DNA of 64,000 nt from Cubamyces lactineus (lineage: Eukaryota > Basidiomycota > Agaricomycetes > Polyporales > Polyporaceae), in the NCBI GenBank assembly GCA_022376465.1, contig JACDTU010000008.1, positions 744,001-808,000 of the forward strand, given 5' to 3'. The notes below the pieces were generated by a model. It searched no databases, was not told where the DNA came from, and saw only the letters and a list, made by a program, of their open reading frames with translations. A program made the position numbers and the translations under genes. Below are positions 1 through 64,000 of this stretch, piece by piece; the first letter of the stretch is position 1, and every line of letters begins with the position of its first letter.

Positions 1-475
1 TCCTCCACCGCCTGTTCCTCTCAAAGATCAACCGTCCTCCCATTTCCCTCTCCCGGATTGTGAAGGAGACTGCGAACGCAACCGACCGTGACTCCAAGAT
101 CATCGTCACCGTCGGCACTGTGACCGATGATGTTCGCCTTTTGGAGGTGCCCAAGCTCACTGTCGCCGCCCTCCGCTTCACCCAGTCCGCCAAGGAGCGT
201 ATCTTGAAGGCTGGTGGCGAGGTCCTGACCCTTGACCAGCTCGCGCTTCGCGCCCCCACTGGTTCGAACACCATCTTGCTCCGTGGTAAGAGGAACACCC
301 GTGAGGCCGTCAAGCACTTCGGCATGGGTCCCCACAAGCACAAGAAGCCCTACACGATCTCGAAGGGCCGCAAGGTTCGTTCCGCACATGCTCGGCTGAC
401 GAGTATATGTCTAACCGTACACTACAGTTCGAGCGTGCTCGTGGTCGCCGAAAGTCCCGTGGCTTCAAGGTATAA
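1..475 (+). CDS. RPL18: 60S ribosomal protein eL18, 3' part
   Basis: The 5' end lies outside the window. The reading frame is open from base 3 to the end of the first exon at 374. A 53-bp intron (375-427, GTTCGT...ACAG) follows, and the last exon (428-475) ends in TAA. The translation shows the eL18 landmarks: a SKINRPP-type start of the fold, [41 protein letters not shown], and the basic C-terminus [15 protein letters not shown] that packs on 25S rRNA. The protein is a core component of the cytosolic large ribosomal subunit. Without splicing the frame reads through into a meaningless 245-residue extension, so the intron is needed. About the last 140 residues are visible. Identity is secure by family resemblance; only the missing 5' end limits the annotation. 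Confidence 0.95.
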
Positions 476-1672
476 GCTACCCGTCCCAAAATCGACGCAC
501 AGTCGGTGGTATGCAGCGGCAGCAGCAGAGAACAGACGACGCATTCTGTTCTATTTGGGGGGATGGCTGGCGGTATCATCTTCCCTGCATGCGAAACGGG
601 TCGCCTCTCTCACGATTGTTATGTTATACTCGCATCATCATCATCTTTGTATGGCCCTTGTACGGTTTACCATGCTTTCTATCGCCTATGCACCCCCAAC
701 CTCATTCCGAGTCCGATCATTATCCTGCGTCAACGATCAGCACTCTCGACTTGCAAAGGAATTACAGTGCGCAGTGGTCATTGCTCATCTCTCGTAAGCG
801 TGGCGCGTGCGGCGCGCAGCTGAGCTCGCGATTGATATCAATGAAATCTCCTTCGTTCTGAACTGGCCCTAGGCATCTGCCTCCGTGTTGCCGGAATTTA
901 GGTCAATGCTTTGTGTACATAATGCTCGTGATAGGATGGTGTAACGCCTTTTGTTGGCTCACGCGTGTTCACTGTTCACCGGCAACAACCTCAGTACGGA
1001 TTGGCCCACGCTGTCACCAACGCACCTCGGCGATTCATGACTGCACTGCATGTGAGTTGCCCATGTCCTATGCGAGCGTCGTATGTAATCCGCAAGCCTC
1101 TCACGTGCTAATAGCACCAAAATCCGAATTCGAATGGGCCAGACGAAGCACTGCGTGTCATGAAGAAAGCGTCAGCCTGAGCGAACGTGGCAACCACTGA
1201 CTGACGTTCAGATATCCTCCGCCTGCACCGCAGCACTGCATGCCATAGAGCGAATGCCGAGCAGCTTGCGTCCACGTCCGGCAAATGCGTCATTCGGAGA
1301 TAGCAGTCGCTGCAGGTCACGGTACAGTATCCCTACCGTGAGCCTGATCGCCCTCAGTTGCCATTCCTATACTTACCGCGCTCTAGGGATTCCAGGAATT
1401 CCGATTTGCGGTAGTCATACAGCTAACAGCATCTCCGCTACTCCTTCGGAGATTCATGTGGGTCCCCTTCGCGGCGTCGCCGGAAGGTGGTGTACACCGT
1501 TTATCCCGTCGCCGTCCTCTGAGTTCTTTCAGTGGTAGCAAAGTTGTTCGTAGCGTATAAAGGGACGCGGTCGATTCGCCATGGTGATAGCAAACACCCC
1601 TCTGCAATCACAAGCAACCAACCACAAGCAATCAACCACAAGCACGCTTTAATCCTCTAGTATTCAGACAAC
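476..1672. other. Intergenic region between eL18 and the first aldo/keto reductase
   Basis: No convincing gene is seen in about 1.2 kb. The last 500 bp resemble the region upstream of the second aldo/keto reductase gene: both contain TGCCATAGAGCGAATGCCG (about 1239 and 3717) and a CTCACGTG site (about 1099 and 3635). The duplication therefore included the promoter. A TATA-like GTATAAAGG lies at 1556. CA-rich imperfect repeats (CAACCACAAG units, 1606-1646) precede the start codon. Confidence 0.6.
1556..1564 (+). promoter_or_regulatory. TATA-like box of aldo/keto reductase gene 1
   Basis: GTATAAAGG lies about 115 bp upstream of the ATG at 1673. The second copy of the gene has TATTTAAG at a comparable distance (4034, ATG at 4122). 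Assigned by sequence and position only. Confidence 0.5.
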
Positions 1673-3314
1673 ATGGTCACAACCACTACACTCGGCGGTA
1701 CGGCTTCGAACGTCGTCGTCGCAAAGGTCATCGTAAGTCCTTCGTCAGAATTCGCGTTGGACCGGACGTTGACGCAGCATACAGCATGGCCTCATGTCCA
1801 TGACGTGAGTGAACGTGACGCGCGAGTGTACCGTGAATAGTCAATGACAGACGTACGCAGTTGGGTACCCAACCCCGTGCCTGACGAACAAGCATTCGCC
1901 GCAATCAAGGCGGGCGTCGACGCTCTCCCTCCGGGTGTTAAAATGGTTCTGAACAGCGGTAAGTCGTGCCAATTCTCCCTGACGGTCTTGAAGGTCACTC
2001 ATCCTCTGGTTTGCAGCCCAATTCTATGGCCAAGGATGGTCGACGGCCAACCTCGAGCTTCTGTCTCGCTTCTTCGACAAGTATCCGGATTACGCGGACC
2101 GCACTTTCCTCATGGTCAAGGTTGGTCCTGAGGTCATAGTCCCACCTTTGCGGTGACGCTGACAGGCCATGAACAGGGAGCGTACAATCCCGAGAAACAG
2201 GGTGCTGACTGCTCGTGAGTGTCTCTTACCGCCATGTCCTTTCTGCAGATCCATACCGATTGCCATGCGGACAGGCCCGAGAACTTGCGTCGCAGCGTGG
2301 ATACGTGCATCGCCGCCTTGCGCGGGAAGAAGAAGATCGACCTCTTCCAGCCTGCGCGCGTCGACAAATCCTTCACCATCGAGGACATCGTCAAGGCGCT
2401 CGTCGTGCTCAAGAACGAAGGCAAGTTCGACCACATCGGCCTGTCCGAGTGCTCTGCTGCTACGTTGAGGCGTGGGCATGCGGTAAGTGCTCACTCCCGG
2501 TATGTGTGCCGCTGTATCGTCTCTGACTCGCATCCGAAGGTTCACCCTATTGCTGCCGTTGAAATTGAAGTCTCCCCGACGTCCTACGAGGAGGAGACCA
2601 AGAAGGGTAGGCGAATTTTCTGCAGAAGTGAACAGCTCGGCTCACCTTCGTTCTAGTCATCGCCACTGCCGCGGAACTCGACGTCGCGGTTGCGGGCTAC
2701 TCGTGAGTAATTCACGCATACATTCGAGCGCGTATAACTGACCACTGCGGCACGAAGTCCTCTCGGCCACGGGTTGTTGACTGGAACCATCAAGAAGCGC
2801 GAGGATATTGACCGTACGTGACTACATCTTCACATCAGTCGTTCTGCACGTATCGACGCCGCGTCCCTCTTGTAGCACAAGACCATCGCGCGCACATGGC
2901 TCGTTTCCAAGAAGAGGTGAGCTGCCTCCCGATAGTCAGGTGCCGCCTCGCTCACGGCCTTGCCAGAACCTGCGACACAACCTCGTTATCGCTGAGGCGA
3001 TCACGTCCTTGGCAGCCAAGAAGGGCTGCACCCCAGCTCAGATGTGCATCGCCTGGGTAGCCTCCCTGGGCGCGAAGGTCTTGCCTCTTCCCGGCTCTTC
3101 GTGCGTCCATCTACTCTATACGCGTCCTCACCGACGGTTGACCGTTCACTTCTCGTACAGGCGCAAGGAACGCACCCTGGAGAACCTCGCTGGTGGAGAC
3201 ATCATACTTACCGAAGAGGAGAAGAAGGAAATGGCGCACATCCTGGAGACTCACCCGGTCAAAGGTGGACGCTACGCCGATCACCCGTCGACTGATTCCT
3301 TGCTCTGGGGTTGA
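1673..3314 (+). CDS. Aldo/keto reductase, pyridoxal reductase type (copy 1)
   Basis: Twelve exons: 1673-1732, 1785-1804, 1861-1958, 2017-2120, 2177-2214, 2275-2482, 2540-2606, 2657-2702, 2758-2813, 2876-2916, 2967-3100, 3161-3314. All have GT-AG borders and close to one 341-residue frame. This length fits the AKR8 family (pyridoxal reductase/pyridoxine 4-dehydrogenase, NADPH-linked, vitamin B6 salvage). Seen landmarks: HGLMSMTWVPNPVPDEQAF near the start, the catalytic Tyr in QFYG (about residue 63), the catalytic Lys in FLMVK (about 94), GLSECSAATLRR, and a VLPLPGSS-type cofactor phosphate-binding stretch. No signal peptide is seen, so it is probably cytosolic. The start was chosen because copy 2 begins identically. 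Substrate is inferred from family resemblance; other aldehydes are possible. Confidence 0.88.
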
Positions 3315-4121
3315 TGAACTTGTGTCCCCATACCTATTGCTACCTAAGTGTACCATACGAGAGTCGATAGCTCGATACGATGTGTAGTACGTAGTTGGGC
3401 TCGTTCTGAGTTAGCGGTGTTCACCACGTAGCTCACCTCTGTGTCGCCAGAATATACCGTCATTAGCAATTCATACTATGCTCGCCGATTTTGAGCATTT
3501 ACATATAATGCAGCGAGCATGAATAGGACCATCGTACGAAGTGCTCCATGAAAATCGCAGTTGCACTTTTGCGATGCCATACTACTCCGCCGCACGTAAG
3601 TGTGCAGCTTGCTTATCCCTCGTAGCCGAAGCCCCTCACGTGTCAGTAGCTCTAAAGGAAGCGCTCAATGCGTATATTGAACGTCTGCGCAGATCCTGGT
3701 TGACGTCCCGCTTCAATGCCATAGAGCGAATGCCGGATGTCTTGCGCACGCACCCGGCATAGTACGGGCTCATACGGGCCAGTCGGAGATAGCGCTTGGT
3801 GCAGACCACCACGGACCGCTCGATAGCCAGTCTCCTTCCCGCGTGCCACATCCTGCAATCCGACCCGCCGCAGTGACAGCAGTGATCATGTCCTGGCAGA
3901 TTCGTCCACTGCTGCGTCGGGAATTGGCGTGGGTCGTCTTCACTGGGAGCTGGCCGAAGCATACGTCCTTCGCTCGCCGTCGCTATCGTTCCCTCCGAGT
4001 CGGTATATAGTAGTGTCACAGTTCATCGAGGCCTATTTAAGACGGCCCTCATCCAGCATGACGACAAGCAACGCACCTCTTCAGCCACACGCCTTTATCT
4101 GTGCTGTACTATATCGACAAC
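3315..4121. other. Intergenic region with duplicated promoter of aldo/keto reductase copy 2
   Basis: About 800 bp without a supported gene. It holds the terminator of copy 1 and the promoter of copy 2. The segment from about 3630 on is recognisably related to the region upstream of copy 1 (shared TGCCATAGAGCGAATGCCG and CTCACGTG). A TATTTAAG box lies at 4034-4041, about 85 bp before the ATG. Confidence 0.55.
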
Positions 4122-5778
4122 ATGGTCGCAACTACTACGCTCGGCGGCACGGCCTCCAACGTCGTCGTCGCAAAGGTCATCGTGAGTGCTTCCCTCTTTC
4201 AGTTCGAACCAACGTTGACGCGGCATACAGCATGGCCTAATGACTATGACGTGAGTGAACTGCTCAAGCATACACGATCGCCGCAGAGTATGAACCACTC
4301 ACTACACTTATATAGCTGTGTACCCAACCCCGTGCCCGAGGAACAAGCGTTCGCCGCAATCAAGGCTGGCATTGACGCACTTCCCCCAGGAGTCAAGATG
4401 GTCCTCAACAGCTGTACGTCGCATCCAGCCCTTGGCGTCAGACGGTAGTCAATTACCCACAATACCACAGCTCAGTTCTATGGCCGCAACTGGTCCCTGG
4501 GTAACCTTGAACTTTTGTCTCGTTTCTACGAGAAGTACCCGGGTTATGCGGACCGCACTTTCCTCATGGTCAAGGTCGGTCTTCTTGGTGTCTAAGTACC
4601 CATGTTACGATACTGAGTGTTTCCGGTCAGGGTGGATTGGACACCGAGAAGCACAGAGTGGACTGCTCGTGCGTGCTTCACGCCGCCGCATCCTTCTCTC
4701 CACATAATGCTGATCGCGCGCTAGACCCGAGCACCTGCGTCGTGTAGTAGACCAGTGCATCGCCGCCCTGCGCGGCACGAAGAAGATCGACGTCTTCCAG
4801 CCCTGCCGTGTCGACAAGTCCTTCACCATCGAAGAACTCACAAAGACACTGGTGGAGCTCAAGAACGAGGGTAAATTCGACCATATCGGCCTGTCGGAGT
4901 GCTCTGCCGCTACCATGAGACGTGCGCATACGGTGAGTATATGGCGCATGCATTGTGTCTACCGTATTTCTGAGATGCTTCGAAGGTCCACCCGATAGCT
5001 ATTGTTGAGATTGAGATTTCCCCAACGTCCTACGAAGAAGAGACAAAGAAAGGTAAGGTTATTGAGCCTTGCGGGACTCCACAAAACCCGACCCACCGTC
5101 CTTCTAGTGATCGCTGCTGCAGCGGAGCTCGACATTGTCGTAGCAGGCTATTCGTGAGTGATACTGGTTAGGTGTCTGACTTATCGAGTTGACGACTGCG
5201 GCGTGAAGTCCTCTCGGACACGGACTACTGAGCGGCACAATCAAGAAGCGCGAAGATCTCGACCGTAAGTAGTCGTACCGTCGTAGTAGCAGTTCTTCAT
5301 GCATATCATGTTTGTGTTTCTCGCAGCGCAAGACTTCCGCGCGGGCATGGCTCGCTTCAAGGAAGAGGTGAGCAGGCTCACGGCAAGAGCGCATTATCGC
5401 ATCGCTCAACCGATGGACAGAACTTGCAACACAACCTCGCTATCGCCGAAGCCATTCATTCCGTGGCCGCCAAGAAGGGCTGTACCCCAGCCCAACTGTG
5501 CATCGCTTGGGTAGCGTCCCTAGGCCCCAAGGTCTTGCCTCTTCCCGGCTCTTCGTGCGTCCATTCGCTCCATTCGCTCCATACATGATAATGGACGATT
5601 CATCGCTCATTCCCTCCTGTACAGGCGCAAGGAACGCACCCTGGAGAACCTCGCTGGTGGAGATGTCATACTCTCCGAGGAGGACAAGCAGGAGATCGCC
5701 CATGTCATCGAGGCGCACCCAGTCAAAGGCGGACGATACGCCGACGATCCGTCGACCGATGCTTTGCTGTGGGGCTGA
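4122..5778 (+). CDS. Aldo/keto reductase, pyridoxal reductase type (copy 2)
   Basis: Tandem duplicate of the gene at 1673-3314. The twelve exons have exactly the same lengths: 4122-4181, 4231-4250, 4316-4413, 4471-4574, 4631-4668, 4725-4932, 4986-5052, 5108-5153, 5209-5264, 5327-5367, 5421-5554, 5625-5778. The product is again 341 residues with the QFYG Tyr and FLMVK Lys in place. Introns differ in length and sequence while exons stay in register, so the copies have been under protein-level constraint since duplication. One visible change lies at the exon 2/3 junction, where copy 1 reads T-W-V-P-N-P and copy 2 reads T-C-V-P-N-P. That Trp sits next to the nucleotide and substrate site in the family, so specificity may have shifted. 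A functional NADPH-dependent reductase is inferred. Confidence 0.87.
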
Positions 5779-8106
5779 GGTCACTTCCGCACAATCGCTC
5801 ACGACCTAGTACCGCGTCTTATTCCGGTATCTGCATCAATCTTTATATATGCCACTAGAACAAACTTGACACGCGAAGCACTTCGTATTGCTATGCCCGT
5901 GTTAGACTGCCGAGGCCCGGATTGGATGTGGATTAGTGCGTAGTTCTTATCCTCAGTGATATTATGTCCGTACTCAATACAGCTTCTCCCGCAATGATGC
6001 AGCGTTCTATATAGAACGCATGGCGATTGCGTTGGAATCCGCCGATCGTGAAGACTGCGTAATCCCTCTCGGAGTCCAAGAGCGACTCGCTCGCGGTGCA
6101 ATTAATATCAATGTTATAAGACCGCCCAGAGCAGCGGCTTCTTTTATTCGGCTCCGAGATCGGCTGTCCTCCAGTACGAGGAGGTTCGTTCTCCGGTGCG
6201 CCGAAACGCGCGGACCTTGCGCTGTGCACTGGTACTACTCGTAGTACCGTCGGGCATTCCAGTCCATCGACGGCAATGTGCTTGGTGCGTATTTTATTGG
6301 CAGCGGAACTTCTTGCTCGACTGATTGGTTTGATATTGCAGCTTTTTTGCCGGGCAAGTTCACTTTCAACGCAACCATGAGCGTGAAGCAGTGAGGAATG
6401 CCAGCTGGTAGTGGGACACCACGAAATCGAACGAGATCCGGCACCGACATAGATGAGGTTCGGGTCCGAATCTCCCGCGCTCTATACGACATCTTCAATG
6501 GAACAACCAGTACTAATGCCAGCGCAAGAAGCTGTGCGCCTCTTAGGGCCGAGCAATCGAACACCATACAGTACTGCGCGCGTCCATCCGCCAAGCTACT
6601 GTCATCCAAGTGCTAACTTCCTCCTCAGACGCACAGATGCACGAATCCACGCCCGAAGCGGTAGGAGCTAAGGCACGAAAGACAGCTGTAGCCATCCCTC
6701 ACACAAGCCGGGCCTTCCACAACGCCGGATCGAAGACGGTCGCCCAACGCCCATTCACCCACGTCTGCGACGTCCGCGCTTCTCATCAGGTGGAACGCCA
6801 CTCACGATTGGCCCGAGGGACCGTGCGGCCGCCAACTGCATCACCTCGAAGTCGCGTCCTGGGCACACGGCGGTATGCCCCGTACTGCGCCCGTGCGGGA
6901 TGAGAACCTCGCTCTTTCCCTTCTCCCCCACCACCATCTAACTCAGTGTCTCCCGGAATTGACTTCTGTCCCGTCCGTGTGGCATACAGTTCCCAGGACC
7001 CCACTGCCGCGAGGTTCGAGTCGCAGCAGCCAATGCCCAGCGCGCGACGTGAGGTCAGAAGCGCCGCGGGCTCGGAGTTGTCACTGAACGCTCGGAGAAT
7101 AGCCTGAGCTAGTACTAGTGTGCACGGCTGCGATCCAACGCGACGGGCTCGGAGTCATCCTCTTCTCAAGCTTATTGCCACCGACCGCATAGCGCACCCG
7201 CGCGCACTCCGCACGCTGGACGCTATTGACACCGGCCGTCCGAGAATGGCGGAGTGCGTTCTCTGAAATGAACCGGAAGTTCTCCCTGCCAAGTTAGCGC
7301 AAGATCGCTACCGTCCAGGGCCCTGCACCATCTTATTCTTCGACGATCGGGCCTGGAACGTCCAGGCGGCCTTGCCACAGTGGACTTGGATGCCGCACGC
7401 CGTCGGCCGTGTGCAGTGCAGACGCGCGCATCCTTCGCCGGATCTGTCGAACTCGACTTGGACTCGAGCGTCCAGGGCCGCGAAGAGGTCCAGATCCAGC
7501 GCTGCGCGACGTCGAGGAACGGCGATGTCCTGTAACTCCACAACATGTCGACGAAGAGGCGGTGCCCGCTGGGCACGTCGGTCGACGAAGTCCGTCATCG
7601 CCGTTGACTTGCCTGTCGAACTTGAGATCGTGCTGTGGCCTCCGAACCGAGGGTTCTCGACAGCACCATGCATGAATGGACGTGCGCAGGACTTCCCGAC
7701 GGGATCGGAATGAGTGCGAGTCGGATCGTCCCTGGCTTTAGTGTACGGCTGTGCAACTTCAATTGGACATTTGCCCGTAACAGCTAACTACAACATTGCG
7801 TTCCGGGTCCTATCGCCAAAGGCATGTAAGTACTTCTCCTTTGGATCGCGCAGATCGCTGAATGCATGTCCAACTGGATTTCTAGCACGCGGTCCACAGT
7901 AGCTTCTCGCATTCCGAGTAGTATTCCATCTTCACTTCAAGTTCATGGTAGGCTCCCTTCCTGCACTAGGTACATTGCACTGGCAAAAGCCTATGTCGAT
8001 CAGCCTCCGGGTCGCTGTCTCTGAGCTTCCCAAAGATCTCATGGCTCTGGAAGTTCCACCTCATCTTATCTTCTTTGGATATCTAGCCGCCGATGTTCAG
8101 CCGTGA
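5779..8106. other. Gene-poor stretch with ORF debris
   Basis: No complete gene is seen in about 2.3 kb. A short open segment (about 6270-6393, +) gives a protein-like string containing GAYFIGSGTSC and TDWFDIAAFLPGKFTFNAT. It has no start, no matching exon, and a nearby TGA, so it may be a relic of a secreted protein. Around 7800-7860 (-) a P450 heme-loop-like string is split between two frames. GC-rich overlapping ORFs at 7220-7700 have no recognisable family. Confidence 0.4.
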
Positions 8107-8114
8107 GCCGTGCA
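8107..8114 (+). repeat. Target site duplication, left copy
   Basis: GCCGTGCA immediately precedes the left end of the hAT-like element and is repeated exactly at 8879-8886. An 8-bp duplication is the hallmark of hAT superfamily insertion. Confidence 0.8.
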
Positions 8115-8878
8115 AGGACCCCTGACAATAGTAGGCGCACCCTCAGCACAAAATCGGACAAATTTGGGCCGCCGGACCCCCCTTATGCCTCTGCGATTCC
8201 GGACAAAAACCCCCGAATTTAGGCATCACCTTATGAAGATTGCCCGGACAGAAAGTGCGACCGGAGGGGCGGCTTGTGCGTCGTCCGGACAGAGCCGGAC
8301 AGTCGGCCAGCAGGCTGACCGTTGGGCCTTGGCCAAGGTCACGGATCCGGGCCGGGAGTCAATGTTCGGCCATCAGTACTAGACTACCACTGCTGGGCTT
8401 GCTGCACGTGGAGAAATGGTATAATACCTTCTACTAGTTCACAAACTCAGAAAATAAGTAGTTTGACCAGTGCGCCTCGACATTTGCGGTTATTATTGCC
8501 CTCTAGACTCTGTGTAAGCCCGAGGGTGAAGTGGAGGCAGACGCAAAAGTTCATTGCATCCTGAAACCCTTGTCTAGCCCTATGCCTTTTCAGAGAGCAG
8601 TGACTCACGGCCTATCACACGCAGCAGCCTATAGTATACGGTTATAGCGTAGTAAAGCTATGCATAAGCCGGACAGAAATTCGTTTGTATGGAGCTTCTG
8701 GAGCTAGGACGGACAATTACAGGTGGATGATTACCTTCTGCAAATGCCCGGACAAAAGCGGGGGATAGGGCCGGCAAGCCTCCGCGATGCCGGACAAAAT
8801 CTGCAAACTTTGTCCGGACATTTTTGCCAAAATTCGACCCTGTCTGCAGAGGGTTCCCCTACCATTGTCAGGGGTCCT
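8115..8878. mobile_element. hAT-like non-autonomous DNA transposon (MITE-like), 764 bp
   Basis: The left end AGGACCCCTGACAAT is the exact inverse of the right end ATTGTCAGGGGTCCT. The inverted repeat continues imperfectly for roughly 60 bp on each side (GTAGG, ACCCTC and GCA blocks conserved). Perfect 8-bp direct repeats GCCGTGCA flank the element. The interior has no transposase. It carries many copies of a CCGGACA(A/G) motif in both orientations within about 250 bp of each end. That layout fits subterminal transposase-binding repeats of hAT elements. Family assignment rests on the 8-bp duplication and repeat layout; an autonomous partner would lie elsewhere in the genome. Confidence 0.82.
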
Positions 8879-8886
8879 GCCGTGCA
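8879..8886 (+). repeat. Target site duplication, right copy
   Basis: GCCGTGCA, identical to 8107-8114, directly follows the right terminal inverted repeat of the hAT-like element. Confidence 0.8.
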
Positions 8887-11800
8887 CCGGCGTGCGTTGC
8901 ATAGACTCCTAAGAAGTCCTGTGTTGTGCAATGCGCGTGTGCGTGTGCATGCTGCGTCGCTGCTTGGACGAACGCTAGTTGATTGTGCGCCGCTCTCGAA
9001 AACATCGAGTGCTACGCATCCCACGTATCTACTGGCCTATATTGTACGATAGGATGCCACTCCAGCAGTAATAGCTGGCGGGGTGACGTAGCCCCCCCAT
9101 CTTATCAAGCTTTCAAGTCCCGCCTCTCCCTTCTCGCCTGCTCGCCTTCGAAGGTCGTCTGTCTCAAACGTCCGTACGCGTGCGTCGGAGTCTCCTACAC
9201 AGGCATTCTCCAGCCCAAAGTAGGAACACCGCAGACCTTCCACGCAGAACGCGCCCCAGCACGTGGAGACTACAAAGTTAGAACAGAAGACTACCGTAGA
9301 AGAGAGGCCAGCACAGAGCTAGCGGATTGCTAAACCCAGTGCGTCCGAGTCTCCGGAGGTGTGGTACGTCCTGGCCATCGGCGTGCCCGAGGTCCGAGGC
9401 ACGTACGGTAAGCAGCAGGTCGGGCTGGATATATCCGAGGTGCTCTATGAAGTAGGGGTGCGAGCGGCGGGATGCCAAAAGCCCTGAGCTTTACGGCAGT
9501 TGATGTAAGCTATTACTGCACGCTCGTGCACGATACCGGCGCCATGAGTTGAACTACTCAGAGGGCGGTCGAGATTCGAGGTGTCCGCATCCAGGGACGT
9601 CAACTTGTTCCCCGCCCCCGCAAGGCTAGAAGCTGCGGTTGCAAGCCTGAACTCGTCATTCGTGTTACTGTATGTGCTGACTACCCTAGTGCCGCCCCTG
9701 CAGGGCTGATCGTCTCTGTGTTGACTAGCTATTTTGTAGAGCGAGGGTCAGGTGCGCAGATTATAAGTACGGCATTGATGAGACTCGTATGATTGTCAGT
9801 CATTCATGGTGACGGTACACCGAGTCGTGCAAAGGGACCCGGGGGGAATAGAAACAGCGCTCGAGCTCGCAGACATGTCGTCATCCCACGCCAAACTCTG
9901 GGTCTCCCGCGCCTAAAGGCCTACTACACACCACACACCCGCGTCAGAGTTAACTTCAAAGGTGCGGCGCGCGACTTTCGACGAACGTTCGGACTTCGCT
10001 ACGGGGCTCCGCACCCCCAGCGACAGCGCGACAGACGCGGCTGTAGATTCCCAGAATCTGGCCGCTCCGAGTCTGACGGTAAGTTGTCAAATCGCACGTC
10101 CCAGCACCATTCGGATCCCGGTCGCAGGAGGCGAGATGTGGCTCAGGGGCCCCAAAGGGCACGACGTCGACGTCCGGCGATCATACGCATGCGCGACGCT
10201 GGAGGCTGAAGGTTTGAAGCACTGTGTATGCTCTACATAGTGCGCTTCGAGACGGGCAGCCCGGCGACGATGCCGAGACTATGTCAATAGCGGACGCGCG
10301 GATGTTCGGATGTGGGCACGCGATCGCGCATGCTTGTTGACAATGATATACACTGGTAGCCATGCAGTGTGTACTGCACGCTCTCCTCCGTCCGTCTCGG
10401 CTCCCGTCGTGCGTGCGGGCCCCCCGACTCAGAGCCCCGACGTCCATTCCGAGCCGCACCCGCAGAAGCGCGCCTGATACCACTGGTCCACTGGCCACAA
10501 GGCCTAACTGGGTACACCCGATTTGCGGCTCCGAGCCAGCGTGTTCGATCAGGAGATATCTGCCAGCGGAAGACCTCGGCGCATTCGAAAGGGAACCGGG
10601 TAACCCGAGAGAGGCGCACTGGCAGAGCGGAAGGCGGTCCTGATCATGTCGAGTGGACATGTGCAGGCTGCTGCCAGAGAGGCTGCATCATGTCCACCGG
10701 TTGCGATTTGGACGGTACGGAGCAGCCGCCTCGTTCGGAACCGGCGTCCACCAGTATCCCTCCCCCACAGTTCGTTTGACCATACTCCGTACACGACCCG
10801 TACCTGCTTCTCTGCGTGATCGCAAGCGGTAGCAGCACGCCTGATGGCACAGAAGAAGACGACAGCGCACTTACATAACTTCAGCTGCGAGGCGCAAGAT
10901 TCGGAAGAAGAAGAACCCAGGACGCATGGCGGGGAAAATTGACTAGGCACGCGACGCGTCGGAGGTTATAAGTGAGTGAGAAGTGGCGGGTGTGCTGCGC
11001 ACGCATGGCGTTCGGCGAGGGATTCGCGTTCACATTGGAATAGCGTCAACGCCTGCATGTTCGGTCGTCGATGGGCTTGGGGGGGCTCGGGAAGGCGAGC
11101 TCGAGGTTGTCGGGAGCGCACCAACTCCATCGAATGTAGGCACTCGCGCGGTCCTGCGAGCTGCGCCCGCAAGTCTCAACAGAACAAATAGGCTTCGTGC
11201 CCAAGCTCAGCCGAGCTCGCGGGCAATCGCCCGACCGAGTCTTCTGTGCCTACCTGATGATACATGAGTAGCAGGTATACCTTATCCAGTACACGTGCGA
11301 TACGCCCGAGTGCGGAGCAGGGACGATCACGTACTACTCACGCGGGGCGACGTCCCATTCAAATGTCGCGACGCGCGATCAGATTGGGGGATGCCTATCG
11401 CAGCTTAAACGAGTGACGGCACGGGCGACGCGCTCGCACTGTGCGCACCTGGGTCGTGTACGCGTGGTGCCAGGCCTAGGAGAGCGCAGCACGGTCGATG
11501 CCAGAATTTGACGTCGTCGTCGAGACATGGAGACTGATCCGGAGAGAGACACACTTATTAGTCCCGCGACGCGCGCGTATCTCAGCACACGACGCGTTGT
11601 TGCGGGATGTGGAGACGCGGACGCGGGCGAAAGCAGACATCGATGCAAGAGGCGCTAACAAAGGGGGACTATATTCCCCCAAACCCTGGATGGTGGGTTG
11701 TCAGAGTGTCAGCTTGGGAGGCCGGGAGACGCGCGCAGATCAAACTTTGGAATGACGTCTCGAGAGAGGCGGACATGAAAGGCGCGGTGAGAAGTGCGTG

Positions 11801-12841
11801 CGATGAGGACGCAGCGGAAGCGTGCGATAAGCTATAGCTGGTATGTACTGTGTTGCGCCGCGCGGGTAACAAGGCAACATGGGTGTTGGAACGCACGGAA
11901 CGGATGGAGGGTGGATTGGGAAGCGTAAAAGGGAGAGGGAACGAGGATGATCATGGGGACAGGGATACATAAGAGCGGATCAAAAGGGCAGGATCGATGG
12001 CGGCCTTGTGGCAGAGATGTGGGACGGAGGGAATGTTCTTTCAGAAGAGAGATGTGGATGGCGTCAGACGCAGCTCAAGGTTGGAGGACGCTCAAGATAG
12101 ATAGAAAACGCAAAGGCTGGGACGGAGGGAGAGGCTCGCGAGGACGGAGGACGAGATGAGCTCGGCAGACGGAGGAGGCCGAGGGCAGGGAGGGCGCGGA
12201 GGTTCGGAGGACTGAACGTTCAGACGAGGACCCGGGAGGCGGACGGAGAGGGGAAGGGAAGATGCCGGAAGTTTGCATACAAAGTTTGAGAGAGGAAAAA
12301 AGAGAGGGGGGCTAGGCCCGGTCACGAGAGGGATTGTCGGTGAGAAGATGGACCGAAAGACAAGCAATGGGGCCAAAGTGGGTGGAGCAAGAAGGCATGA
12401 AAGCAGAGGGCACGAGGCGGAGGATCGAGAGCAAAGCCATGGGCGAGAGCAGGAGCTGTGCAGATGAGAGATCGGATGGCGGGGAGGGGGCGTCGGGGGA
12501 AGAGGACGGTGGATTTGAGCGGGCGAGGGCGTGGATCTGGGCACGGACAGTGCACATTGGCCCGGGGGCTGCGAGGGGGACGGAACCTACTCCACTGTGA
12601 CGGTGTTTCGGAGAGGGGACCCCGGGAGGGGTGTCAGGGGGCGTATTTGAGGATGGTTTGGACTCCGCTGATGGAATGGTGTACATAACGACGTCAGCGT
12701 TCGTCATTGGGACTCAGACCGGACGGACAGGGGGCGATTGCTTGGGTGAAATCACTTTGAGGACTGGACTCGAGACTGCTGCTCTGCTCTTGTCGTCGTC
12801 ATCCTCTCCCGACTTGCTGCTTCCCTCGAGAGCCCAACGTC
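8887..12841. other. Gene-poor region ending in a purine-rich tract upstream of the bZIP gene
   Basis: Nearly 4 kb without a supportable gene. ORFs of 100-160 codons exist on both strands (for example 10181-10660 minus), but none resembles a known family or has splice-consistent neighbours. From about 11880 to 12650 the plus strand is strikingly purine-rich (GGGAGAGGGAACGAGGATG and similar). This probably forms the promoter or 5' leader of the bZIP gene that starts at 12842. Confidence 0.45.
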
Positions 12842-14636
12842 ATGACCTCTCCAGAACTCGCAAACAGCCCTCAGCGCACTTCCCTTTCCTCCTCCCAGTC
12901 CGATATCTCCAACAACGCCAACAACGTCATCCCCCCTCCCTCCCCCCGCCTTCCTCCCTCCTCCCCTCCAAACGCCTCCTCCCCCAATCAGTCTGCACAA
13001 CAGCCCCAGCAGCAGCAGCAACAGCCGCCCTCCCAGCAGCAGAGGCCGCCCCCCAAGCCAAAGCGCAGCAATTTTGACCTCGAGCCCAATCCCTTCGAGC
13101 AATCCTTCGCTCGTCCCACCAACGACTCTTCCCTCCGCACCCAGCAGAACAGCCCCGATTCTACCACCCGCTCCTCTGCTTCTCGCTCGTCTCATGATGA
13201 GTCTCGTCCAGCATCCAAAGCCAACGCTGATCGCGACGAGAATCCAAAACCTACTCTTCCGCCCATAGAGGCCATCAACTCCCCCTCCGACCCCGCCTAT
13301 GCTTGGAACTTCTCCTCCGCCGGCCTATCCAACTCCCTCAGGTCCGGGCCCCTCTCTCCTGCCATGCTCGCCGGCCCACAACCAAACTCCAACAACGATC
13401 AGCCACTCCCCGCCTTTGACCCCACCAGTTTCCGTACAGGCCTCACTCCTCGTACGGGTCTTACTCCGGGCACCGGCCTCACTCCCATCATCGGCTCCGT
13501 CTTCCCTCCACCATCTCCGGGCACAGCTGCTTGGCTCAACATCATGAACTCGAACCAAGCTCCGTCTCTCTCCAATGTCGCGACGATCACCCCCAATACT
13601 CTTTCTGCCATCTCCGGAGCGCTACCAGCAAATGGTCACCACAGCACCTCGCCGACAAACCCTTCACCCTTGTCGATGTCGCACACTGCTGGATACGCTG
13701 GCCATGCCCGCACAGAACAACCTGCGTCCGCTGCCGGCTCCTATGTCACCTCCGCCGTCGAAGCCGCAACCACGTCAACAAACGGCCTTTTCCTTCTTTC
13801 CCAGGCTCACCAGGAGCTTACTAAGCGGGAAATGGCCCAGGCGGCTGCCGCCAGTGCACAGACCAATGGCAACGGTGTGCCAGCCACCAATGGCAAGCGG
13901 GGGACGAAGCGCAAGAATACCTATGAGGGATCGCCAGCAGCGGAGAGCCCCGAAATGGCCCCTCAGCAGCCAGCAGCAAAGGGCGGCGCCAAGCGGACTC
14001 GGTCGGGTACTACTGCTAGCACCAGCACCGCGAGCCGGAGCAAGCGTGGACGGTCCGAGAGCATCGGCGAGGAAGAGGAGGAGGAGGAAGAAGAGATGCA
14101 ACAGCCACAGACACCTTCCGCCAACTCTGGCGGGAAGAAAGGTGGCGCAAATCAACAGAAGAAGCCAGAGACGGAAGAGGAGAAGCGAAGAAACTTCCTC
14201 GAGCGCAATCGACAAGGTAAGGACATGAAGCTTTATCATCATCAAGCGGGCGCATCTCTGACGTCGACATCTAGCCGCGCTCAAGTGTCGTCAGCGCAAG
14301 AAAGCTTGGCTCGCACAGCTTCAGGCGAAAGTCGAGTACCTCACGAACGAGAACGAGCGGCTGACCTCTGCGCTCGTTGCTTCACGCGAGGAGATCGCCC
14401 GTCTTTCTGCCCTCGTCGGCGCAGCCTCTGTCGGTCAACCCGTCCCACTGCCAGTTTCGGGCGCCGGTGCGGGACTGAGCGTCGCTGCCGGCGTCGGGTC
14501 ATCCGTCAACGGTTCGGGAGTTGGTGCCGGCGTCGGCGCGGGCGGACCCCCCGTCAGCGTGAACGTCAGCCTCCCTCCACAGAGCAAGAGTGCAGTCGCG
14601 ATGGTCGGCGGGAATGGCCGGGGTTACGGCTACTAA
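12842..14636 (+). CDS. ATF/CREB-family bZIP transcription factor (Atf1/Sko1-like)
   Basis: Two exons, 12842-14216 and 14275-14636, encode 578 residues. Without removal of the 58-bp intron the frame runs past the true end and destroys the leucine zipper. The N-terminal half is Ser/Pro/Gln-rich, with a FDPTSFRTGLTP-type segment followed by repeated TGLTP units and SVFPPPSPGTAAW (about residues 190-230). That resembles the conserved N-terminal region of fungal Atf1-like factors. An acidic Glu run and a Lys-rich patch precede the basic region RRNFLERNRQ/AALKCRQRKK (about 449-468); the zipper runs EYLTNENERL... to about 505, and a Gly/Ser/Val tail follows. It should bind CRE-type sites as a dimer, probably in stress, nutrient or developmental control. 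The family is secure; the exact orthologue is inferred. Confidence 0.93.
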
Positions 14637-17600
14637 GCACCCCCACTGCCGTCTTCTTGTTGCATAGATGGTGGTGGCCGACGGGCGCATCACCCCGCCA
14701 CGCACTCATCGCTGTGCGTGCACCCGCAGGGAGGGAAAACGAGAGAGAGCTCTCCGCGCTGAGGGTGGTAGGTGCGTTTGGTTGGGGTGTGTTGTCGATG
14801 TGGCCGTCGGGGACAGTGGAAGCAGGTCTCATGCGCGAACCAAGAGGAGCGGCGAGGCGGCAGCTGTCGAGATGAACGGTCTCATACACGCTGGCCGAAT
14901 TCCTTTTGACGGCGCCGCCATTGCCCGTCGCGCGATGGGCGTCGTCGTCACCCACGGACTTGGACTTCCCTCCTCCCATTCTTTTGGTTTCGAAGATGTT
15001 GTACATGTTGTACTGTGTAGCCTACGCAGGTCCGGTTGTTGGTCGCGCACGCAGGCAGATGGTAGTTGGATCGGTGGTTATCACACGGTGCTTAGAGTGC
15101 TTGGTGTAGACGCGGAGGTGGGTGCGGGTGTACATTTGCGCGAGCAGTTTAGTGGGCGGGTGGTTGGCATTGGCGTTGATTATGATGATAACGATGAAGA
15201 AGTACTCTAGCGTAACATGACTATTAGCATTTCTATAACACACATCGCTTCATGTTTTACCACTACCGTCTCCTCCTTTCACCGTACGCCTCGTACCTAC
15301 AGGTATATCTCAGTTTGCCAGCTCTTGCCTTCGGTGCGGTATTGAGTGCGACACCTGCCATAGCTTGATTTCATTTCCTCGATTCGTGTTTTTGCAACCC
15401 TCCTCTAGTACGCCAGTTCACCCTCCTCAGTTGTCTTGTATTGATGCGATTATCGGCCAATCTTGGTCAATGATGGTCAAGTTGTACAAGTGGCCGGTTT
15501 CATGTACATGGACGCTCGCGCATCGAACTTGTGGATGATCGGCCGAGATCTGCAGCGATGATGACCACGACAGTCTCGAGACATGCAGTAAATCTGTTAC
15601 ATCCTCTCGAACGCGGCTCCTGTAGGCTCCCGTCCGCTTGGCGGCTTTGTGGTCGCATCAGTACGAGGGCGAGGACTCGTCACGAGTTGCAGGAGGGCCT
15701 CCTGGGATGCCGGTGCCATAGGCCGCGGATGTCGTCCCTGCGCACACAAATGCTGGCATAGCGGCCGTTTTTCGTACGAAGTAGCTCCGACTTCAATAAG
15801 CCCGAATGCTACTGAGCTGCACTTGCGCCTGCGCTCAGATCCTGCGCGGTTATTTCCATGTGTGAAGGGTTAGCAGCTGAACTTACTTGCTTATAACTGA
15901 TGACAACATGATATCATCGCAACGCCGAGCACCCCTACGGTCGCGATACGGCGCACGATGTCGTACATATTTTCCGTGGAACCTCGGGAACCAGCTCCCC
16001 GGGGGAGCCTGGACGTGGTCGAGCGGCGGCAGCGGACGAGACGCGGACGCGGGAGGCGATCGAGAGAGAGACTAGACTGGCCGCGGCCTGCTGCTTCGCG
16101 TGCTCGTAGTCGGATTTGGCACGTCGACGTCCAGAGCTGCGACGTCGGTCGATAGGTAGGAAGTCGGCAGGAGGAGCAGTGCGTTGATGTACTATGTATG
16201 GATGATTGTGCACCTCGGATGGCTGTGCGGCACGGTGTGACCGTGGTCTCCTGTAGAGGCTCGGGGCTTGAGGTCCGGGGTTTAAGGCATGAGGTGCGAA
16301 GTTCAACGTTCGACGTTCAGGGCCAGGGCGGGGATCGGGTCGGGATGTCGTTCGTGAGTTGTGGTGGGCCTCGTCGCTGGTTCTGTGCTTTTAAGCGAGG
16401 GGCGGTAACGAGGACCCTGCGTATGACATATTTTACTAGGCGAGATGGACGTTCTCGTACCTGACTTGCGGCCTGACGTCGATTGCCGACGTCACCGCGC
16501 CCAGTCAAAGTCGGTCGGCGGACGTGGGGAGTGCTAGTGGTAGCTTTCATGCGCAGCTACTTCGGCGTGGATCGCAGATTATACTGTACATATTGTGTGA
16601 GCAGAGGATGGTGATATATTGAGCATAATACTTCCTCAATGGATTTCGTAACTCTCATATTGCCCGCAACTAGAGAAACGCATCATACAAACCCCTCCCT
16701 CCGTATGGAAGGACTTCCCGTCGCACCGAGGTTGATGCGTCTCGTGAGTCCGCCATGTGGGAGGATGGGAGAGCACATACCTCAAACTCGGCGCGCATGT
16801 TCGCCGTTCGTCCGAGCAGGCCACGGACAACTACGATTCCTCCGCGCGAACGAGGATGAATTCATACCGACGCTACTCACAGCCACGAGGCGCGGCGAAG
16901 GCCTCCACGCTGTGGTAACCTCCCACCGGCGTGGGTGTCCGGAGCGCGCTGTGGGGTTCGTCGAGTAGCAACGGTGCTACTAGCGGGCCGGGTGGCGGGC
17001 CTTCGGGGGTTCTGCGTCAGCCATGCGGCATGTTCACATTGTCTTATGAGCACTCGCGGTCCGACTCGAAGGCTATTGTAGTGGTCATACGAACGTGTGA
17101 GATGGCTCATGCTGGCATTGCGAGCTAATCCAGAAGGCTTACTTGAGCGATATATCAGTCGGCATATGCGTGAAGATGGTGGAGGCGGGAGGGACTCTTC
17201 ACCGCAAAGACCACCACCACCGAGTAGAATATATGTGCGGTCATTTGTGGCGCTTATAATCGGGTTGTGTGGGATCCGCATATCCTAGTCCCTCATGGTG
17301 GTTTAGTACAAGGTTGAAACGTTGATGTTATAGTTGAGCTTCAATGATATATGTCAGCCTCTTTATACACGCCTCGCCAATTAGGTACCGGAGATATGCA
17401 GGGAATTACCATCGTGCTCGGTATAGTGATGTACTAGGCATTTTGGTATTCAATTCCGGCGCGCGGTCGCCGTCAGCGAACGGCCTCCGTACTTGGCTGC
17501 AACAAATTCAGGTTTTCTCCACAAGAATGCATCAGCTTGTACACGCACTTTGCATGGACATCATGGCTGACATCTACGAACCGACTGTTGAACAATCTGC

Positions 17601-17739
17601 TAGTAGAAGATGTTTGTGTTAGGACAGATAGTGATGAGCGGGTGGCACAACACGGCGGTGGATATGGGCGCCAGTCAGCCCGGGCTGCCGGATAGCCTGC
17701 AGGCCATGGTTCTCGACATCGTTCCCGTCCTCGGCGTGG
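14637..17739. other. Long intergenic region between the bZIP gene and the large reductase-like gene
   Basis: About 3.1 kb. The first 600 bp are probably the 3' untranslated region and terminator of the bZIP gene. ORFs up to about 134 codons (for example 16877-17281 minus) lack family resemblance and splice support. Nothing further is recognised. Confidence 0.4.
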
Positions 17740-20700
17740 ATGTATGCGCCCGCATTTAGTCCAGGTTCTCCCAGCACCACTTCGTCGACATCGTGGCAGC
17801 CGATGCCAAAGCCCACTCTCCTCCAATCTCTGCTCGGACAGCCCTCACAGACATACTACCATCCTGCTCAGCGCGACTACCACTCAACGAAGGACGAGCT
17901 GTTCAGGATCGCCAACGCCACGAAGGTCCTCCCAGGCCACCTCAGCTGCTCCGAGTCAGGCTTCGACAGCTCGACTCCTGGAAACTCTGACTCTGAGCAG
18001 CCCCATTTCCCAACATCGACCGTGGCTCGTTCACCAGCGATTTCGGCCGTTCTCCCAGATGGCGCGAGCAGTGAGCTGAAGTCGAACGGGTCGCAAGCGA
18101 GCTTGAAGAGTGCGTCGCGGCGAAGCGCGGTGGTGGGTTCTTCCTCTTTCCCGCTCGCAGGCCGGCTGTGGCTTATCATCGTCATCCCCCACCTCTCCTA
18201 CGCCGTGCGGCTATGCCGGGCGTGATAGCGCAAGCGGTCTCTTATCCACTCCATCGCGTCATCTTCCTCTTTCGTATCATTCAAGACGGTCGATACTGAC
18301 CGCTCAGCCTCTCACGCTCACTCGATTATCCCTCAGCTTCACTCTCATAGCACTCACTCCCGTTCCGTCACCGCGGTTTCCTCCGTGAACTCCGCGCGGC
18401 AGTCACGCTCAAGCACTGGCAGGACCTTCACTCCAAGCAGCCGCGGCAACGAGGGTGACGCTGAAGACAGCTCCGACGGTGACGGCGACGGCGACGACGG
18501 TACAGACATATTCTATACTCCACGCTCCTCCCTGGTCTCCTCCCCTCGTAGATCCCAACTTTCATCTGCAATGCTAGAACCGCAGGCGCTGGCTTCCGCA
18601 CTGCTCCCTCTTCATTCCAAGGCATCCGCCCCTGCGCCCCTGGCATCTGCTGTACCTGACGGCTCAGACTCCAACCCTGTTTCGCGCACGCCGTCAGGCT
18701 CATCCATATCCTCTGTGGCCTCGTCTACCAGCGGGGGCGACAATGTCCCCTCCGTGTTCTCGTCCCCAACCCAGTCTGCATCAACCCGTCTGACAACACC
18801 AGCGAACTCGGACCGGGGTACGCGGCAACCGGAAGATACTGTCGAGGCCGTGACGATCGCATCAAGTTCGCGGGCACGGCCAACATCTTCGGGTGGCAAG
18901 TCTGCGTCCTCGACTACCTCTACTCGCTCTAGCTCTAGCACCGTTCGCAAACGTTCAAGGGAAGAGGCTCGCAAGCTGACGTACACCGACGAAGATTGGG
19001 CACAAGACGTGCGATGGCTCGCACCACCGAAGATGCCGGCTGCGTCGTCGGATTCGCCTCCAGCATCGCGGAGGCGTTCTCGCGTCATTGCGCCAGATTT
19101 TCAGCTACCGCCACCCTTGGAGCTTGGGCCCCCGGCTACGTATGCGCAACCAAGCGCGCGAAGACCGGGAAGTTCGCGGAGTAAAGGCGACCGTAGGAGT
19201 AAGAGGTCTCGCAACTCGCGCGGGCGAATGTCTGCATTGTGGGAAGAAGATGAGAGTGAGGAGTGCAGCACGGGGGTCAGCAGCACAGAGCCTAGTCGTG
19301 CGTCTACGCCTATCTTGGATACTCCACCTCATTCCCTCCCTCCTTCACCGCTTGCCAAAGCGACTACGCTTCCTGCAGACATACCGGACGAAGGCACCCC
19401 ATCAGAGTCTACACACGAGAGTACTCCCGACGCGCGGCTGCAAAAGTATGCTCGCGGCCACCGCAGTTCTCTCCCCACAACAGCATCCCTCTTTCGCCCG
19501 AACGGCTCGTCTTCTGCCAACCTACCTACTCACCCGCTGCCTACGCCCTCCCCTGGCACATCATCATCCAATGGCGGATATACAGGCCTCACACTCCCGC
19601 GTGCCGGCTACTCAAACGCGAAGGGCAAGACAACTGCTGAGGGACATGTTGACCTCGTCCGTGCTGGCGTTGCGCAGAGCAGCATGTGCACGATAGAAGT
19701 AATTCGCGGGGTCGCAGCAACCATATCGCACGGCACTTCCCCGCTCGGACCCACTATCAAATCTCGCACCAAGAAGCCGTTCTCGATATCGCTTGGGCGC
19801 TCGTTCTCGCTCAGCCTAAGGCCGAAAAGACGTGAGGGAGCCACCCCGGTGCATCTACAAGGAAGCCTCCCGCTGCCAGTCGCGTTCACCGCGCATGTCT
19901 CCCCGCCTACGTATGTACCCGAGTCGCACGTGCTTGTGCAAGTACACGCGGTAGGGCTGGACACCCTTGACTCACTCATCGTGCACGAAAAGTCGGGTAT
20001 GAATGGTGGGGCGGGACCAGGCGGAGGCAAAGGCATCGGGGGTGGAAAGGCGGGATTCATTCCAGGACGTAGCTTCGTCGGGAAGGTCATTGAGTGTGGG
20101 TGGGCAGTGAGTCCTGAAGTGTGCAGGAGGGGAGAGTGGGTCGTTGGACTCCTGGATGTCAGGAAGGTGAGCTATTTGTACCTATGCTTTCCCCTTTGCA
20201 ACACCCCCCTTTCCCACCACATCAATCATAAGCGAGTGTTCGTAAACATACGCTGACTGTGTGCACTCGCAGTGCGGCGCCCTTGCGGAGTTCATCATTG
20301 TCGAACGGCACCGAGTGCACCGCGCACCACAACCCCGCGCGCGGACAGCTTCTCTCTTCCCTCCACGCCGTCGTGCGCACATGCGCAGCTCATCTCTTCC
20401 TGCAACTGCTCAAGCATTGCCATACATGTCCTCTCCTCTCGCTCCCGCGCCACTCACCGTCGAAGAGCTAGCATTGTTACCGCTATGTGGAGTGCCCGCG
20501 CATCGTGCCATCCGTACTTTCGTGGATGTGCTCTCCCCACCTGTGAATCGCTCTCCCAGCGAAGGCTCGAAACCGGAGGTACGCGCCTTGGTGCTGCAAG
20601 GTCATGACGGTGCAGGTGCGCTTGCTGTGCAGATGCTAGGACGGCGGGGAGTTCGCGTCTGCGTGCAGGTGCCAGAATCCGCCGCGTATGACCCTGCGGA

Positions 20701-21610
20701 AGAACCCTCTCGCAAAGCTTCTGTGGACGTTGTGCGCCCGTCTCTCACCCAATCTCCGTCCAAGACCAAGGGCAAGGGCAAGGCTGGGGTGTATACCAAG
20801 CGCGAAATGCTCGAGGCGCGCTTGCGTGCGTGGGGCGCAGAGGACATCTGCGTAGGGGAGCCACTTGACGTCCTGCGTCGGCTTGCTGAGGATGGCCAGT
20901 CGTTCGACGCTGTGCTCGACACCGTCGGCGGTATAGCAATCTGGGAGGCCTCACAGCGACTCCTCACTATGGACTGGACGGACGCTGCGGCGCGCTCGTC
21001 GCTCTCCCTCGCCTCACGATCCGAGCTTAGGCCAAACGGATCCAGCATGCACGATCACTCCGACTACGGAGACCATTCCACCAGTCCCCACAAACCAAGC
21101 AAGCTGAAGACCAAGATTGTCTCACACGCCCAGTTTACGACTCTCGTCGGGGACACCCCGCACCGCGCAATTCCCACCGCACAAGACAACCTCCGGTCCG
21201 GGCTGCGCTCGCTCCGCCGGTCGATGTCCACCTCGAGCCCGTCGAAGAGCTCCCCGGCGTCCCTTGGCCGCAGCGTAGGCACAGTGTCGGCTAAGACAAA
21301 GCGGATCGTGGGCTACGCGTGGGTGAGCGTCGCCGCTGACGTCGACTTCGAGGGCGAGGATGTGCGCGACTCGCTGGGCGCCGTCGTACGTATGGCCGAA
21401 GACGGCTGGCTCAGACCATGGGTTGGCGGCGGGCCTACTGGAGCACCACCGGGAGCAGGGGCCGCGGCGGTAGCGGCGTCTGCATCGACCTCAGAGGAGG
21501 GCAAAATTGTGCCTTTCGAGCGGGCCCCAGAGGTCTTCAGGCGTGGCGTTGCTGGTCCGCTGAGCGTGCTGGCGGACGGAGGGACCTGCGCGGTCAAGAT
21601 TGTCGAATGA
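17740..21610 (+). CDS. Large Ser-rich protein with C-terminal medium-chain-reductase-like domain
   Basis: Proposed exons: 17740-18132, 18235-20166, 20273-21610 (about 1220 residues). The second intron (20167-20272) is well supported: GTGAGC donor, CGCAG acceptor, and the frame joins LDVRK to CGALAEF. The first intron (18133-18234) is inferred because TGA-TAG interrupts an otherwise continuous Ser-rich frame. The first 500 residues are low-complexity Ser/Pro/Thr with acidic patches. From about residue 640 the sequence becomes GroES/MDR-like: LPVAFTAHVSPPTYVPESHVLVQV, GRSFVGKVIECG, then LLPLCGVPAHRAI, VLQGHDGAGALAVQMLGRRGVRV and FDAVLDTVGG. This is the fold of zinc-type alcohol dehydrogenase/quinone reductases. 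The nucleotide motif GHDGAGALAV deviates from classic GxGxxG, so activity is uncertain. Substrate and pathway are unknown. The start codon is the first ATG of the open frame. Confidence 0.72.
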
Positions 21611-22050
21611 AGCTGTGAATAGAGGCAAGGAAACCCGAGAGGCCTCGAGGACGCTATACTGGTGGAATGGACTCTACTGATTCGTGTATGCCCCCTGTTG
21701 TGAGTTACCCTAATCATTCGTTCTGGTCGCGAAGTCGTGTATATGATAGAGGATCAAGCCTCCGCCTGCTAGCCTGGCATGTACGCCCATATGTATGTTT
21801 CACCCACCTTGCATTGTTTCGATACCTCCTCGGTCGTTGGTTTGTAGTTCGCTACGGATCGTCTCCTAGAACCCTTGGCTAACCCTACCGAGTATTTCTC
21901 CCCCATTGAAAATAGTGACATACAATCATGAACATAGCACGACGGCATCAACGGACAGCATGGTAGCTATACGATGTAATGTATTTTTGGGGACGCACAC
22001 GATCCCCCCACCAACCTCCCTGTATAAGGGAAGCCCCAGGGCTACGCTAC
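21611..22050. other. Intergenic region between convergent genes
   Basis: The plus-strand gene ends at 21610 and the minus-strand NUG1-like gene ends at 22051. The 440 bp between must contain both terminators. No ORF or repeat of note is seen. Confidence 0.5.
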
Positions 22051-24495
22051 TCAGAAGAACTGCTTGAAGTCGTACGCTTCCTCGCCCTCCTTCGCAGCCG
22101 ACGCCGCACTCTTCTTGCCCGCACGCGCGGCCGCAGAGTTCGCGACCTTCTTCGCAGGTGCGGCCTTTGTCGGTGCCGCCGCCTTCTTCAGCGCAGACGA
22201 CTTGGTAGACTTTTTCGTGGGCTTCTCGTCCGCAGGTTTTGACTTGGCCTTCACGGCAGTCGCGCCCTTCGCACCGGCGGCAGAGCGCGCCTGCTTCGTG
22301 CCCTTGGGCTCGGCAGCGAAGGCGACCTTTTTAGCGGGTCTTGCGGGCGCTGCGGACTTGGCTGCCGCACGCTTTCGCTTCCCGCTAGGAGGCGATGGAG
22401 GCTCGTCCTCGTCCTCTTCCTCTTCTTCCTCGTCTTCATCCTCATCGGATTCGAGCTCGTCGACCTCCTCGCTCGCGTACGACTCGACATCCTCTTCGTC
22501 ATCGTCGTCCTCGCTTTCATCCAGTCCAGCGCCCTCCTCCACGTCGCTCTCGTTGCCCTCGTCGTCGGATGCGACGAAGTACGAGGCGTCGAGCGTGGTC
22601 CTGCGGACATCGATTGAGCCCGGGCGAAGGCGGACGAGGCCACCGGCCTTCCGGAGTTCCTTGCGCGTCGAAAGCTTAGAGAGCACAGCCTGGTCTTTCG
22701 AGTAGACTTCGGCAAGTGTTGGGTCCACGTCGGATGCAGCGGAGTTGGATGCGGGAGTGGGAGGTACGGTATAACGAGCGAGCTTGCCGCTGCCCCAGTC
22801 GCGGAGGACGAGGCGTGATGCACCTGTGAGGTCGGGCTCGCCCTTCTGCATAATACAGCCATGCTTAGCACAAATATATCTTAAGCATGGAACTATTATT
22901 GCGTACCTTCTTCGCGAAACCATTTGCACGGGCCACGCCGGCGAGGAACGCATTTGCGTCGCCCTCAGTGAAGATAGGCAGGTTGTACATGAGCATCAGG
23001 TCTTCCCTGTTTGCACGGGACACGAGCTCCGACACTGCAGCCTTACGTTAACCCTACCGCGACCATGGAGAACAAGATATCATAGCACTCACGGACGGGG
23101 GATGGGTCCTTCAGCCTCTCTATGCGGCCCCTACTTCGCAACAACACATCCCTCGCGCGCGTCCTGTTGCGATCCTCTTCAGAAGCGTCCTCGACGGGCT
23201 GCCATGACAAGCCGGGGGTGTCGATCAAACGAACTTGCTTGTCGTCGAGCTCAAGCGTGACCTCCTGCGGATGCGTCGTTGTCGTGGGGGAGTCCGAGGG
23301 AGTTGACGTGAGCTTGTAGGTCTGCAGAGCCGCTTTGCGGAGCAGAGAGTTCACGAACGAGCTCTTGCCGGCCTGTCCATATAGCTGTTAGCTCTTGAGA
23401 TGTATGCTATCTCGTGGAACACCTACGTTAGTGACGCCCACAACAGCGACCGTGAGCGGCTTGTCATCCTTCTTTTCGCTGACCCACTGCTTGAAGAGGG
23501 CAAGGGCCGCCTCGAGGCCCCAGGCATCGTCGGCGCGCTCCTTGCCCTTGCCCTTGACCGACTCCGCAGGAGCGGGCAAACATGCAGAGGCGGACCTGAA
23601 CAGCACAGTAGGATGCTCCTTGCGGAGCGTCGCCGCCCACGCCTCTACCGCTTCCTTGGGACAAGCATCTGGGTAACATATGTGAGCATATTGTCCACCC
23701 GCCATTGACATGTCTAGAGCACGCACCGACTTTGTTGAGCACAAGCAGTACCCGCTTTCCGCCTTCGCGCGCGATCTCTTCAATGTGAGTGCTTCGCGCC
23801 GCGAGAGGATCCCGCGCATCGAGGACCTCGACCACGACGTCCGCAGCATCCAATACGGCCTTCAGGTTGGGCAGGTCGGGGTTCACAAGCATGGGTGCAT
23901 CCTCCTCCACTTCCTCCTCTGCCTCATCCATAGCCTCGTCTTCGGATTCCTCCACCGGTCCAGGTCGCGCAGAAACGTTCAAGGCGCGGACACCATCGAA
24001 CGCGCTGACGTCGCCTTCGTCGCCAGAAGCGTCAGACCCTTCACCAGCCTGCGCGGCTTGTGCCGCCTTCTTCTCCTCCTTGCGGCGCTGCTTCTCCTCT
24101 GCTGCCTGATTTCCTCTGGTCACAGCACATTCTACTATGTGAGAGTGTAAAGGGATGTGAACGCACCTGCCGGCGTTGCTCCGCGACTTCAGCAAGAATT
24201 TGGTCCTTGTAGGGGAAGGCATTGGGAATGCCCGGGTCCTTGGGCTCTTCGGAGGATGGTCAGACAACAACGCACAAAAGCATAGAGGTATAGCGACTAC
24301 GCACTGCTCTTCTTAGGAGGGTTCTTCCTCGCGTCACGCTTTTGCTTGCGATGGGCCTCCTTCACCTTCTTCTGGATCTTAGCACGGTGGGCTAGCGATA
24401 CCCGTCTGCTCGTCTCTACACAGCATGACCCATCAGTCTCACTCAAAAGAGGCTCTGTCGTTACAGATCTGCTCACTTTTCCGTATACGAGGCAT
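22051..24495 (-). CDS. NUG1: NUG1/nucleostemin-type nuclear GTPase, 60S subunit biogenesis
   Basis: Eight exons on the minus strand, from the start: 24477-24495, 24305-24415, 24167-24246, 23727-24105, 23427-23668, 23093-23372, 22907-23034, 22051-22845. All phases close to 677 residues. The N-terminus is the family's basic nucleolar-targeting segment (MPRIRKKTSRRVS, then KKVKEAHRKQKRDARKNP) followed by KDPGIPNAFPYKDQI. The GTPase domain is circularly permuted, as expected: G4 LNKVD (about 194-198) comes before G1 GVTNAGKSS (about 274-282) and G3 DTPG (about 328-331). The C-terminal 200 residues alternate acidic runs and Lys/Ala-rich segments. Nug1 acts in the nucleolus in pre-60S maturation. 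The family is certain; NUG1 rather than a sister GTPase is inferred from the N-terminus. The first exon codes only six whole codons. Confidence 0.93.
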
Positions 24496-25000
24496 GGTGA
24501 GAGAGGTGCAGACGCAGAGACGAGGAGGAAGGAAAGGTGGACTTGCAGCGATCGGGCCGACAACTTTCTTGCGCAGAGGAATACGGGCGTCTATCACGCT
24601 CAATATGGCAATTACTGGTGATCAAGGACTTGTAGCTAGCGCCTAAGGTTTCTTTGCCCTGTTCTGCCACCATCATATAACAGCGTCGCGTCCTCGCATC
24701 GCTCATTACCTATAGAACATCATTAAATGGTCTGTGGTGATGAGGTAACGTCTGCTTCACACGAGAATTTCTCAATATTTGGCCAAATCATCCTAGCAAC
24801 TTAGCCAGTGTAAGCTGTGTCGCGGTCCGTATACAACGTTCAGCGCCGGTAGCTAACCATTGTGTAAACCTTTCAACAGGCAGGCAGCAGACAGCCCTTT
24901 CACTCATAGAAAACTTGTCTTCCAACCTCAAAAACACTGCTGGTAGACGAGATATCGACTGCGTAGTCTATGATGCGGCGCTCAACTTCTACGTCCGTGA
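24496..25000. other. Intergenic region upstream of NUG1-like gene
   Basis: About 500 bp between the NUG1-like start and the 3' end of the DUF3445 gene, both on the minus strand. It should contain the NUG1 promoter. No TATA box or repeat stands out. Confidence 0.45.
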
Positions 25001-26854
25001 TCAGAACGGGAAGTTGGATTTCTTCTCGTCCTCTTTCACCAGCCCCTGCTTGACCTGTTCCTCATGGCGCTGGTCCAGCAGGGGGAGAATGGCGTCATAC
25101 GCATCGCGCGCCTTATATCTGATTTGTGAAGTTGCGGCGGATTAGCATCTATTCCGCACTGTATTCGTGCAAGAAGGGCACTCACCGAGCTACGTCTTCC
25201 GGCCAGCTTCGCATCGCGCTCGCCATTCGCCCTGGTACTCCTGGCTCGTGCATGAGTTCCTCGAATAGCGTCTGGTACACTCGAATGGTGAACACGATCG
25301 CTCCGGTGCGCGGCAGTCGTCGCAGTGTCTGCCTCTCTGTTCTCAAACGGACCGTCCTGGGAGTGGCTGGAGTTGTCGTCCTTGATGCGGGATACTGCAC
25401 TTTCTGCGTCGAATCGTGTTCATCGCTGGAGCGAGCCGTGGCAGTGCTGTCGACCTGGTCGTTGATGTGCTTCGCACGCTCGAAGTCGTTTGTGTCCTCA
25501 CTCCCATTCATTGTTGCCGCCCACGCGAGCTCATCCGGGTCTATGTCGAGGAGAGATCCTGGTGCTGGCGCAGGGGTGCGCATCTCGGGCTCCTGGACAA
25601 GCTGCACGGCGTAGTTGTTCCTAATCACGGGCTTGTCGAGCGGGAGGCGGCGGAAGTAGCGCTCCATGCTCATTTGGAGCTTGCTTTGGTCTGCAAAGCA
25701 CCGTGAGTTGATTGCCCTATTTACAATGAACCTAACTTGCTTGCTCACATTGCGGGACGTTGCCAGAGGTATGAATTTCCTCCAGCGGCAGGCCCATCTT
25801 ATCCTCCAATCTCCAGGATCCTGAGTAGTCGAGTTAGGCAACGAGATGGTTATATACAAACCAACCCATTCGGCATACCTGCGATCACCACTGCGCCTGC
25901 TTGTAGGTAGTACCGCCCGTCCGTTCCCTCCATCATGATCGTGAAATCCTCTTGTACCCTATTCACGCGATTTGAGTATATCCCTAGCGTCGTAACATGG
26001 CAGGTACTCACAGCATTCGTGCAACCCTCAGCGGTTCGTCTTTCTCCAAGTCGAAGGTCTTCTCAAAGGGCACGATAGTGATGGTCTTGACTCTTCCTTC
26101 GCCATACCACCCATTCTCGTCAGGGTTCTTGGACACTGGATGCCTCGTTACGCAGTAGACGTCGGGATGTCGCCTAGAGAGGCATTCTGCAAACTCGTGT
26201 GCGAGCTCCTCCGCTATACGAATTGCGACGGTCGTCAAACACTGCCCGTTTCGCCGGGTGGTACAACCAGCATACCTGCAGCGTGTCCAGAGTCGACAAT
26301 CCCGGGTTGAGCAGGGTGTACTTTCAACAACCGGTCGCCACGCGTGCGTATCCGGTAATCGCAGACTTTGTAGAATTGCGGGAACTCGCGATCAAGCTCG
26401 ATCCACTCGTCCCAGGGCATGTTCCGGATGCCCATCGTTACACTGTACGTTCTGTAAGTTCTTCGTAATGCCTTGCGTCCAGTTGTACATACTGATAATC
26501 ACCCCATTTAAAGGGGCGATACGGGATGGGCTTCACATTGCTGAAGTGCTCTTTGCTCGGTTCTAGGCGTGGGTAGTCGAATTGCACTGGGGCCCACTCT
26601 AGGGTGCAAGCGCTCGATTAGCTGTCGGTATGTTAGACACGAAGAACGCAAAGCTCACCGCCGGGTGCTCTATCTTTGTCATTGATTCTAGCAGCACGCG
26701 TCTTCTCGGGCAGTTCGGAGGGAGGAGTACCAGCCCTCGTGCGCGCCGATTGGCGCTTAGCCCACGCTCTATAGATTAGAACGCATACGGCGAGAGCACA
26801 CGCGAGGACAACTGCCAAGTCGTTTCGGGATTGGAGAGACGAGAAGACGGCCAT
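25001..26854 (-). CDS. Heme-dependent oxidative N-demethylase-like protein (DUF3445), frame break at one junction
   Basis: Minus-strand exons from the start: 26659-26854, 26493-26598, 26276-26442, 26012-26241, 25879-25958, 25749-25820, 25186-25690, 25001-25118 (about 490 residues). The N-terminus has one membrane anchor (DLAVVLACALAVCVLIYRAW). The DUF3445/HDOD core is clear: KPIPYRPFKWGDYHVTMG, IRNMPWDEWIELD, LVQEDFTIMMEG, YYLQAGAVVIAG, WRLEDKMGL, EIHTSGNVPQY and NNYAVQL. Bacterial members bind heme and demethylate amines, so an ER-anchored oxidative enzyme is inferred. Seven junctions are clean. At 26241/26276 the only plausible intron would be 34 bp (unusually short), and joining it leaves the frame off by one base. 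Either the gene is damaged, the sequence has a 1-bp error, or a non-canonical splice is used. Confidence 0.8.
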
Positions 26855-27867
26855 GGGTGTGCTGAGCTCCTCGATATCGATGAGATGGTGGTATCGGAAT
26901 AAGCAAGACTGAGCAAGCAGCAAGCTTCAGGCCTCAGGTCAGATGGATTGTCGTCTTTCGGTTATTCAAGCTTCAGGTCCCAGGGAATTCGAAGACTCAG
27001 TAAATTACGTAGTGTCGCCAGATAAGCCCCAGTATCGAAGAGGACGCTTGCGCGCGGTTTCCACGACCTGTTCATGTAACGGTTTCTGCCTATATACTGC
27101 ATAGGAAGGAAAGCAGGAGCTCCGTCTATCCGATGCTCGAGTCACTGCAGGTCAGCATCGTCTGGAAGCCGGCGGGAACGTCAGCAGACGAGCCTCGCAC
27201 GAGCGCCACCGAACGAGGAACGATCGCTCGGTCTTGGCGCGTTATCCTCACTTCAGGTCTTATCCGAAGTCGTCTGGAGAGATTAAGTCGTGAATGGGCC
27301 AGCCACATCCGTGCAGGCATACTTGAAAGTTTATGCGATCGGTACATATCTCCTCTGGAAGTCCCGCAAGGCACGCGCGTGGCCTTTTACGTCGTCTAGG
27401 CTAGAGATAGAACTGTGGCACTCTGGCTAGCACCAGGATCGACCGTGCAATAGTGGACCTCGACAAGTCCACGAGAGAGACAGTCTGGTACCGCGGTGAA
27501 GAAATGTCGTGTACAACGCATGTGCGCCTTCGCGGGGTTGCAGCCGCCGATGCGGCTCATATTGCGGGCCCGACTCAGTGACCGTCCAATGATAGTTTAT
27601 TAGTTGCTACATACGCATCGATCCACCAAGCTCAAGATAGGCGGATCGGAGGATGCCATGGTTAAAACTCAGCAACATCGAGGCTCGCTGCGACATTACA
27701 TGCTGCGCGTGTCTTGGAGAGTGCACTACGCCGTGGCCGTGTGGTAACCTGTGCCACTGCACGCGGCACAGATACCATCGAACGAGTAATTGGCTCTCGG
27801 GTCCCCATGTCGGTATCCAGCAAGATAGGTTAGATTCCCGGAGTGCCGCCCATGTCCATGAGCATTC
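26855..27867. other. Intergenic region between the DUF3445 gene and the receptor-like array
   Basis: About 1 kb. It contains the promoter of the DUF3445 gene and the region downstream of receptor-like gene A. Small ORFs at 27126-27400 on both strands are overlapping shadows without family resemblance. Confidence 0.4.
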
Positions 27868-29663
27868 TCACTGGGGATAACCGAAGATCTCGGACAACCG
27901 AGGAGGGTAGGTACTAGGGTCGTCAGGGTCCTACATATGCGTCGTGTTAGTTCAATCACCAGTTGCGCCCCGTACGGTACTCGGACACGACTCACGTAGA
28001 GCTTCATGCTGTACACGGGATATAGCTTCTGAAGCGAGTATGCTTCCTCCATCGCATGCTGGCGCTGCTCAATGGAGGAATGGAACTCAGCTTTGACTTC
28101 CTCGTGCTCTTCGTTTAGAGGTCCGCGTTCCGGTAGCCGATCGTTCGGGGAACACGAGCCAATGCACCACCAGTGGATGGGGACGACTCCTTGTAATGGA
28201 CGGACCGTAGTTGTCGAGGACGCCGGCAGCTTCTTCTTTGGTACATTATCATTGTCGATTGGATCATGCCATGTCCTCTGCGATATTGGGAGAGGGTGCA
28301 ATGGCGGCGAAGTTGATGCTGCAGGAGCCCGTCGTCGTCGCAACACGATGCAGCAAAATGCAGATATTACAATGAATGTAATCGTGCCGCCGACAGCACC
28401 GACGACGACGACGGGGACCAAACTGCGGGACCTGCCCTTGGCACGCGTCGCTGTGTTTGGACTCAACACCGGTGAAGCGTTCGGTAGGTGTTCGTGCGAA
28501 GAAGATATCGACAGTAGAGTCGACGACGATGAAGGATCAAGCGTGCCGGGCCCGTGTTGTGCCGATGGGGGCTCGGGAGAACACTGGCCCCCCCTGGTCC
28601 GAGTCGGCGCAACAAGCGGAAGGGAGGTAGAGTGCGTGGACCCCGTCTGGGCTGCGCTGTTGGGTGGAATGGGCTGACTTGAGGCACTAGATCGCGGAGC
28701 ATGGCTCAACACAGAGGCCTGTGCTGAGCTACCGACTGAATCTGACATGCTGCTCCTTGACGTACTGTTACGCGTAGTGATTTGCGTGTGAATGGTACTC
28801 GAGCCTCCTGATGGCGACAAACTGGGGGCTACATTGTGTCAGTAAATCAGAACTGCCCGCCTAGAGATGACGATGCAAGCAGACACACGCTGTTCACTCT
28901 CCGCCTGCGCTTTTGCTGCTTGAGCATCGAAGGTATCGTCCCCCTGCCTGCGATCAGCAGAGATCTCATAGACTCCGCATCAAAGCGACGTACTATCAAT
29001 GGTATCCTCGCCCAAGCCGGGACTTCAATCCTGTCTAGCGCTCTAGTTCACAGGCGCATGAGTCCTCAGTCTTGTGCGTGCGATACGCATAGCCCGATTT
29101 TGTCGGCTACTACTCACGAAATGTTATATTGTTCGGCGCACAACCCGTGATTGAAATACACGCTGAAGCTATGAAGAGGTTGTCAGATCGCCGTTCAGGG
29201 TATAGGGCTTGAAGGAGACCCGCACCTATAAGGACTTTGCGCATTACACAGCAGGCATGCAGCCCATAAGGAGTAAGCCACTGTGTTACAATAACATGGA
29301 CTGTTGTTCGGGTCTACCAGGTTCAGCGCTGTTCAGAGGATGGGGGAAGTATGAATATCACACGCTCGAACTTACAGTCTGCCATGTTAGCATCAATATC
29401 GGCACAAGAACGCAAGAGAGTCGTAATGACTTGACATGGCGATAATCCTTGTATGCTATACGCCTACATTCGGTAGTAAGCATCATCGGACACGATGGAA
29501 ACTTGAGGTTAGAACGCACCCATGAGAACGACGATAGAGTGCATGCATTGCCAGGGAGTTGTATGATCACTCCAATGACATCAGGTAGCGTCCAAGCGGA
29601 ACCGATGAGAATGAGAAGACATATCCTCGCTAACCTCACGACAGGCTGACGCGGTAATGTCAT
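27868..29663 (-). CDS. Eight-cysteine receptor-like membrane protein, paralogue A
   Basis: Minus-strand exons: 29520-29663, 29376-29463, 29226-29313, 29118-29168, 28994-29030, 28889-28943, 27996-28828, 27868-27930 (452 residues, all phases closed). A signal peptide (MTLPRQPVVRLARICLLILIG) leads into the cysteine domain: C before SFSW at the exon 1 end, SPCQV, then CYCNTVAYSLWAAC and LLC in exon 3, and one Cys in exon 4. A Ser/Thr/Pro stalk (about 155-288) is followed by one membrane span (LVPVVVVGAVGGTITFIVI..., about 290-315), RRRR, and a cytoplasmic tail. The last exon encodes DPDDPSTYPPRLSEI and stops soon after. Beyond the stop, another frame still reads GTPGI, resembling the SAPEI/GAPEI endings of relatives, so the tail is probably truncated. 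Topology predicts a type I plasma-membrane or wall-facing protein. Function is unknown. Confidence 0.8.
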
Positions 29664-30573
29664 CACCACGGCGAAGTATTATGATAATGGGGACCCAGGG
29701 GTTTGTGAAGCAGAGGTAGAAAAGTGGGATTTCGACTCTGAGACCGAGCGGTTTGCTCATCCTGGCTTTATATCACTCAAGCGATGCGAGACAGTGAACC
29801 TCGTGGCCTGACGGGTGAGAATATGAGTGAAGATGAACGTTGAATTGAGACCGTGCACCCCTTACCCACAGACCTCTGCGAATATCACTTCCATCACTGT
29901 TGCAGTGGAGTAGCACCCAGCACGCTGACGGTAATAGTGCCGAACGGAGCGGAGCACGCCAGGTAGACGAAGTTCTTCGGGAGATGCATACGAAGATAAG
30001 TGTGCGGTACGTGATCTTCCTATTCGCTGGTGCACTTTCGTGATCGTACTGAGAAATGCGGCAGAGGCCGGAGCTTAGGTGTGTACATCGACCTCGGCAT
30101 GTCCGAGCACACATGTCAGACATTTCCACGACCGTGAACGCAACACTTGATGGAATAGCGTCCTGAATGTAGTTGATAGACGGCAGGGCTCCCGGGCGCA
30201 TGATGCAGACAGGTTCTAACTCCGAGTTCTGAGCCCTGGTGGTTCCCTTGATCAAGGCCCGTCCTAGGTTGAAACGGTGTAGAATAGTTACCAGCAGGAT
30301 CCCAGTGAGCAAGAAGCCAAGGCGGTTGACAGGACCTGGGCGAATCCTGGATACTGCAAGTTCGTTGTTGGTGTGTGATGGTATAAGAGAAGTAAGTAGC
30401 GAGTGCTTTATCCCACGCCTGGCGCTAATCCTTGCCCGTGTGGTGAACTCCGCAGAGGTGTTTCGTAGCGATTGTGGGTATGTATACACTGACGGACAAA
30501 CGGACGGCTCGGATGACTCGATGTGCACCCCGCCAGACGCAAGTATAGGCAGTTTTGTACCAGCGCCCAAATA
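29664..30573. other. Intergenic region between paralogues A and B
   Basis: About 900 bp. It holds the promoter of A and the terminator of B. A 265-codon minus ORF (29773-30570) spans it, but its composition is not protein-like and it has no family match; it is treated as chance. Confidence 0.4.
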
Positions 30574-32291
30574 TCAGTATACTTTGTATCCCTCCGAGTC
30601 TCGCGAGTCAGAGACCTGAGCTCGAGAGTCACGCCATTCCCCGGGCGCGCTGACAGCCCGCTCACCACCAAGGATCTCGGACAGCGATGGGGGGAAGGTG
30701 GTCGGGTCATCAGGATCCTGCACCAAATACATCATATCAGTGATAGATGCATCATAGCCCACTTTCAAAACACTCACGTAGAGCCTGACCGTATAATACG
30801 ACGGAACGGTCTTCGATAGCGTACTCTGTTCCGTAGACATAGGCGTATGAGACTGAGCGCTGACCGATCCATCGATTTCGCTCTCGGAATACTGGCTGTT
30901 GTCCGTACGGAGCTTGCGCGCAGATGAATCGTCCGTGAGAGCCGCTGCACTACGGCGACGGTGACGGCAGCGGCGAAGAAGGTGGAAAACGATACCAGCG
31001 AGAATGCAGATTCCAGCGCCCGCTCCCACGGCCGCACCGATGATAGCGCCCATAGAGGTCCTAGCTCGACCCATGTTCAGACTCGGGGAAACGGTGACTG
31101 TAGAACCCGGGCCCGAAGACCAAGAGGGCTCGGTTTGCGACTCAGGGACGGAGGGCGAGGTTGTGGCGGCAGCGGAAGTAGTTTGTTTTGAAGGAGTATT
31201 ATTGTTATCTGGCAGTATTGTGCTAGGAGACCGAGAAGTGGGAGAGACGTCGGAGGTGGAGTCGGCGATTTGAGAGGTTGTGTCTGGAGGAGACGAGCTT
31301 TGATGGTCCTGCGAAGTTGTTCCGGAACTCTGTAACGGTGAAGAGGAGCCCCGGGAAGACACTAGGCTTGAGACGAATAATGAAGTCGACATTATCTGAG
31401 ATGTAACGGGCGGTGGGACTTGTAGCACGTCAAAAGGTATCAGCATGTATAATCTAGCAAACAGTTGAACTGGCTGATGCCGCACACCTATTGATTTGCC
31501 ATTGACTACTTGACGCGCGGCTTGCAGATCGAAAATGGCTGACAGGTTGTTTGGCTTACATTCGTCCGTCAAATCGGGGAGATACTCCAAGTGGGTACCA
31601 GTCACGCTCACCAAGGGGTTGAACTCAAATGCCCAGGCAGGAACTACGATGTTGGCTGGAACTTCGCCATTATAGCTATAGGGATGTAACGCATGATGAA
31701 TGATATAAGGTCACTCGCTACTGAGCCTGTTTACTCACGACCCATAGCTAATCCCCGAGCACTGCCCATCGCTCAAATAATCAGCGAAGCTGTGAGCAGA
31801 TAGCGCCGAGTGAGATGAATGTTGGAAGCGTGTGCTGGAGGCGTGACGTACGTGTCGTAGCCTTCTCCATGACAATATTCGCATGCTGACCAGAGCGAGT
31901 AGACGACAGAGTTGCAGTAGCAAGGCGCGTTGTCTCCTGCTAGGCCGAATCGCAATTCGCATCCCGCTCTCCTCGTCGAGACAAAGACGATGGACACGAA
32001 CCTGTTCCAGAGGGCCCACCACAGGGCTGCAAGAGGTCGAGTCCAACTTCGCAGGGTGATTGTCCTGCAGAATTGTCCATCTGGGTATGACCGTGCCAGG
32101 ATGAGCACAAGCGACAACGAAGCGATTCTGAGACGCACCCAAGACCAGCTGGCGCCAACGCAGGCGTTGTCCTGTGGCCAGCTCACCGCACCCACGCGTA
32201 TATTGCGCACAATGAAGCCCGACCAGAAGAAGACGCGGACTAGCGAAGTCGATTTCCCCAGGAGCCTCGCGGTTTCTGGGCATCTACTCAT
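30574..32291 (-). CDS. Eight-cysteine receptor-like membrane protein, paralogue B
   Basis: Minus-strand exons: 32139-32291, 32002-32080, 31852-31939, 31739-31789, 31612-31675, 31488-31554, 30778-31418, 30574-30717 (428 residues). It has the same phases as A. The signal-anchor-like start runs into C-VGASWSW, GQSPCEV, CYCNSVVYSLWSACEYC and GQC, giving eight ectodomain cysteines. The stalk is rich in Ser/Thr/Pro (about 168-288). The membrane span is GAIIGAAVGAGAGICILAGIVF (about 291-313), followed by LLRRCRHRRR. The tail ends SYYTVRLY and, after a 60-bp intron, DPDDPTTFPPSLSEILGGER. That intron is a multiple of three without a stop, so retention would insert 20 residues. It pairs most closely with paralogue C (shared 64- and 67-nt exons and the FPPSLSEILG tail). 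Confidence 0.82.
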
Positions 32292-32981
32292 GAAAGCCTC
32301 AGTTGCACACCACCAGGAACGGAGGGGGGTCCAAGGGCAGCAGACTCGGACTGCGCCGTGCCCATTTTACCGTTATAACGGCTGCCTCAACATCTGATGG
32401 TGAACTGACCGATGCGAACAAAGATGGCTGCCAGGATCCGGACGTGCTGGGTTGAGTAACGTTCGACATCTGTTCGCAAACATATGCATGTTCGTACCTT
32501 CTCTCGTCTAATATCGACATATCCACCCGAAAAACGGATGAGGTCGAACGACTTTGGTGTTCTGAAAGCTGCAGACAACAAATGTTGACCAAGGCCAACC
32601 TTGCGTGGAAGGTTGCGCCAGTGAACGGAAAGCTCCGGACCTAGCAGTGGCAATGGCACTTCTATGACCGAATCTGGACGACAGCTCATCAGTGGGACCG
32701 CCACCTCCTCGATGAGATGCTACAGGGCGTAGACGTACCAGAAGGTCCACGAACATGCTGATCAGCTATGCGGTTCGAGTCAGCTCAGGCTCATATCGCT
32801 CTGCTTCTGGTCACCGTTGTGCAAGCAGCCACCTCCAACAGGTCCGAAGCGAACTCCACGGCAAACGATTTCGAAAGCGCTGCTGCGATATTCGTAAATT
32901 CAACAGTTCAATTCTACCACAGACGTCTGAAACGAGAGCACTCTTCAACCACTCGACGCGACGACCCTTCTCATGGAAAGC
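32292..32981. other. Intergenic region between paralogues B and C
   Basis: About 700 bp. It carries CATCTGTTCGCA at 32467-32478, about 180 bp upstream of B; the same 12-mer lies upstream of C at 34854-34865. A plus-strand ORF from 32768 begins with a signal-like stretch but runs antisense into the last exon of C and is not accepted as a gene. Confidence 0.45.
32467..32478 (-). promoter_or_regulatory. Shared upstream motif of paralogue B
   Basis: CATCTGTTCGCA on the plus strand (TGCGAACAGATG in gene sense), about 180 bp before the ATG of B. It is identical to the site upstream of C and shares the TGCGAACA core with sites upstream of E and F. Regulatory role is inferred from recurrence. Confidence 0.4.
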
Positions 32982-34644
32982 CTAGTACACCTCCGGGGCT
33001 TCAGGCAGATGCCCGCGCTGGTCCGCCCGATGCATCGGGTCCAGCACAGGCCTCTCGTCACCCAAGATCTCAGAAAGCGACGGAGGGAACGTCGTCGGGT
33101 CGTCAGGATTCTACCTTTGCGTCAATGCCGTCTGAACTAGAGTCGACGTTCATGGCACTCACATAAAGCTTCGGTCGGATCCCCGGTGGCGAGACTGCTT
33201 GCTTCATCGTTGGGGCATCCTCGACCGACTCGTCGAGATCGGTCTCCGTATTCCGGAGAGCGCCTTTCCGCGGCTCGTCCCCCGAAGAGAAGTCGGCAAG
33301 CGCGGGGACGATGCGACGTCGGCGCCGTCGCCGAAGGAAGACGAGGGCGAAGGCGAAGGCCCCGACGACAGCCGCGCCTATCACCCCTACGGTCGCCCCG
33401 ATGACAGTAGCCTTGGACGTCTTCCGCGCGCTACTCGAGTCCACGGCACCAGAGGTGGAATCCGGGCCCCAGGACGTGCCAGTCCGAGGCCATGCGTTCG
33501 TTTGGGTGTTGTTCGCCGACGTCGCTGGCGAGCCGTTCGACGCCGCAGTAGGAGAGCCCGAGGACGCAGATTGCATGCCGGTGGTGAAGCTCACTGAGAG
33601 ACTGACTCCCGTCGGTGGGAGATCGATGGTAGTTCCAAGCTGCGTAGACGAGGACCATATCCAGTGAGTGGACGTCGAAGCGGTGTCCGAGCTCGAGGAA
33701 GAGCTCGAAGTGGTAGTAGTCGCCGCAGGTGTCGTCGTAGGGCCTTTGTCGCGAGACGCTCAGGTGAGCTGGGGCCATACAGGAGACAAGGGCGACAAGG
33801 TCGCACAATCCGTCATACTCACATTGAGACTGGCTGCATCCCTGTTGCTTTGTCAACTGCACGTCGAAGGTAGCAGACTGATTCGTTTCCTTGTAGTATG
33901 TCCGTCAGACTAGGTTGTTCGTGGAGCACCGGGCAAGTGTCACGGTGATCGGCTTACCGGCGGCTGGAAGAGGTACGCCCAGTGAGGCACGACAGTGCCG
34001 TCAGGGATCGGGAGCTTGTAGCTGCGAACCGTATACATCAGCTCGCTCTCAGATCACGCGGCATTGCTGGGCACTCACAATCCAATGTCGACTTCGCCGG
34101 AGCAAGGCAAAAGACCCAAGTACTGCTGGAAGCTGCGTAATACATGGGGACAAAGTCAGAGGAGCGACCGCGACGTAGATCGACCATGGCACGCACGGAG
34201 ACCAGGTTGCTTGATGGCAGGCTTCACATGCTGCCCACATCGAATAAGTGACCGTGTTACAGTAGCAAGAGGAGTTGGTCACTGTCGAGACACGCTACAC
34301 GTCACTTCTCATCACAGAGAGGGAGACGCTTAGAACGAGGGAAGCGAGCTGACCTGCCTGAGCGGGTAAGCCACACAACGATATGAGGGCGAGCCCGACA
34401 TCGCACGGCGACTGCCCTGTGCTGCTGTACATCTGCAAAAAGCCACGTCAATCGAGAGGGCGTAGAACAAGGAACAAGAATGGCGTGGACGCACCCAAGC
34501 CCAGCTGTTGTCGGCACAGGACAAGTTTCCCGGGAATTGCGCCGGGGTTGCGCACATGCTACGCGCGCTGAAGCATGACAACACGACAACGACAGTGAGC
34601 GATGTCTTCATCGGCCCTCCCGCGCACGGATACGATCGAGCCAT
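32982..34644 (-). CDS. Eight-cysteine receptor-like membrane protein, paralogue C
   Basis: Minus-strand exons: 34495-34644, 34354-34432, 34197-34281, 34079-34132, 33958-34021, 33823-33889, 33163-33758, 32982-33110 (407 residues). An N-terminal signal (MKTSLTVVVVLSCFSARSM, after a 12-residue leader) precedes C-ADNSWAW, GQSPCDV, CYCNTVTYSMWAACEAC and LPC. The stalk is Thr/Ser-rich. The membrane span is ATVIGATVGVIGAAVVGAFA (about 283-305), followed by eight Arg. The tail ends in PKLY and then the separate exon NPDDPTTFPPSLSEILGDER, finishing PEAPEVY. The first Asp of the motif is Asn here, the only such change among the five copies that have it. An alternative start at Met 13 is possible and would leave a cleaner signal peptide. 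Confidence 0.82.
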
Positions 34645-36408
34645 GAGGTCTTGAGAGCTGCAGGTGTGTCCGTGTGTCCGGATACAAGCCCGAGGGGAGG
34701 GAGGTCAAGTCTGTGTTCGTCACCTCTGCGCGACCTCCTCCCGCATACTCACGACACTGCTTATAACGCACGCTTTGCGTTCTGTCAGGCAATGACAGAC
34801 ACAATCAAAGGAAGCCCTAACAGTGGAGGTGGCCATGCGGTCAACACTTTGTGCATCTGTTCGCAGGCGGAGATGCGTATATCAAATCCCCCCTCTATCA
34901 GACGTATTGTGGGAGATGCGGTGTGCGCATGCAGCTGTACGCAGTCCACGCACGCCTTCGTCCTGTCGCTGGCAGGACATCCATGTCTGATGGTGCGCAG
35001 TTGAATTTGACGGCTGCGGGGCCGGACGCCATCCATCGCATTTTTTGTGTTCACGGCGTTCTGCAGTGGCTGCGGTGCCCGGTTATGAGCATCGTTGACG
35101 TGCGCGAGGTCTGCGCGGCGGCACCTCACATGAACGACCTAGAAGCTTTGCAACATCAGCATATCGATATAGCACGAAGAGATCTTGTTTGAGGTACGTC
35201 ACCTGAGTCTGTATCGTGTTCAATCTTCGGAACATTGGTAGCACGAAGTTAACCTTGGATCTGCGAGCCTTGCTGTACTCACGAGTATTAGTGTCGCGAA
35301 TTCCGAAGGAATTTGCGAACGATAGTCTGAGGTGCCGTTGAATGATATCAAGAAGAAAGATCTACAACGGCCCGCATATATGCACCCCTTTCATAGTCTC
35401 TTTGAGGACATTTACTCGTCTATGCCCGTTAGACTGTACAGTGGTAGTGCAAATAGCAAGCGTGATCATGAGGTGGGCGCGAGAACGTCCGTCATACCTG
35501 CTCAGTGCTCACTTAGACGCCCTCGTGGCTCGCGCCCTCCAGATCTGAGATCGGCACGAATGCTCTCTTGCCTCCAACCATGACCATGCCTCCTCCCCTC
35601 TCATGGGGAGAGAGAGTAGAAATAATCGTCGCACATCATGCGCCGCACCCGGGTGCACTCGCCCACAGAACCACCCGTCGACACCGATTCAGATGCCGGT
35701 ATATGTGGCACGTCTCGTTGCTACGTCGACGACGACCGTGGCGCGACGTACGCGTACGTCCGGATCCCAGTCCATGAATGAAAGGTAGCGTCCTGCCCGG
35801 CGCTCCAAGCTCCGGGGAAGTCCTGTATTCCGCTTCAGTCCTGCGCGAGGCTGCTTCATTCCGCCGTGACGCACTGACGCCGCACACGAGAAGGCTCGCG
35901 CGCACGGGTGCGATTGGCCATTCCGGACGCGCCGCGGCGGAGGCGAATCCAGGGGGCTTCGACATCTGTCCGTCGCGCCGGCGCGTTCACGCTCAGGCTC
36001 TGTCGACGTCCGGCGTCGTGAGGTTCGCGCGGGGGGCTCGACGTCGACTCGGTCGCGTCGAGATGCCCCGCGCGGAGGCCGCCTTCTCGCCTTCTAATGC
36101 CACGATGGGCGGTGTATGTCCGGCCGGGATCGAATATCACAATATTGAATGTCGAGGGGAAGGATAAGGTGAGCACATCAAGGGCGCGGCGGGATCCCGC
36201 GATCGCTTGTTTCTAGTTTGGAATCTTTGAAACGCACCGCTTACATGCAATATCACTCTTAGATGTGGCCCTCCCGCATCGCGTGCGGGGCGCCGGGGGC
36301 GAGCGAAAAGTGGTTATATACGCCGATCCTCTGCGAGCACGCACGCCGTGATCGTCGCGCCCGTTTCTGTCTCGCGAGTGCTTGCTTGCGCCGGCCGTCT
36401 GTGTGGCG
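34645..36408. other. Intergenic region between paralogue C and the P450 gene (divergent promoters)
   Basis: About 1.8 kb between divergently transcribed genes. CATCTGTTCGCA lies at 34854-34865, about 210 bp upstream of C. The GC-rich part (35600-36200) contains overlapping ORFs up to about 130 codons with no family resemblance. A TATA-like TTATATAC at 36313 precedes the P450 start by about 95 bp. Confidence 0.45.
34854..34865 (-). promoter_or_regulatory. Shared upstream motif of paralogue C
   Basis: CATCTGTTCGCA on the plus strand, identical to 32467-32478 upstream of paralogue B, at a similar distance from the ATG (about 210 bp). Role inferred from recurrence. Confidence 0.4.
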
Positions 36409-38833
36409 ATGGCCTCTTCTACTATCCTTGGCCTCTTGGGCGCTCTCACACTCGCCATTCTGCTCGTTCAAGCACGCCGAAAGCCACATGCGGCGTACCC
36501 TCCTGGACCCAAGCCTCTACCCGTGGTCGGGAACATATTCGATCTGGCTAGTCGCGAGCTCTGGCTGTGCGCGACGCAGTGGGCGCAGAAGTACGGTATG
36601 TCGAAACATTTGCAGAACTCTATCGCCGCTGGGGAGGGCACGTTGGAGCTGTGGCGGGGAAAGTGACGTGGATCGCCTAGGGGACGTGGTGTATGTGCGG
36701 ATCTTCGGACAGGGGCTGCTCTTTCTCAACACATACGACGCGGCGCTGGACCTTCTGGAAAAGAAGGGCACGATCTACTCGGACAAGCCACAGCTCGTCA
36801 TGGCAGGCGACCTGTCTGTGTCCCCTTCCGCTCTTCACATCCCAGGACGTGTGCTGACTTGACTTGCAGATGCGGATGCGACAACATGGCACGTCTTCGT
36901 TCTGCGTGGCCACGTGCGCGTGCTCGCTGACAGACGATCCTCGGCAGGTCGCGTTCACCCGCTACGGGGACAAGTCGCGCAGACAGCGTCGCCTCATGCA
37001 GAAGGCGCTCGGCCCCAGCGCCATCCCCCGCTACCACTCCCTCCTCCAGATCGAGACCCAGGCGCTCCTCAAGCGTCTCCTCGACGACCCCGCAAACTAC
37101 GAGGGCCACATTAGGCGGTCAGTCCGCCGCCTCCCTCCTAGCCGTGTTTCACCCAGGGCTCGTGCTCACGTTATCACAGCTATGCCGGGAGCCTGACGCT
37201 CCTCGTCGTCTACGGCTACCGCGTGACGTCCAACGAGGACCCATTCTTGATGCTCGCAGAGGAATGCGTCGATATCCTATCAAACCACATCGCTTCAGGA
37301 GGTGGCATCTGGCTCGTCGACGTCTTCCCATTCTGTGCGTGCTCAGGTATTCTGCTGCTGGCGTGCCGCCCGCTGAACAGCCTCTTGCAGTGCAGCATCT
37401 CCCGGCATGGGCTCCGGGCGCTGGTTTCAAGAGCAAGGCGGCCAAGTGGAAGGCTAAGATGCAGGAGTTCGTCGACAGGCCGTTCGAGCTCGTCAAGAAC
37501 CGCATGGTACATATTTGCAAATGCAGCATGTCTTTCACTCCGCTTCATTGGGCTCACATACGGTCGTCCGTACAGGGAGACGGAACTGCGACTCCGTGCT
37601 TTTGCACGACGCTCCTGGAAGAAGAGCTAGGCGACGACGAGCAGGAAAATGCGCAACGTGATTTCGACATACGCTGGACGGCCAATTCCATGTACTCTGG
37701 TTCGTTCGTTCGCTCGCCTGCAACTATCCTCGACTCTCTCACTGACTTGCACCCGCTATTCAGCCAGCCTCGACACTGTACGCGTCTCTTGCACAGCTCC
37801 TTGGAGTCCCAGCTGACATGTATGCGCACCAGACGATGACCGTCATCCGCCACTTCCTGCTCCTCATGCAGCTCCATCCCGACGTCGCCGCCAAAGCGCG
37901 CGCCGAGATCGACTCCGTCGTCGGCACGGACCGCCTCCCGACCTTCAGCGACCGACCCTCCCTGCCTTACGTCGACGCGGTCATGAGCGAGTGCCTGCGC
38001 TGGGGCGCCCCGGTGCCTCTCGGTATGTCCTAGTGTCCTAGTGGCGTGTCGTCGTTCGGGCAATGTCCTGACCGGGCCTCGGTGTTCTACTAGGCCTCCC
38101 GCATAGGCTGATGGAAGACGATGTCTACCAGGGAATGTACGTCCCGCGCGGCACGCTCGTCTTCGCCAACGTCTGGTGCGTGCTATCACATTCGTTAGCC
38201 GCGCAGGCACGCGAAAACTTATCTACTATCTGGTATAGGAACATGACTCGCAACCCAGAGATGTTCCCCGACCCCGAGCGCTTCGACCCAGAACGATACA
38301 TGGCCGTGCCAGGCAACCCCGATCCTCTTGCTAGCAAGCGGGACCCGCGCAACTTCATATTCGGCTTCGGCAGGAGGTACGTCTTGTCAGACTTCACATC
38401 ATTACCCTTCTAGCGATTCCACGATGGCCTCTTGCATCCCCCCGCAAGGACGAGTGTGCTCACTCTCACATCCAACTCACCCTGACTGATATGCTCCGTG
38501 AACCACAGACGCTGCCCCGGCTCGCACCTCATCGAGTCCTCGCTCTGGATCGTCATCGCGTGCGTGCTCGCGACGCTCGACGTGCACACGGAGCGCGATG
38601 CGCAGGGAGCCCCGATCGAGCCCGTGCTCGTGTTCGAGAACGCTGTGTTCAGGTCAGTGTATTCCCCGCATCCCCCCTCCCATCAGAGCGTGTCGTCCTG
38701 GTCCGTTATTGACAGCGACGCGTGTACGCGTGTTTTGGGTACCTGCAGGACGCCAAACTCGTTCCCGTGCGCGATCAAGCCTCGTTCGAGCGAGGCGGCG
38801 CGGCTCATCAGCGCGTCCGCGGCGGCGCTCTGA
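36409..38833 (+). CDS. Cytochrome P450 monooxygenase
   Basis: Thirteen exons: 36409-36595, 36681-36813, 36870-36888, 36948-37117, 37180-37334, 37391-37506, 37576-37699, 37764-37777, 37833-38022, 38094-38175, 38239-38376, 38509-38652, 38749-38833; 518 residues. N-terminal membrane anchor (TILGLLGALTLAILLVQA), proline hinge YPPGPKPLPVVGN, KYGDVVYVRIFGQ, RRQRRLMQKAL (C-helix), I-helix remnant ASLDTT, ECLR (ExxR), FDPERY, and the heme loop FGFGRRRCPG with ligand Cys about 445. It belongs to the large basidiomycete group often annotated as O-methylsterigmatocystin oxidoreductase-like; substrate is unknown. Two oddities: a 14-nt exon (37764-37777), and an intron (36889-36947) that begins GC rather than GT. 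The GC-AG choice is needed to keep CGCDNM joined to VAFTRYG. It is ER-anchored and transcribed opposite to the receptor-like genes around it. Confidence 0.9.
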
Positions 38834-40257
38834 TGCTCTTTCGTCGCATACTTGTTGAGGGTGGATAATTGGTTCAAACCCGACATGTTGGATTCCTCTT
38901 ACCCTACTTAATCTTACGGCCAGGCGGCCAGGTAATTCACATAATGGTGGTACAACGAGGCCCACGGGGATCATACTAAGCGAGCGGCAGGTATGGCCGG
39001 ACGCTCCCAGAGTAGCTCCAACTCACGAAGCTCGCCATGTAAATACCATATATGCGCACCGGAGTCCTGGCCAGGGAGCCGCTCTACGCTCTACTCCGAC
39101 TCTCAGCTACAGGTCCGGATCCCGGAGAAGCCTGAGCATGACCCACACCCTCAGCATTCGTTATTCCAACGCTGTGACTTCGTACTCATCGCCCGGTAGC
39201 TTCGCGCACCCGATCCGGGAGCCGTTCGCAACGCGTCCGGTACCCGGCTGCGGGGCTCCCATGGCTGGCGTAACCGCCATGCGGGTCCGAGGTCCGTATT
39301 AGGCTCACTCTGGCGCACGAAGTTTTGGGTTTGACCACACGAACGCATGCCTTCGTTGTTGGTGGATGACCGGTACGATCTCAGCGAACATGCGTATGCA
39401 TATGCATGGACATGGACATGGCGGGGACTGGGCCCGGAAACCGGCACGATGACTGTGCGTGTTGAGAATGGTAGCGTCTGCGACGACGTTATATCGGTGC
39501 TGGCGAAGTACTGAGTAGGCGAATAGCTGGTGTTATGGGGAGCCCCGGGATTGGAACGCCCCTGAGAAGGCAGATACATGAGTTTGTGAACACTCACGCC
39601 GCATCCCCCGGCGAGATTACGGTAGCGCTAGATAGTTGATTACCAGCTTCAGCACGGGTGCCGACCCAGTAGCTCACCCACATCCACGAAACGCAACATT
39701 GAACTCAGAATCGCACGGCACGATGCCGCCTTCTTGAGTGCAGTCGTAGAAGCGGAAACTCAAACGAGATAGCTCTGCGTCAAGGAATCTTGCGCCAGAT
39801 CACCTGTTCGACAACTGGCACATTATGTTACGAGTTCGGTCAACAACGGTTACCTGAGCGATAGATTGAGCCCTGTACTTACTGAGATGCTTTGACTCGA
39901 CAATGGCTACAGCTTCACGGAGCGACCAGGGCTCAACAGGGTCGCGGTCTTGCGCGATCGTCAACAGTATCACCGTTGACAAAGAGAACCTTACCCGCGA
40001 AACCTTTCAAGTCGGGCGAACGGAGTTCAGGACCTTCAGGTTTCGCGTACTACCAGCATTGTTGACATCCAGGGTTACCGCGTGGCAGGAGCTCTGTCGC
40101 TACTTGACTTAGAGGCTAAGCTTGACTGGGAGTCTAGAATGCCTATTAAATGCATCATGGTCGAGACATCCCAAGTCCATTCAAGTCACCGTTAACATAG
40201 ACGCCGGCATGTGCAGTGACTATGCATTGAGGATAGCAAGGGTCGACTGTACAATCG
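38834..40257. other. Intergenic region with possible gene remnant
   Basis: About 1.4 kb. On the minus strand, 39670-40000 contains a protein-like pair of segments (DRDPVEPWSLREAVAIVESK at 39896-39955; FRFYDCTQEGGIVPC then FNVAFRGCG at 39680-39760). They can be joined by a GTAAGT...GACGCAG intron, but no start or complete gene is found. It may be a remnant or part of an unrecognised small gene. The rest shows nothing recognisable. Confidence 0.35.
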
Positions 40258-41928
40258 CTAGCACACTTCGTAGATTTCCGGAGCACTGCTTGGGTTCACG
40301 GGAAGCCTCAGGGGTAGACGTCCTTGCAGGTCAGCTAGCCGAGGGGGATAAGTGCTTGGATCATCTGGGTCCTGCAGATGTGACGTGCGGGTTTAGCCCT
40401 CGTGGGCTGCGCTCCGAGAACACAGTACTCACATAGACTTTCATAGTGTATGAGGTTGGAGCAAATGGGTTTTCTCCCGCTGGCTGAATAGCCGAATGTG
40501 AGTCGGCTCCCACACCCGCCAATCCCTCTTCTACTTCTGTTTTCTCGCGCCTATTGTCGGCGCCGACCTGCAGAGGCTCGCATCCCGGAGATTCAGCGCC
40601 GAATGCCCTAAAGCTGCCGCGGCGACGCCATCGTCGAGCGAGACACCCGACAGTAATGATGATGACCACTGTGATAGCGGATCCTACGACACCGCCGATG
40701 ACGGAACTTCGCGAGCTCACCCTCGCGCCGGCAGACTGTGTCGAGCCGGGGCTTGAAGGTGTGTGCGTAAAAGATGTAGGGGAATCCATCGAGGGGTACG
40801 AGGACTGAGAAGTCATGGATCCAGAAGGTGACTGGCCAGTCTCTGTAAGTACACCAGAGGTGCGAGGCCCGGACGATGGGCCTGGTGGCACTGTTGATTG
40901 CGAAGTTCCAGCCGTCTGCGCTCCATTGTCAGGCAGCGAACCGGAGATTCCCTTTGCAATTGGCGAGACAGAAGGCTGTGCGGAGGAATTTGACTCGGAA
41001 GTCTGTGCTGGTGTGTCGTTTGTCTTCGTTGCAGGGATACTGCTACTTTGAGGGCTCTGTATTGAGAGCGTGGCCGTATGAGCATTTGATGTCGAACCAG
41101 AAGCTACAATATGTCAGAAGACAGTGCGGGAGTAGTGTGACAAGAGCATACGTACGTTGCATACTCGCCGCTGCTTGTTCCGCGGCTTGGACATTGAAAG
41201 TCTCGTCATCCTGTTTCCAATGGGATAGGCTGAGATGAGTTTGACAATTTAAGTACTCACTATCAGTGGTAGATTTGCCCAACCAGGGACGTCTACTCCG
41301 TTGGACGATCTTCCAAAACGGAGCATGTGTCCTGTCAGGAAGCCCTTTGCTAGCCCGAGATGGATTCACAGCTCACAGTGCGTCGTACAATTGGGGACAA
41401 TGCGCATCGCTGAGGTAGATCGAGAAACTGCGTGTGGTCCACATGTGAGAGCTAGCACCAATACGAAGACTGAACGTCCCACCTGTGCGGAGATTGTTCA
41501 ATACACAACGAACACGCCGCCCAGAGCGAATATCCCATTGAGTTGCATATACACGGGTACACAACGCCTGCCAGTAGCGGATCATTTGGCATCCAACGTT
41601 CGGGCAAAGGGGCCGGGGTAGTTGCGATGGTTTATCACCTACCAGCGGAGTTATTACACGTCTGCATCAGCTCCGCCTCTACTTGACAAGGCGTCAGTCC
41701 CTGAGAGTTGTACGCCTGCGATGGGTGGTGAGGTACAGCTTGACTCATCTGGATATTTGAACGCACCCACGAGTACGACGAGGTCAAGCATGAGCCGGCA
41801 ACAGCTTCGTTCGACAATATCGCAGCATATCTGCAAGGAATTGAACCTAGAAGACTGAGCACCAGGAAGTAAGCTCTGGCAAGCCGGGTCGCGCCATTAG
41901 CGTTAGCTAGCCAGGTCATTGCGAGCAT
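40258..41928 (-). CDS. Eight-cysteine receptor-like membrane protein, paralogue E
   Basis: Minus-strand exons: 41767-41928, 41643-41715, 41483-41567, 41377-41427, 41261-41309, 41156-41210, 40433-41103, 40258-40371 (419 residues). A signal peptide (LARAYFLVLSLLGSIP) precedes C-LTSSYSW, GLTPCQV, CICNSMGYSLWAACSLC and AHC. The stalk is Ser/Thr/Pro-rich (about 160-290). The membrane span is VIGGVVGSAITVVIIITVGCL (about 293-313), followed by RRWRRR. The tail ends TSYTMKVY and, after an intron, DPDDPSTYPPRLADLQG, closing APEIYEVC. The first intron is a read-through multiple of three. The 73-, 51-, 49-, 55- and 114-nt exons match paralogue F exactly. The start was placed at 41928; the next Met, three codons on, is equally possible. 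Ligand and role are unknown. Confidence 0.82.
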
Positions 41929-42455
41929 ACTCAGGGCTCCACCAGGATGCAAAGAAGTCTTCAGACAAAGTACGGTGGTACTTAACGCTCGACCCCTTGA
42001 TGTTTAATACCACGTCGTTATCTATGCGCATGTTCGCTCGGAAGAAACGATTTTGGCGTGTGGCAGATGCGAACAGTCAGAGCCGTGAAGCCTGGCAGCT
42101 TTCAGCTTCGGCATGCATGCGTCGCACCTCCACGGACTGACAGCTATGACTGCATCATGCATGGAGACGGCCGCGGGAGAGCTATCCCTGCGAGTGAGCC
42201 TAGTAGACACAATGGCAGACGTTACGATGGAAGGCCAGGACCGTAGTTCCAGTGCCCGGGTATAGTGATTGCACATGCGACGAGATCTGCGTGCTCATAG
42301 TTGGTCGGCCCTAACGACCCACAATAGCAACACAAGCATCTGGGGCCCACGAGGGCACTTCAGGCTATTGCATTGCTTACACAAATACCATGCGACCCTC
42401 GAACACTATGTCAGGAATTAAAATACAGTCCTCGTTGAAGAAGTACTCACAGTTT
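41929..42455. other. Intergenic region between paralogues E and F
   Basis: About 530 bp containing the promoter of E. TGGCAGATGCGAACA lies at 42061-42075 and recurs exactly at 44215-44229 upstream of F. No gene is seen. Confidence 0.5.
42061..42075 (-). promoter_or_regulatory. Shared upstream 15-mer of paralogue E
   Basis: TGGCAGATGCGAACA, about 135 bp upstream of the E start, is identical to 44215-44229 upstream of F and contains the TGCGAACA core also found upstream of B and C. Role inferred from recurrence. Confidence 0.45.
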
Positions 42456-44120
42456 CTAGCGCACCTCGTAAATCTCCGGAGCACCGCTCACGTTCACAGG
42501 AGCTCTCATAGGCAGCTGCCCACATATCTCGGACAGTCGAGGAGGATATGTACTGGGATCATCTGGGTCCTACGTATACCAATAACAGGTCCACTTCAGT
42601 GACAGTCCGTGCTACAAAAACACAGCACTCACGTAGAGCTTCATGGTATACAGGGCCTGTGCGGGTGTGTCTTCTTCCTGTGGCAATTCGACCGACGAAC
42701 GCAACTCGACCTTCGGCTCCTCCATCGTGTCTTCTTCTACCACCGGCCCATCATCGAGGGGCTGGCCTCTTGAGAGCTTCCACCAACCCAACAGTGCATT
42801 GGTGCCCAAGGTTTGCTTTTGGTTACGACGCCGGCGTCGACGAACGACATTGAGCGCAATACACGTACTAGCGATTGCGATCAGTGCCACGCCGCCCACG
42901 GCACCAGCGATGATAGCGCCCAGATGGCTCGAACTGCTCCCGGCGGCGTGCATCGAGCCGGCAGTCGGACTTGGTCTAGCCTCAGATTGTGAAGACTGCA
43001 GAGATCCCGTCGTGTGGAGCGTTGTTGTGGGCTGGAAAGACGGCTGGCCAGACGTTGTGAGGGTAGGTTGAGGCCCAGATGGTCTGCTGCTAGTCGGCGA
43101 ATCACTCGTCTGGGCTTCGTCGCTCGTTGCCGCTGGTCCAGTTTGCTGGCCTGCTGCACCGGTCGGTGACGATGGGCTAGATGACTTCGGAGGAGAATTC
43201 GACTGGGAAGGTGACGGTGCCGGAGAACCTCCTGGATTTGTCGGGCTGCCATCAGGAGTACTGTTGATCTCGGATGAAGTACCTCGTGTCGAGGGCAGGG
43301 ACGTATGTCCGTTAGTCGATGCTGAGTTGGTGGCTACATCGCAACAATGCTTGAGCTTGATACAGGGACACGTGAGGTAAGGAACACGCACATTGCGTAC
43401 CCTCCGCCTCTTGTTTAGCCGCCGCGACATCGAAAGTATCATCATTCTACGAGGGATTAGCTCAACCACACATAGGAGTGATGCTGGAGGAACTCACTAT
43501 GAGTTGTATATTTGCCCAACTGGGGATGTTAGCTCCCTCCAGTGGTCTAACGTTATGAACGGATCATAGCAACCTAGGCAGACTCATGCATCGGGTGACT
43601 ACTCACGGATGCGTATATTCCTGCAAACATTGAGCGTCGTTGGAGTAGTCACTAAAGCTACATGCACAGCGTCAAAGCAGAACGGACATCGGCACTCACG
43701 AGCATACCTGTGGGGGTTTTGTCCGTTGCACAGCGAACATGCAGCCCAAAGTGAATACGTCACTGGGTTACAATAACATTGGTTGTCGCCTATCAGCTCT
43801 CGCTAAGCCAAGTGCATAGGTGAGGATGAACGATCGAATATGACAGACCACGAGAGTTCCCGCATAGTTGTATGACATCCGACGCCACTTGACAAGGCGA
43901 CTGACCCTGCGCGTTGTACGCCTACGAACAGCGATTAGGTGCTTGTGGATTCGCTCTGGTGCAGGAGATTGGAACGCACCCAAGAATACGACGGGTCCGA
44001 GCACGAATCCGCCACCGGCTGGTCCAATGCAGCAGCTTTCCGGATATTTGAGGTCAGAAGGTATAGCATAAAGAAAAACGCTCCCGAAAAGCGAGCCCGA
44101 AGACCGTCTCGTCGCGACAT
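42456..44120 (-). CDS. Eight-cysteine receptor-like membrane protein, paralogue F
   Basis: Minus-strand exons: 43980-44120, 43849-43921, 43708-43789, 43607-43657, 43498-43546, 43392-43446, 42633-43333, 42456-42569 (421 residues). Signal peptide FSGAFFFMLYLLTSN, then C-SDPSYSW, AYNAQGQSPCQV, CYCNPVTYSLWAACSLC and AQC; IPSWANIQLI and NDDTFDVAAAKQ close the ectodomain. A long Ser/Pro/Thr stalk precedes the membrane span (GAIIAGAVGGVALIAIASTC, about 289-312) and RRRRRR. The tail ends in ALYTMKLY, then the separate exon DPDDPSTYPPRLSEICG, finishing APEIYEVR. The exon 2 donor is GTCTGT, weaker than the GTAGGT used by paralogues E and G, but the phase is kept. The closest relative in the window is paralogue G at 62154, in the opposite orientation. 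Confidence 0.83.
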
Positions 44121-46239
44121 TGCGGGTCCACTAGCAAGCCCTTACGTGCCACCCGGAGAGACTCGCAGTGTCCTTATACCGCGTCTCCATTCATGATCCT
44201 GATTGCTGACGTGCTGGCAGATGCGAACATGTGGGATCAAGATGGGAATTCGAAGGGCAGACACACGCTGGGAAAAGCATTCGAGTCCTCTCACGGGTGG
44301 CGAGCGTCCGTTGTGATTCGCAGAGGTAACCAACCGCAAGATTACTTGCAACGTTCTTGTCAGCGTATACAAGTAAAACCAGAAAGTGGGAGGATGGGCA
44401 GACGCGAACTTACGACCGCCAATTCTCTCATCATCAGTATCTCGCCAGAAGTCGAGATGCGCACCGGAACCGCACGCGCGAGTCGCTCTCAGGCAGCTAG
44501 TGCCAACGAACGGCCGACCTGGTCATGGTTGGAAGTCAACCTCAACACAATGACAAGCGCCCACGTGGGGAGGTTTTACATCCAAAGTTTTCATCGGACA
44601 TGTGCAGACGTAGAATTGAGAACGGATGCTGTACAAGTACACATTACGGTGCTATGTAAATTTAGAGTTCGAGACGACGTCGACGATTCAACGGGCTTTG
44701 TGCGAGCGATAGCAGCCTCCTCCGAGGGATTTCGGCGAAGGATCCCTCTGAGTCGACTTCGACGCGCGTACGTCATACGAAACCGATAAAAGAGCACCAA
44801 CGCTTGACTACGACGCCGACGCGCCCAGCGGATGCTGAATGACCGGGCGCGAACTTGAAGTGACGAACACGAGCAATTCGTGCACGAAGAGTACGAGAAG
44901 CACGAGGCGCAATTATATATGTAACGAGCCGATGTCGAGGAAGGGATAGTTCAGGGACACGATTACAAAATACGAGAAGGAAAGAGAGCTCGAGAACAAG
45001 GTAAAGTGAAGTAGAACAAGGTCGCAATGACGAATGCATGGAAACCTATAAAGTGCGTGCCGGAAGTGAAACGTTCGCGCTTCAGACAGAGTGCGTATCA
45101 GCCGCTACGGAGCCAAGCCTCTTTTGCAAGTCAGCGAGCCTCGTCGGTCTAGCTAGTTCCAGAGAGCCGGGAGAAAGCGGAAGGGAGAAAGGGGGAAGTG
45201 GAGATAGAGAGATAACGTTCGATGTGCGGGACGGGGCCTGAATGATGTATGTATGTATGGGATGGGGTGCGATGATGATACGATGATGATGAGAGGGGGA
45301 AGCAGAGGAAGGGACTAGGACGGGAGAGACGCGCGCGGGCACGGCGGAGGAAGGCTGCAGGGTATATCGGGGCAAGCTCGAGTTGGAGAGAGAGGGTTCG
45401 GATTCGGAATGCACAGGGCCGTATGGCGTTTAGCGGACGCCTAAGCTTGTCTCGTCTCGAGGTCAGCGGACGCAGAACCTGATGCTGATGGGCCCCAAAC
45501 GCGCGGGGACGTAGGAGAAGGTGGGAGAGAGGCTGAGGGAGGGTGAATGGGCCGCGGAAGGGAGCTTGCAGAGAGGCCGGCACAGGAGGCTGGAGAGATG
45601 CGAAGCCCCCCACTCGTCCGTCCGTTTGTCCGTCCGGGCGTGTCGAATCCATCCGGTGAGAACGTCCACGCCCTCGAACGCCCATTCCGTCTCCCAGTTT
45701 CGCACAGCTGTTCATGGGATGCGTCTCTTCGACTGATGCCGCGCCGCCGGGATCAGCGGTTCTCTTCCTTAGCCGCCGGCACCAGAGGCCACTGGAGATC
45801 AGCTGCGTCCCTCCGCGTCAGGCTTGCTTGAGGCTTGAGGCTTGTGGGAGCTCCGCGCATTGCCCCGCGCGGGGCACTGCGACACCACCAGCATTCGACA
45901 TCAGCGTGTGGCACCTGTACCCCGCACTGCCAGATAGCATCAGATTGAGATTCCTTGCGTCCGTCCGTGCCCGTCGTCCTCGCATGTCCTCGTGTTTTCC
46001 GCAACTCGAGCCAGCCCCGTCCGCTGCACGCGGTCTCTACGGAGACAGCGCGCGAACGTGCGGTGCACGGCGTTTATTACTTTGGCCCCGTAGCGTCTCT
46101 CCCCAGCCCTAAGACGCGACGAGCTCTTGCTATGTTACATTGGTGTTACAGATGTGTCGATGAGAGGGGGTAATGCAGATAGTGCGGGTGAAGAAAATGA
46201 TGGATGCGAGAGACGAGAGTGGAAACGCCGAGGCGGAGA
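44121..46239. other. Intergenic region between paralogue F and the small conserved gene
   Basis: About 2.1 kb. It contains the promoter of F. A 198-codon plus ORF (44193-44789) is the longest open frame but has no family resemblance. Purine-rich sequence lies at 45160-45230, and short tetra- and trinucleotide repeats (GTAT and GAT units) at 45248-45295. The 3' end of the minus-strand gene at 46240 must extend into it. Confidence 0.4.
44215..44229 (-). promoter_or_regulatory. Shared upstream 15-mer of paralogue F
   Basis: TGGCAGATGCGAACA, about 95 bp upstream of the F start, is identical to 42061-42075 upstream of E. Role inferred from recurrence. Confidence 0.45.
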
Positions 46240-47043
46240 TCATGCACTGAATGTCGCGGTGGTCGCGTACATGTTGTGTGGCTGCACGTCCGGCGCGACG
46301 GATTGATATCCATGACCGAAGCCGGTGTACATGGATTGCATGTGGTGCTTGAGGAACGGGGAGTGCGCAGATGGCCTGCCTGCTTGCGCGAAAACGGACG
46401 ATGATGGCGGTGGCGCGTGGGTGTGCGCGCTCTGAAGCGCAGCGAGGTAGAACGGGTCGGTCGTGGCGAAGAGGGAGGTGTTTGGAGAGGGGAGGTCGTG
46501 GTGCGAGTGCTCGAGAGGCAACATGTGCATCGAGAGGCTCGCTTTTCGCTGGCGGAGCGCCGAAGAGGGAGTGGGGGAGGAAGCGGAGGCGGCGCTAGAC
46601 GACGGTGGCGCACGCGAAAACGAGCCCGACGGACTCGCGGGGGATGTGGGGGAGAAGAGGAGGTCCTCTACCATGCGTTCATCCTCTTCCATGTCGTCAG
46701 ACTCGCGTGGGCTCTCGTCGATCGAGCAGCGCATTTTTGAGCTAGAAGTGCTGGCGCGGCTACCCCAGGTGGCGTCGGCGTGGTCCCATGAGATACTGGA
46801 GGAAGGGGTGCACGAAAGCGGCGTGTTGAGCGGGGCTGCGCGAGGGCTGTTGAAGGGGATGGGAGAGGAGATAGGTTGGTTGAAGAGGGTCTGCGAGAGC
46901 TGCGCCTACAAAGAAATGTCAGTGTGCTGGGACGGGATAAGAGAGCGGAGAGTACGGACTTGCAAAGCGGCGAGCTCGATCGCTTCTTGGCCGATGTGGT
47001 TAGCGTTGAAGGAGGCGACGAGGTCGTCGACGGAGATGCTCAT
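46240..47043 (-). CDS. Small conserved fungal protein of unknown function (MSISVDDLV family)
   Basis: Two minus-strand exons, 46960-47043 and 46240-46905, encode 249 residues. The intron (46906-46959, GTCCGT...TGTAG) joins ELAALQ to AQLSQTLFNQP in frame. The N-terminus MSISVDDLVASFNANHIGQE recalls uncharacterised proteins of agaricomycetes that start almost identically; that is memory of the family, not a search. The middle is Ser/Pro-rich with an acidic patch (DDMEEDERMVEDLLFSP), and the C-terminus is His/Ser/Tyr-rich. There is no signal peptide, membrane span or catalytic motif. The composition fits a nuclear or cytosolic regulatory protein, which is inference only. An upstream in-frame Met would add 43 residues; the shorter start was preferred because the conserved block begins there. 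Confidence 0.68.
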
Positions 47044-50000
47044 GATGAATGGGGAGAGGGCTGGAGATGCGGGGGAGTGGAGGTGGCAGGGCAGAGGAGA
47101 GGGAGTGAGATAATGCGAGGCGAGGGAAGAGTGGCCGTCGGAGGAGAGAGCCAAGAGCTCAAGTACTCTCAAAGAAATCGAAATCTCGGTCCGGTCCGGC
47201 GCCCAAATGCGGCAACCACGTTCCGAGAACTGGCGGAAGACGGGCGCTTACACGTCTTTTCCCCGCCAAAGTGTGGCTGCTTCCTGCGCTTCCTCCGCCG
47301 TCTGTCCTCCGTCCGCCCCTCGACTTCGGCCTCCCACCCTCGCGCTCGGCCGCGCTCCTTCCGGCCCTTCGCCAACTGTCTTTCCACCTCGCCTGCACGC
47401 GACTCCCGACTACCGACCCATGCGACGCACACCGTGCCTGCGACGCCCGGCGCATGGCCACGACAGCCCGGCGCAGGTCTCGTGTTTCCACACCAAGTTT
47501 CCCCGAAGATACGCTATGTCCTGTTCCACCGAGCGAGCATCATATTCCAATCATCATATTTGGATCGTGCCACTCGAGACCGCCCGCGACACGGACACCT
47601 GTCACCTACCGAGACAGAACACGCACGCTTATGGCGAAAGGCACCATGCCTACTTGGACCAATGAACCATCAATCCGGCATGCCCCTCGCCTTTCCTCAT
47701 CCTCAGCTGGCTGATGGGATCCTCCCTCATCTGTACAGACCCCGTCCTGCCCAGCTTGCCATCGGCCGCCAAATGGCCAATAGTGCTTCCTCTTCGACCC
47801 ACGATGGAGATATGCCCGCCCATTGACTGCCATCGACTGCTCTTCTTCCGAGCTCCTTCCTCCTCCGACGCGCCAATGACGCTGATCTGCACTTGCCTAT
47901 CTCGCCCCCCATACCTGTCAGCTGCCTCCATTTCCAGCGACCGTCGATGTTCTTCTGCCCCCTCGCATGTCCAGAGTCTGGACCCTCGCGCTGTGTATCA
48001 GTCCCATCGTGCGAGTCCGAAGCCGCATGTGATAGCAATTCTGCGAGCTGACTCCTTCCAGAACGCCTGTACCACTCGAACCGGCCGTGCAGAAGCCACA
48101 TCGGCCATCGTTCGTCGCATGCACTGGCCCAGCTCTGTCCATTCCAGCGCGTGTTCTACGCGTCAATATCGCCCGCCCCCTTCCATGCGTTTGAGTTCCC
48201 TATCCAGCATCGAGCCCTTCCGACCCCCTCTTTGCCGACATTGCTGCATCCTGCCCCCGTTCTTGACAGCGGCGAACCCCGTGCAGTAGTAGCCGCGCCC
48301 TTCGGCGCAGGCAGAGTAACCGCATTCCGCCGCCGGCAAACCAACAACGGCTCATAGCCTCGTGTCGACATGGCCACCGACGCTCCAACCGCACCCACCC
48401 AGACCTGTGCGTAAGTATGGCTACAACGCGCGCCCAGAGCGCGTCGTCTTCCTTCGCGAACGGTGGGAGTGCCGTCACCGGTACTTTGCATATGCCCACA
48501 CCGCGAGAACGCTAGCGTTACGCCCTCCTGCCTTGTCCAAACGTGAGTCTCCGGTCGCCTGGGCATCCCGCTTTCCATCTTCTGCGATCAGCCCCCCTTC
48601 TCCCCACGTTCTCAGCCACCTCATGAACCCAGACACGTCCCACCGTTCGCGACTGCACCACGGGTATAGAACTGTGCCCGTTCCCGGATATCACCCTTCC
48701 CGAACGTACGCGCCCCATACAACGGCCTCCATGTCCCTCGTTCTTCCACCGGAGCGAGGCCTCGAAGCTGCCGCCTACTTCGCAAACACCCTTCTCCCTT
48801 CTTCTCCCCTCCTTCTCGCTTCTTCTCCCTTCAACCTCTCCCGCCCGGCCCGCCCGCGCCCCAGCAGCCGTTCATTTGCCCCATTCATACGCCGAACGAT
48901 CCAGACCACAGGTACGTCCGCATCCACGTCCACGTCTCCGCGCGCGCGCTGCGGCGGACGTGCCCATAGAATCAGTGCTTCCGACCTCGTACCTGGGCTA
49001 TTCTCGGCGAGCGGAGGAGGTAACAGTCGCTCTGGTGTCTGCGTTCGCGCTCTCGCGTTTCCCTGGCACGGGCCTTCTCTGCTCGCAGAACTACCGAGCA
49101 CCTGCGCGGAAACGCGAAGCCCGCGGCGGCGGGCGTTGCTGACTCAGTGACAGTTTTCACCACACTCTGCGCTCTGCAGCTACCGCGCGCTTCCGCGCGC
49201 TCCGTCGTCCTCTTGTAGGCTTTCTTTCCTCTCCTGTTTTAGCCGGAGTGGCGGCTGCGAGTATAACCGCGAAGCATGGTACAGAGCCCGGCCGCACGCC
49301 TGCTTTCTCTGCCAGACGCCGCAAACCTGTTGCTCCCCGTCATGCCTTCCAACGCGACACCCCGAGCGTCTTCTCGATCTCCGGCATCAGCTCACTTGAA
49401 TTGTCGCGACCGCCTGAAGGCGCACGTCTCTATCTAACACCAGCGACAGCACGATTCCACCCGGTCCCCTCACTTGCTCGCTGGCGGCCGCCCTCCTCGT
49501 GCGCCGCGCACGCGCAACGAGGGGGCTGGGCTGCCGTAACGAGCTGCCGCGTGCCTGCTGGGTTTCTCGGTAGCCTCGGGATGGCCCTGTGGGTAGGTTA
49601 GTGTACCGCGTTCAGGGCGGGCGTACTGTGAGATCAGGATGGGGGTGTGGTGCTGGGTCCATCGTTGCTGCCGCTGCGATGGCACGTACAACTCAGGCTG
49701 CGTGGTGGCGTGCGCGTCGTGACGATTGCCTGCACGTGCGAAATTGCCATCGCAATCGTGTTCGTGCTCGTGTTCGCGCGTATGCGGCAGGGTACTGCTT
49801 GCTTTCTCTCAGGCGCGTAGTCGATCGCGAGAGGATGTGGTGATTGTACCTTTGTCCGGACTGGGGTTTATGGCGCTCGAGCTTGCTTTGGTAGCCTCCC
49901 GCTCGACGCGTGTTCGCTGGGATTGGGATCCCGTTCGCGTTCTCTGCACTTCTGATCACTGATCACTTTGTGTATGAGCCCTCTATTGCTGCGGCTGCTG

Positions 50001-51838
50001 CTGCCCGGCGCGCAGAGTAGCACATTTCCGCGTCTCGCGTGACTCTGCGCGGGGCGGTGGCTTCGAATTCGCTATTGATTTCAGTACGATGTGGCTTAAT
50101 GTCGCTATCTCAATAGCACGGAGCAACCCTCGGAAGCCGTTTAACGCAATGTCATGAAATCACGATATCGCATACTTTCCAAACTCTGGCAGCAAGCAAT
50201 CCAGTCGCTTTCATATTCCGCTTTGCGTCCTTCCTTCCTCCCCTCGCCAGGGCTGGGCACGGATGGGTAGTACATGCACATGCAGACGATCGCTTACCGT
50301 CGACCATCTTCAAACCCTGATCCCTCGCGACCCAGCTGGTACGTCACGATTCTCTCATGCCGCTTACCGTCCTGCCTTCCTACCCCAGGGCTGCGCCCAG
50401 CTGGGTACACAGTATGTCATGCACGCAGGAGCAGTAGTCTATCATTATACACACAGGTGCCGAGATGCCTGGTGCGCAGCCTGAGCAGCGCTAGCCGGCT
50501 GCTCAACCTTTGTACCAGGAAGCGTGAGGACAGTGAAGACAGACGAGGCCTCGCCGCTCGCGAATAGTACGCTTGTCCGTCGCTTTCCGCCGCGCGGATC
50601 CTCCTATGATCTGCAGGCCCGGCCGCGGATGGACATATGCGCGATCGCATCGCATCCAGTGCGCACCTGGGCCGCGGTATAGGGTGCTCGTGGGTGCGCA
50701 GGGGAGTGCGATAAGATGTATTTGCCCAGTGCTCCGGGATCCTCAAGGCAGAGGAGTGATGTGCGTCTAGACGAGGCACTGGGAGGCCCGTCGGCCCGCG
50801 CGACAGCCGGAGCGTGTGTCGATTCAAGGGCGTGCTGAACTTATGTCCGAGGAAGTACTGACGTCCGCGCTGAGGCTTACCATACGGTGGCTCTAGGTGC
50901 GCGGTATGTGGTACGTACGCGGCACGGAGTGGAGGTGATGGACGTTGAACGCCGCGCGCGTGCAGTTGGGTACGTACAGTCAGACGTTTGCGTTGTTGCA
51001 TACTGGGTACTGAACCTTGCGCGATGAACGTTACATGACGTTTCAGACTTCCAGGCGTGGCACGCTGAAACGATGGCCGGGCACTGTGCTGTCGTCCGTG
51101 CGAGTTGATATCGAGGTGGTGATGATGACCACAGGCTGTTCTAGGCTCCGCCAACCAACTCTGAAGCTTGTGGGCGGCCCACGTGCGGTACACCCGGCTG
51201 CTCTGTCTTGTGCGGACGCCGTAGAGTCCGAGGCCGCCGTGTTGGTCTGAGCCTCCGCGACTTCCATGTCGCAGCTGTGCAGCAGTACTTGCTGACCGTG
51301 TCGGAAATTTATTTCTGTACTCGGGAGGTACGCGCCCGAGGGCTTACTATTTCTCGGCCCTCTCAGCCGCCTCGACTAGCCTCCGGTGCATTCCTGATGA
51401 GCCCTGCAGGTACCCGATAGGGCCGAGAAATAGTAAATCATCGGGTGCTGGCCTCCCGAGACCGTAGGAAATTTCCGACACGCCTTCACATTGACAGTTG
51501 GGATGATGGAACTCGGTTTGATTCACCGCAGCCGGCCGAAATGGGATAACACATCTCGATGCTTGTCAGCACGTCAACCTGGGATGATCGCAGCTGGCAT
51601 ACAAGCCATCGTCAACACCAACGTTAACGCAGCATCTCCGAGCCGCGAACGTGGTTGTGTGCTATATGGTATGTCTTTACATCCGTTCGTCGTCTACCTT
51701 GCAGGGGTGCGCTGACAGTCCCGTTCGCCCGAGTTGAGTAGGCTTGAATGCCATACGCGCCTAATAGCGTCAACAGAGCATGCAATGCTCAATATGCGCT
51801 GAGGAAGCTGGGAGAGATGATCAAGCATCACCGAGTCC
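47044..51838. other. Long gene-poor region, pyrimidine-rich near 47.2-49.2 kb, with a foldback repeat
   Basis: Nearly 4.8 kb with no supported gene. From about 47.2 to 49.2 kb the plus strand is pyrimidine-rich, most strongly at 48787-48845, so the sense strand of the gene ending at 47043 is purine-rich upstream of its start. ORFs of 190-260 codons (47714-48289, 48362-49150 plus; 50417-51193 minus) reflect this composition bias and have no domain character. A foldback element lies at 51297-51482. Confidence 0.4.
51297..51482. repeat. Foldback element with imperfect terminal inverted repeats, about 186 bp
   Basis: The ends CGTGTCGGAAATTT and AAATTTCCGACACG are inverse to each other. Further inside, CTCGGGAGG pairs with CCTCCCGAG, and TTACTATTTCTCGGCCCT pairs with AGGGCCGAGAAATAGTAA. 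About 65 bp at each end can therefore pair, leaving a loop of about 60 bp. No coding capacity and no clear target duplication are seen. It is either a small MITE or a hairpin-forming transcript unit. Confidence 0.7.
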
Positions 51839-51856
51839 CTACACGGCCAAACGAGC
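51839..51856 (+). repeat. Left terminal inverted repeat of the 9.5-kb element
   Basis: CTACACGGCCAAACGAGC; the inverse of 61338-61355 matches it at 16 of 18 positions. Confidence 0.65.
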
Positions 51857-54196
51857 TACATATCGGACCGATACTTACACAGGATTTTCTGGGCCAATAA
51901 CCGCTCGTGACCCCCCCAACGTCTGCCGATCGCTGGGCCGAGGTTTGGGTCACCTCCTTGGCCGAGGCCGGCGCCCGCATACGGGCCCAATAATAGCAGC
52001 CATGTTTGGGGCGGATATCCGCCGCGATATCGGCCAGCTCATTTCTCTCGTCCCGGCGGATATTGGCAGGTTCATCTCGGACCAGGATCAGTCCGACAGT
52101 ATGCGCCCACGGTCCGCTGCTCAAACATCGGGGAGATACCTGAGCAGATCATGAGGAGAGATCGTCCGACATAGGCTCGTCCGTCGCCGGCTGTACAGAT
52201 ACCAGGCAGCGGCATGCCAGATTCTGGGTACATATTAGTGCGCAGCAGACAGCTTTAAGGGAGTACAGACATTAGGGACTATGTGTACCAATATCGCAGG
52301 CAATGCAAACATGTGTATTTAACAATTACTATACGTCGCGCAATACAGACAGATGGTTTTGAAGACGCGCCCATAGCTCTGCATGGACGTCTCGTAGAAG
52401 GGGAATGTTCGTGTCTACCGCGGGGCTATCATGCATCGCATCTGCGACGTCCTCACCACCATCCTCAACATGAGCGCTGGTTTGTTGACGTTCCACCCAA
52501 TGACATATAAAGGGGCCATCCAGCGCAATCTCGCAGGGCCACCGTGGCCAATCTCCTCGGGGGAAGCTTGGGTACGCCGCAACGAACGTGATCCAGAAAG
52601 CCTCCCGGCCCCATCGCCAGATAATGGAACGTCGCTCCGCCACGACGCGGAGGAGCCAGTCCCCTATGCGCTTCGACAGCGAGGCCCAATCTTGTAGGTT
52701 GCGGTGGTCGAAATCGGCAGTGATCGGTAGGAAAATGATCGGCGTGGATGAGAGGGAGCGTCTTAGCTATATACGATGTGAGTACAAGATATTGCTATCT
52801 AGATGAATAGATCGCTACCTCGTCCCTTTCGCCATCCGTGAGTTTTGCGACTCCATCGGTGATACGACGCGAGCCTGGTGCAACGGAGAGGATGGGGTAT
52901 ACAGAGCACGCAAGACTGTCCGGCAGGGATATCGTGATTTCAATGGGCTGCAAACTTGCACTTAATACTGTACCGCCGAGCTTGATCAGAGACTCACAAT
53001 GATTCGTTCACGGAGAGCGATTGGTACATGTCCAAGGAATTGTAGCGAGAAAGAGAGAGATTGTAACTTGTCGTCGCCAGGGCCGGCCTTGAGGAGTGCG
53101 GTTGAAGTAGCGTGGAGCTGCGGCATGAAAGCACAGTTACACGACGATGGTGGCGCCAGAGGATTCGGGAGGTGGTGGGACGAGGACAAGGATTCGTGTG
53201 GGCGTCATGGAGAGAAAGGAAGTTGCACGATCCATGCAGCGCTCACTCGGAAGCGCGCACACAATGTCATGTGACTTCGGACTTCACTTCTCCATCGAGC
53301 TTGTTCATACGACGCCGTCACTTCTGGTGTCCTGTCGCTGGCCATCAATCATGGCATATCAGTCGATTCATCAAGTGTCCGAGTCACTAGAGGACTTGCT
53401 GAAGCATAAAGGTAGGCCTAATCATTAAAGTTGAACCCGCCTGGATGCGCCGACTGAGCTTGTACCAGAGTTGGAACGCCTCCCCGGGAGCCTGTCGCGA
53501 TATGCCTGCCTCATCTGTCCAAAACAGAAAGGAGTTCGCCAGACTATGATCACAAGTGCGATACTCCGGCACACAACAACACGAGTACACCTGGCCGCGC
53601 GCGCCGGTATCAGACCGAACACCCTGCCAGTACCTCTCCGCGTAGCCTCCGCAATCCCCTCGTCTAGCAGAAGGAGCGCCATTCAGCACGTCACCTCGGT
53701 TCAAAACACTAAGGACTCGCTGCCAGTCGTTTTCCCTACCTCCTTTGATTTCCCTGCACGCCTCTTTCCGTCTATACGAGAGCAAGACACGCCAGACGAT
53801 GCATGCGATACTGCGGAAATGGCACCCTTCGACACTCTTTGGACCGATACAGATGAGCGTGTGGTCAGGCTTGGTAGTATCAGAGATTCCGATGACGTCC
53901 TGCTGTCCCTTGCGAACGAAGCCAATCCCCTCAAATTCCGCGCGCCTGGCCATGACGATGAGCGTTGTGCATTTGACGACGGCTCCGAGATCCATCACAC
54001 TGAAGCATCGCCCGGTAATGTCCTCTTTTGCTGCGTTCGCCCTGAATATGACTGACAATTTGGTGCGATTCAATACAAGATGCGTTCACTATGCCAAACA
54101 CTGGACCGTCATCCCCAACCTATCCCTGGCCATCCCTGTCAGTGAGTATATCTTTGACAGGTTGGCACGGGTGCGGCAGCTTCTGATATTTCACAG

Positions 54197-57100
54197 ATGT
54201 TCAAGACACATATCTTGTTCAGTTCCGTGTCTTTGCGATTCTCGGAGCCCCAGAAGCGGGCAATCCTTAGCTGGGGCGACTCAATGGGCGCCAAGAATGT
54301 GCCTAGCCTCTACGCACTGAAAAAAGTAGCTGACAACGTCGAAGAGATTGTCGGGAAGCCTACTATCAAGGTAGTATCAGGTACCGGCGACATATTCTAT
54401 ATGAACAAGGTGCATGACGCCATAGCGAAGGTGCGTTTCCGTCTGAACTATGTGTTGATCGGGACGGTAACCATACTCTACAATAGGACTACGGCAATCC
54501 TCTAACACGTCTGTCCATGTCCGACTATCCTCGGGATGGCGGGAAGGGGATGTCGCAGGTCCAGAATGGAAAGAAGATGTTGCTAGATCTGCCTTCCGAA
54601 CTATCGTCCCCGGCTGTGCGTATCAACGGGCAGATATTCTTTGTCGATGAGTTACTGCGCTGCCACGATGGGTCCTTTTTCATCCCCGAACGTTTCTTCT
54701 ATGCTGCAACAGCGGAACCAGGGTCATCTTTAGGCTCAGAGACGGCGCCGTTGATATCAGAGGAACTACACGCTCTTGGGCGTCAGGTATTTCGAGAAGA
54801 GGTGCCCTTGTTGTCCATGTTTTGTTGTATATTTATTCTGAGAAGTTCTTGTTAGTCCGGGTTCCAAGTGGCTGAAGAGCGGGTGATTGTACCAACAAGT
54901 GCATTTAATCTGTCCTACGAGCAGCTTCGTCAACTCGGGGACTTAGAGTGCGGGTTTCCCGGTGCGAACCGTTCCTAATGTCTGTGCTTTGTGTCGTATT
55001 GAGGTTGTGTTTGTCTTGGCTCCATAGACAGTGCGAACGTCTACGCTTCGAAAATGCCCAACCCCTGGCGTGCCAAAGCACAGGGCCGGATGGTTTACGG
55101 TGTTCCATTGATCATCTTCATGGACGATGTGTCTGGTAATGTCTCAAAGCAGTGGAACAAGCATCATGTCATCTACATGTCCAATGCGAACCTACCGCGA
55201 GAGATGCTGGAGAAGGAGTTTTGTGTCCGCTTCGTTACCTCCTCTCCGCACGCATCTCCGATGGAGCTCATGGCAGCGATGCGAGAATCAATACAGTATG
55301 TGATTTTTGTGATGTATGGCCAACATGATTATAACAAGCATCCCATTAATAGGAACGCGTCCGAGACTGGGGTCCCTGCGTGGGATTGCAAGTATGATGA
55401 AGAGGTGCTTCTCTGTCCATACGGCCTCTTTCTCGGAGGCGACAATCCGATGCATGCCGAGGAATGCAGTCATGCGGGTCTCAATTGTAACTACTTTTGC
55501 CGTACATGTGATGTTGGTGGCACGAAGGCGTTCAAGCAGAGTCTTGAAGGATACACGAAACTATTTGAGGTATGACGGTAGAACCTTGAGTTTAATGAGA
55601 CTGATTGATTGTCTTGTACGGCAGCCAGGGAATATTCGCACACCAGCCGCGACACTCGCCGAAGTAAAGCGGCAGATACCAGGTGCATTTCTGGCAGGAG
55701 ACAAGATGAAGGAGGGTGTTTCGCAGACAGGAGTCCGAGATGCTACGACGACGGCAATCCTCGAGTGTGTTGTCGAGCTTGGCAAGAAACTGCGCAAGAG
55801 GGAGGCCGGCCGCTCGCAGCTGTCAGAGGAGGAGGTACGAAAGCAACTTGAGGCGGAGCTGGAGAAGGTTTTACAAGGGAAAGATATCAAAGAGCATATC
55901 AACCCTCTTTTGGGTATGCCGGGTACGTACTCCGCATATTTTTACTGAGTCCGACCGTTGAGTCTGAGGACACTGTGCGCAGGCCTCGACGTGCATATGG
56001 ATACTCCGACCGAGGTGCTACACACCGTACTCCTTGGTGTTGTGAAGTATTTCTGGAGCCAAACCGTCACACTTCTCGAGAAAGCAAAGGCTATGGAGAC
56101 CTTTTACAGACGGCTGCAGTCCATTGGCACAGGCGGCTTGAATGCGGAGGCGCTGAATGCCGAGTATATATGCCATTACAAGGGCAGTCTTATTGGTAAA
56201 CATTTCAAGAGTCTCGCTCAGGTTATGCCATTTGTTGTCTATGACTTGGTACCGGCTACTGTTTTGAACGGCTGGAACGTATTAGGGAATCTCGTGGTCC
56301 TGTTATGGCACACCGAGATTGTTGACACAGAGGCGTATTTGGTCAGCTTCGCACGTTTGTCTCGGAGTGCGAACTTTGAGTTACTAATCTATTGTCAGGC
56401 CGAGCTATCACGCACCATCGAGGACTTCCTGAACATTACGGCTCAATGTGCACCAAGTATCCTCATCACCAAGCCTAAATTTCACTTCCTTGTCCACCTT
56501 CCCGCCTATATCCGACGCTTTGGGCCAGCCATCCTTTTCTCAACGGAGCGGTATGAGAGTTTCAACCATATATTTCGCCAAAGCTCTATCTATTCCAATC
56601 GTCAAGCTCCGAGTCGGGACTCTTGTAGAGCATTCGCAATGAACGACATCATGAAGCATGTCGTCTCCGGTGGATACTGGAAGGACCCTAAAAGCAAGCG
56701 ATGGGTGCGCGCAGGGCATGAGGTTTTGGAGTATATGGCATCCCACCCGGAGCAGGCAAAGTTCATCGGCTTGCCAGCTATTCAACCACCGGTAGCCGCT
56801 CCAGGTAAGCCGTTCGTGGTCGCTTTTTCACAGGTGACAGGGAAGAGGTGATTTCGATATTTTCTAGGTCAAGTGCGATTCCATTCAGACAAGGATACAA
56901 CATCTGGTAAAGTCAAAGCGATCAAGGTATTCGATTGGCGGGCCACCCTCGCATCAACGTGCACTACGCTACCTGCTCGGCAGGTAGCTAAAGCTACTTC
57001 AGTTAGTCTTGCCCAGGGAGATGTCGCACACGTCTCGGGAGACGTCTTGGTATCAGTTCCGGGACAACAGGCGGTACGTTTTTAGAAACTTACGTTTTGC

Positions 57101-58894
57101 AGCCTTATTGACAAAGCCCTGCAGCCGGTTGTTGCCCACGTCCTAGAGATCCTTGTCGATGTGAAGGATCTTACGAGCAAGCTGGCGTCGCATATTGTAC
57201 TTCAACTTTACGATTTCCTCCCCTCCCTTCACCAACCGCTACGCCTGCCGCGACTCACACGCACGGACAAGAGGTTAGCTGTGTGCCCCAAGGTTCGTCG
57301 TGTTCAATCTACCATACAGGTCGCATGTTCGCTGAGGCGAATCAACAGGCCCTCATATGCGTAGTCAACGTCCAACACGACTGTTGTGCATCTGAGTGCA
57401 ACGAATTCGAGGCAAGAGCGAAGGCCCAGGAGCGGGAGACATCAATGAAGATGCGTCACGTTGTCAAACATAAAGACACGAACATGTGGCTGCTTAACAC
57501 GTACTCAATCCACAACTACAGTGCAATCAAGGGTGCTATTCCCGAGGGGCTGCAAATACGCGATCGCTTTGTCCCTGAGGCGGATGTTCCTGCAGTACGG
57601 GCGGCAGCTGTGGAGACCATGAAAACGAAGGCGCAGGAGAAGAAGAAGGATGCGGATGGAGACAAAGGCAGCATGCAAGCGAAGAAGAGCCAACACAACG
57701 CGAAGGGGGCAAAGGGGGCGAAAGGGGTGAAGGAGGTTCCCAAGGCGGTTGCAACTGAACCCGAGGGTACTCGTTTCGTCGCCTCCGCCTCGAGTTTTCC
57801 CACCGCCTCCGCCTCGAGTTTTCCCACCGCTGTCGCTTCGAGTTCTCGAGCCGCCACTCCTGGTATGGTGGTGCCGACCGCCATCCCTCACGCAACAATG
57901 CCTCGCGGAATAAGACGTGGGGAGTTGGCGCAGGCTACGCAGCCTGCCACACTGCCGTCCTCACAGACGTCGACGATGCTCACGGCGATCGACCTCATGA
58001 CCTCTCAGGCTGCCGACAACCCTGCTAACACCCGCCCGACAAACCCACTGAGCTATCGCACATATCACGATGTATGCGAGTTAATTGCCCTTTGATTTGG
58101 GGTACGCGCACTGATTGAACACAACGAGCAGATGGTGAGTGAGCTACCAACGCCAAAGCGTAGACGGCCGGACTTCAACGTTGTACCTGATGTCTATCCG
58201 GTGAGTACAATCCTTAGATCTGGTCTAGTAGTGTTTACTAATGCGTACTTAGGGCTGGAACACACCGCTACCCTACCAACACAACGCAAGTAATCAGCCG
58301 TCACCCGCCTCAACGACACATCCAGAGTCGTTGGGCACAGCGGCCAACGCGGCATCTGAAGCGCGTCAGTACTACCCTCAGCATAGACCCGAACATCTTC
58401 GCCCAGTACAGCAAATACCGCCACCCGTTCATTCCTCATACAACCACCTGTATGGCTATGGGACCGCCCATGGTATGACAGTGGTTAGGCCCGGGGACTC
58501 TAGCCACACTATGAATACTCCTCAACAGCACTATGGGTACCCTTTGGGTAGCAACTCAGCCCCTTCGTATGCTGGAACATCCGAGCCTGAGGAAACCTTC
58601 GCCATGCGCTCTCATATCGGCGGCTACAGCAGCCACAACATCCCTGCTGCCCCCCACATGTCTGCTCACTCACAACTACAGACTCCCTTGCATACCTATA
58701 CCTCTCCGGGGCTCTACGGACTCGGGTCGAATGGACCTACTTCCAGAATTCATCGCCATGGTCATCTCTCCCGTGCCATGCTGCCGGAAGGGGAGGATTT
58801 TGGGGAAGTTGGTGGAATGGGTACTGACTTTGATGCGACCGCGACGGAGAACGTAGATGTAGATATGTTTGAGTGTGACTACTATGTCCCATAG
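54197..58894 (+). CDS. Transposase-like protein of the 9.5-kb element
   Basis: Exons: 54197-54430, 54487-54786, 54856-54961, 55028-55295, 55353-55569, 55625-55922, 55983-56341, 56399-56804, 56868-57073, 57125-57292, 57349-58071, 58132-58200, 58253-58894; no stop interrupts the 1331-residue frame. Landmarks: SEPQKRAILSW, SMSDYPRDGGKGMSQV, PLIIFMDDVSGN followed by KQWNKHHVIYMSNANLPRE, CPYGLFLGGDNPMHAEECSH, a CNYFCRTC cysteine pair, LDVHMDTPTEVLHTVLLG, HYKGSLIGKHFKSLAQVMP, FLVHLPAYIRRFGPAILFST and ERYESFNHIFRQ. This is a very abundant multicopy protein type in agaricomycete genomes. Its Asp-rich DDVSGN block and late conserved Glu would suit a DDE nuclease. The C-terminal 400 residues are low-complexity (Lys/Ala, ASASSFPT repeats, then Pro/His/Ser). 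A further 5' exon is possible. Nuclease function is inferred. Confidence 0.75.
57779..57829 (+). repeat. In-frame 24-bp tandem repeat in the transposase-like gene
   Basis: Two copies of a unit encoding ASASSFPT, followed by a diverged third unit, near the start of the low-complexity C-terminal region. It is in frame and therefore a site of length polymorphism rather than disruption. Confidence 0.6.
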
Positions 58895-59088
58895 CATCAT
58901 TTATAACTTTGCTTTGCCTGTTTCTGCAAGCTGACGATTTCCCGCACCAACTTGAAGTGTTGTACCTCAAGCTAGCCGACACGCGCTAGATCACAATATG
59001 TGCAAACAATGCAAACAGCCAGCACGACCGTGAACTCGTTCTGTCCTGACCTGTCTTGCCATCCCAGGTGGGCACTGCGTCGCTGTCC

Positions 59089-60776
59089 ATGTCATCTATA
59101 TTGAGTGGATTCAGGCGTATTGTCCAACCTCCTCCGGATGTCATTCCAACCACCCCCGGTTCTCCCAACGCGGCGTCTGGTAGTGCTTCGAGAGACCCCC
59201 TCTTCTTACCAGAGCCTGGCACCGACGGCGAAACACAATCGACTCCATCAGGGTCCACATCGGACTCAGGATGGACCCCAGGAAATCGCAGGCGACCTCG
59301 GGACGATGACACGTCTGACGTCGCAACCCTTCACGGCTCCATTCCTCCACCGATGGCGAAGCGTCTGAAGACGTACGCTCACAGCGTCTGCAACTCTCTC
59401 GAGCTGGACCCAGCAGCGCTCGATTCATTTGTTGAAGTGAGTATTCGTTGCATTTAACATGTGCTAGTCACTGATTCTCACATGGGCCGGGTACGATATG
59501 TATCAGTGTTCCTCTCTCCCTTTCATGCTGGTAGACATCATGGGAAACTTGTTGGCGGCACAGAAAATGTCAACGTACGACAGGGTTTTTCGGTATCTTC
59601 ACACGAAAGAATTCTCTGTAAGTCGACGTCGCTTCATGTGTGCAAACTCAACGTTGAGTTCCTCGATGCCAGGTCCCGTTCCAGAACCGGATCACAGCCT
59701 GTCTTTTGTCACCAAATCTAACGTCTTACTGCGGTCCTGCATTGACTGCACGACTTATTGTACGTTATCAACTACTACTCTGACCTGCTATACACTGAAC
59801 CCCAACTCCCGGTACGCCTCTAAGGACCTCATGCGGAAGGACCCGGCGGTGATGCGCGTGCCCGTGGAGGTGCTAGAGTACGATGCCCTCTTCGAGCAAG
59901 TAGCAGCTATGATACCTCAAGCACTGAGCGACGCTCGTGGCGCAATCAGAAACAAGGTTCGTCTTATGTGTCATGGCGCGATGACAACAAGACAATACTC
60001 ATAGTATGTTTTCGTAGTTGCTCTATTCCTTGGGCCCCGAAATAGTCAGTCAAGTAGTCAAACTCGCGAAAGGCGGCAAGACACTTGTACAACGGGCGCG
60101 GTTGTTGAACATAGCTGATCTCACGACGTCCATGATCCCGAAGACTCTGATCTTGGAGGTGAGGAGTAATCACTGGATGCGAGTTGCCTTCCTTGTAAGT
60201 TGCATCTATCTGCTGTCTTGGTGCTATCTGTCTAAGCTCGTCACCGCATATAGCGCGCCGCCCTGATGGAGTTTTATACCGTGGTACTGAAGTGTGGCCC
60301 CCTTGTGAGCAGCGCTCCGACGCCTGCCACTGCCACTGCCACTGCCACTCAGCCAACGTCGGCTCCCACCGATGCTCCGAGTCCGACCTCTCGATCAGCG
60401 AGCCCCAATCCCGATGCAAACGTGCCAGCGCCATCCGACGAGCAAGCCCAGTCCGATGACCCATCTACGGAGCAAACTCAGTTCCTCCTCCGAGACTATT
60501 GGCAATACGTCGACACTCAGCTTCTCGCTATGCGGAACATGGTCGTCGAGCAGAACAGCACCCAAGAAGACCAAGAGAACGCATGGCAAGAGTAAGTGCT
60601 ATGTTCCCATCTTCAGAACACCTCTGATGTCCAGCTCCTCCGTCAGATACTTCACCCAATTGCTGCAGGACGACATGAAGCTGTATAAAGGGAAGCATCC
60701 TGCAGGCCCGAAACCAACGAATACGATGCCCGCGTTCTCATACCAGGCCGTTATTGAGGAGCACATGATCTGGTGA
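59089..60776 (+). CDS. Accessory protein of the 9.5-kb element, function unknown
   Basis: Multi-exon plus-strand gene, partly resolved. Supported segments: 59089-59436 (MSSILSGFRRIVQPPPD... to SFVE, GTGAGT donor), about 59530-59617 (MLVDIMGNLLAAQ... to HTKEFS, GTAAGT donor), about 59669-59760, about 59790-59956 (NPNSRYASKDLMRK... to GAIRNK, GTTCGT donor), about 60018-60194 (LYSLGPEIVSQVVKLAKGG), about 60254-60591 (RAALMEFYTVVLKCG... Thr/Pro-rich, then LRDYWQYVDTQLLAMRN) and about 60647-60776 (YFTQLLQDDMKLY... ending EEHMIW). The acceptor of exon 2 does not fit the phase of exon 1 cleanly, so the model is provisional. The N-terminus is Pro/Ser-rich with a nuclear-type RRRPRDDD patch. It lies about 200 bp behind the transposase-like gene, in the same direction and inside the inverted repeats, hence probably an element-encoded partner. 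No known domain was recognised. Confidence 0.5.
60326..60350 (+). repeat. TGCCAC hexanucleotide tandem repeat
   Basis: Four consecutive units (CTGCCACTGCCACTGCCAC...) lie inside the Thr/Pro-rich part of the accessory gene and encode an Ala-Thr run. Confidence 0.7.
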
Positions 60777-61337
60777 GAGCTCGAGCAACCGACGGGGCGT
60801 CCAATATCCAATACGAAGTACTCTCGACGTCTTAATACCATTAATTGCTTTTCATGCACTATGCTTTACGATTGCTCTAGTTCAGTACTGTAGTTCCACA
60901 TTCTATTGTCCCGCGTATGCGATTCCAATAGCTAACCGATATCGCTTACATGCACCTATACTAATACATGGTTTCCCCAGACCTCGGGCATTGTACTGCG
61001 TAGACTCTGTCTAGTACTTGCCAGGGATGCGCCCAGCGTCTTCATGCTAACCTTTGTCTGACCCTGGGGCGTGGGTCTCTGTCCGAGGGCAGGGCGCAGA
61101 TATCTGCCCAATCCCAGAGGGCGAGTGTCTGCCTGTTCCCAGACGGGAAGTATCCGCCCGCGCTGTGTGATCCTACGGAGAGATATGTGAGAGAATCCCG
61201 GGCAAGCATCAGACGCTCGATATCACCCCAGTAAATACGGCGAGAGATCGGTCCGTAATGGGCTGCGCAAATACCAGGCCAGCCCTGCGTGCTGCCAACC
61301 TGATATCTGCGGCTCGCTGGTATCCCCCCGGTATCGC

Positions 61338-61355
61338 GCTCGTTTGGGCGTGTAG
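61338..61355 (-). repeat. Right terminal inverted repeat of the 9.5-kb element
   Basis: GCTCGTTTGGGCGTGTAG, the inverse of 51839-51856 with two mismatches. It is followed by CTACGC. Confidence 0.65.
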
Positions 61356-62153
61356 CTACGCCTGACTTCCCCGTGTCTATCCGCTCCTCGGTCCTGAATC
61401 CATCAGTACTCCGCAAATTCAATCTGCGCCTGTCAGGCGCGAGGACTCTCCGGAATTAACGAGCGAACGAACAGATTCTGACAAGGCGAGATGGGTGCAC
61501 AGCCTTGATTGACCTTGTGTCGTTTACTGTCTCTTCGCGGTGCTCCGATGCTCATGTCTTTGGGTTACTGTGCATCCTAGGTCGGTTGAGTCGGCGTGGA
61601 TTCAGCATCCCTCTCGTGCTAGGTCCGCCACGGGCAAACAACAGCACAGATTTAGATAACAAGGACCTTCCCTCCTTCATCCTCGTCGCCATCGAAGGAT
61701 TACAATTCGAAACCAACACCGCAGTGGCACAAGCGCGAAAAGAAGAGGAGGTCACATTGCCCATCCGAGCCCGCCGTCTTCCCACGGGCTTGCCTTCTTC
61801 TTGGGCCTTCCGAGATGCCACGGGCCACCCAGCATCAGCCGCAGGTGGATGGCAGATGTGGATGATCGCGAGCACTGGCATTGGCAGGGGCGGCTGTCAA
61901 TGTCTGCTCTCCCATCGCGCTTCTCGCCTGCTCGCCTGCGCCCGGAGCGATATCTGCACAAGGACGCGTTGGGAACATGGGACGAACGGGAAGCACGGGA
62001 GATGCCTGGGCGACTCTGAGCGACTCTGAGCGTCGCTTATAATCGCCGGGCGGATGCGCGCGGGCGGCCTACGTTTCGCCCGCCTGTCTTTGCGTGTCCC
62101 TTGTTTGTGTATCGTGATCTTCCGCTCCTTAGTGCCGTCGCTGGACTTCGGCG
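61356..62153. other. Intergenic region between the transposon and paralogue G
   Basis: About 800 bp containing the promoter of paralogue G. A 174-codon plus ORF (61505-62029) shows no family resemblance. The TGCGAACA motif found upstream of B, C, E and F was not seen here. Confidence 0.45.
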
Positions 62154-63782
62154 ATGGCTCGACAATGTAGGCTTGCGTCTCCTGGGGTGCTCATGAGACT
62201 CGGGCTTGCAGTTGTTTTCTTTTCCGTCTCGATCTCCTGGAAGGTCGCTGCGTTGGACGAGCCAGTGGCGAATTCATGCTCAGACCCGTCGTATTCTTGG
62301 GTACGTTCCAATCTCCAGCATCGGAGTGAACACGCAAGAATTTCATCGCCGCTTGCAGGCATACAACTCACAGGGCCAGTCGCCTTGCCAAGTAGCGTCT
62401 GAAGTCATGCAACCATGCGGTAACACTTATGGTAGGTCATATTCGACTATACATATTCATTTATACATTCAGCTTAGCGAGATCTACTAGGCAAAAACGA
62501 ATGTTATTGTAACCCAGTGACGTACTCGCTTTGGGCAGCATGCTCGTTGTGTAACGGACAAAGCCCCCACAGGTACGATCATGGGCCTCGACTCCGATTT
62601 CCATCTGACATTATGCATGTAGCTTCGGCCTGTATTTTAACGACGCGCAATGTGGAACCCAATACAGTTCACCGTGAGTAGCCAATCCATGAGTCTGCTC
62701 AGGTCGATACGAATTGACTCTGATTTTGCATTATCACGATAGACCATCCGATGGGCCTGACATCCCCAGTTGGGCAAGTATACAACTCATAGTGAGTCTC
62801 TCCAGCATCATTCCTTTGCGTGGTTGAGCTGATCCCTCGTAGAACGACGATACCTTTGATGTTGCGGCGGCTAAACAAGAGGCGGGGGGTGCGCAACGTG
62901 CGTGTTCCTTACTCCACGCGTCTCTGTGTCAGGTTCAATGACTGGTGTGATGTAGCCTCCAATTCGGCGTCGACTGACGGACATGCAGCTCTGCCCTCAA
63001 CACGGAGTCCTTCGCCTCATAGTAGTGATACTCCCGATAGAAGCCCTACAAATCCAGGAGGTTCTCCGACACCGTCACCGTCGCAGTCGAGCTCTGCCGC
63101 GCAGTCATCTATGCCATCGCCACCAACCGATGTAGTTAGTCAACAGACCAGTTCACTGCCAAATCACGAAATCCAGACAGGAAGTTCGCCTACCAGTGCA
63201 ACTGCTGGCCGACTATCGGGACCTCAACCTGCTGCCCCCGCAGTGTCTGGCCAGTCACCTCCCCGACCGACGGCAGCACCCTACACCACTGGCTTCCTGC
63301 AGTCTTCACGATCTGGGGTTGGCTCTCCCAATACAGAGGGCCGTGCACAACCGAGCACGTCGCCACCACCAACTTACGGCTCGATACAGTCTGCCAGAGG
63401 CGGCTCTCGGAACCACATGGGTGCTATCATCGCTGGTGCCGTAGCTAGCGTCGTCCTGCTCCTGATTGCTGCCTTCGTTGCGCTTTGCGTCGTCCGTCGG
63501 CGGCGGCGGCGTCGTAACGCGAAGGAAGCGCTAATCGCGAGTGGCCCACTGGAATGGTGGATGCGCCCCGGAGGGACTCCCATATGGCACCCGGATCCGG
63601 AGCAGTCTGAGTGCAGGACGATCGAACCAGAGGTGCGTACTCTTCCACTTGCCGTAGAAATATTACTGATCAAGACGGTCAACGCGCAGCCTGAAGAGGC
63701 AGAGTCGGAGGTCTCCACTTTGCCTGGTGATGACGTCTCTGAGAAGAAATCCGTCAAATACGGCAACTACCCTGATTTCTGA
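62154..63782 (+). CDS. Eight-cysteine receptor-like membrane protein, paralogue G (lacks the DPDDP exon)
   Basis: Plus-strand exons: 62154-62300, 62359-62431, 62491-62572, 62623-62673, 62743-62791, 62843-62897, 62956-63782 (427 residues). Exons 2-6 have the same lengths as in paralogue F. Signal peptide MRLGLAVVFFSVSISW, then C-SDPSYSW, AYNSQGQSPCQV, CYCNPVTYSLWAACSLC, AQC, IPSWASIQLI and NDDTFDVAAAKQ. The Ser/Pro/Thr stalk is longer than in F. The membrane span is MGAIIAGAVASVVLLLIAAF (about 308-330), followed by seven Arg. Unlike the other five copies, the tail does not end in the YTMKLY donor junction. The frame continues to SVKYGNYPDF and stops, and no DPDDP exon is visible in the remaining 220 bp. 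Either the motif exon was lost or the tail was replaced, so signalling or sorting through that motif may be absent. Confidence 0.82.
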
Positions 63783-64000
63783 GGTCACACGCAGGCTCAC
63801 TGCCCTATCCTGCATCTTCAGCATTGGGTGGAACAGAGCATGTAAGTGCTTTGACATACGCAGACGCTAAGGCTCTTGAAGCTGATCTGATGCGTCAAGT
63901 GCTTACCTCGCTCACTACATGGTGTACCGTGAAGACGCCCTGCGGGTCCATCAAGGTCGTCCTCGCTCACACTTCGTTCTCTCATAGCACTCAGCCAGTA
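63783..64000. other. Region downstream of paralogue G, window end
   Basis: The last 218 bp presumably hold the 3' untranslated region of paralogue G. No sequence resembling the DPDDP exon of its relatives is present, and no other gene is recognised. Confidence 0.5.

Follow-up and report, generated by a model that had tools for sequence, protein, structure and literature searches.

Organization of the gene cluster

The window, a stretch of 64,000 nucleotides from the genome of Cubamyces lactineus, contains six related genes. Five of them lie on the minus strand: A (positions 27868 to 29663, encoding 458 amino acids), B (30574 to 32291, 427 amino acids), C (32982 to 34611, 391 amino acids), E (40258 to 41928, 416 amino acids), and F (42456 to 44120, 418 amino acids). 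Gene G (62154 to 63782) is on the plus strand. In our spliced models all six are open and have GT-AG introns, which upholds the initial annotation in its claim of six related genes with the same parts. NCBI protein models match two of the six: P0001 is nearly identical to the gene A product, with a few junctions that differ, and P0002 is the gene C product minus exon 1, the remainder being identical.

The intron phases 0, 1, 2, 2, 0, 1 are shared by all six genes, as had been claimed, and in A, B, C, E, and F a seventh intron, also of phase 0, lies just before the last exon. The proposed division into A alone (exons 2 to 6 of 88/103/51/49/46 nucleotides), a B/C pair (79/85/51/64/67 and 79/85/54/64/67), and an E/F/G trio (73/85/51/49/46 in E, 73/82/51/49/46 in F and G) agrees with the exon lengths. 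The G model was built without a last intron. By analogy with genes I and J, outside the window, we propose one at 63633 to 63689 on the plus strand (GAG/gtgcgt...cgcag/CCT, phase 0), a position that matches the last intron of the other window genes; it would be followed by a last exon at 63690 to 63782, found by a tail-pattern search of the genome. The G frame is also open without this intron.

The six genes are real, but the cluster described as six-membered is larger: it continues past the window and spans about 53.5 kb with 13 members, of which eight have complete models and five were followed one exon at a time. H, I, and the six window genes are open over 381 to 458 amino acids. R is a truncated relic and the first exon of J was not placed, and thus some members may be dead. 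Introns are absent from K and L, and from H and I as read. An agaric-type orthologue, L021, is retained elsewhere in the C. lactineus genome.

Each of the six window proteins has the surface, single-pass, receptor-like build suggested earlier. In gene F, exons 1 to 6 (43401 to 44120, minus strand; spliced model and alignment) encode the signal peptide, assigned by eye as in the other genes, and the eight-Cys ectodomain. The eight ectodomain Cys residues are invariant in the alignment of all six, with one additional Cys in the counted ectodomain stretch of C. Because 25 ectodomain columns are invariant across the six, their likeness exceeds chance. The first two Cys residues are 16 residues apart, and a core of C-x-C-x4-(Y/F)-x4-(A/S)-C-x2-C was recognized by eye in every protein. 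The stalks consist of 49 to 55% Ser/Thr/Pro, and a hydropathy scan shows a single helix-like stretch followed by basic runs, Arg runs among them. In an AF2 model of the relative P0026, the eight-Cys domain (residues 11 to 140) has block means of pLDDT 89 to 97. The head is predicted to be mostly helical; head models gave no significant fold match in the PDB, and no Pfam family matched the ectodomain.

Relatives and conservation by part

Relatives of the family occur across several Agaricomycete orders. A homologue search gave at least 13 matches, eight of which were judged to belong to the family (among 7994 scored candidates), and a second one gave 37 matches at E<=1e-3, the query counted. 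P0003 of C. menziesii is a relative of C and P0005 of Cubamyces sp. a relative of B; relatives of B, C, and E/F are present in other Trametes/Cubamyces. The named matches are annotated as hypothetical, uncharacterized, predicted, or “transmembrane” proteins, and two are named after a helix-only EGF-receptor model. Since the matches bear such generic names and no described eight-Cys single-pass family was recognized among the literature matches listed, the earlier statement that these proteins are unnamed in agaricomycetes and functionally undescribed still holds. Across 45 family proteins compared (P0001 and P0002 of C. lactineus included), the Cys core is found in 44 and a DPxDP tail motif in 38, and 33 have a Yx3P(E/D/L)-hydrophobic C terminus.

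Ectodomain dN/dS was 0.20 for F/G and 0.62 for H/I; the values for E/F (0.27), E/G (0.13), and B/C (0.24) are rough, their ectodomain dS being above 1.3, and the A/F ectodomain was saturated. Stalk dN/dS, where measurable, was 0.41 (F/G), 0.40 (E/G), and 0.65 (A/F). The diversifying selection proposed for the cluster thus receives no support from per-domain values, none of which exceeds 1 where measurable; these are pairwise, and selection at single sites could escape them. Between C and P0003, 103 of 116 ectodomain positions are identical, compared with 66/106 stalk and 61/98 tail positions. Conservation is thus concentrated in the head; apart from its motif, the tail varies to the same extent as the stalk. 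The suggestion that the stalks vary while the Cys core and tail motif are kept stands for the head; it fails for G, which is without the tail motif.

Two tail types and their heads

The tail motif attributed to all six genes is present in five and absent from G, which has a different tail. The type-1 motif, (K/R)-(L/V)-Y-(D/N)PxDP(S/T)T(F/Y)P, is encoded across the phase-0 intron in A (SMKLY/DPDDPSTYPPRLSEIFGYPQ), B (VRLY/DPDDPTTFPPSL), C (PKLY/NPDDPTTFPPSL...PEAPEVY), E (MKVY/DPDDPSTYPPRL...SAPEIYEVC), and F (MKLY/DPDDPSTYPPRL...GAPEIYEVR). The last exon of F (42456 to 42569, minus strand), obtained from the spliced model and the tail-pattern search, is an example. The pattern has 12 exact matches in the 36.3-Mb genome (reversed control, 0), 10 of them in the eight-Cys family. 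The other two are in genes with unrelated, cupredoxin-like heads, which have the identical tail type and an intron at the same place; a related cupredoxin-like gene has a GPI-like end and no motif.

A second tail type ends in KKSVxYGNYPD(I/F) and occurs on G (SEKKSVKYGNYPDF), I, and J only (three genome matches; control, 0). It contains no DPxDP motif but keeps a Y-x3-P-(D/E)-hydrophobic C terminus, spaced like the usual end (YTGAPEL). The ectodomains of the three type-2 genes represent three lineages, and each is closest to that of a type-1 gene: on the ectodomain trees G joins F, I joins H, and J joins O, and the starred branches force at least three changes of tail type. A single G/I/J ectodomain clade was rejected by a tree test, in which the grouping had been set by tail before the tree and much of the rejection is taken to come from the near-identity of H and I.

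Two pairs of nearby genes within the cluster, H/I and F/G, combine similar ectodomains with different tails. H and I share 763 bp of DNA at 89.5% identity through the ectodomain exons, and no DNA alignment at 1e-5 was found past this stretch; dS is 0.12 in the ectodomain and saturated in stalk and tail. Because a TLGPPSQSI stretch is common to both stalks, H and I may be old duplicates with a homogenized ectodomain rather than a fresh chimera. For F/G, dS is 0.72 in the ectodomain and 0.74 in the stalk, and no recent exchange is seen. On the tree of the helix and juxtamembrane region F stays with G (91/91), and H with I is not rejected (p-AU 0.27). The pairing of J and O, genes about 76 kb apart, is seen on the ectodomain tree only, where its support drops to 90/83 when outside species are left out.

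Candidate functions

CFEM proteins are fungal surface proteins with eight Cys residues that include C-x-C, features they have in common with the cluster proteins, whose first two Cys residues are, however, 16 residues apart; the CFEM domain was not among the profile matches listed for the six window proteins or 44 relatives. Snowball SNB1 (DUF6533), described in PMC10949477 as a surface protein that is conserved in Agaricomycetes and whose function is unknown, has seven membrane helices and belongs to an unrelated family.

The closest likeness in build is to Wsc-type sensors (PF01822). Yeast Wsc1, according to PMC9024836, has a Cys-rich head, a glycosylated Ser/Thr-rich region, one transmembrane helix, and a cytoplasmic tail; the cluster proteins likewise have a Cys-rich head (behind a signal peptide placed by eye), a Ser/Thr stalk, one helix, and a short tail. 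The Wsc1 head has four disulfides, and the cluster proteins have eight conserved Cys residues. We reject membership of the WSC family: PF01822 was not among the matches listed for any of the six window proteins at E<=10 (a search whose filters remove most matches above 0.1), the families listed at 0.01 for 44 relatives did not include it either, and the predicted head is mostly helical. The C. lactineus genome has 14 WSC matches, on contigs C10, C25, and C40, with none on C42.

To judge from the sequences, the locus is somewhat more probably than otherwise an expanded, recombining tandem cluster of unnamed Agaricomycete single-pass, wall-spanning surface sensors. Our best reading is that these proteins work like Wsc1 without belonging to its family and that their heads and tails have been recombined; we infer a signalling role. 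The glycosylated stalk would keep the head within the wall or raised above it, and a ligand or wall strain would cause the protein to cluster or move. Since it persists in different orders and on unrelated heads, the tail motif may dock a common cytosolic partner. Recombination between the ectodomain exons and later exons would place a near-identical head on two outputs, and some genes may therefore behave as pairs.

The mammalian Siglec-11 and Siglec-16, neighbouring genes whose ectodomain exons are kept alike by exchange while their tails differ (PMC5701461), offer a parallel. H/I have the same layout and F/G an older form of it; the mammalian paired receptors are unrelated proteins, and the F/G ectodomains have diverged (dS 0.72). 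It is conceivable, if rather doubtful, that the cluster encodes fungal paired receptors, one head being joined to two outputs by recombination. Type 2, without DPxDP but with the usual C-terminal spacing, would then be a decoy or opposing partner, and the type-1 output module, also grafted onto cupredoxin-like heads, would be a plug-in of general use in mushroom surface signalling.

A Ser/Thr/Pro stalk with a Cys-rich head is also typical of adhesins, and the structure models give the short tails mostly low confidence. The proteins could then be adhesins or structural wall anchors, with a head that attaches to glucan, chitin, or the surface of a neighbour and a tail that tethers or sorts without a signal. 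We regard this as unlikely, for pure anchoring would not require a motif that 38 of the 45 family proteins share and that recurs in cupredoxin-like genes; a relative of these genes has a GPI-like end in its place. Because of their shortness and low confidence, the tails could also serve sorting instead of signalling. Short, Tyr- and Pro-rich motifs and one tail on unrelated heads would suit endocytic or trafficking receptors that take up a bound ligand, with a difference in traffic between the two tail types; this is quite unlikely, since neither type appears to match any standard sorting motif known to us. The array of 13, its truncated relic, and the H/I-type exchange would fit a polypore cluster that serves to recognize microbes or other mycelia and grows through the birth and death of genes. 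The lack of any measurable pairwise dN/dS above 1 and the retention of L021 elsewhere make such nonself or partner recognition improbable. As improbable is a set of ordinary tandem duplicates on their way to becoming pseudogenes, whose mixed tails would have arisen incidentally through unequal crossing-over: R, the unplaced J exon, and the introns absent in K, L, H, and I as read are in keeping with this, but eight genes are open throughout, the F/G ectodomain is constrained, and B, C, and E/F have relatives in other Trametes/Cubamyces.

To our knowledge, few single-pass surface receptors have been described in mushroom-forming fungi. With a defined head, a motif kept in most of its members, a tail that also occurs on an unrelated head, and a natural mixture of heads and tails, this family of mushroom surface proteins, as yet without a name, is open to experiment, and it can be asked directly which cytosolic protein reads the YDPxDPSTFP tail. 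Finding that reader would open surface signalling in mushroom-forming fungi.

Gene models and extent of the cluster

The window occupies C42:744001-808000 in a genome of 36.3 Mb in 43 contigs. Its six genes for eight-cysteine, single-pass surface proteins (A, B, C, E, and F on the minus strand, G on the plus strand) were modeled by hand and then checked by script; all six spliced models are open apart from one terminal stop. The intron phases 0,1,2,2,0,1 that the initial annotation had found common to the six genes are borne out by these models, which also recover its exon-length groups. Two database proteins of Cubamyces lactineus correspond to window genes: P0001 is a near match to gene A, and P0002 matches gene C exactly across the overlap. 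A, B, C, E, and F have a seventh intron, of phase 0, which splits a tail motif directly after Tyr: (K/R)(L/V)Y-intron-(D/N)PDDP(S/T)T(F/Y)PP. A tail motif shared by all six genes had been claimed, but G lacks such an exon. Its proposed seventh intron (63633-63689, plus strand) was read by likeness to I and J, two cluster members right of the window; if this predicted intron is spliced out, G ends in SEKKSVKYGNYPDF, and the frame is open also without the intron (script check).

When the type-1 tail pattern (DPxDP) was searched against the whole genome, 12 exact matches were obtained, with none for the reversed control. Five lie in the window (A, B, C, E, and F), four just to its right (H, K, L, and N), and the other three in an agaric-type orthologue (C42:1296527; L021, C42:1292.5-1298 kb), on C2, and on C39. 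Reading of the flank adds seven members, H to N, on the plus strand up to about C42:825.3 kb (L016-L018, C42:807.5-832 kb), giving at least 13 members (A to N) across about 53.5 kb. For H and I, the check covered the complete protein, which is open in each; the other five were followed one exon at a time, J without a settled first exon. The tail of M, DPDDPDTYPP, escapes the pattern. Outlying relatives are O (L070, C42:891-893.3 kb), which has the tail pattern with one mismatch; R (L076, C42:897.6-899.9 kb, at about 899 kb), a truncated relic with first exons only and no membrane part in the 2.25 kb read; and Q (L071, C41:1200.0-1202.2 kb), with an eight-Cys-type head, a quite different long tail, and no long Ser/Thr stalk.

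The window also holds a cytochrome P450 gene between C and E (36352-38700; PF00067 in one of four open stretches tried). Between F and G are three long open stretches (55003-58092), none with a Pfam match, which resemble mobile-element remains. A tandem pair of similar genes lies at 1661-5855, one stretch of which matches aldo/keto reductase.

Mixing of heads and tails

The K(S/T)VxYGNYP pattern of the type-2 tail has three matches, all exact (G, I, and J; control, 0). By eye, this tail lacks DPxDP and finishes in YxxxP(D/E)-hydrophobic, the same spacing that YTGAPEL shows at the usual tail end. The ectodomain tree recovers three pairs, F/G (91/92), H/I (100/99), and J/O (97/89), and its starred branches require a minimum of three switches between tail types. 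The pairs persist when outside species are left out (92/96, 100/100, and 90/83, respectively), and a single ectodomain clade of G, I, and J is rejected (p-AU 3e-83), a rejection that we read as driven in large part by the near-identity of H and I. The tail tree including the last exon places G, I, and J together (100/99), a grouping to which the lack of alignment between type-1 and type-2 last exons contributes; without that exon, F stays with G (91/91), and H+I is not rejected (p-AU 0.27). The type-2 last exon is firmly placed on three head lineages.

A 763-bp stretch running from just 5' of the start codon into the intron preceding the stalk exon is 89.5% identical between H and I; beyond it, no alignment passes 1e-5. 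Their dS is 0.12 in the ectodomain and reaches saturation in the stalk and the tail, a step that is absent from F/G (0.72 in the ectodomain, 0.74 in the stalk). A stretch, TLGPPSQSI, common to the stalks of H and I counts against a fresh chimera, and an old pair whose heads have been homogenized would explain the data equally well. On either reading, the step in divergence falls at the head/stalk boundary.

The C2 and C39 matches belong to genes (L019, C2:55.5-60.5 kb; L020, C39:617.5-622.5 kb) whose head is unlike the eight-Cys type. Both have a membrane helix and end RYY-intron-DPDDPSTYP(L/P)PIPVI...; their tail intron falls between the same codons as that of the eight-Cys genes. A related gene (L075, C11:562.9-564.5 kb) has head and linker in common with them and a hydrophobic, GPI-like end without the DPDDPSTYP tail. 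We take all three heads to be cupredoxin-like, a label that found no confirmation in searches of Pfam and PDB. The simplest reading is that a single tail module, intron included, sits on two unrelated heads.

The family in other fungi and its conservation

A profile of the six window proteins matched 13 proteins, 8 of which were counted as family, both lower bounds since scoring was limited to the 7994 candidates with the most shared words; P0009-P0013 were left out as membrane-segment matches only. The gene C ectodomain alone gave 3 matches, itself included, and a Macrolepiota ectodomain gave 37 at E<=1e-3, likewise with the query, among them Agaricus, Laccaria, Coprinopsis, Galerina, and Mycena. 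The agaric relatives, Rhizopogon, and the polypores represent three orders; copy number per species cannot be derived from these matches. The family set comprises 45 proteins (50 returned minus 5 dropped, with A and C of C. lactineus counted in). Of these, 44 have the Cys core and 38 the DPxDP tail; 33 carry a Y-x3-P-(E/D/L)-hydrophobic end no more than 2 residues from the C terminus. By eye, the Rhizopogon model P0014 seems to leave the same tail intron unspliced.

No Pfam model matched the ectodomain in the six window proteins and 44 relatives searched. PF21314 is matched by 30 of the 44; the database names of P0030 and P0039, starting "Epidermal growth factor re...", apparently derive from helix-only matches to this model, a misleading annotation. 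The AF2 model of Laccaria P0026 has ectodomain pLDDT block means of 89-97 (residues 11-140), and neither of two predicted structure models has a significant PDB match.

Selection was measured as pairwise Nei-Gojobori dN/dS, in which several dS values exceed 1 and are rough. Ectodomain values are 0.20 (F/G), 0.27 (E/F), 0.13 (E/G), 0.24 (B/C), and 0.62 (H/I), with A/F saturated; stalk values are 0.41 (F/G), 0.40 (E/G), and 0.65 (A/F), with H/I, E/F, and B/C saturated. No measurable pair exceeds 1 in ectodomain or stalk. Between species, C and P0003 agree at 103/116 ectodomain, 66/106 stalk, and 61/98 tail positions, and B and P0005 at 79/111, 49/122, and 72/113, respectively.

Comparison with known surface receptors

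No paper on the eight-Cys family was recognized among the literature matches listed, which for several topics are the top of longer lists. Exchange keeps the ectodomains of Siglec-11 and Siglec-16 alike in receptors with opposite tails (PMC5701461), a likeness to the cluster's mixture of heads and tails; the cluster proteins might act as paired receptors. The cluster proteins are not assigned to the WSC family, because Pfam searches list no WSC domain for the six window proteins or the 44 relatives; the same genome has 14 WSC-domain matches elsewhere, in groups on C10, C25, and C40. Wsc1 itself is a wall-stress sensor with the same layout as the cluster proteins (PMC9024836). From this shared layout, we infer that the cluster proteins may work like Wsc1, sensing wall stress.
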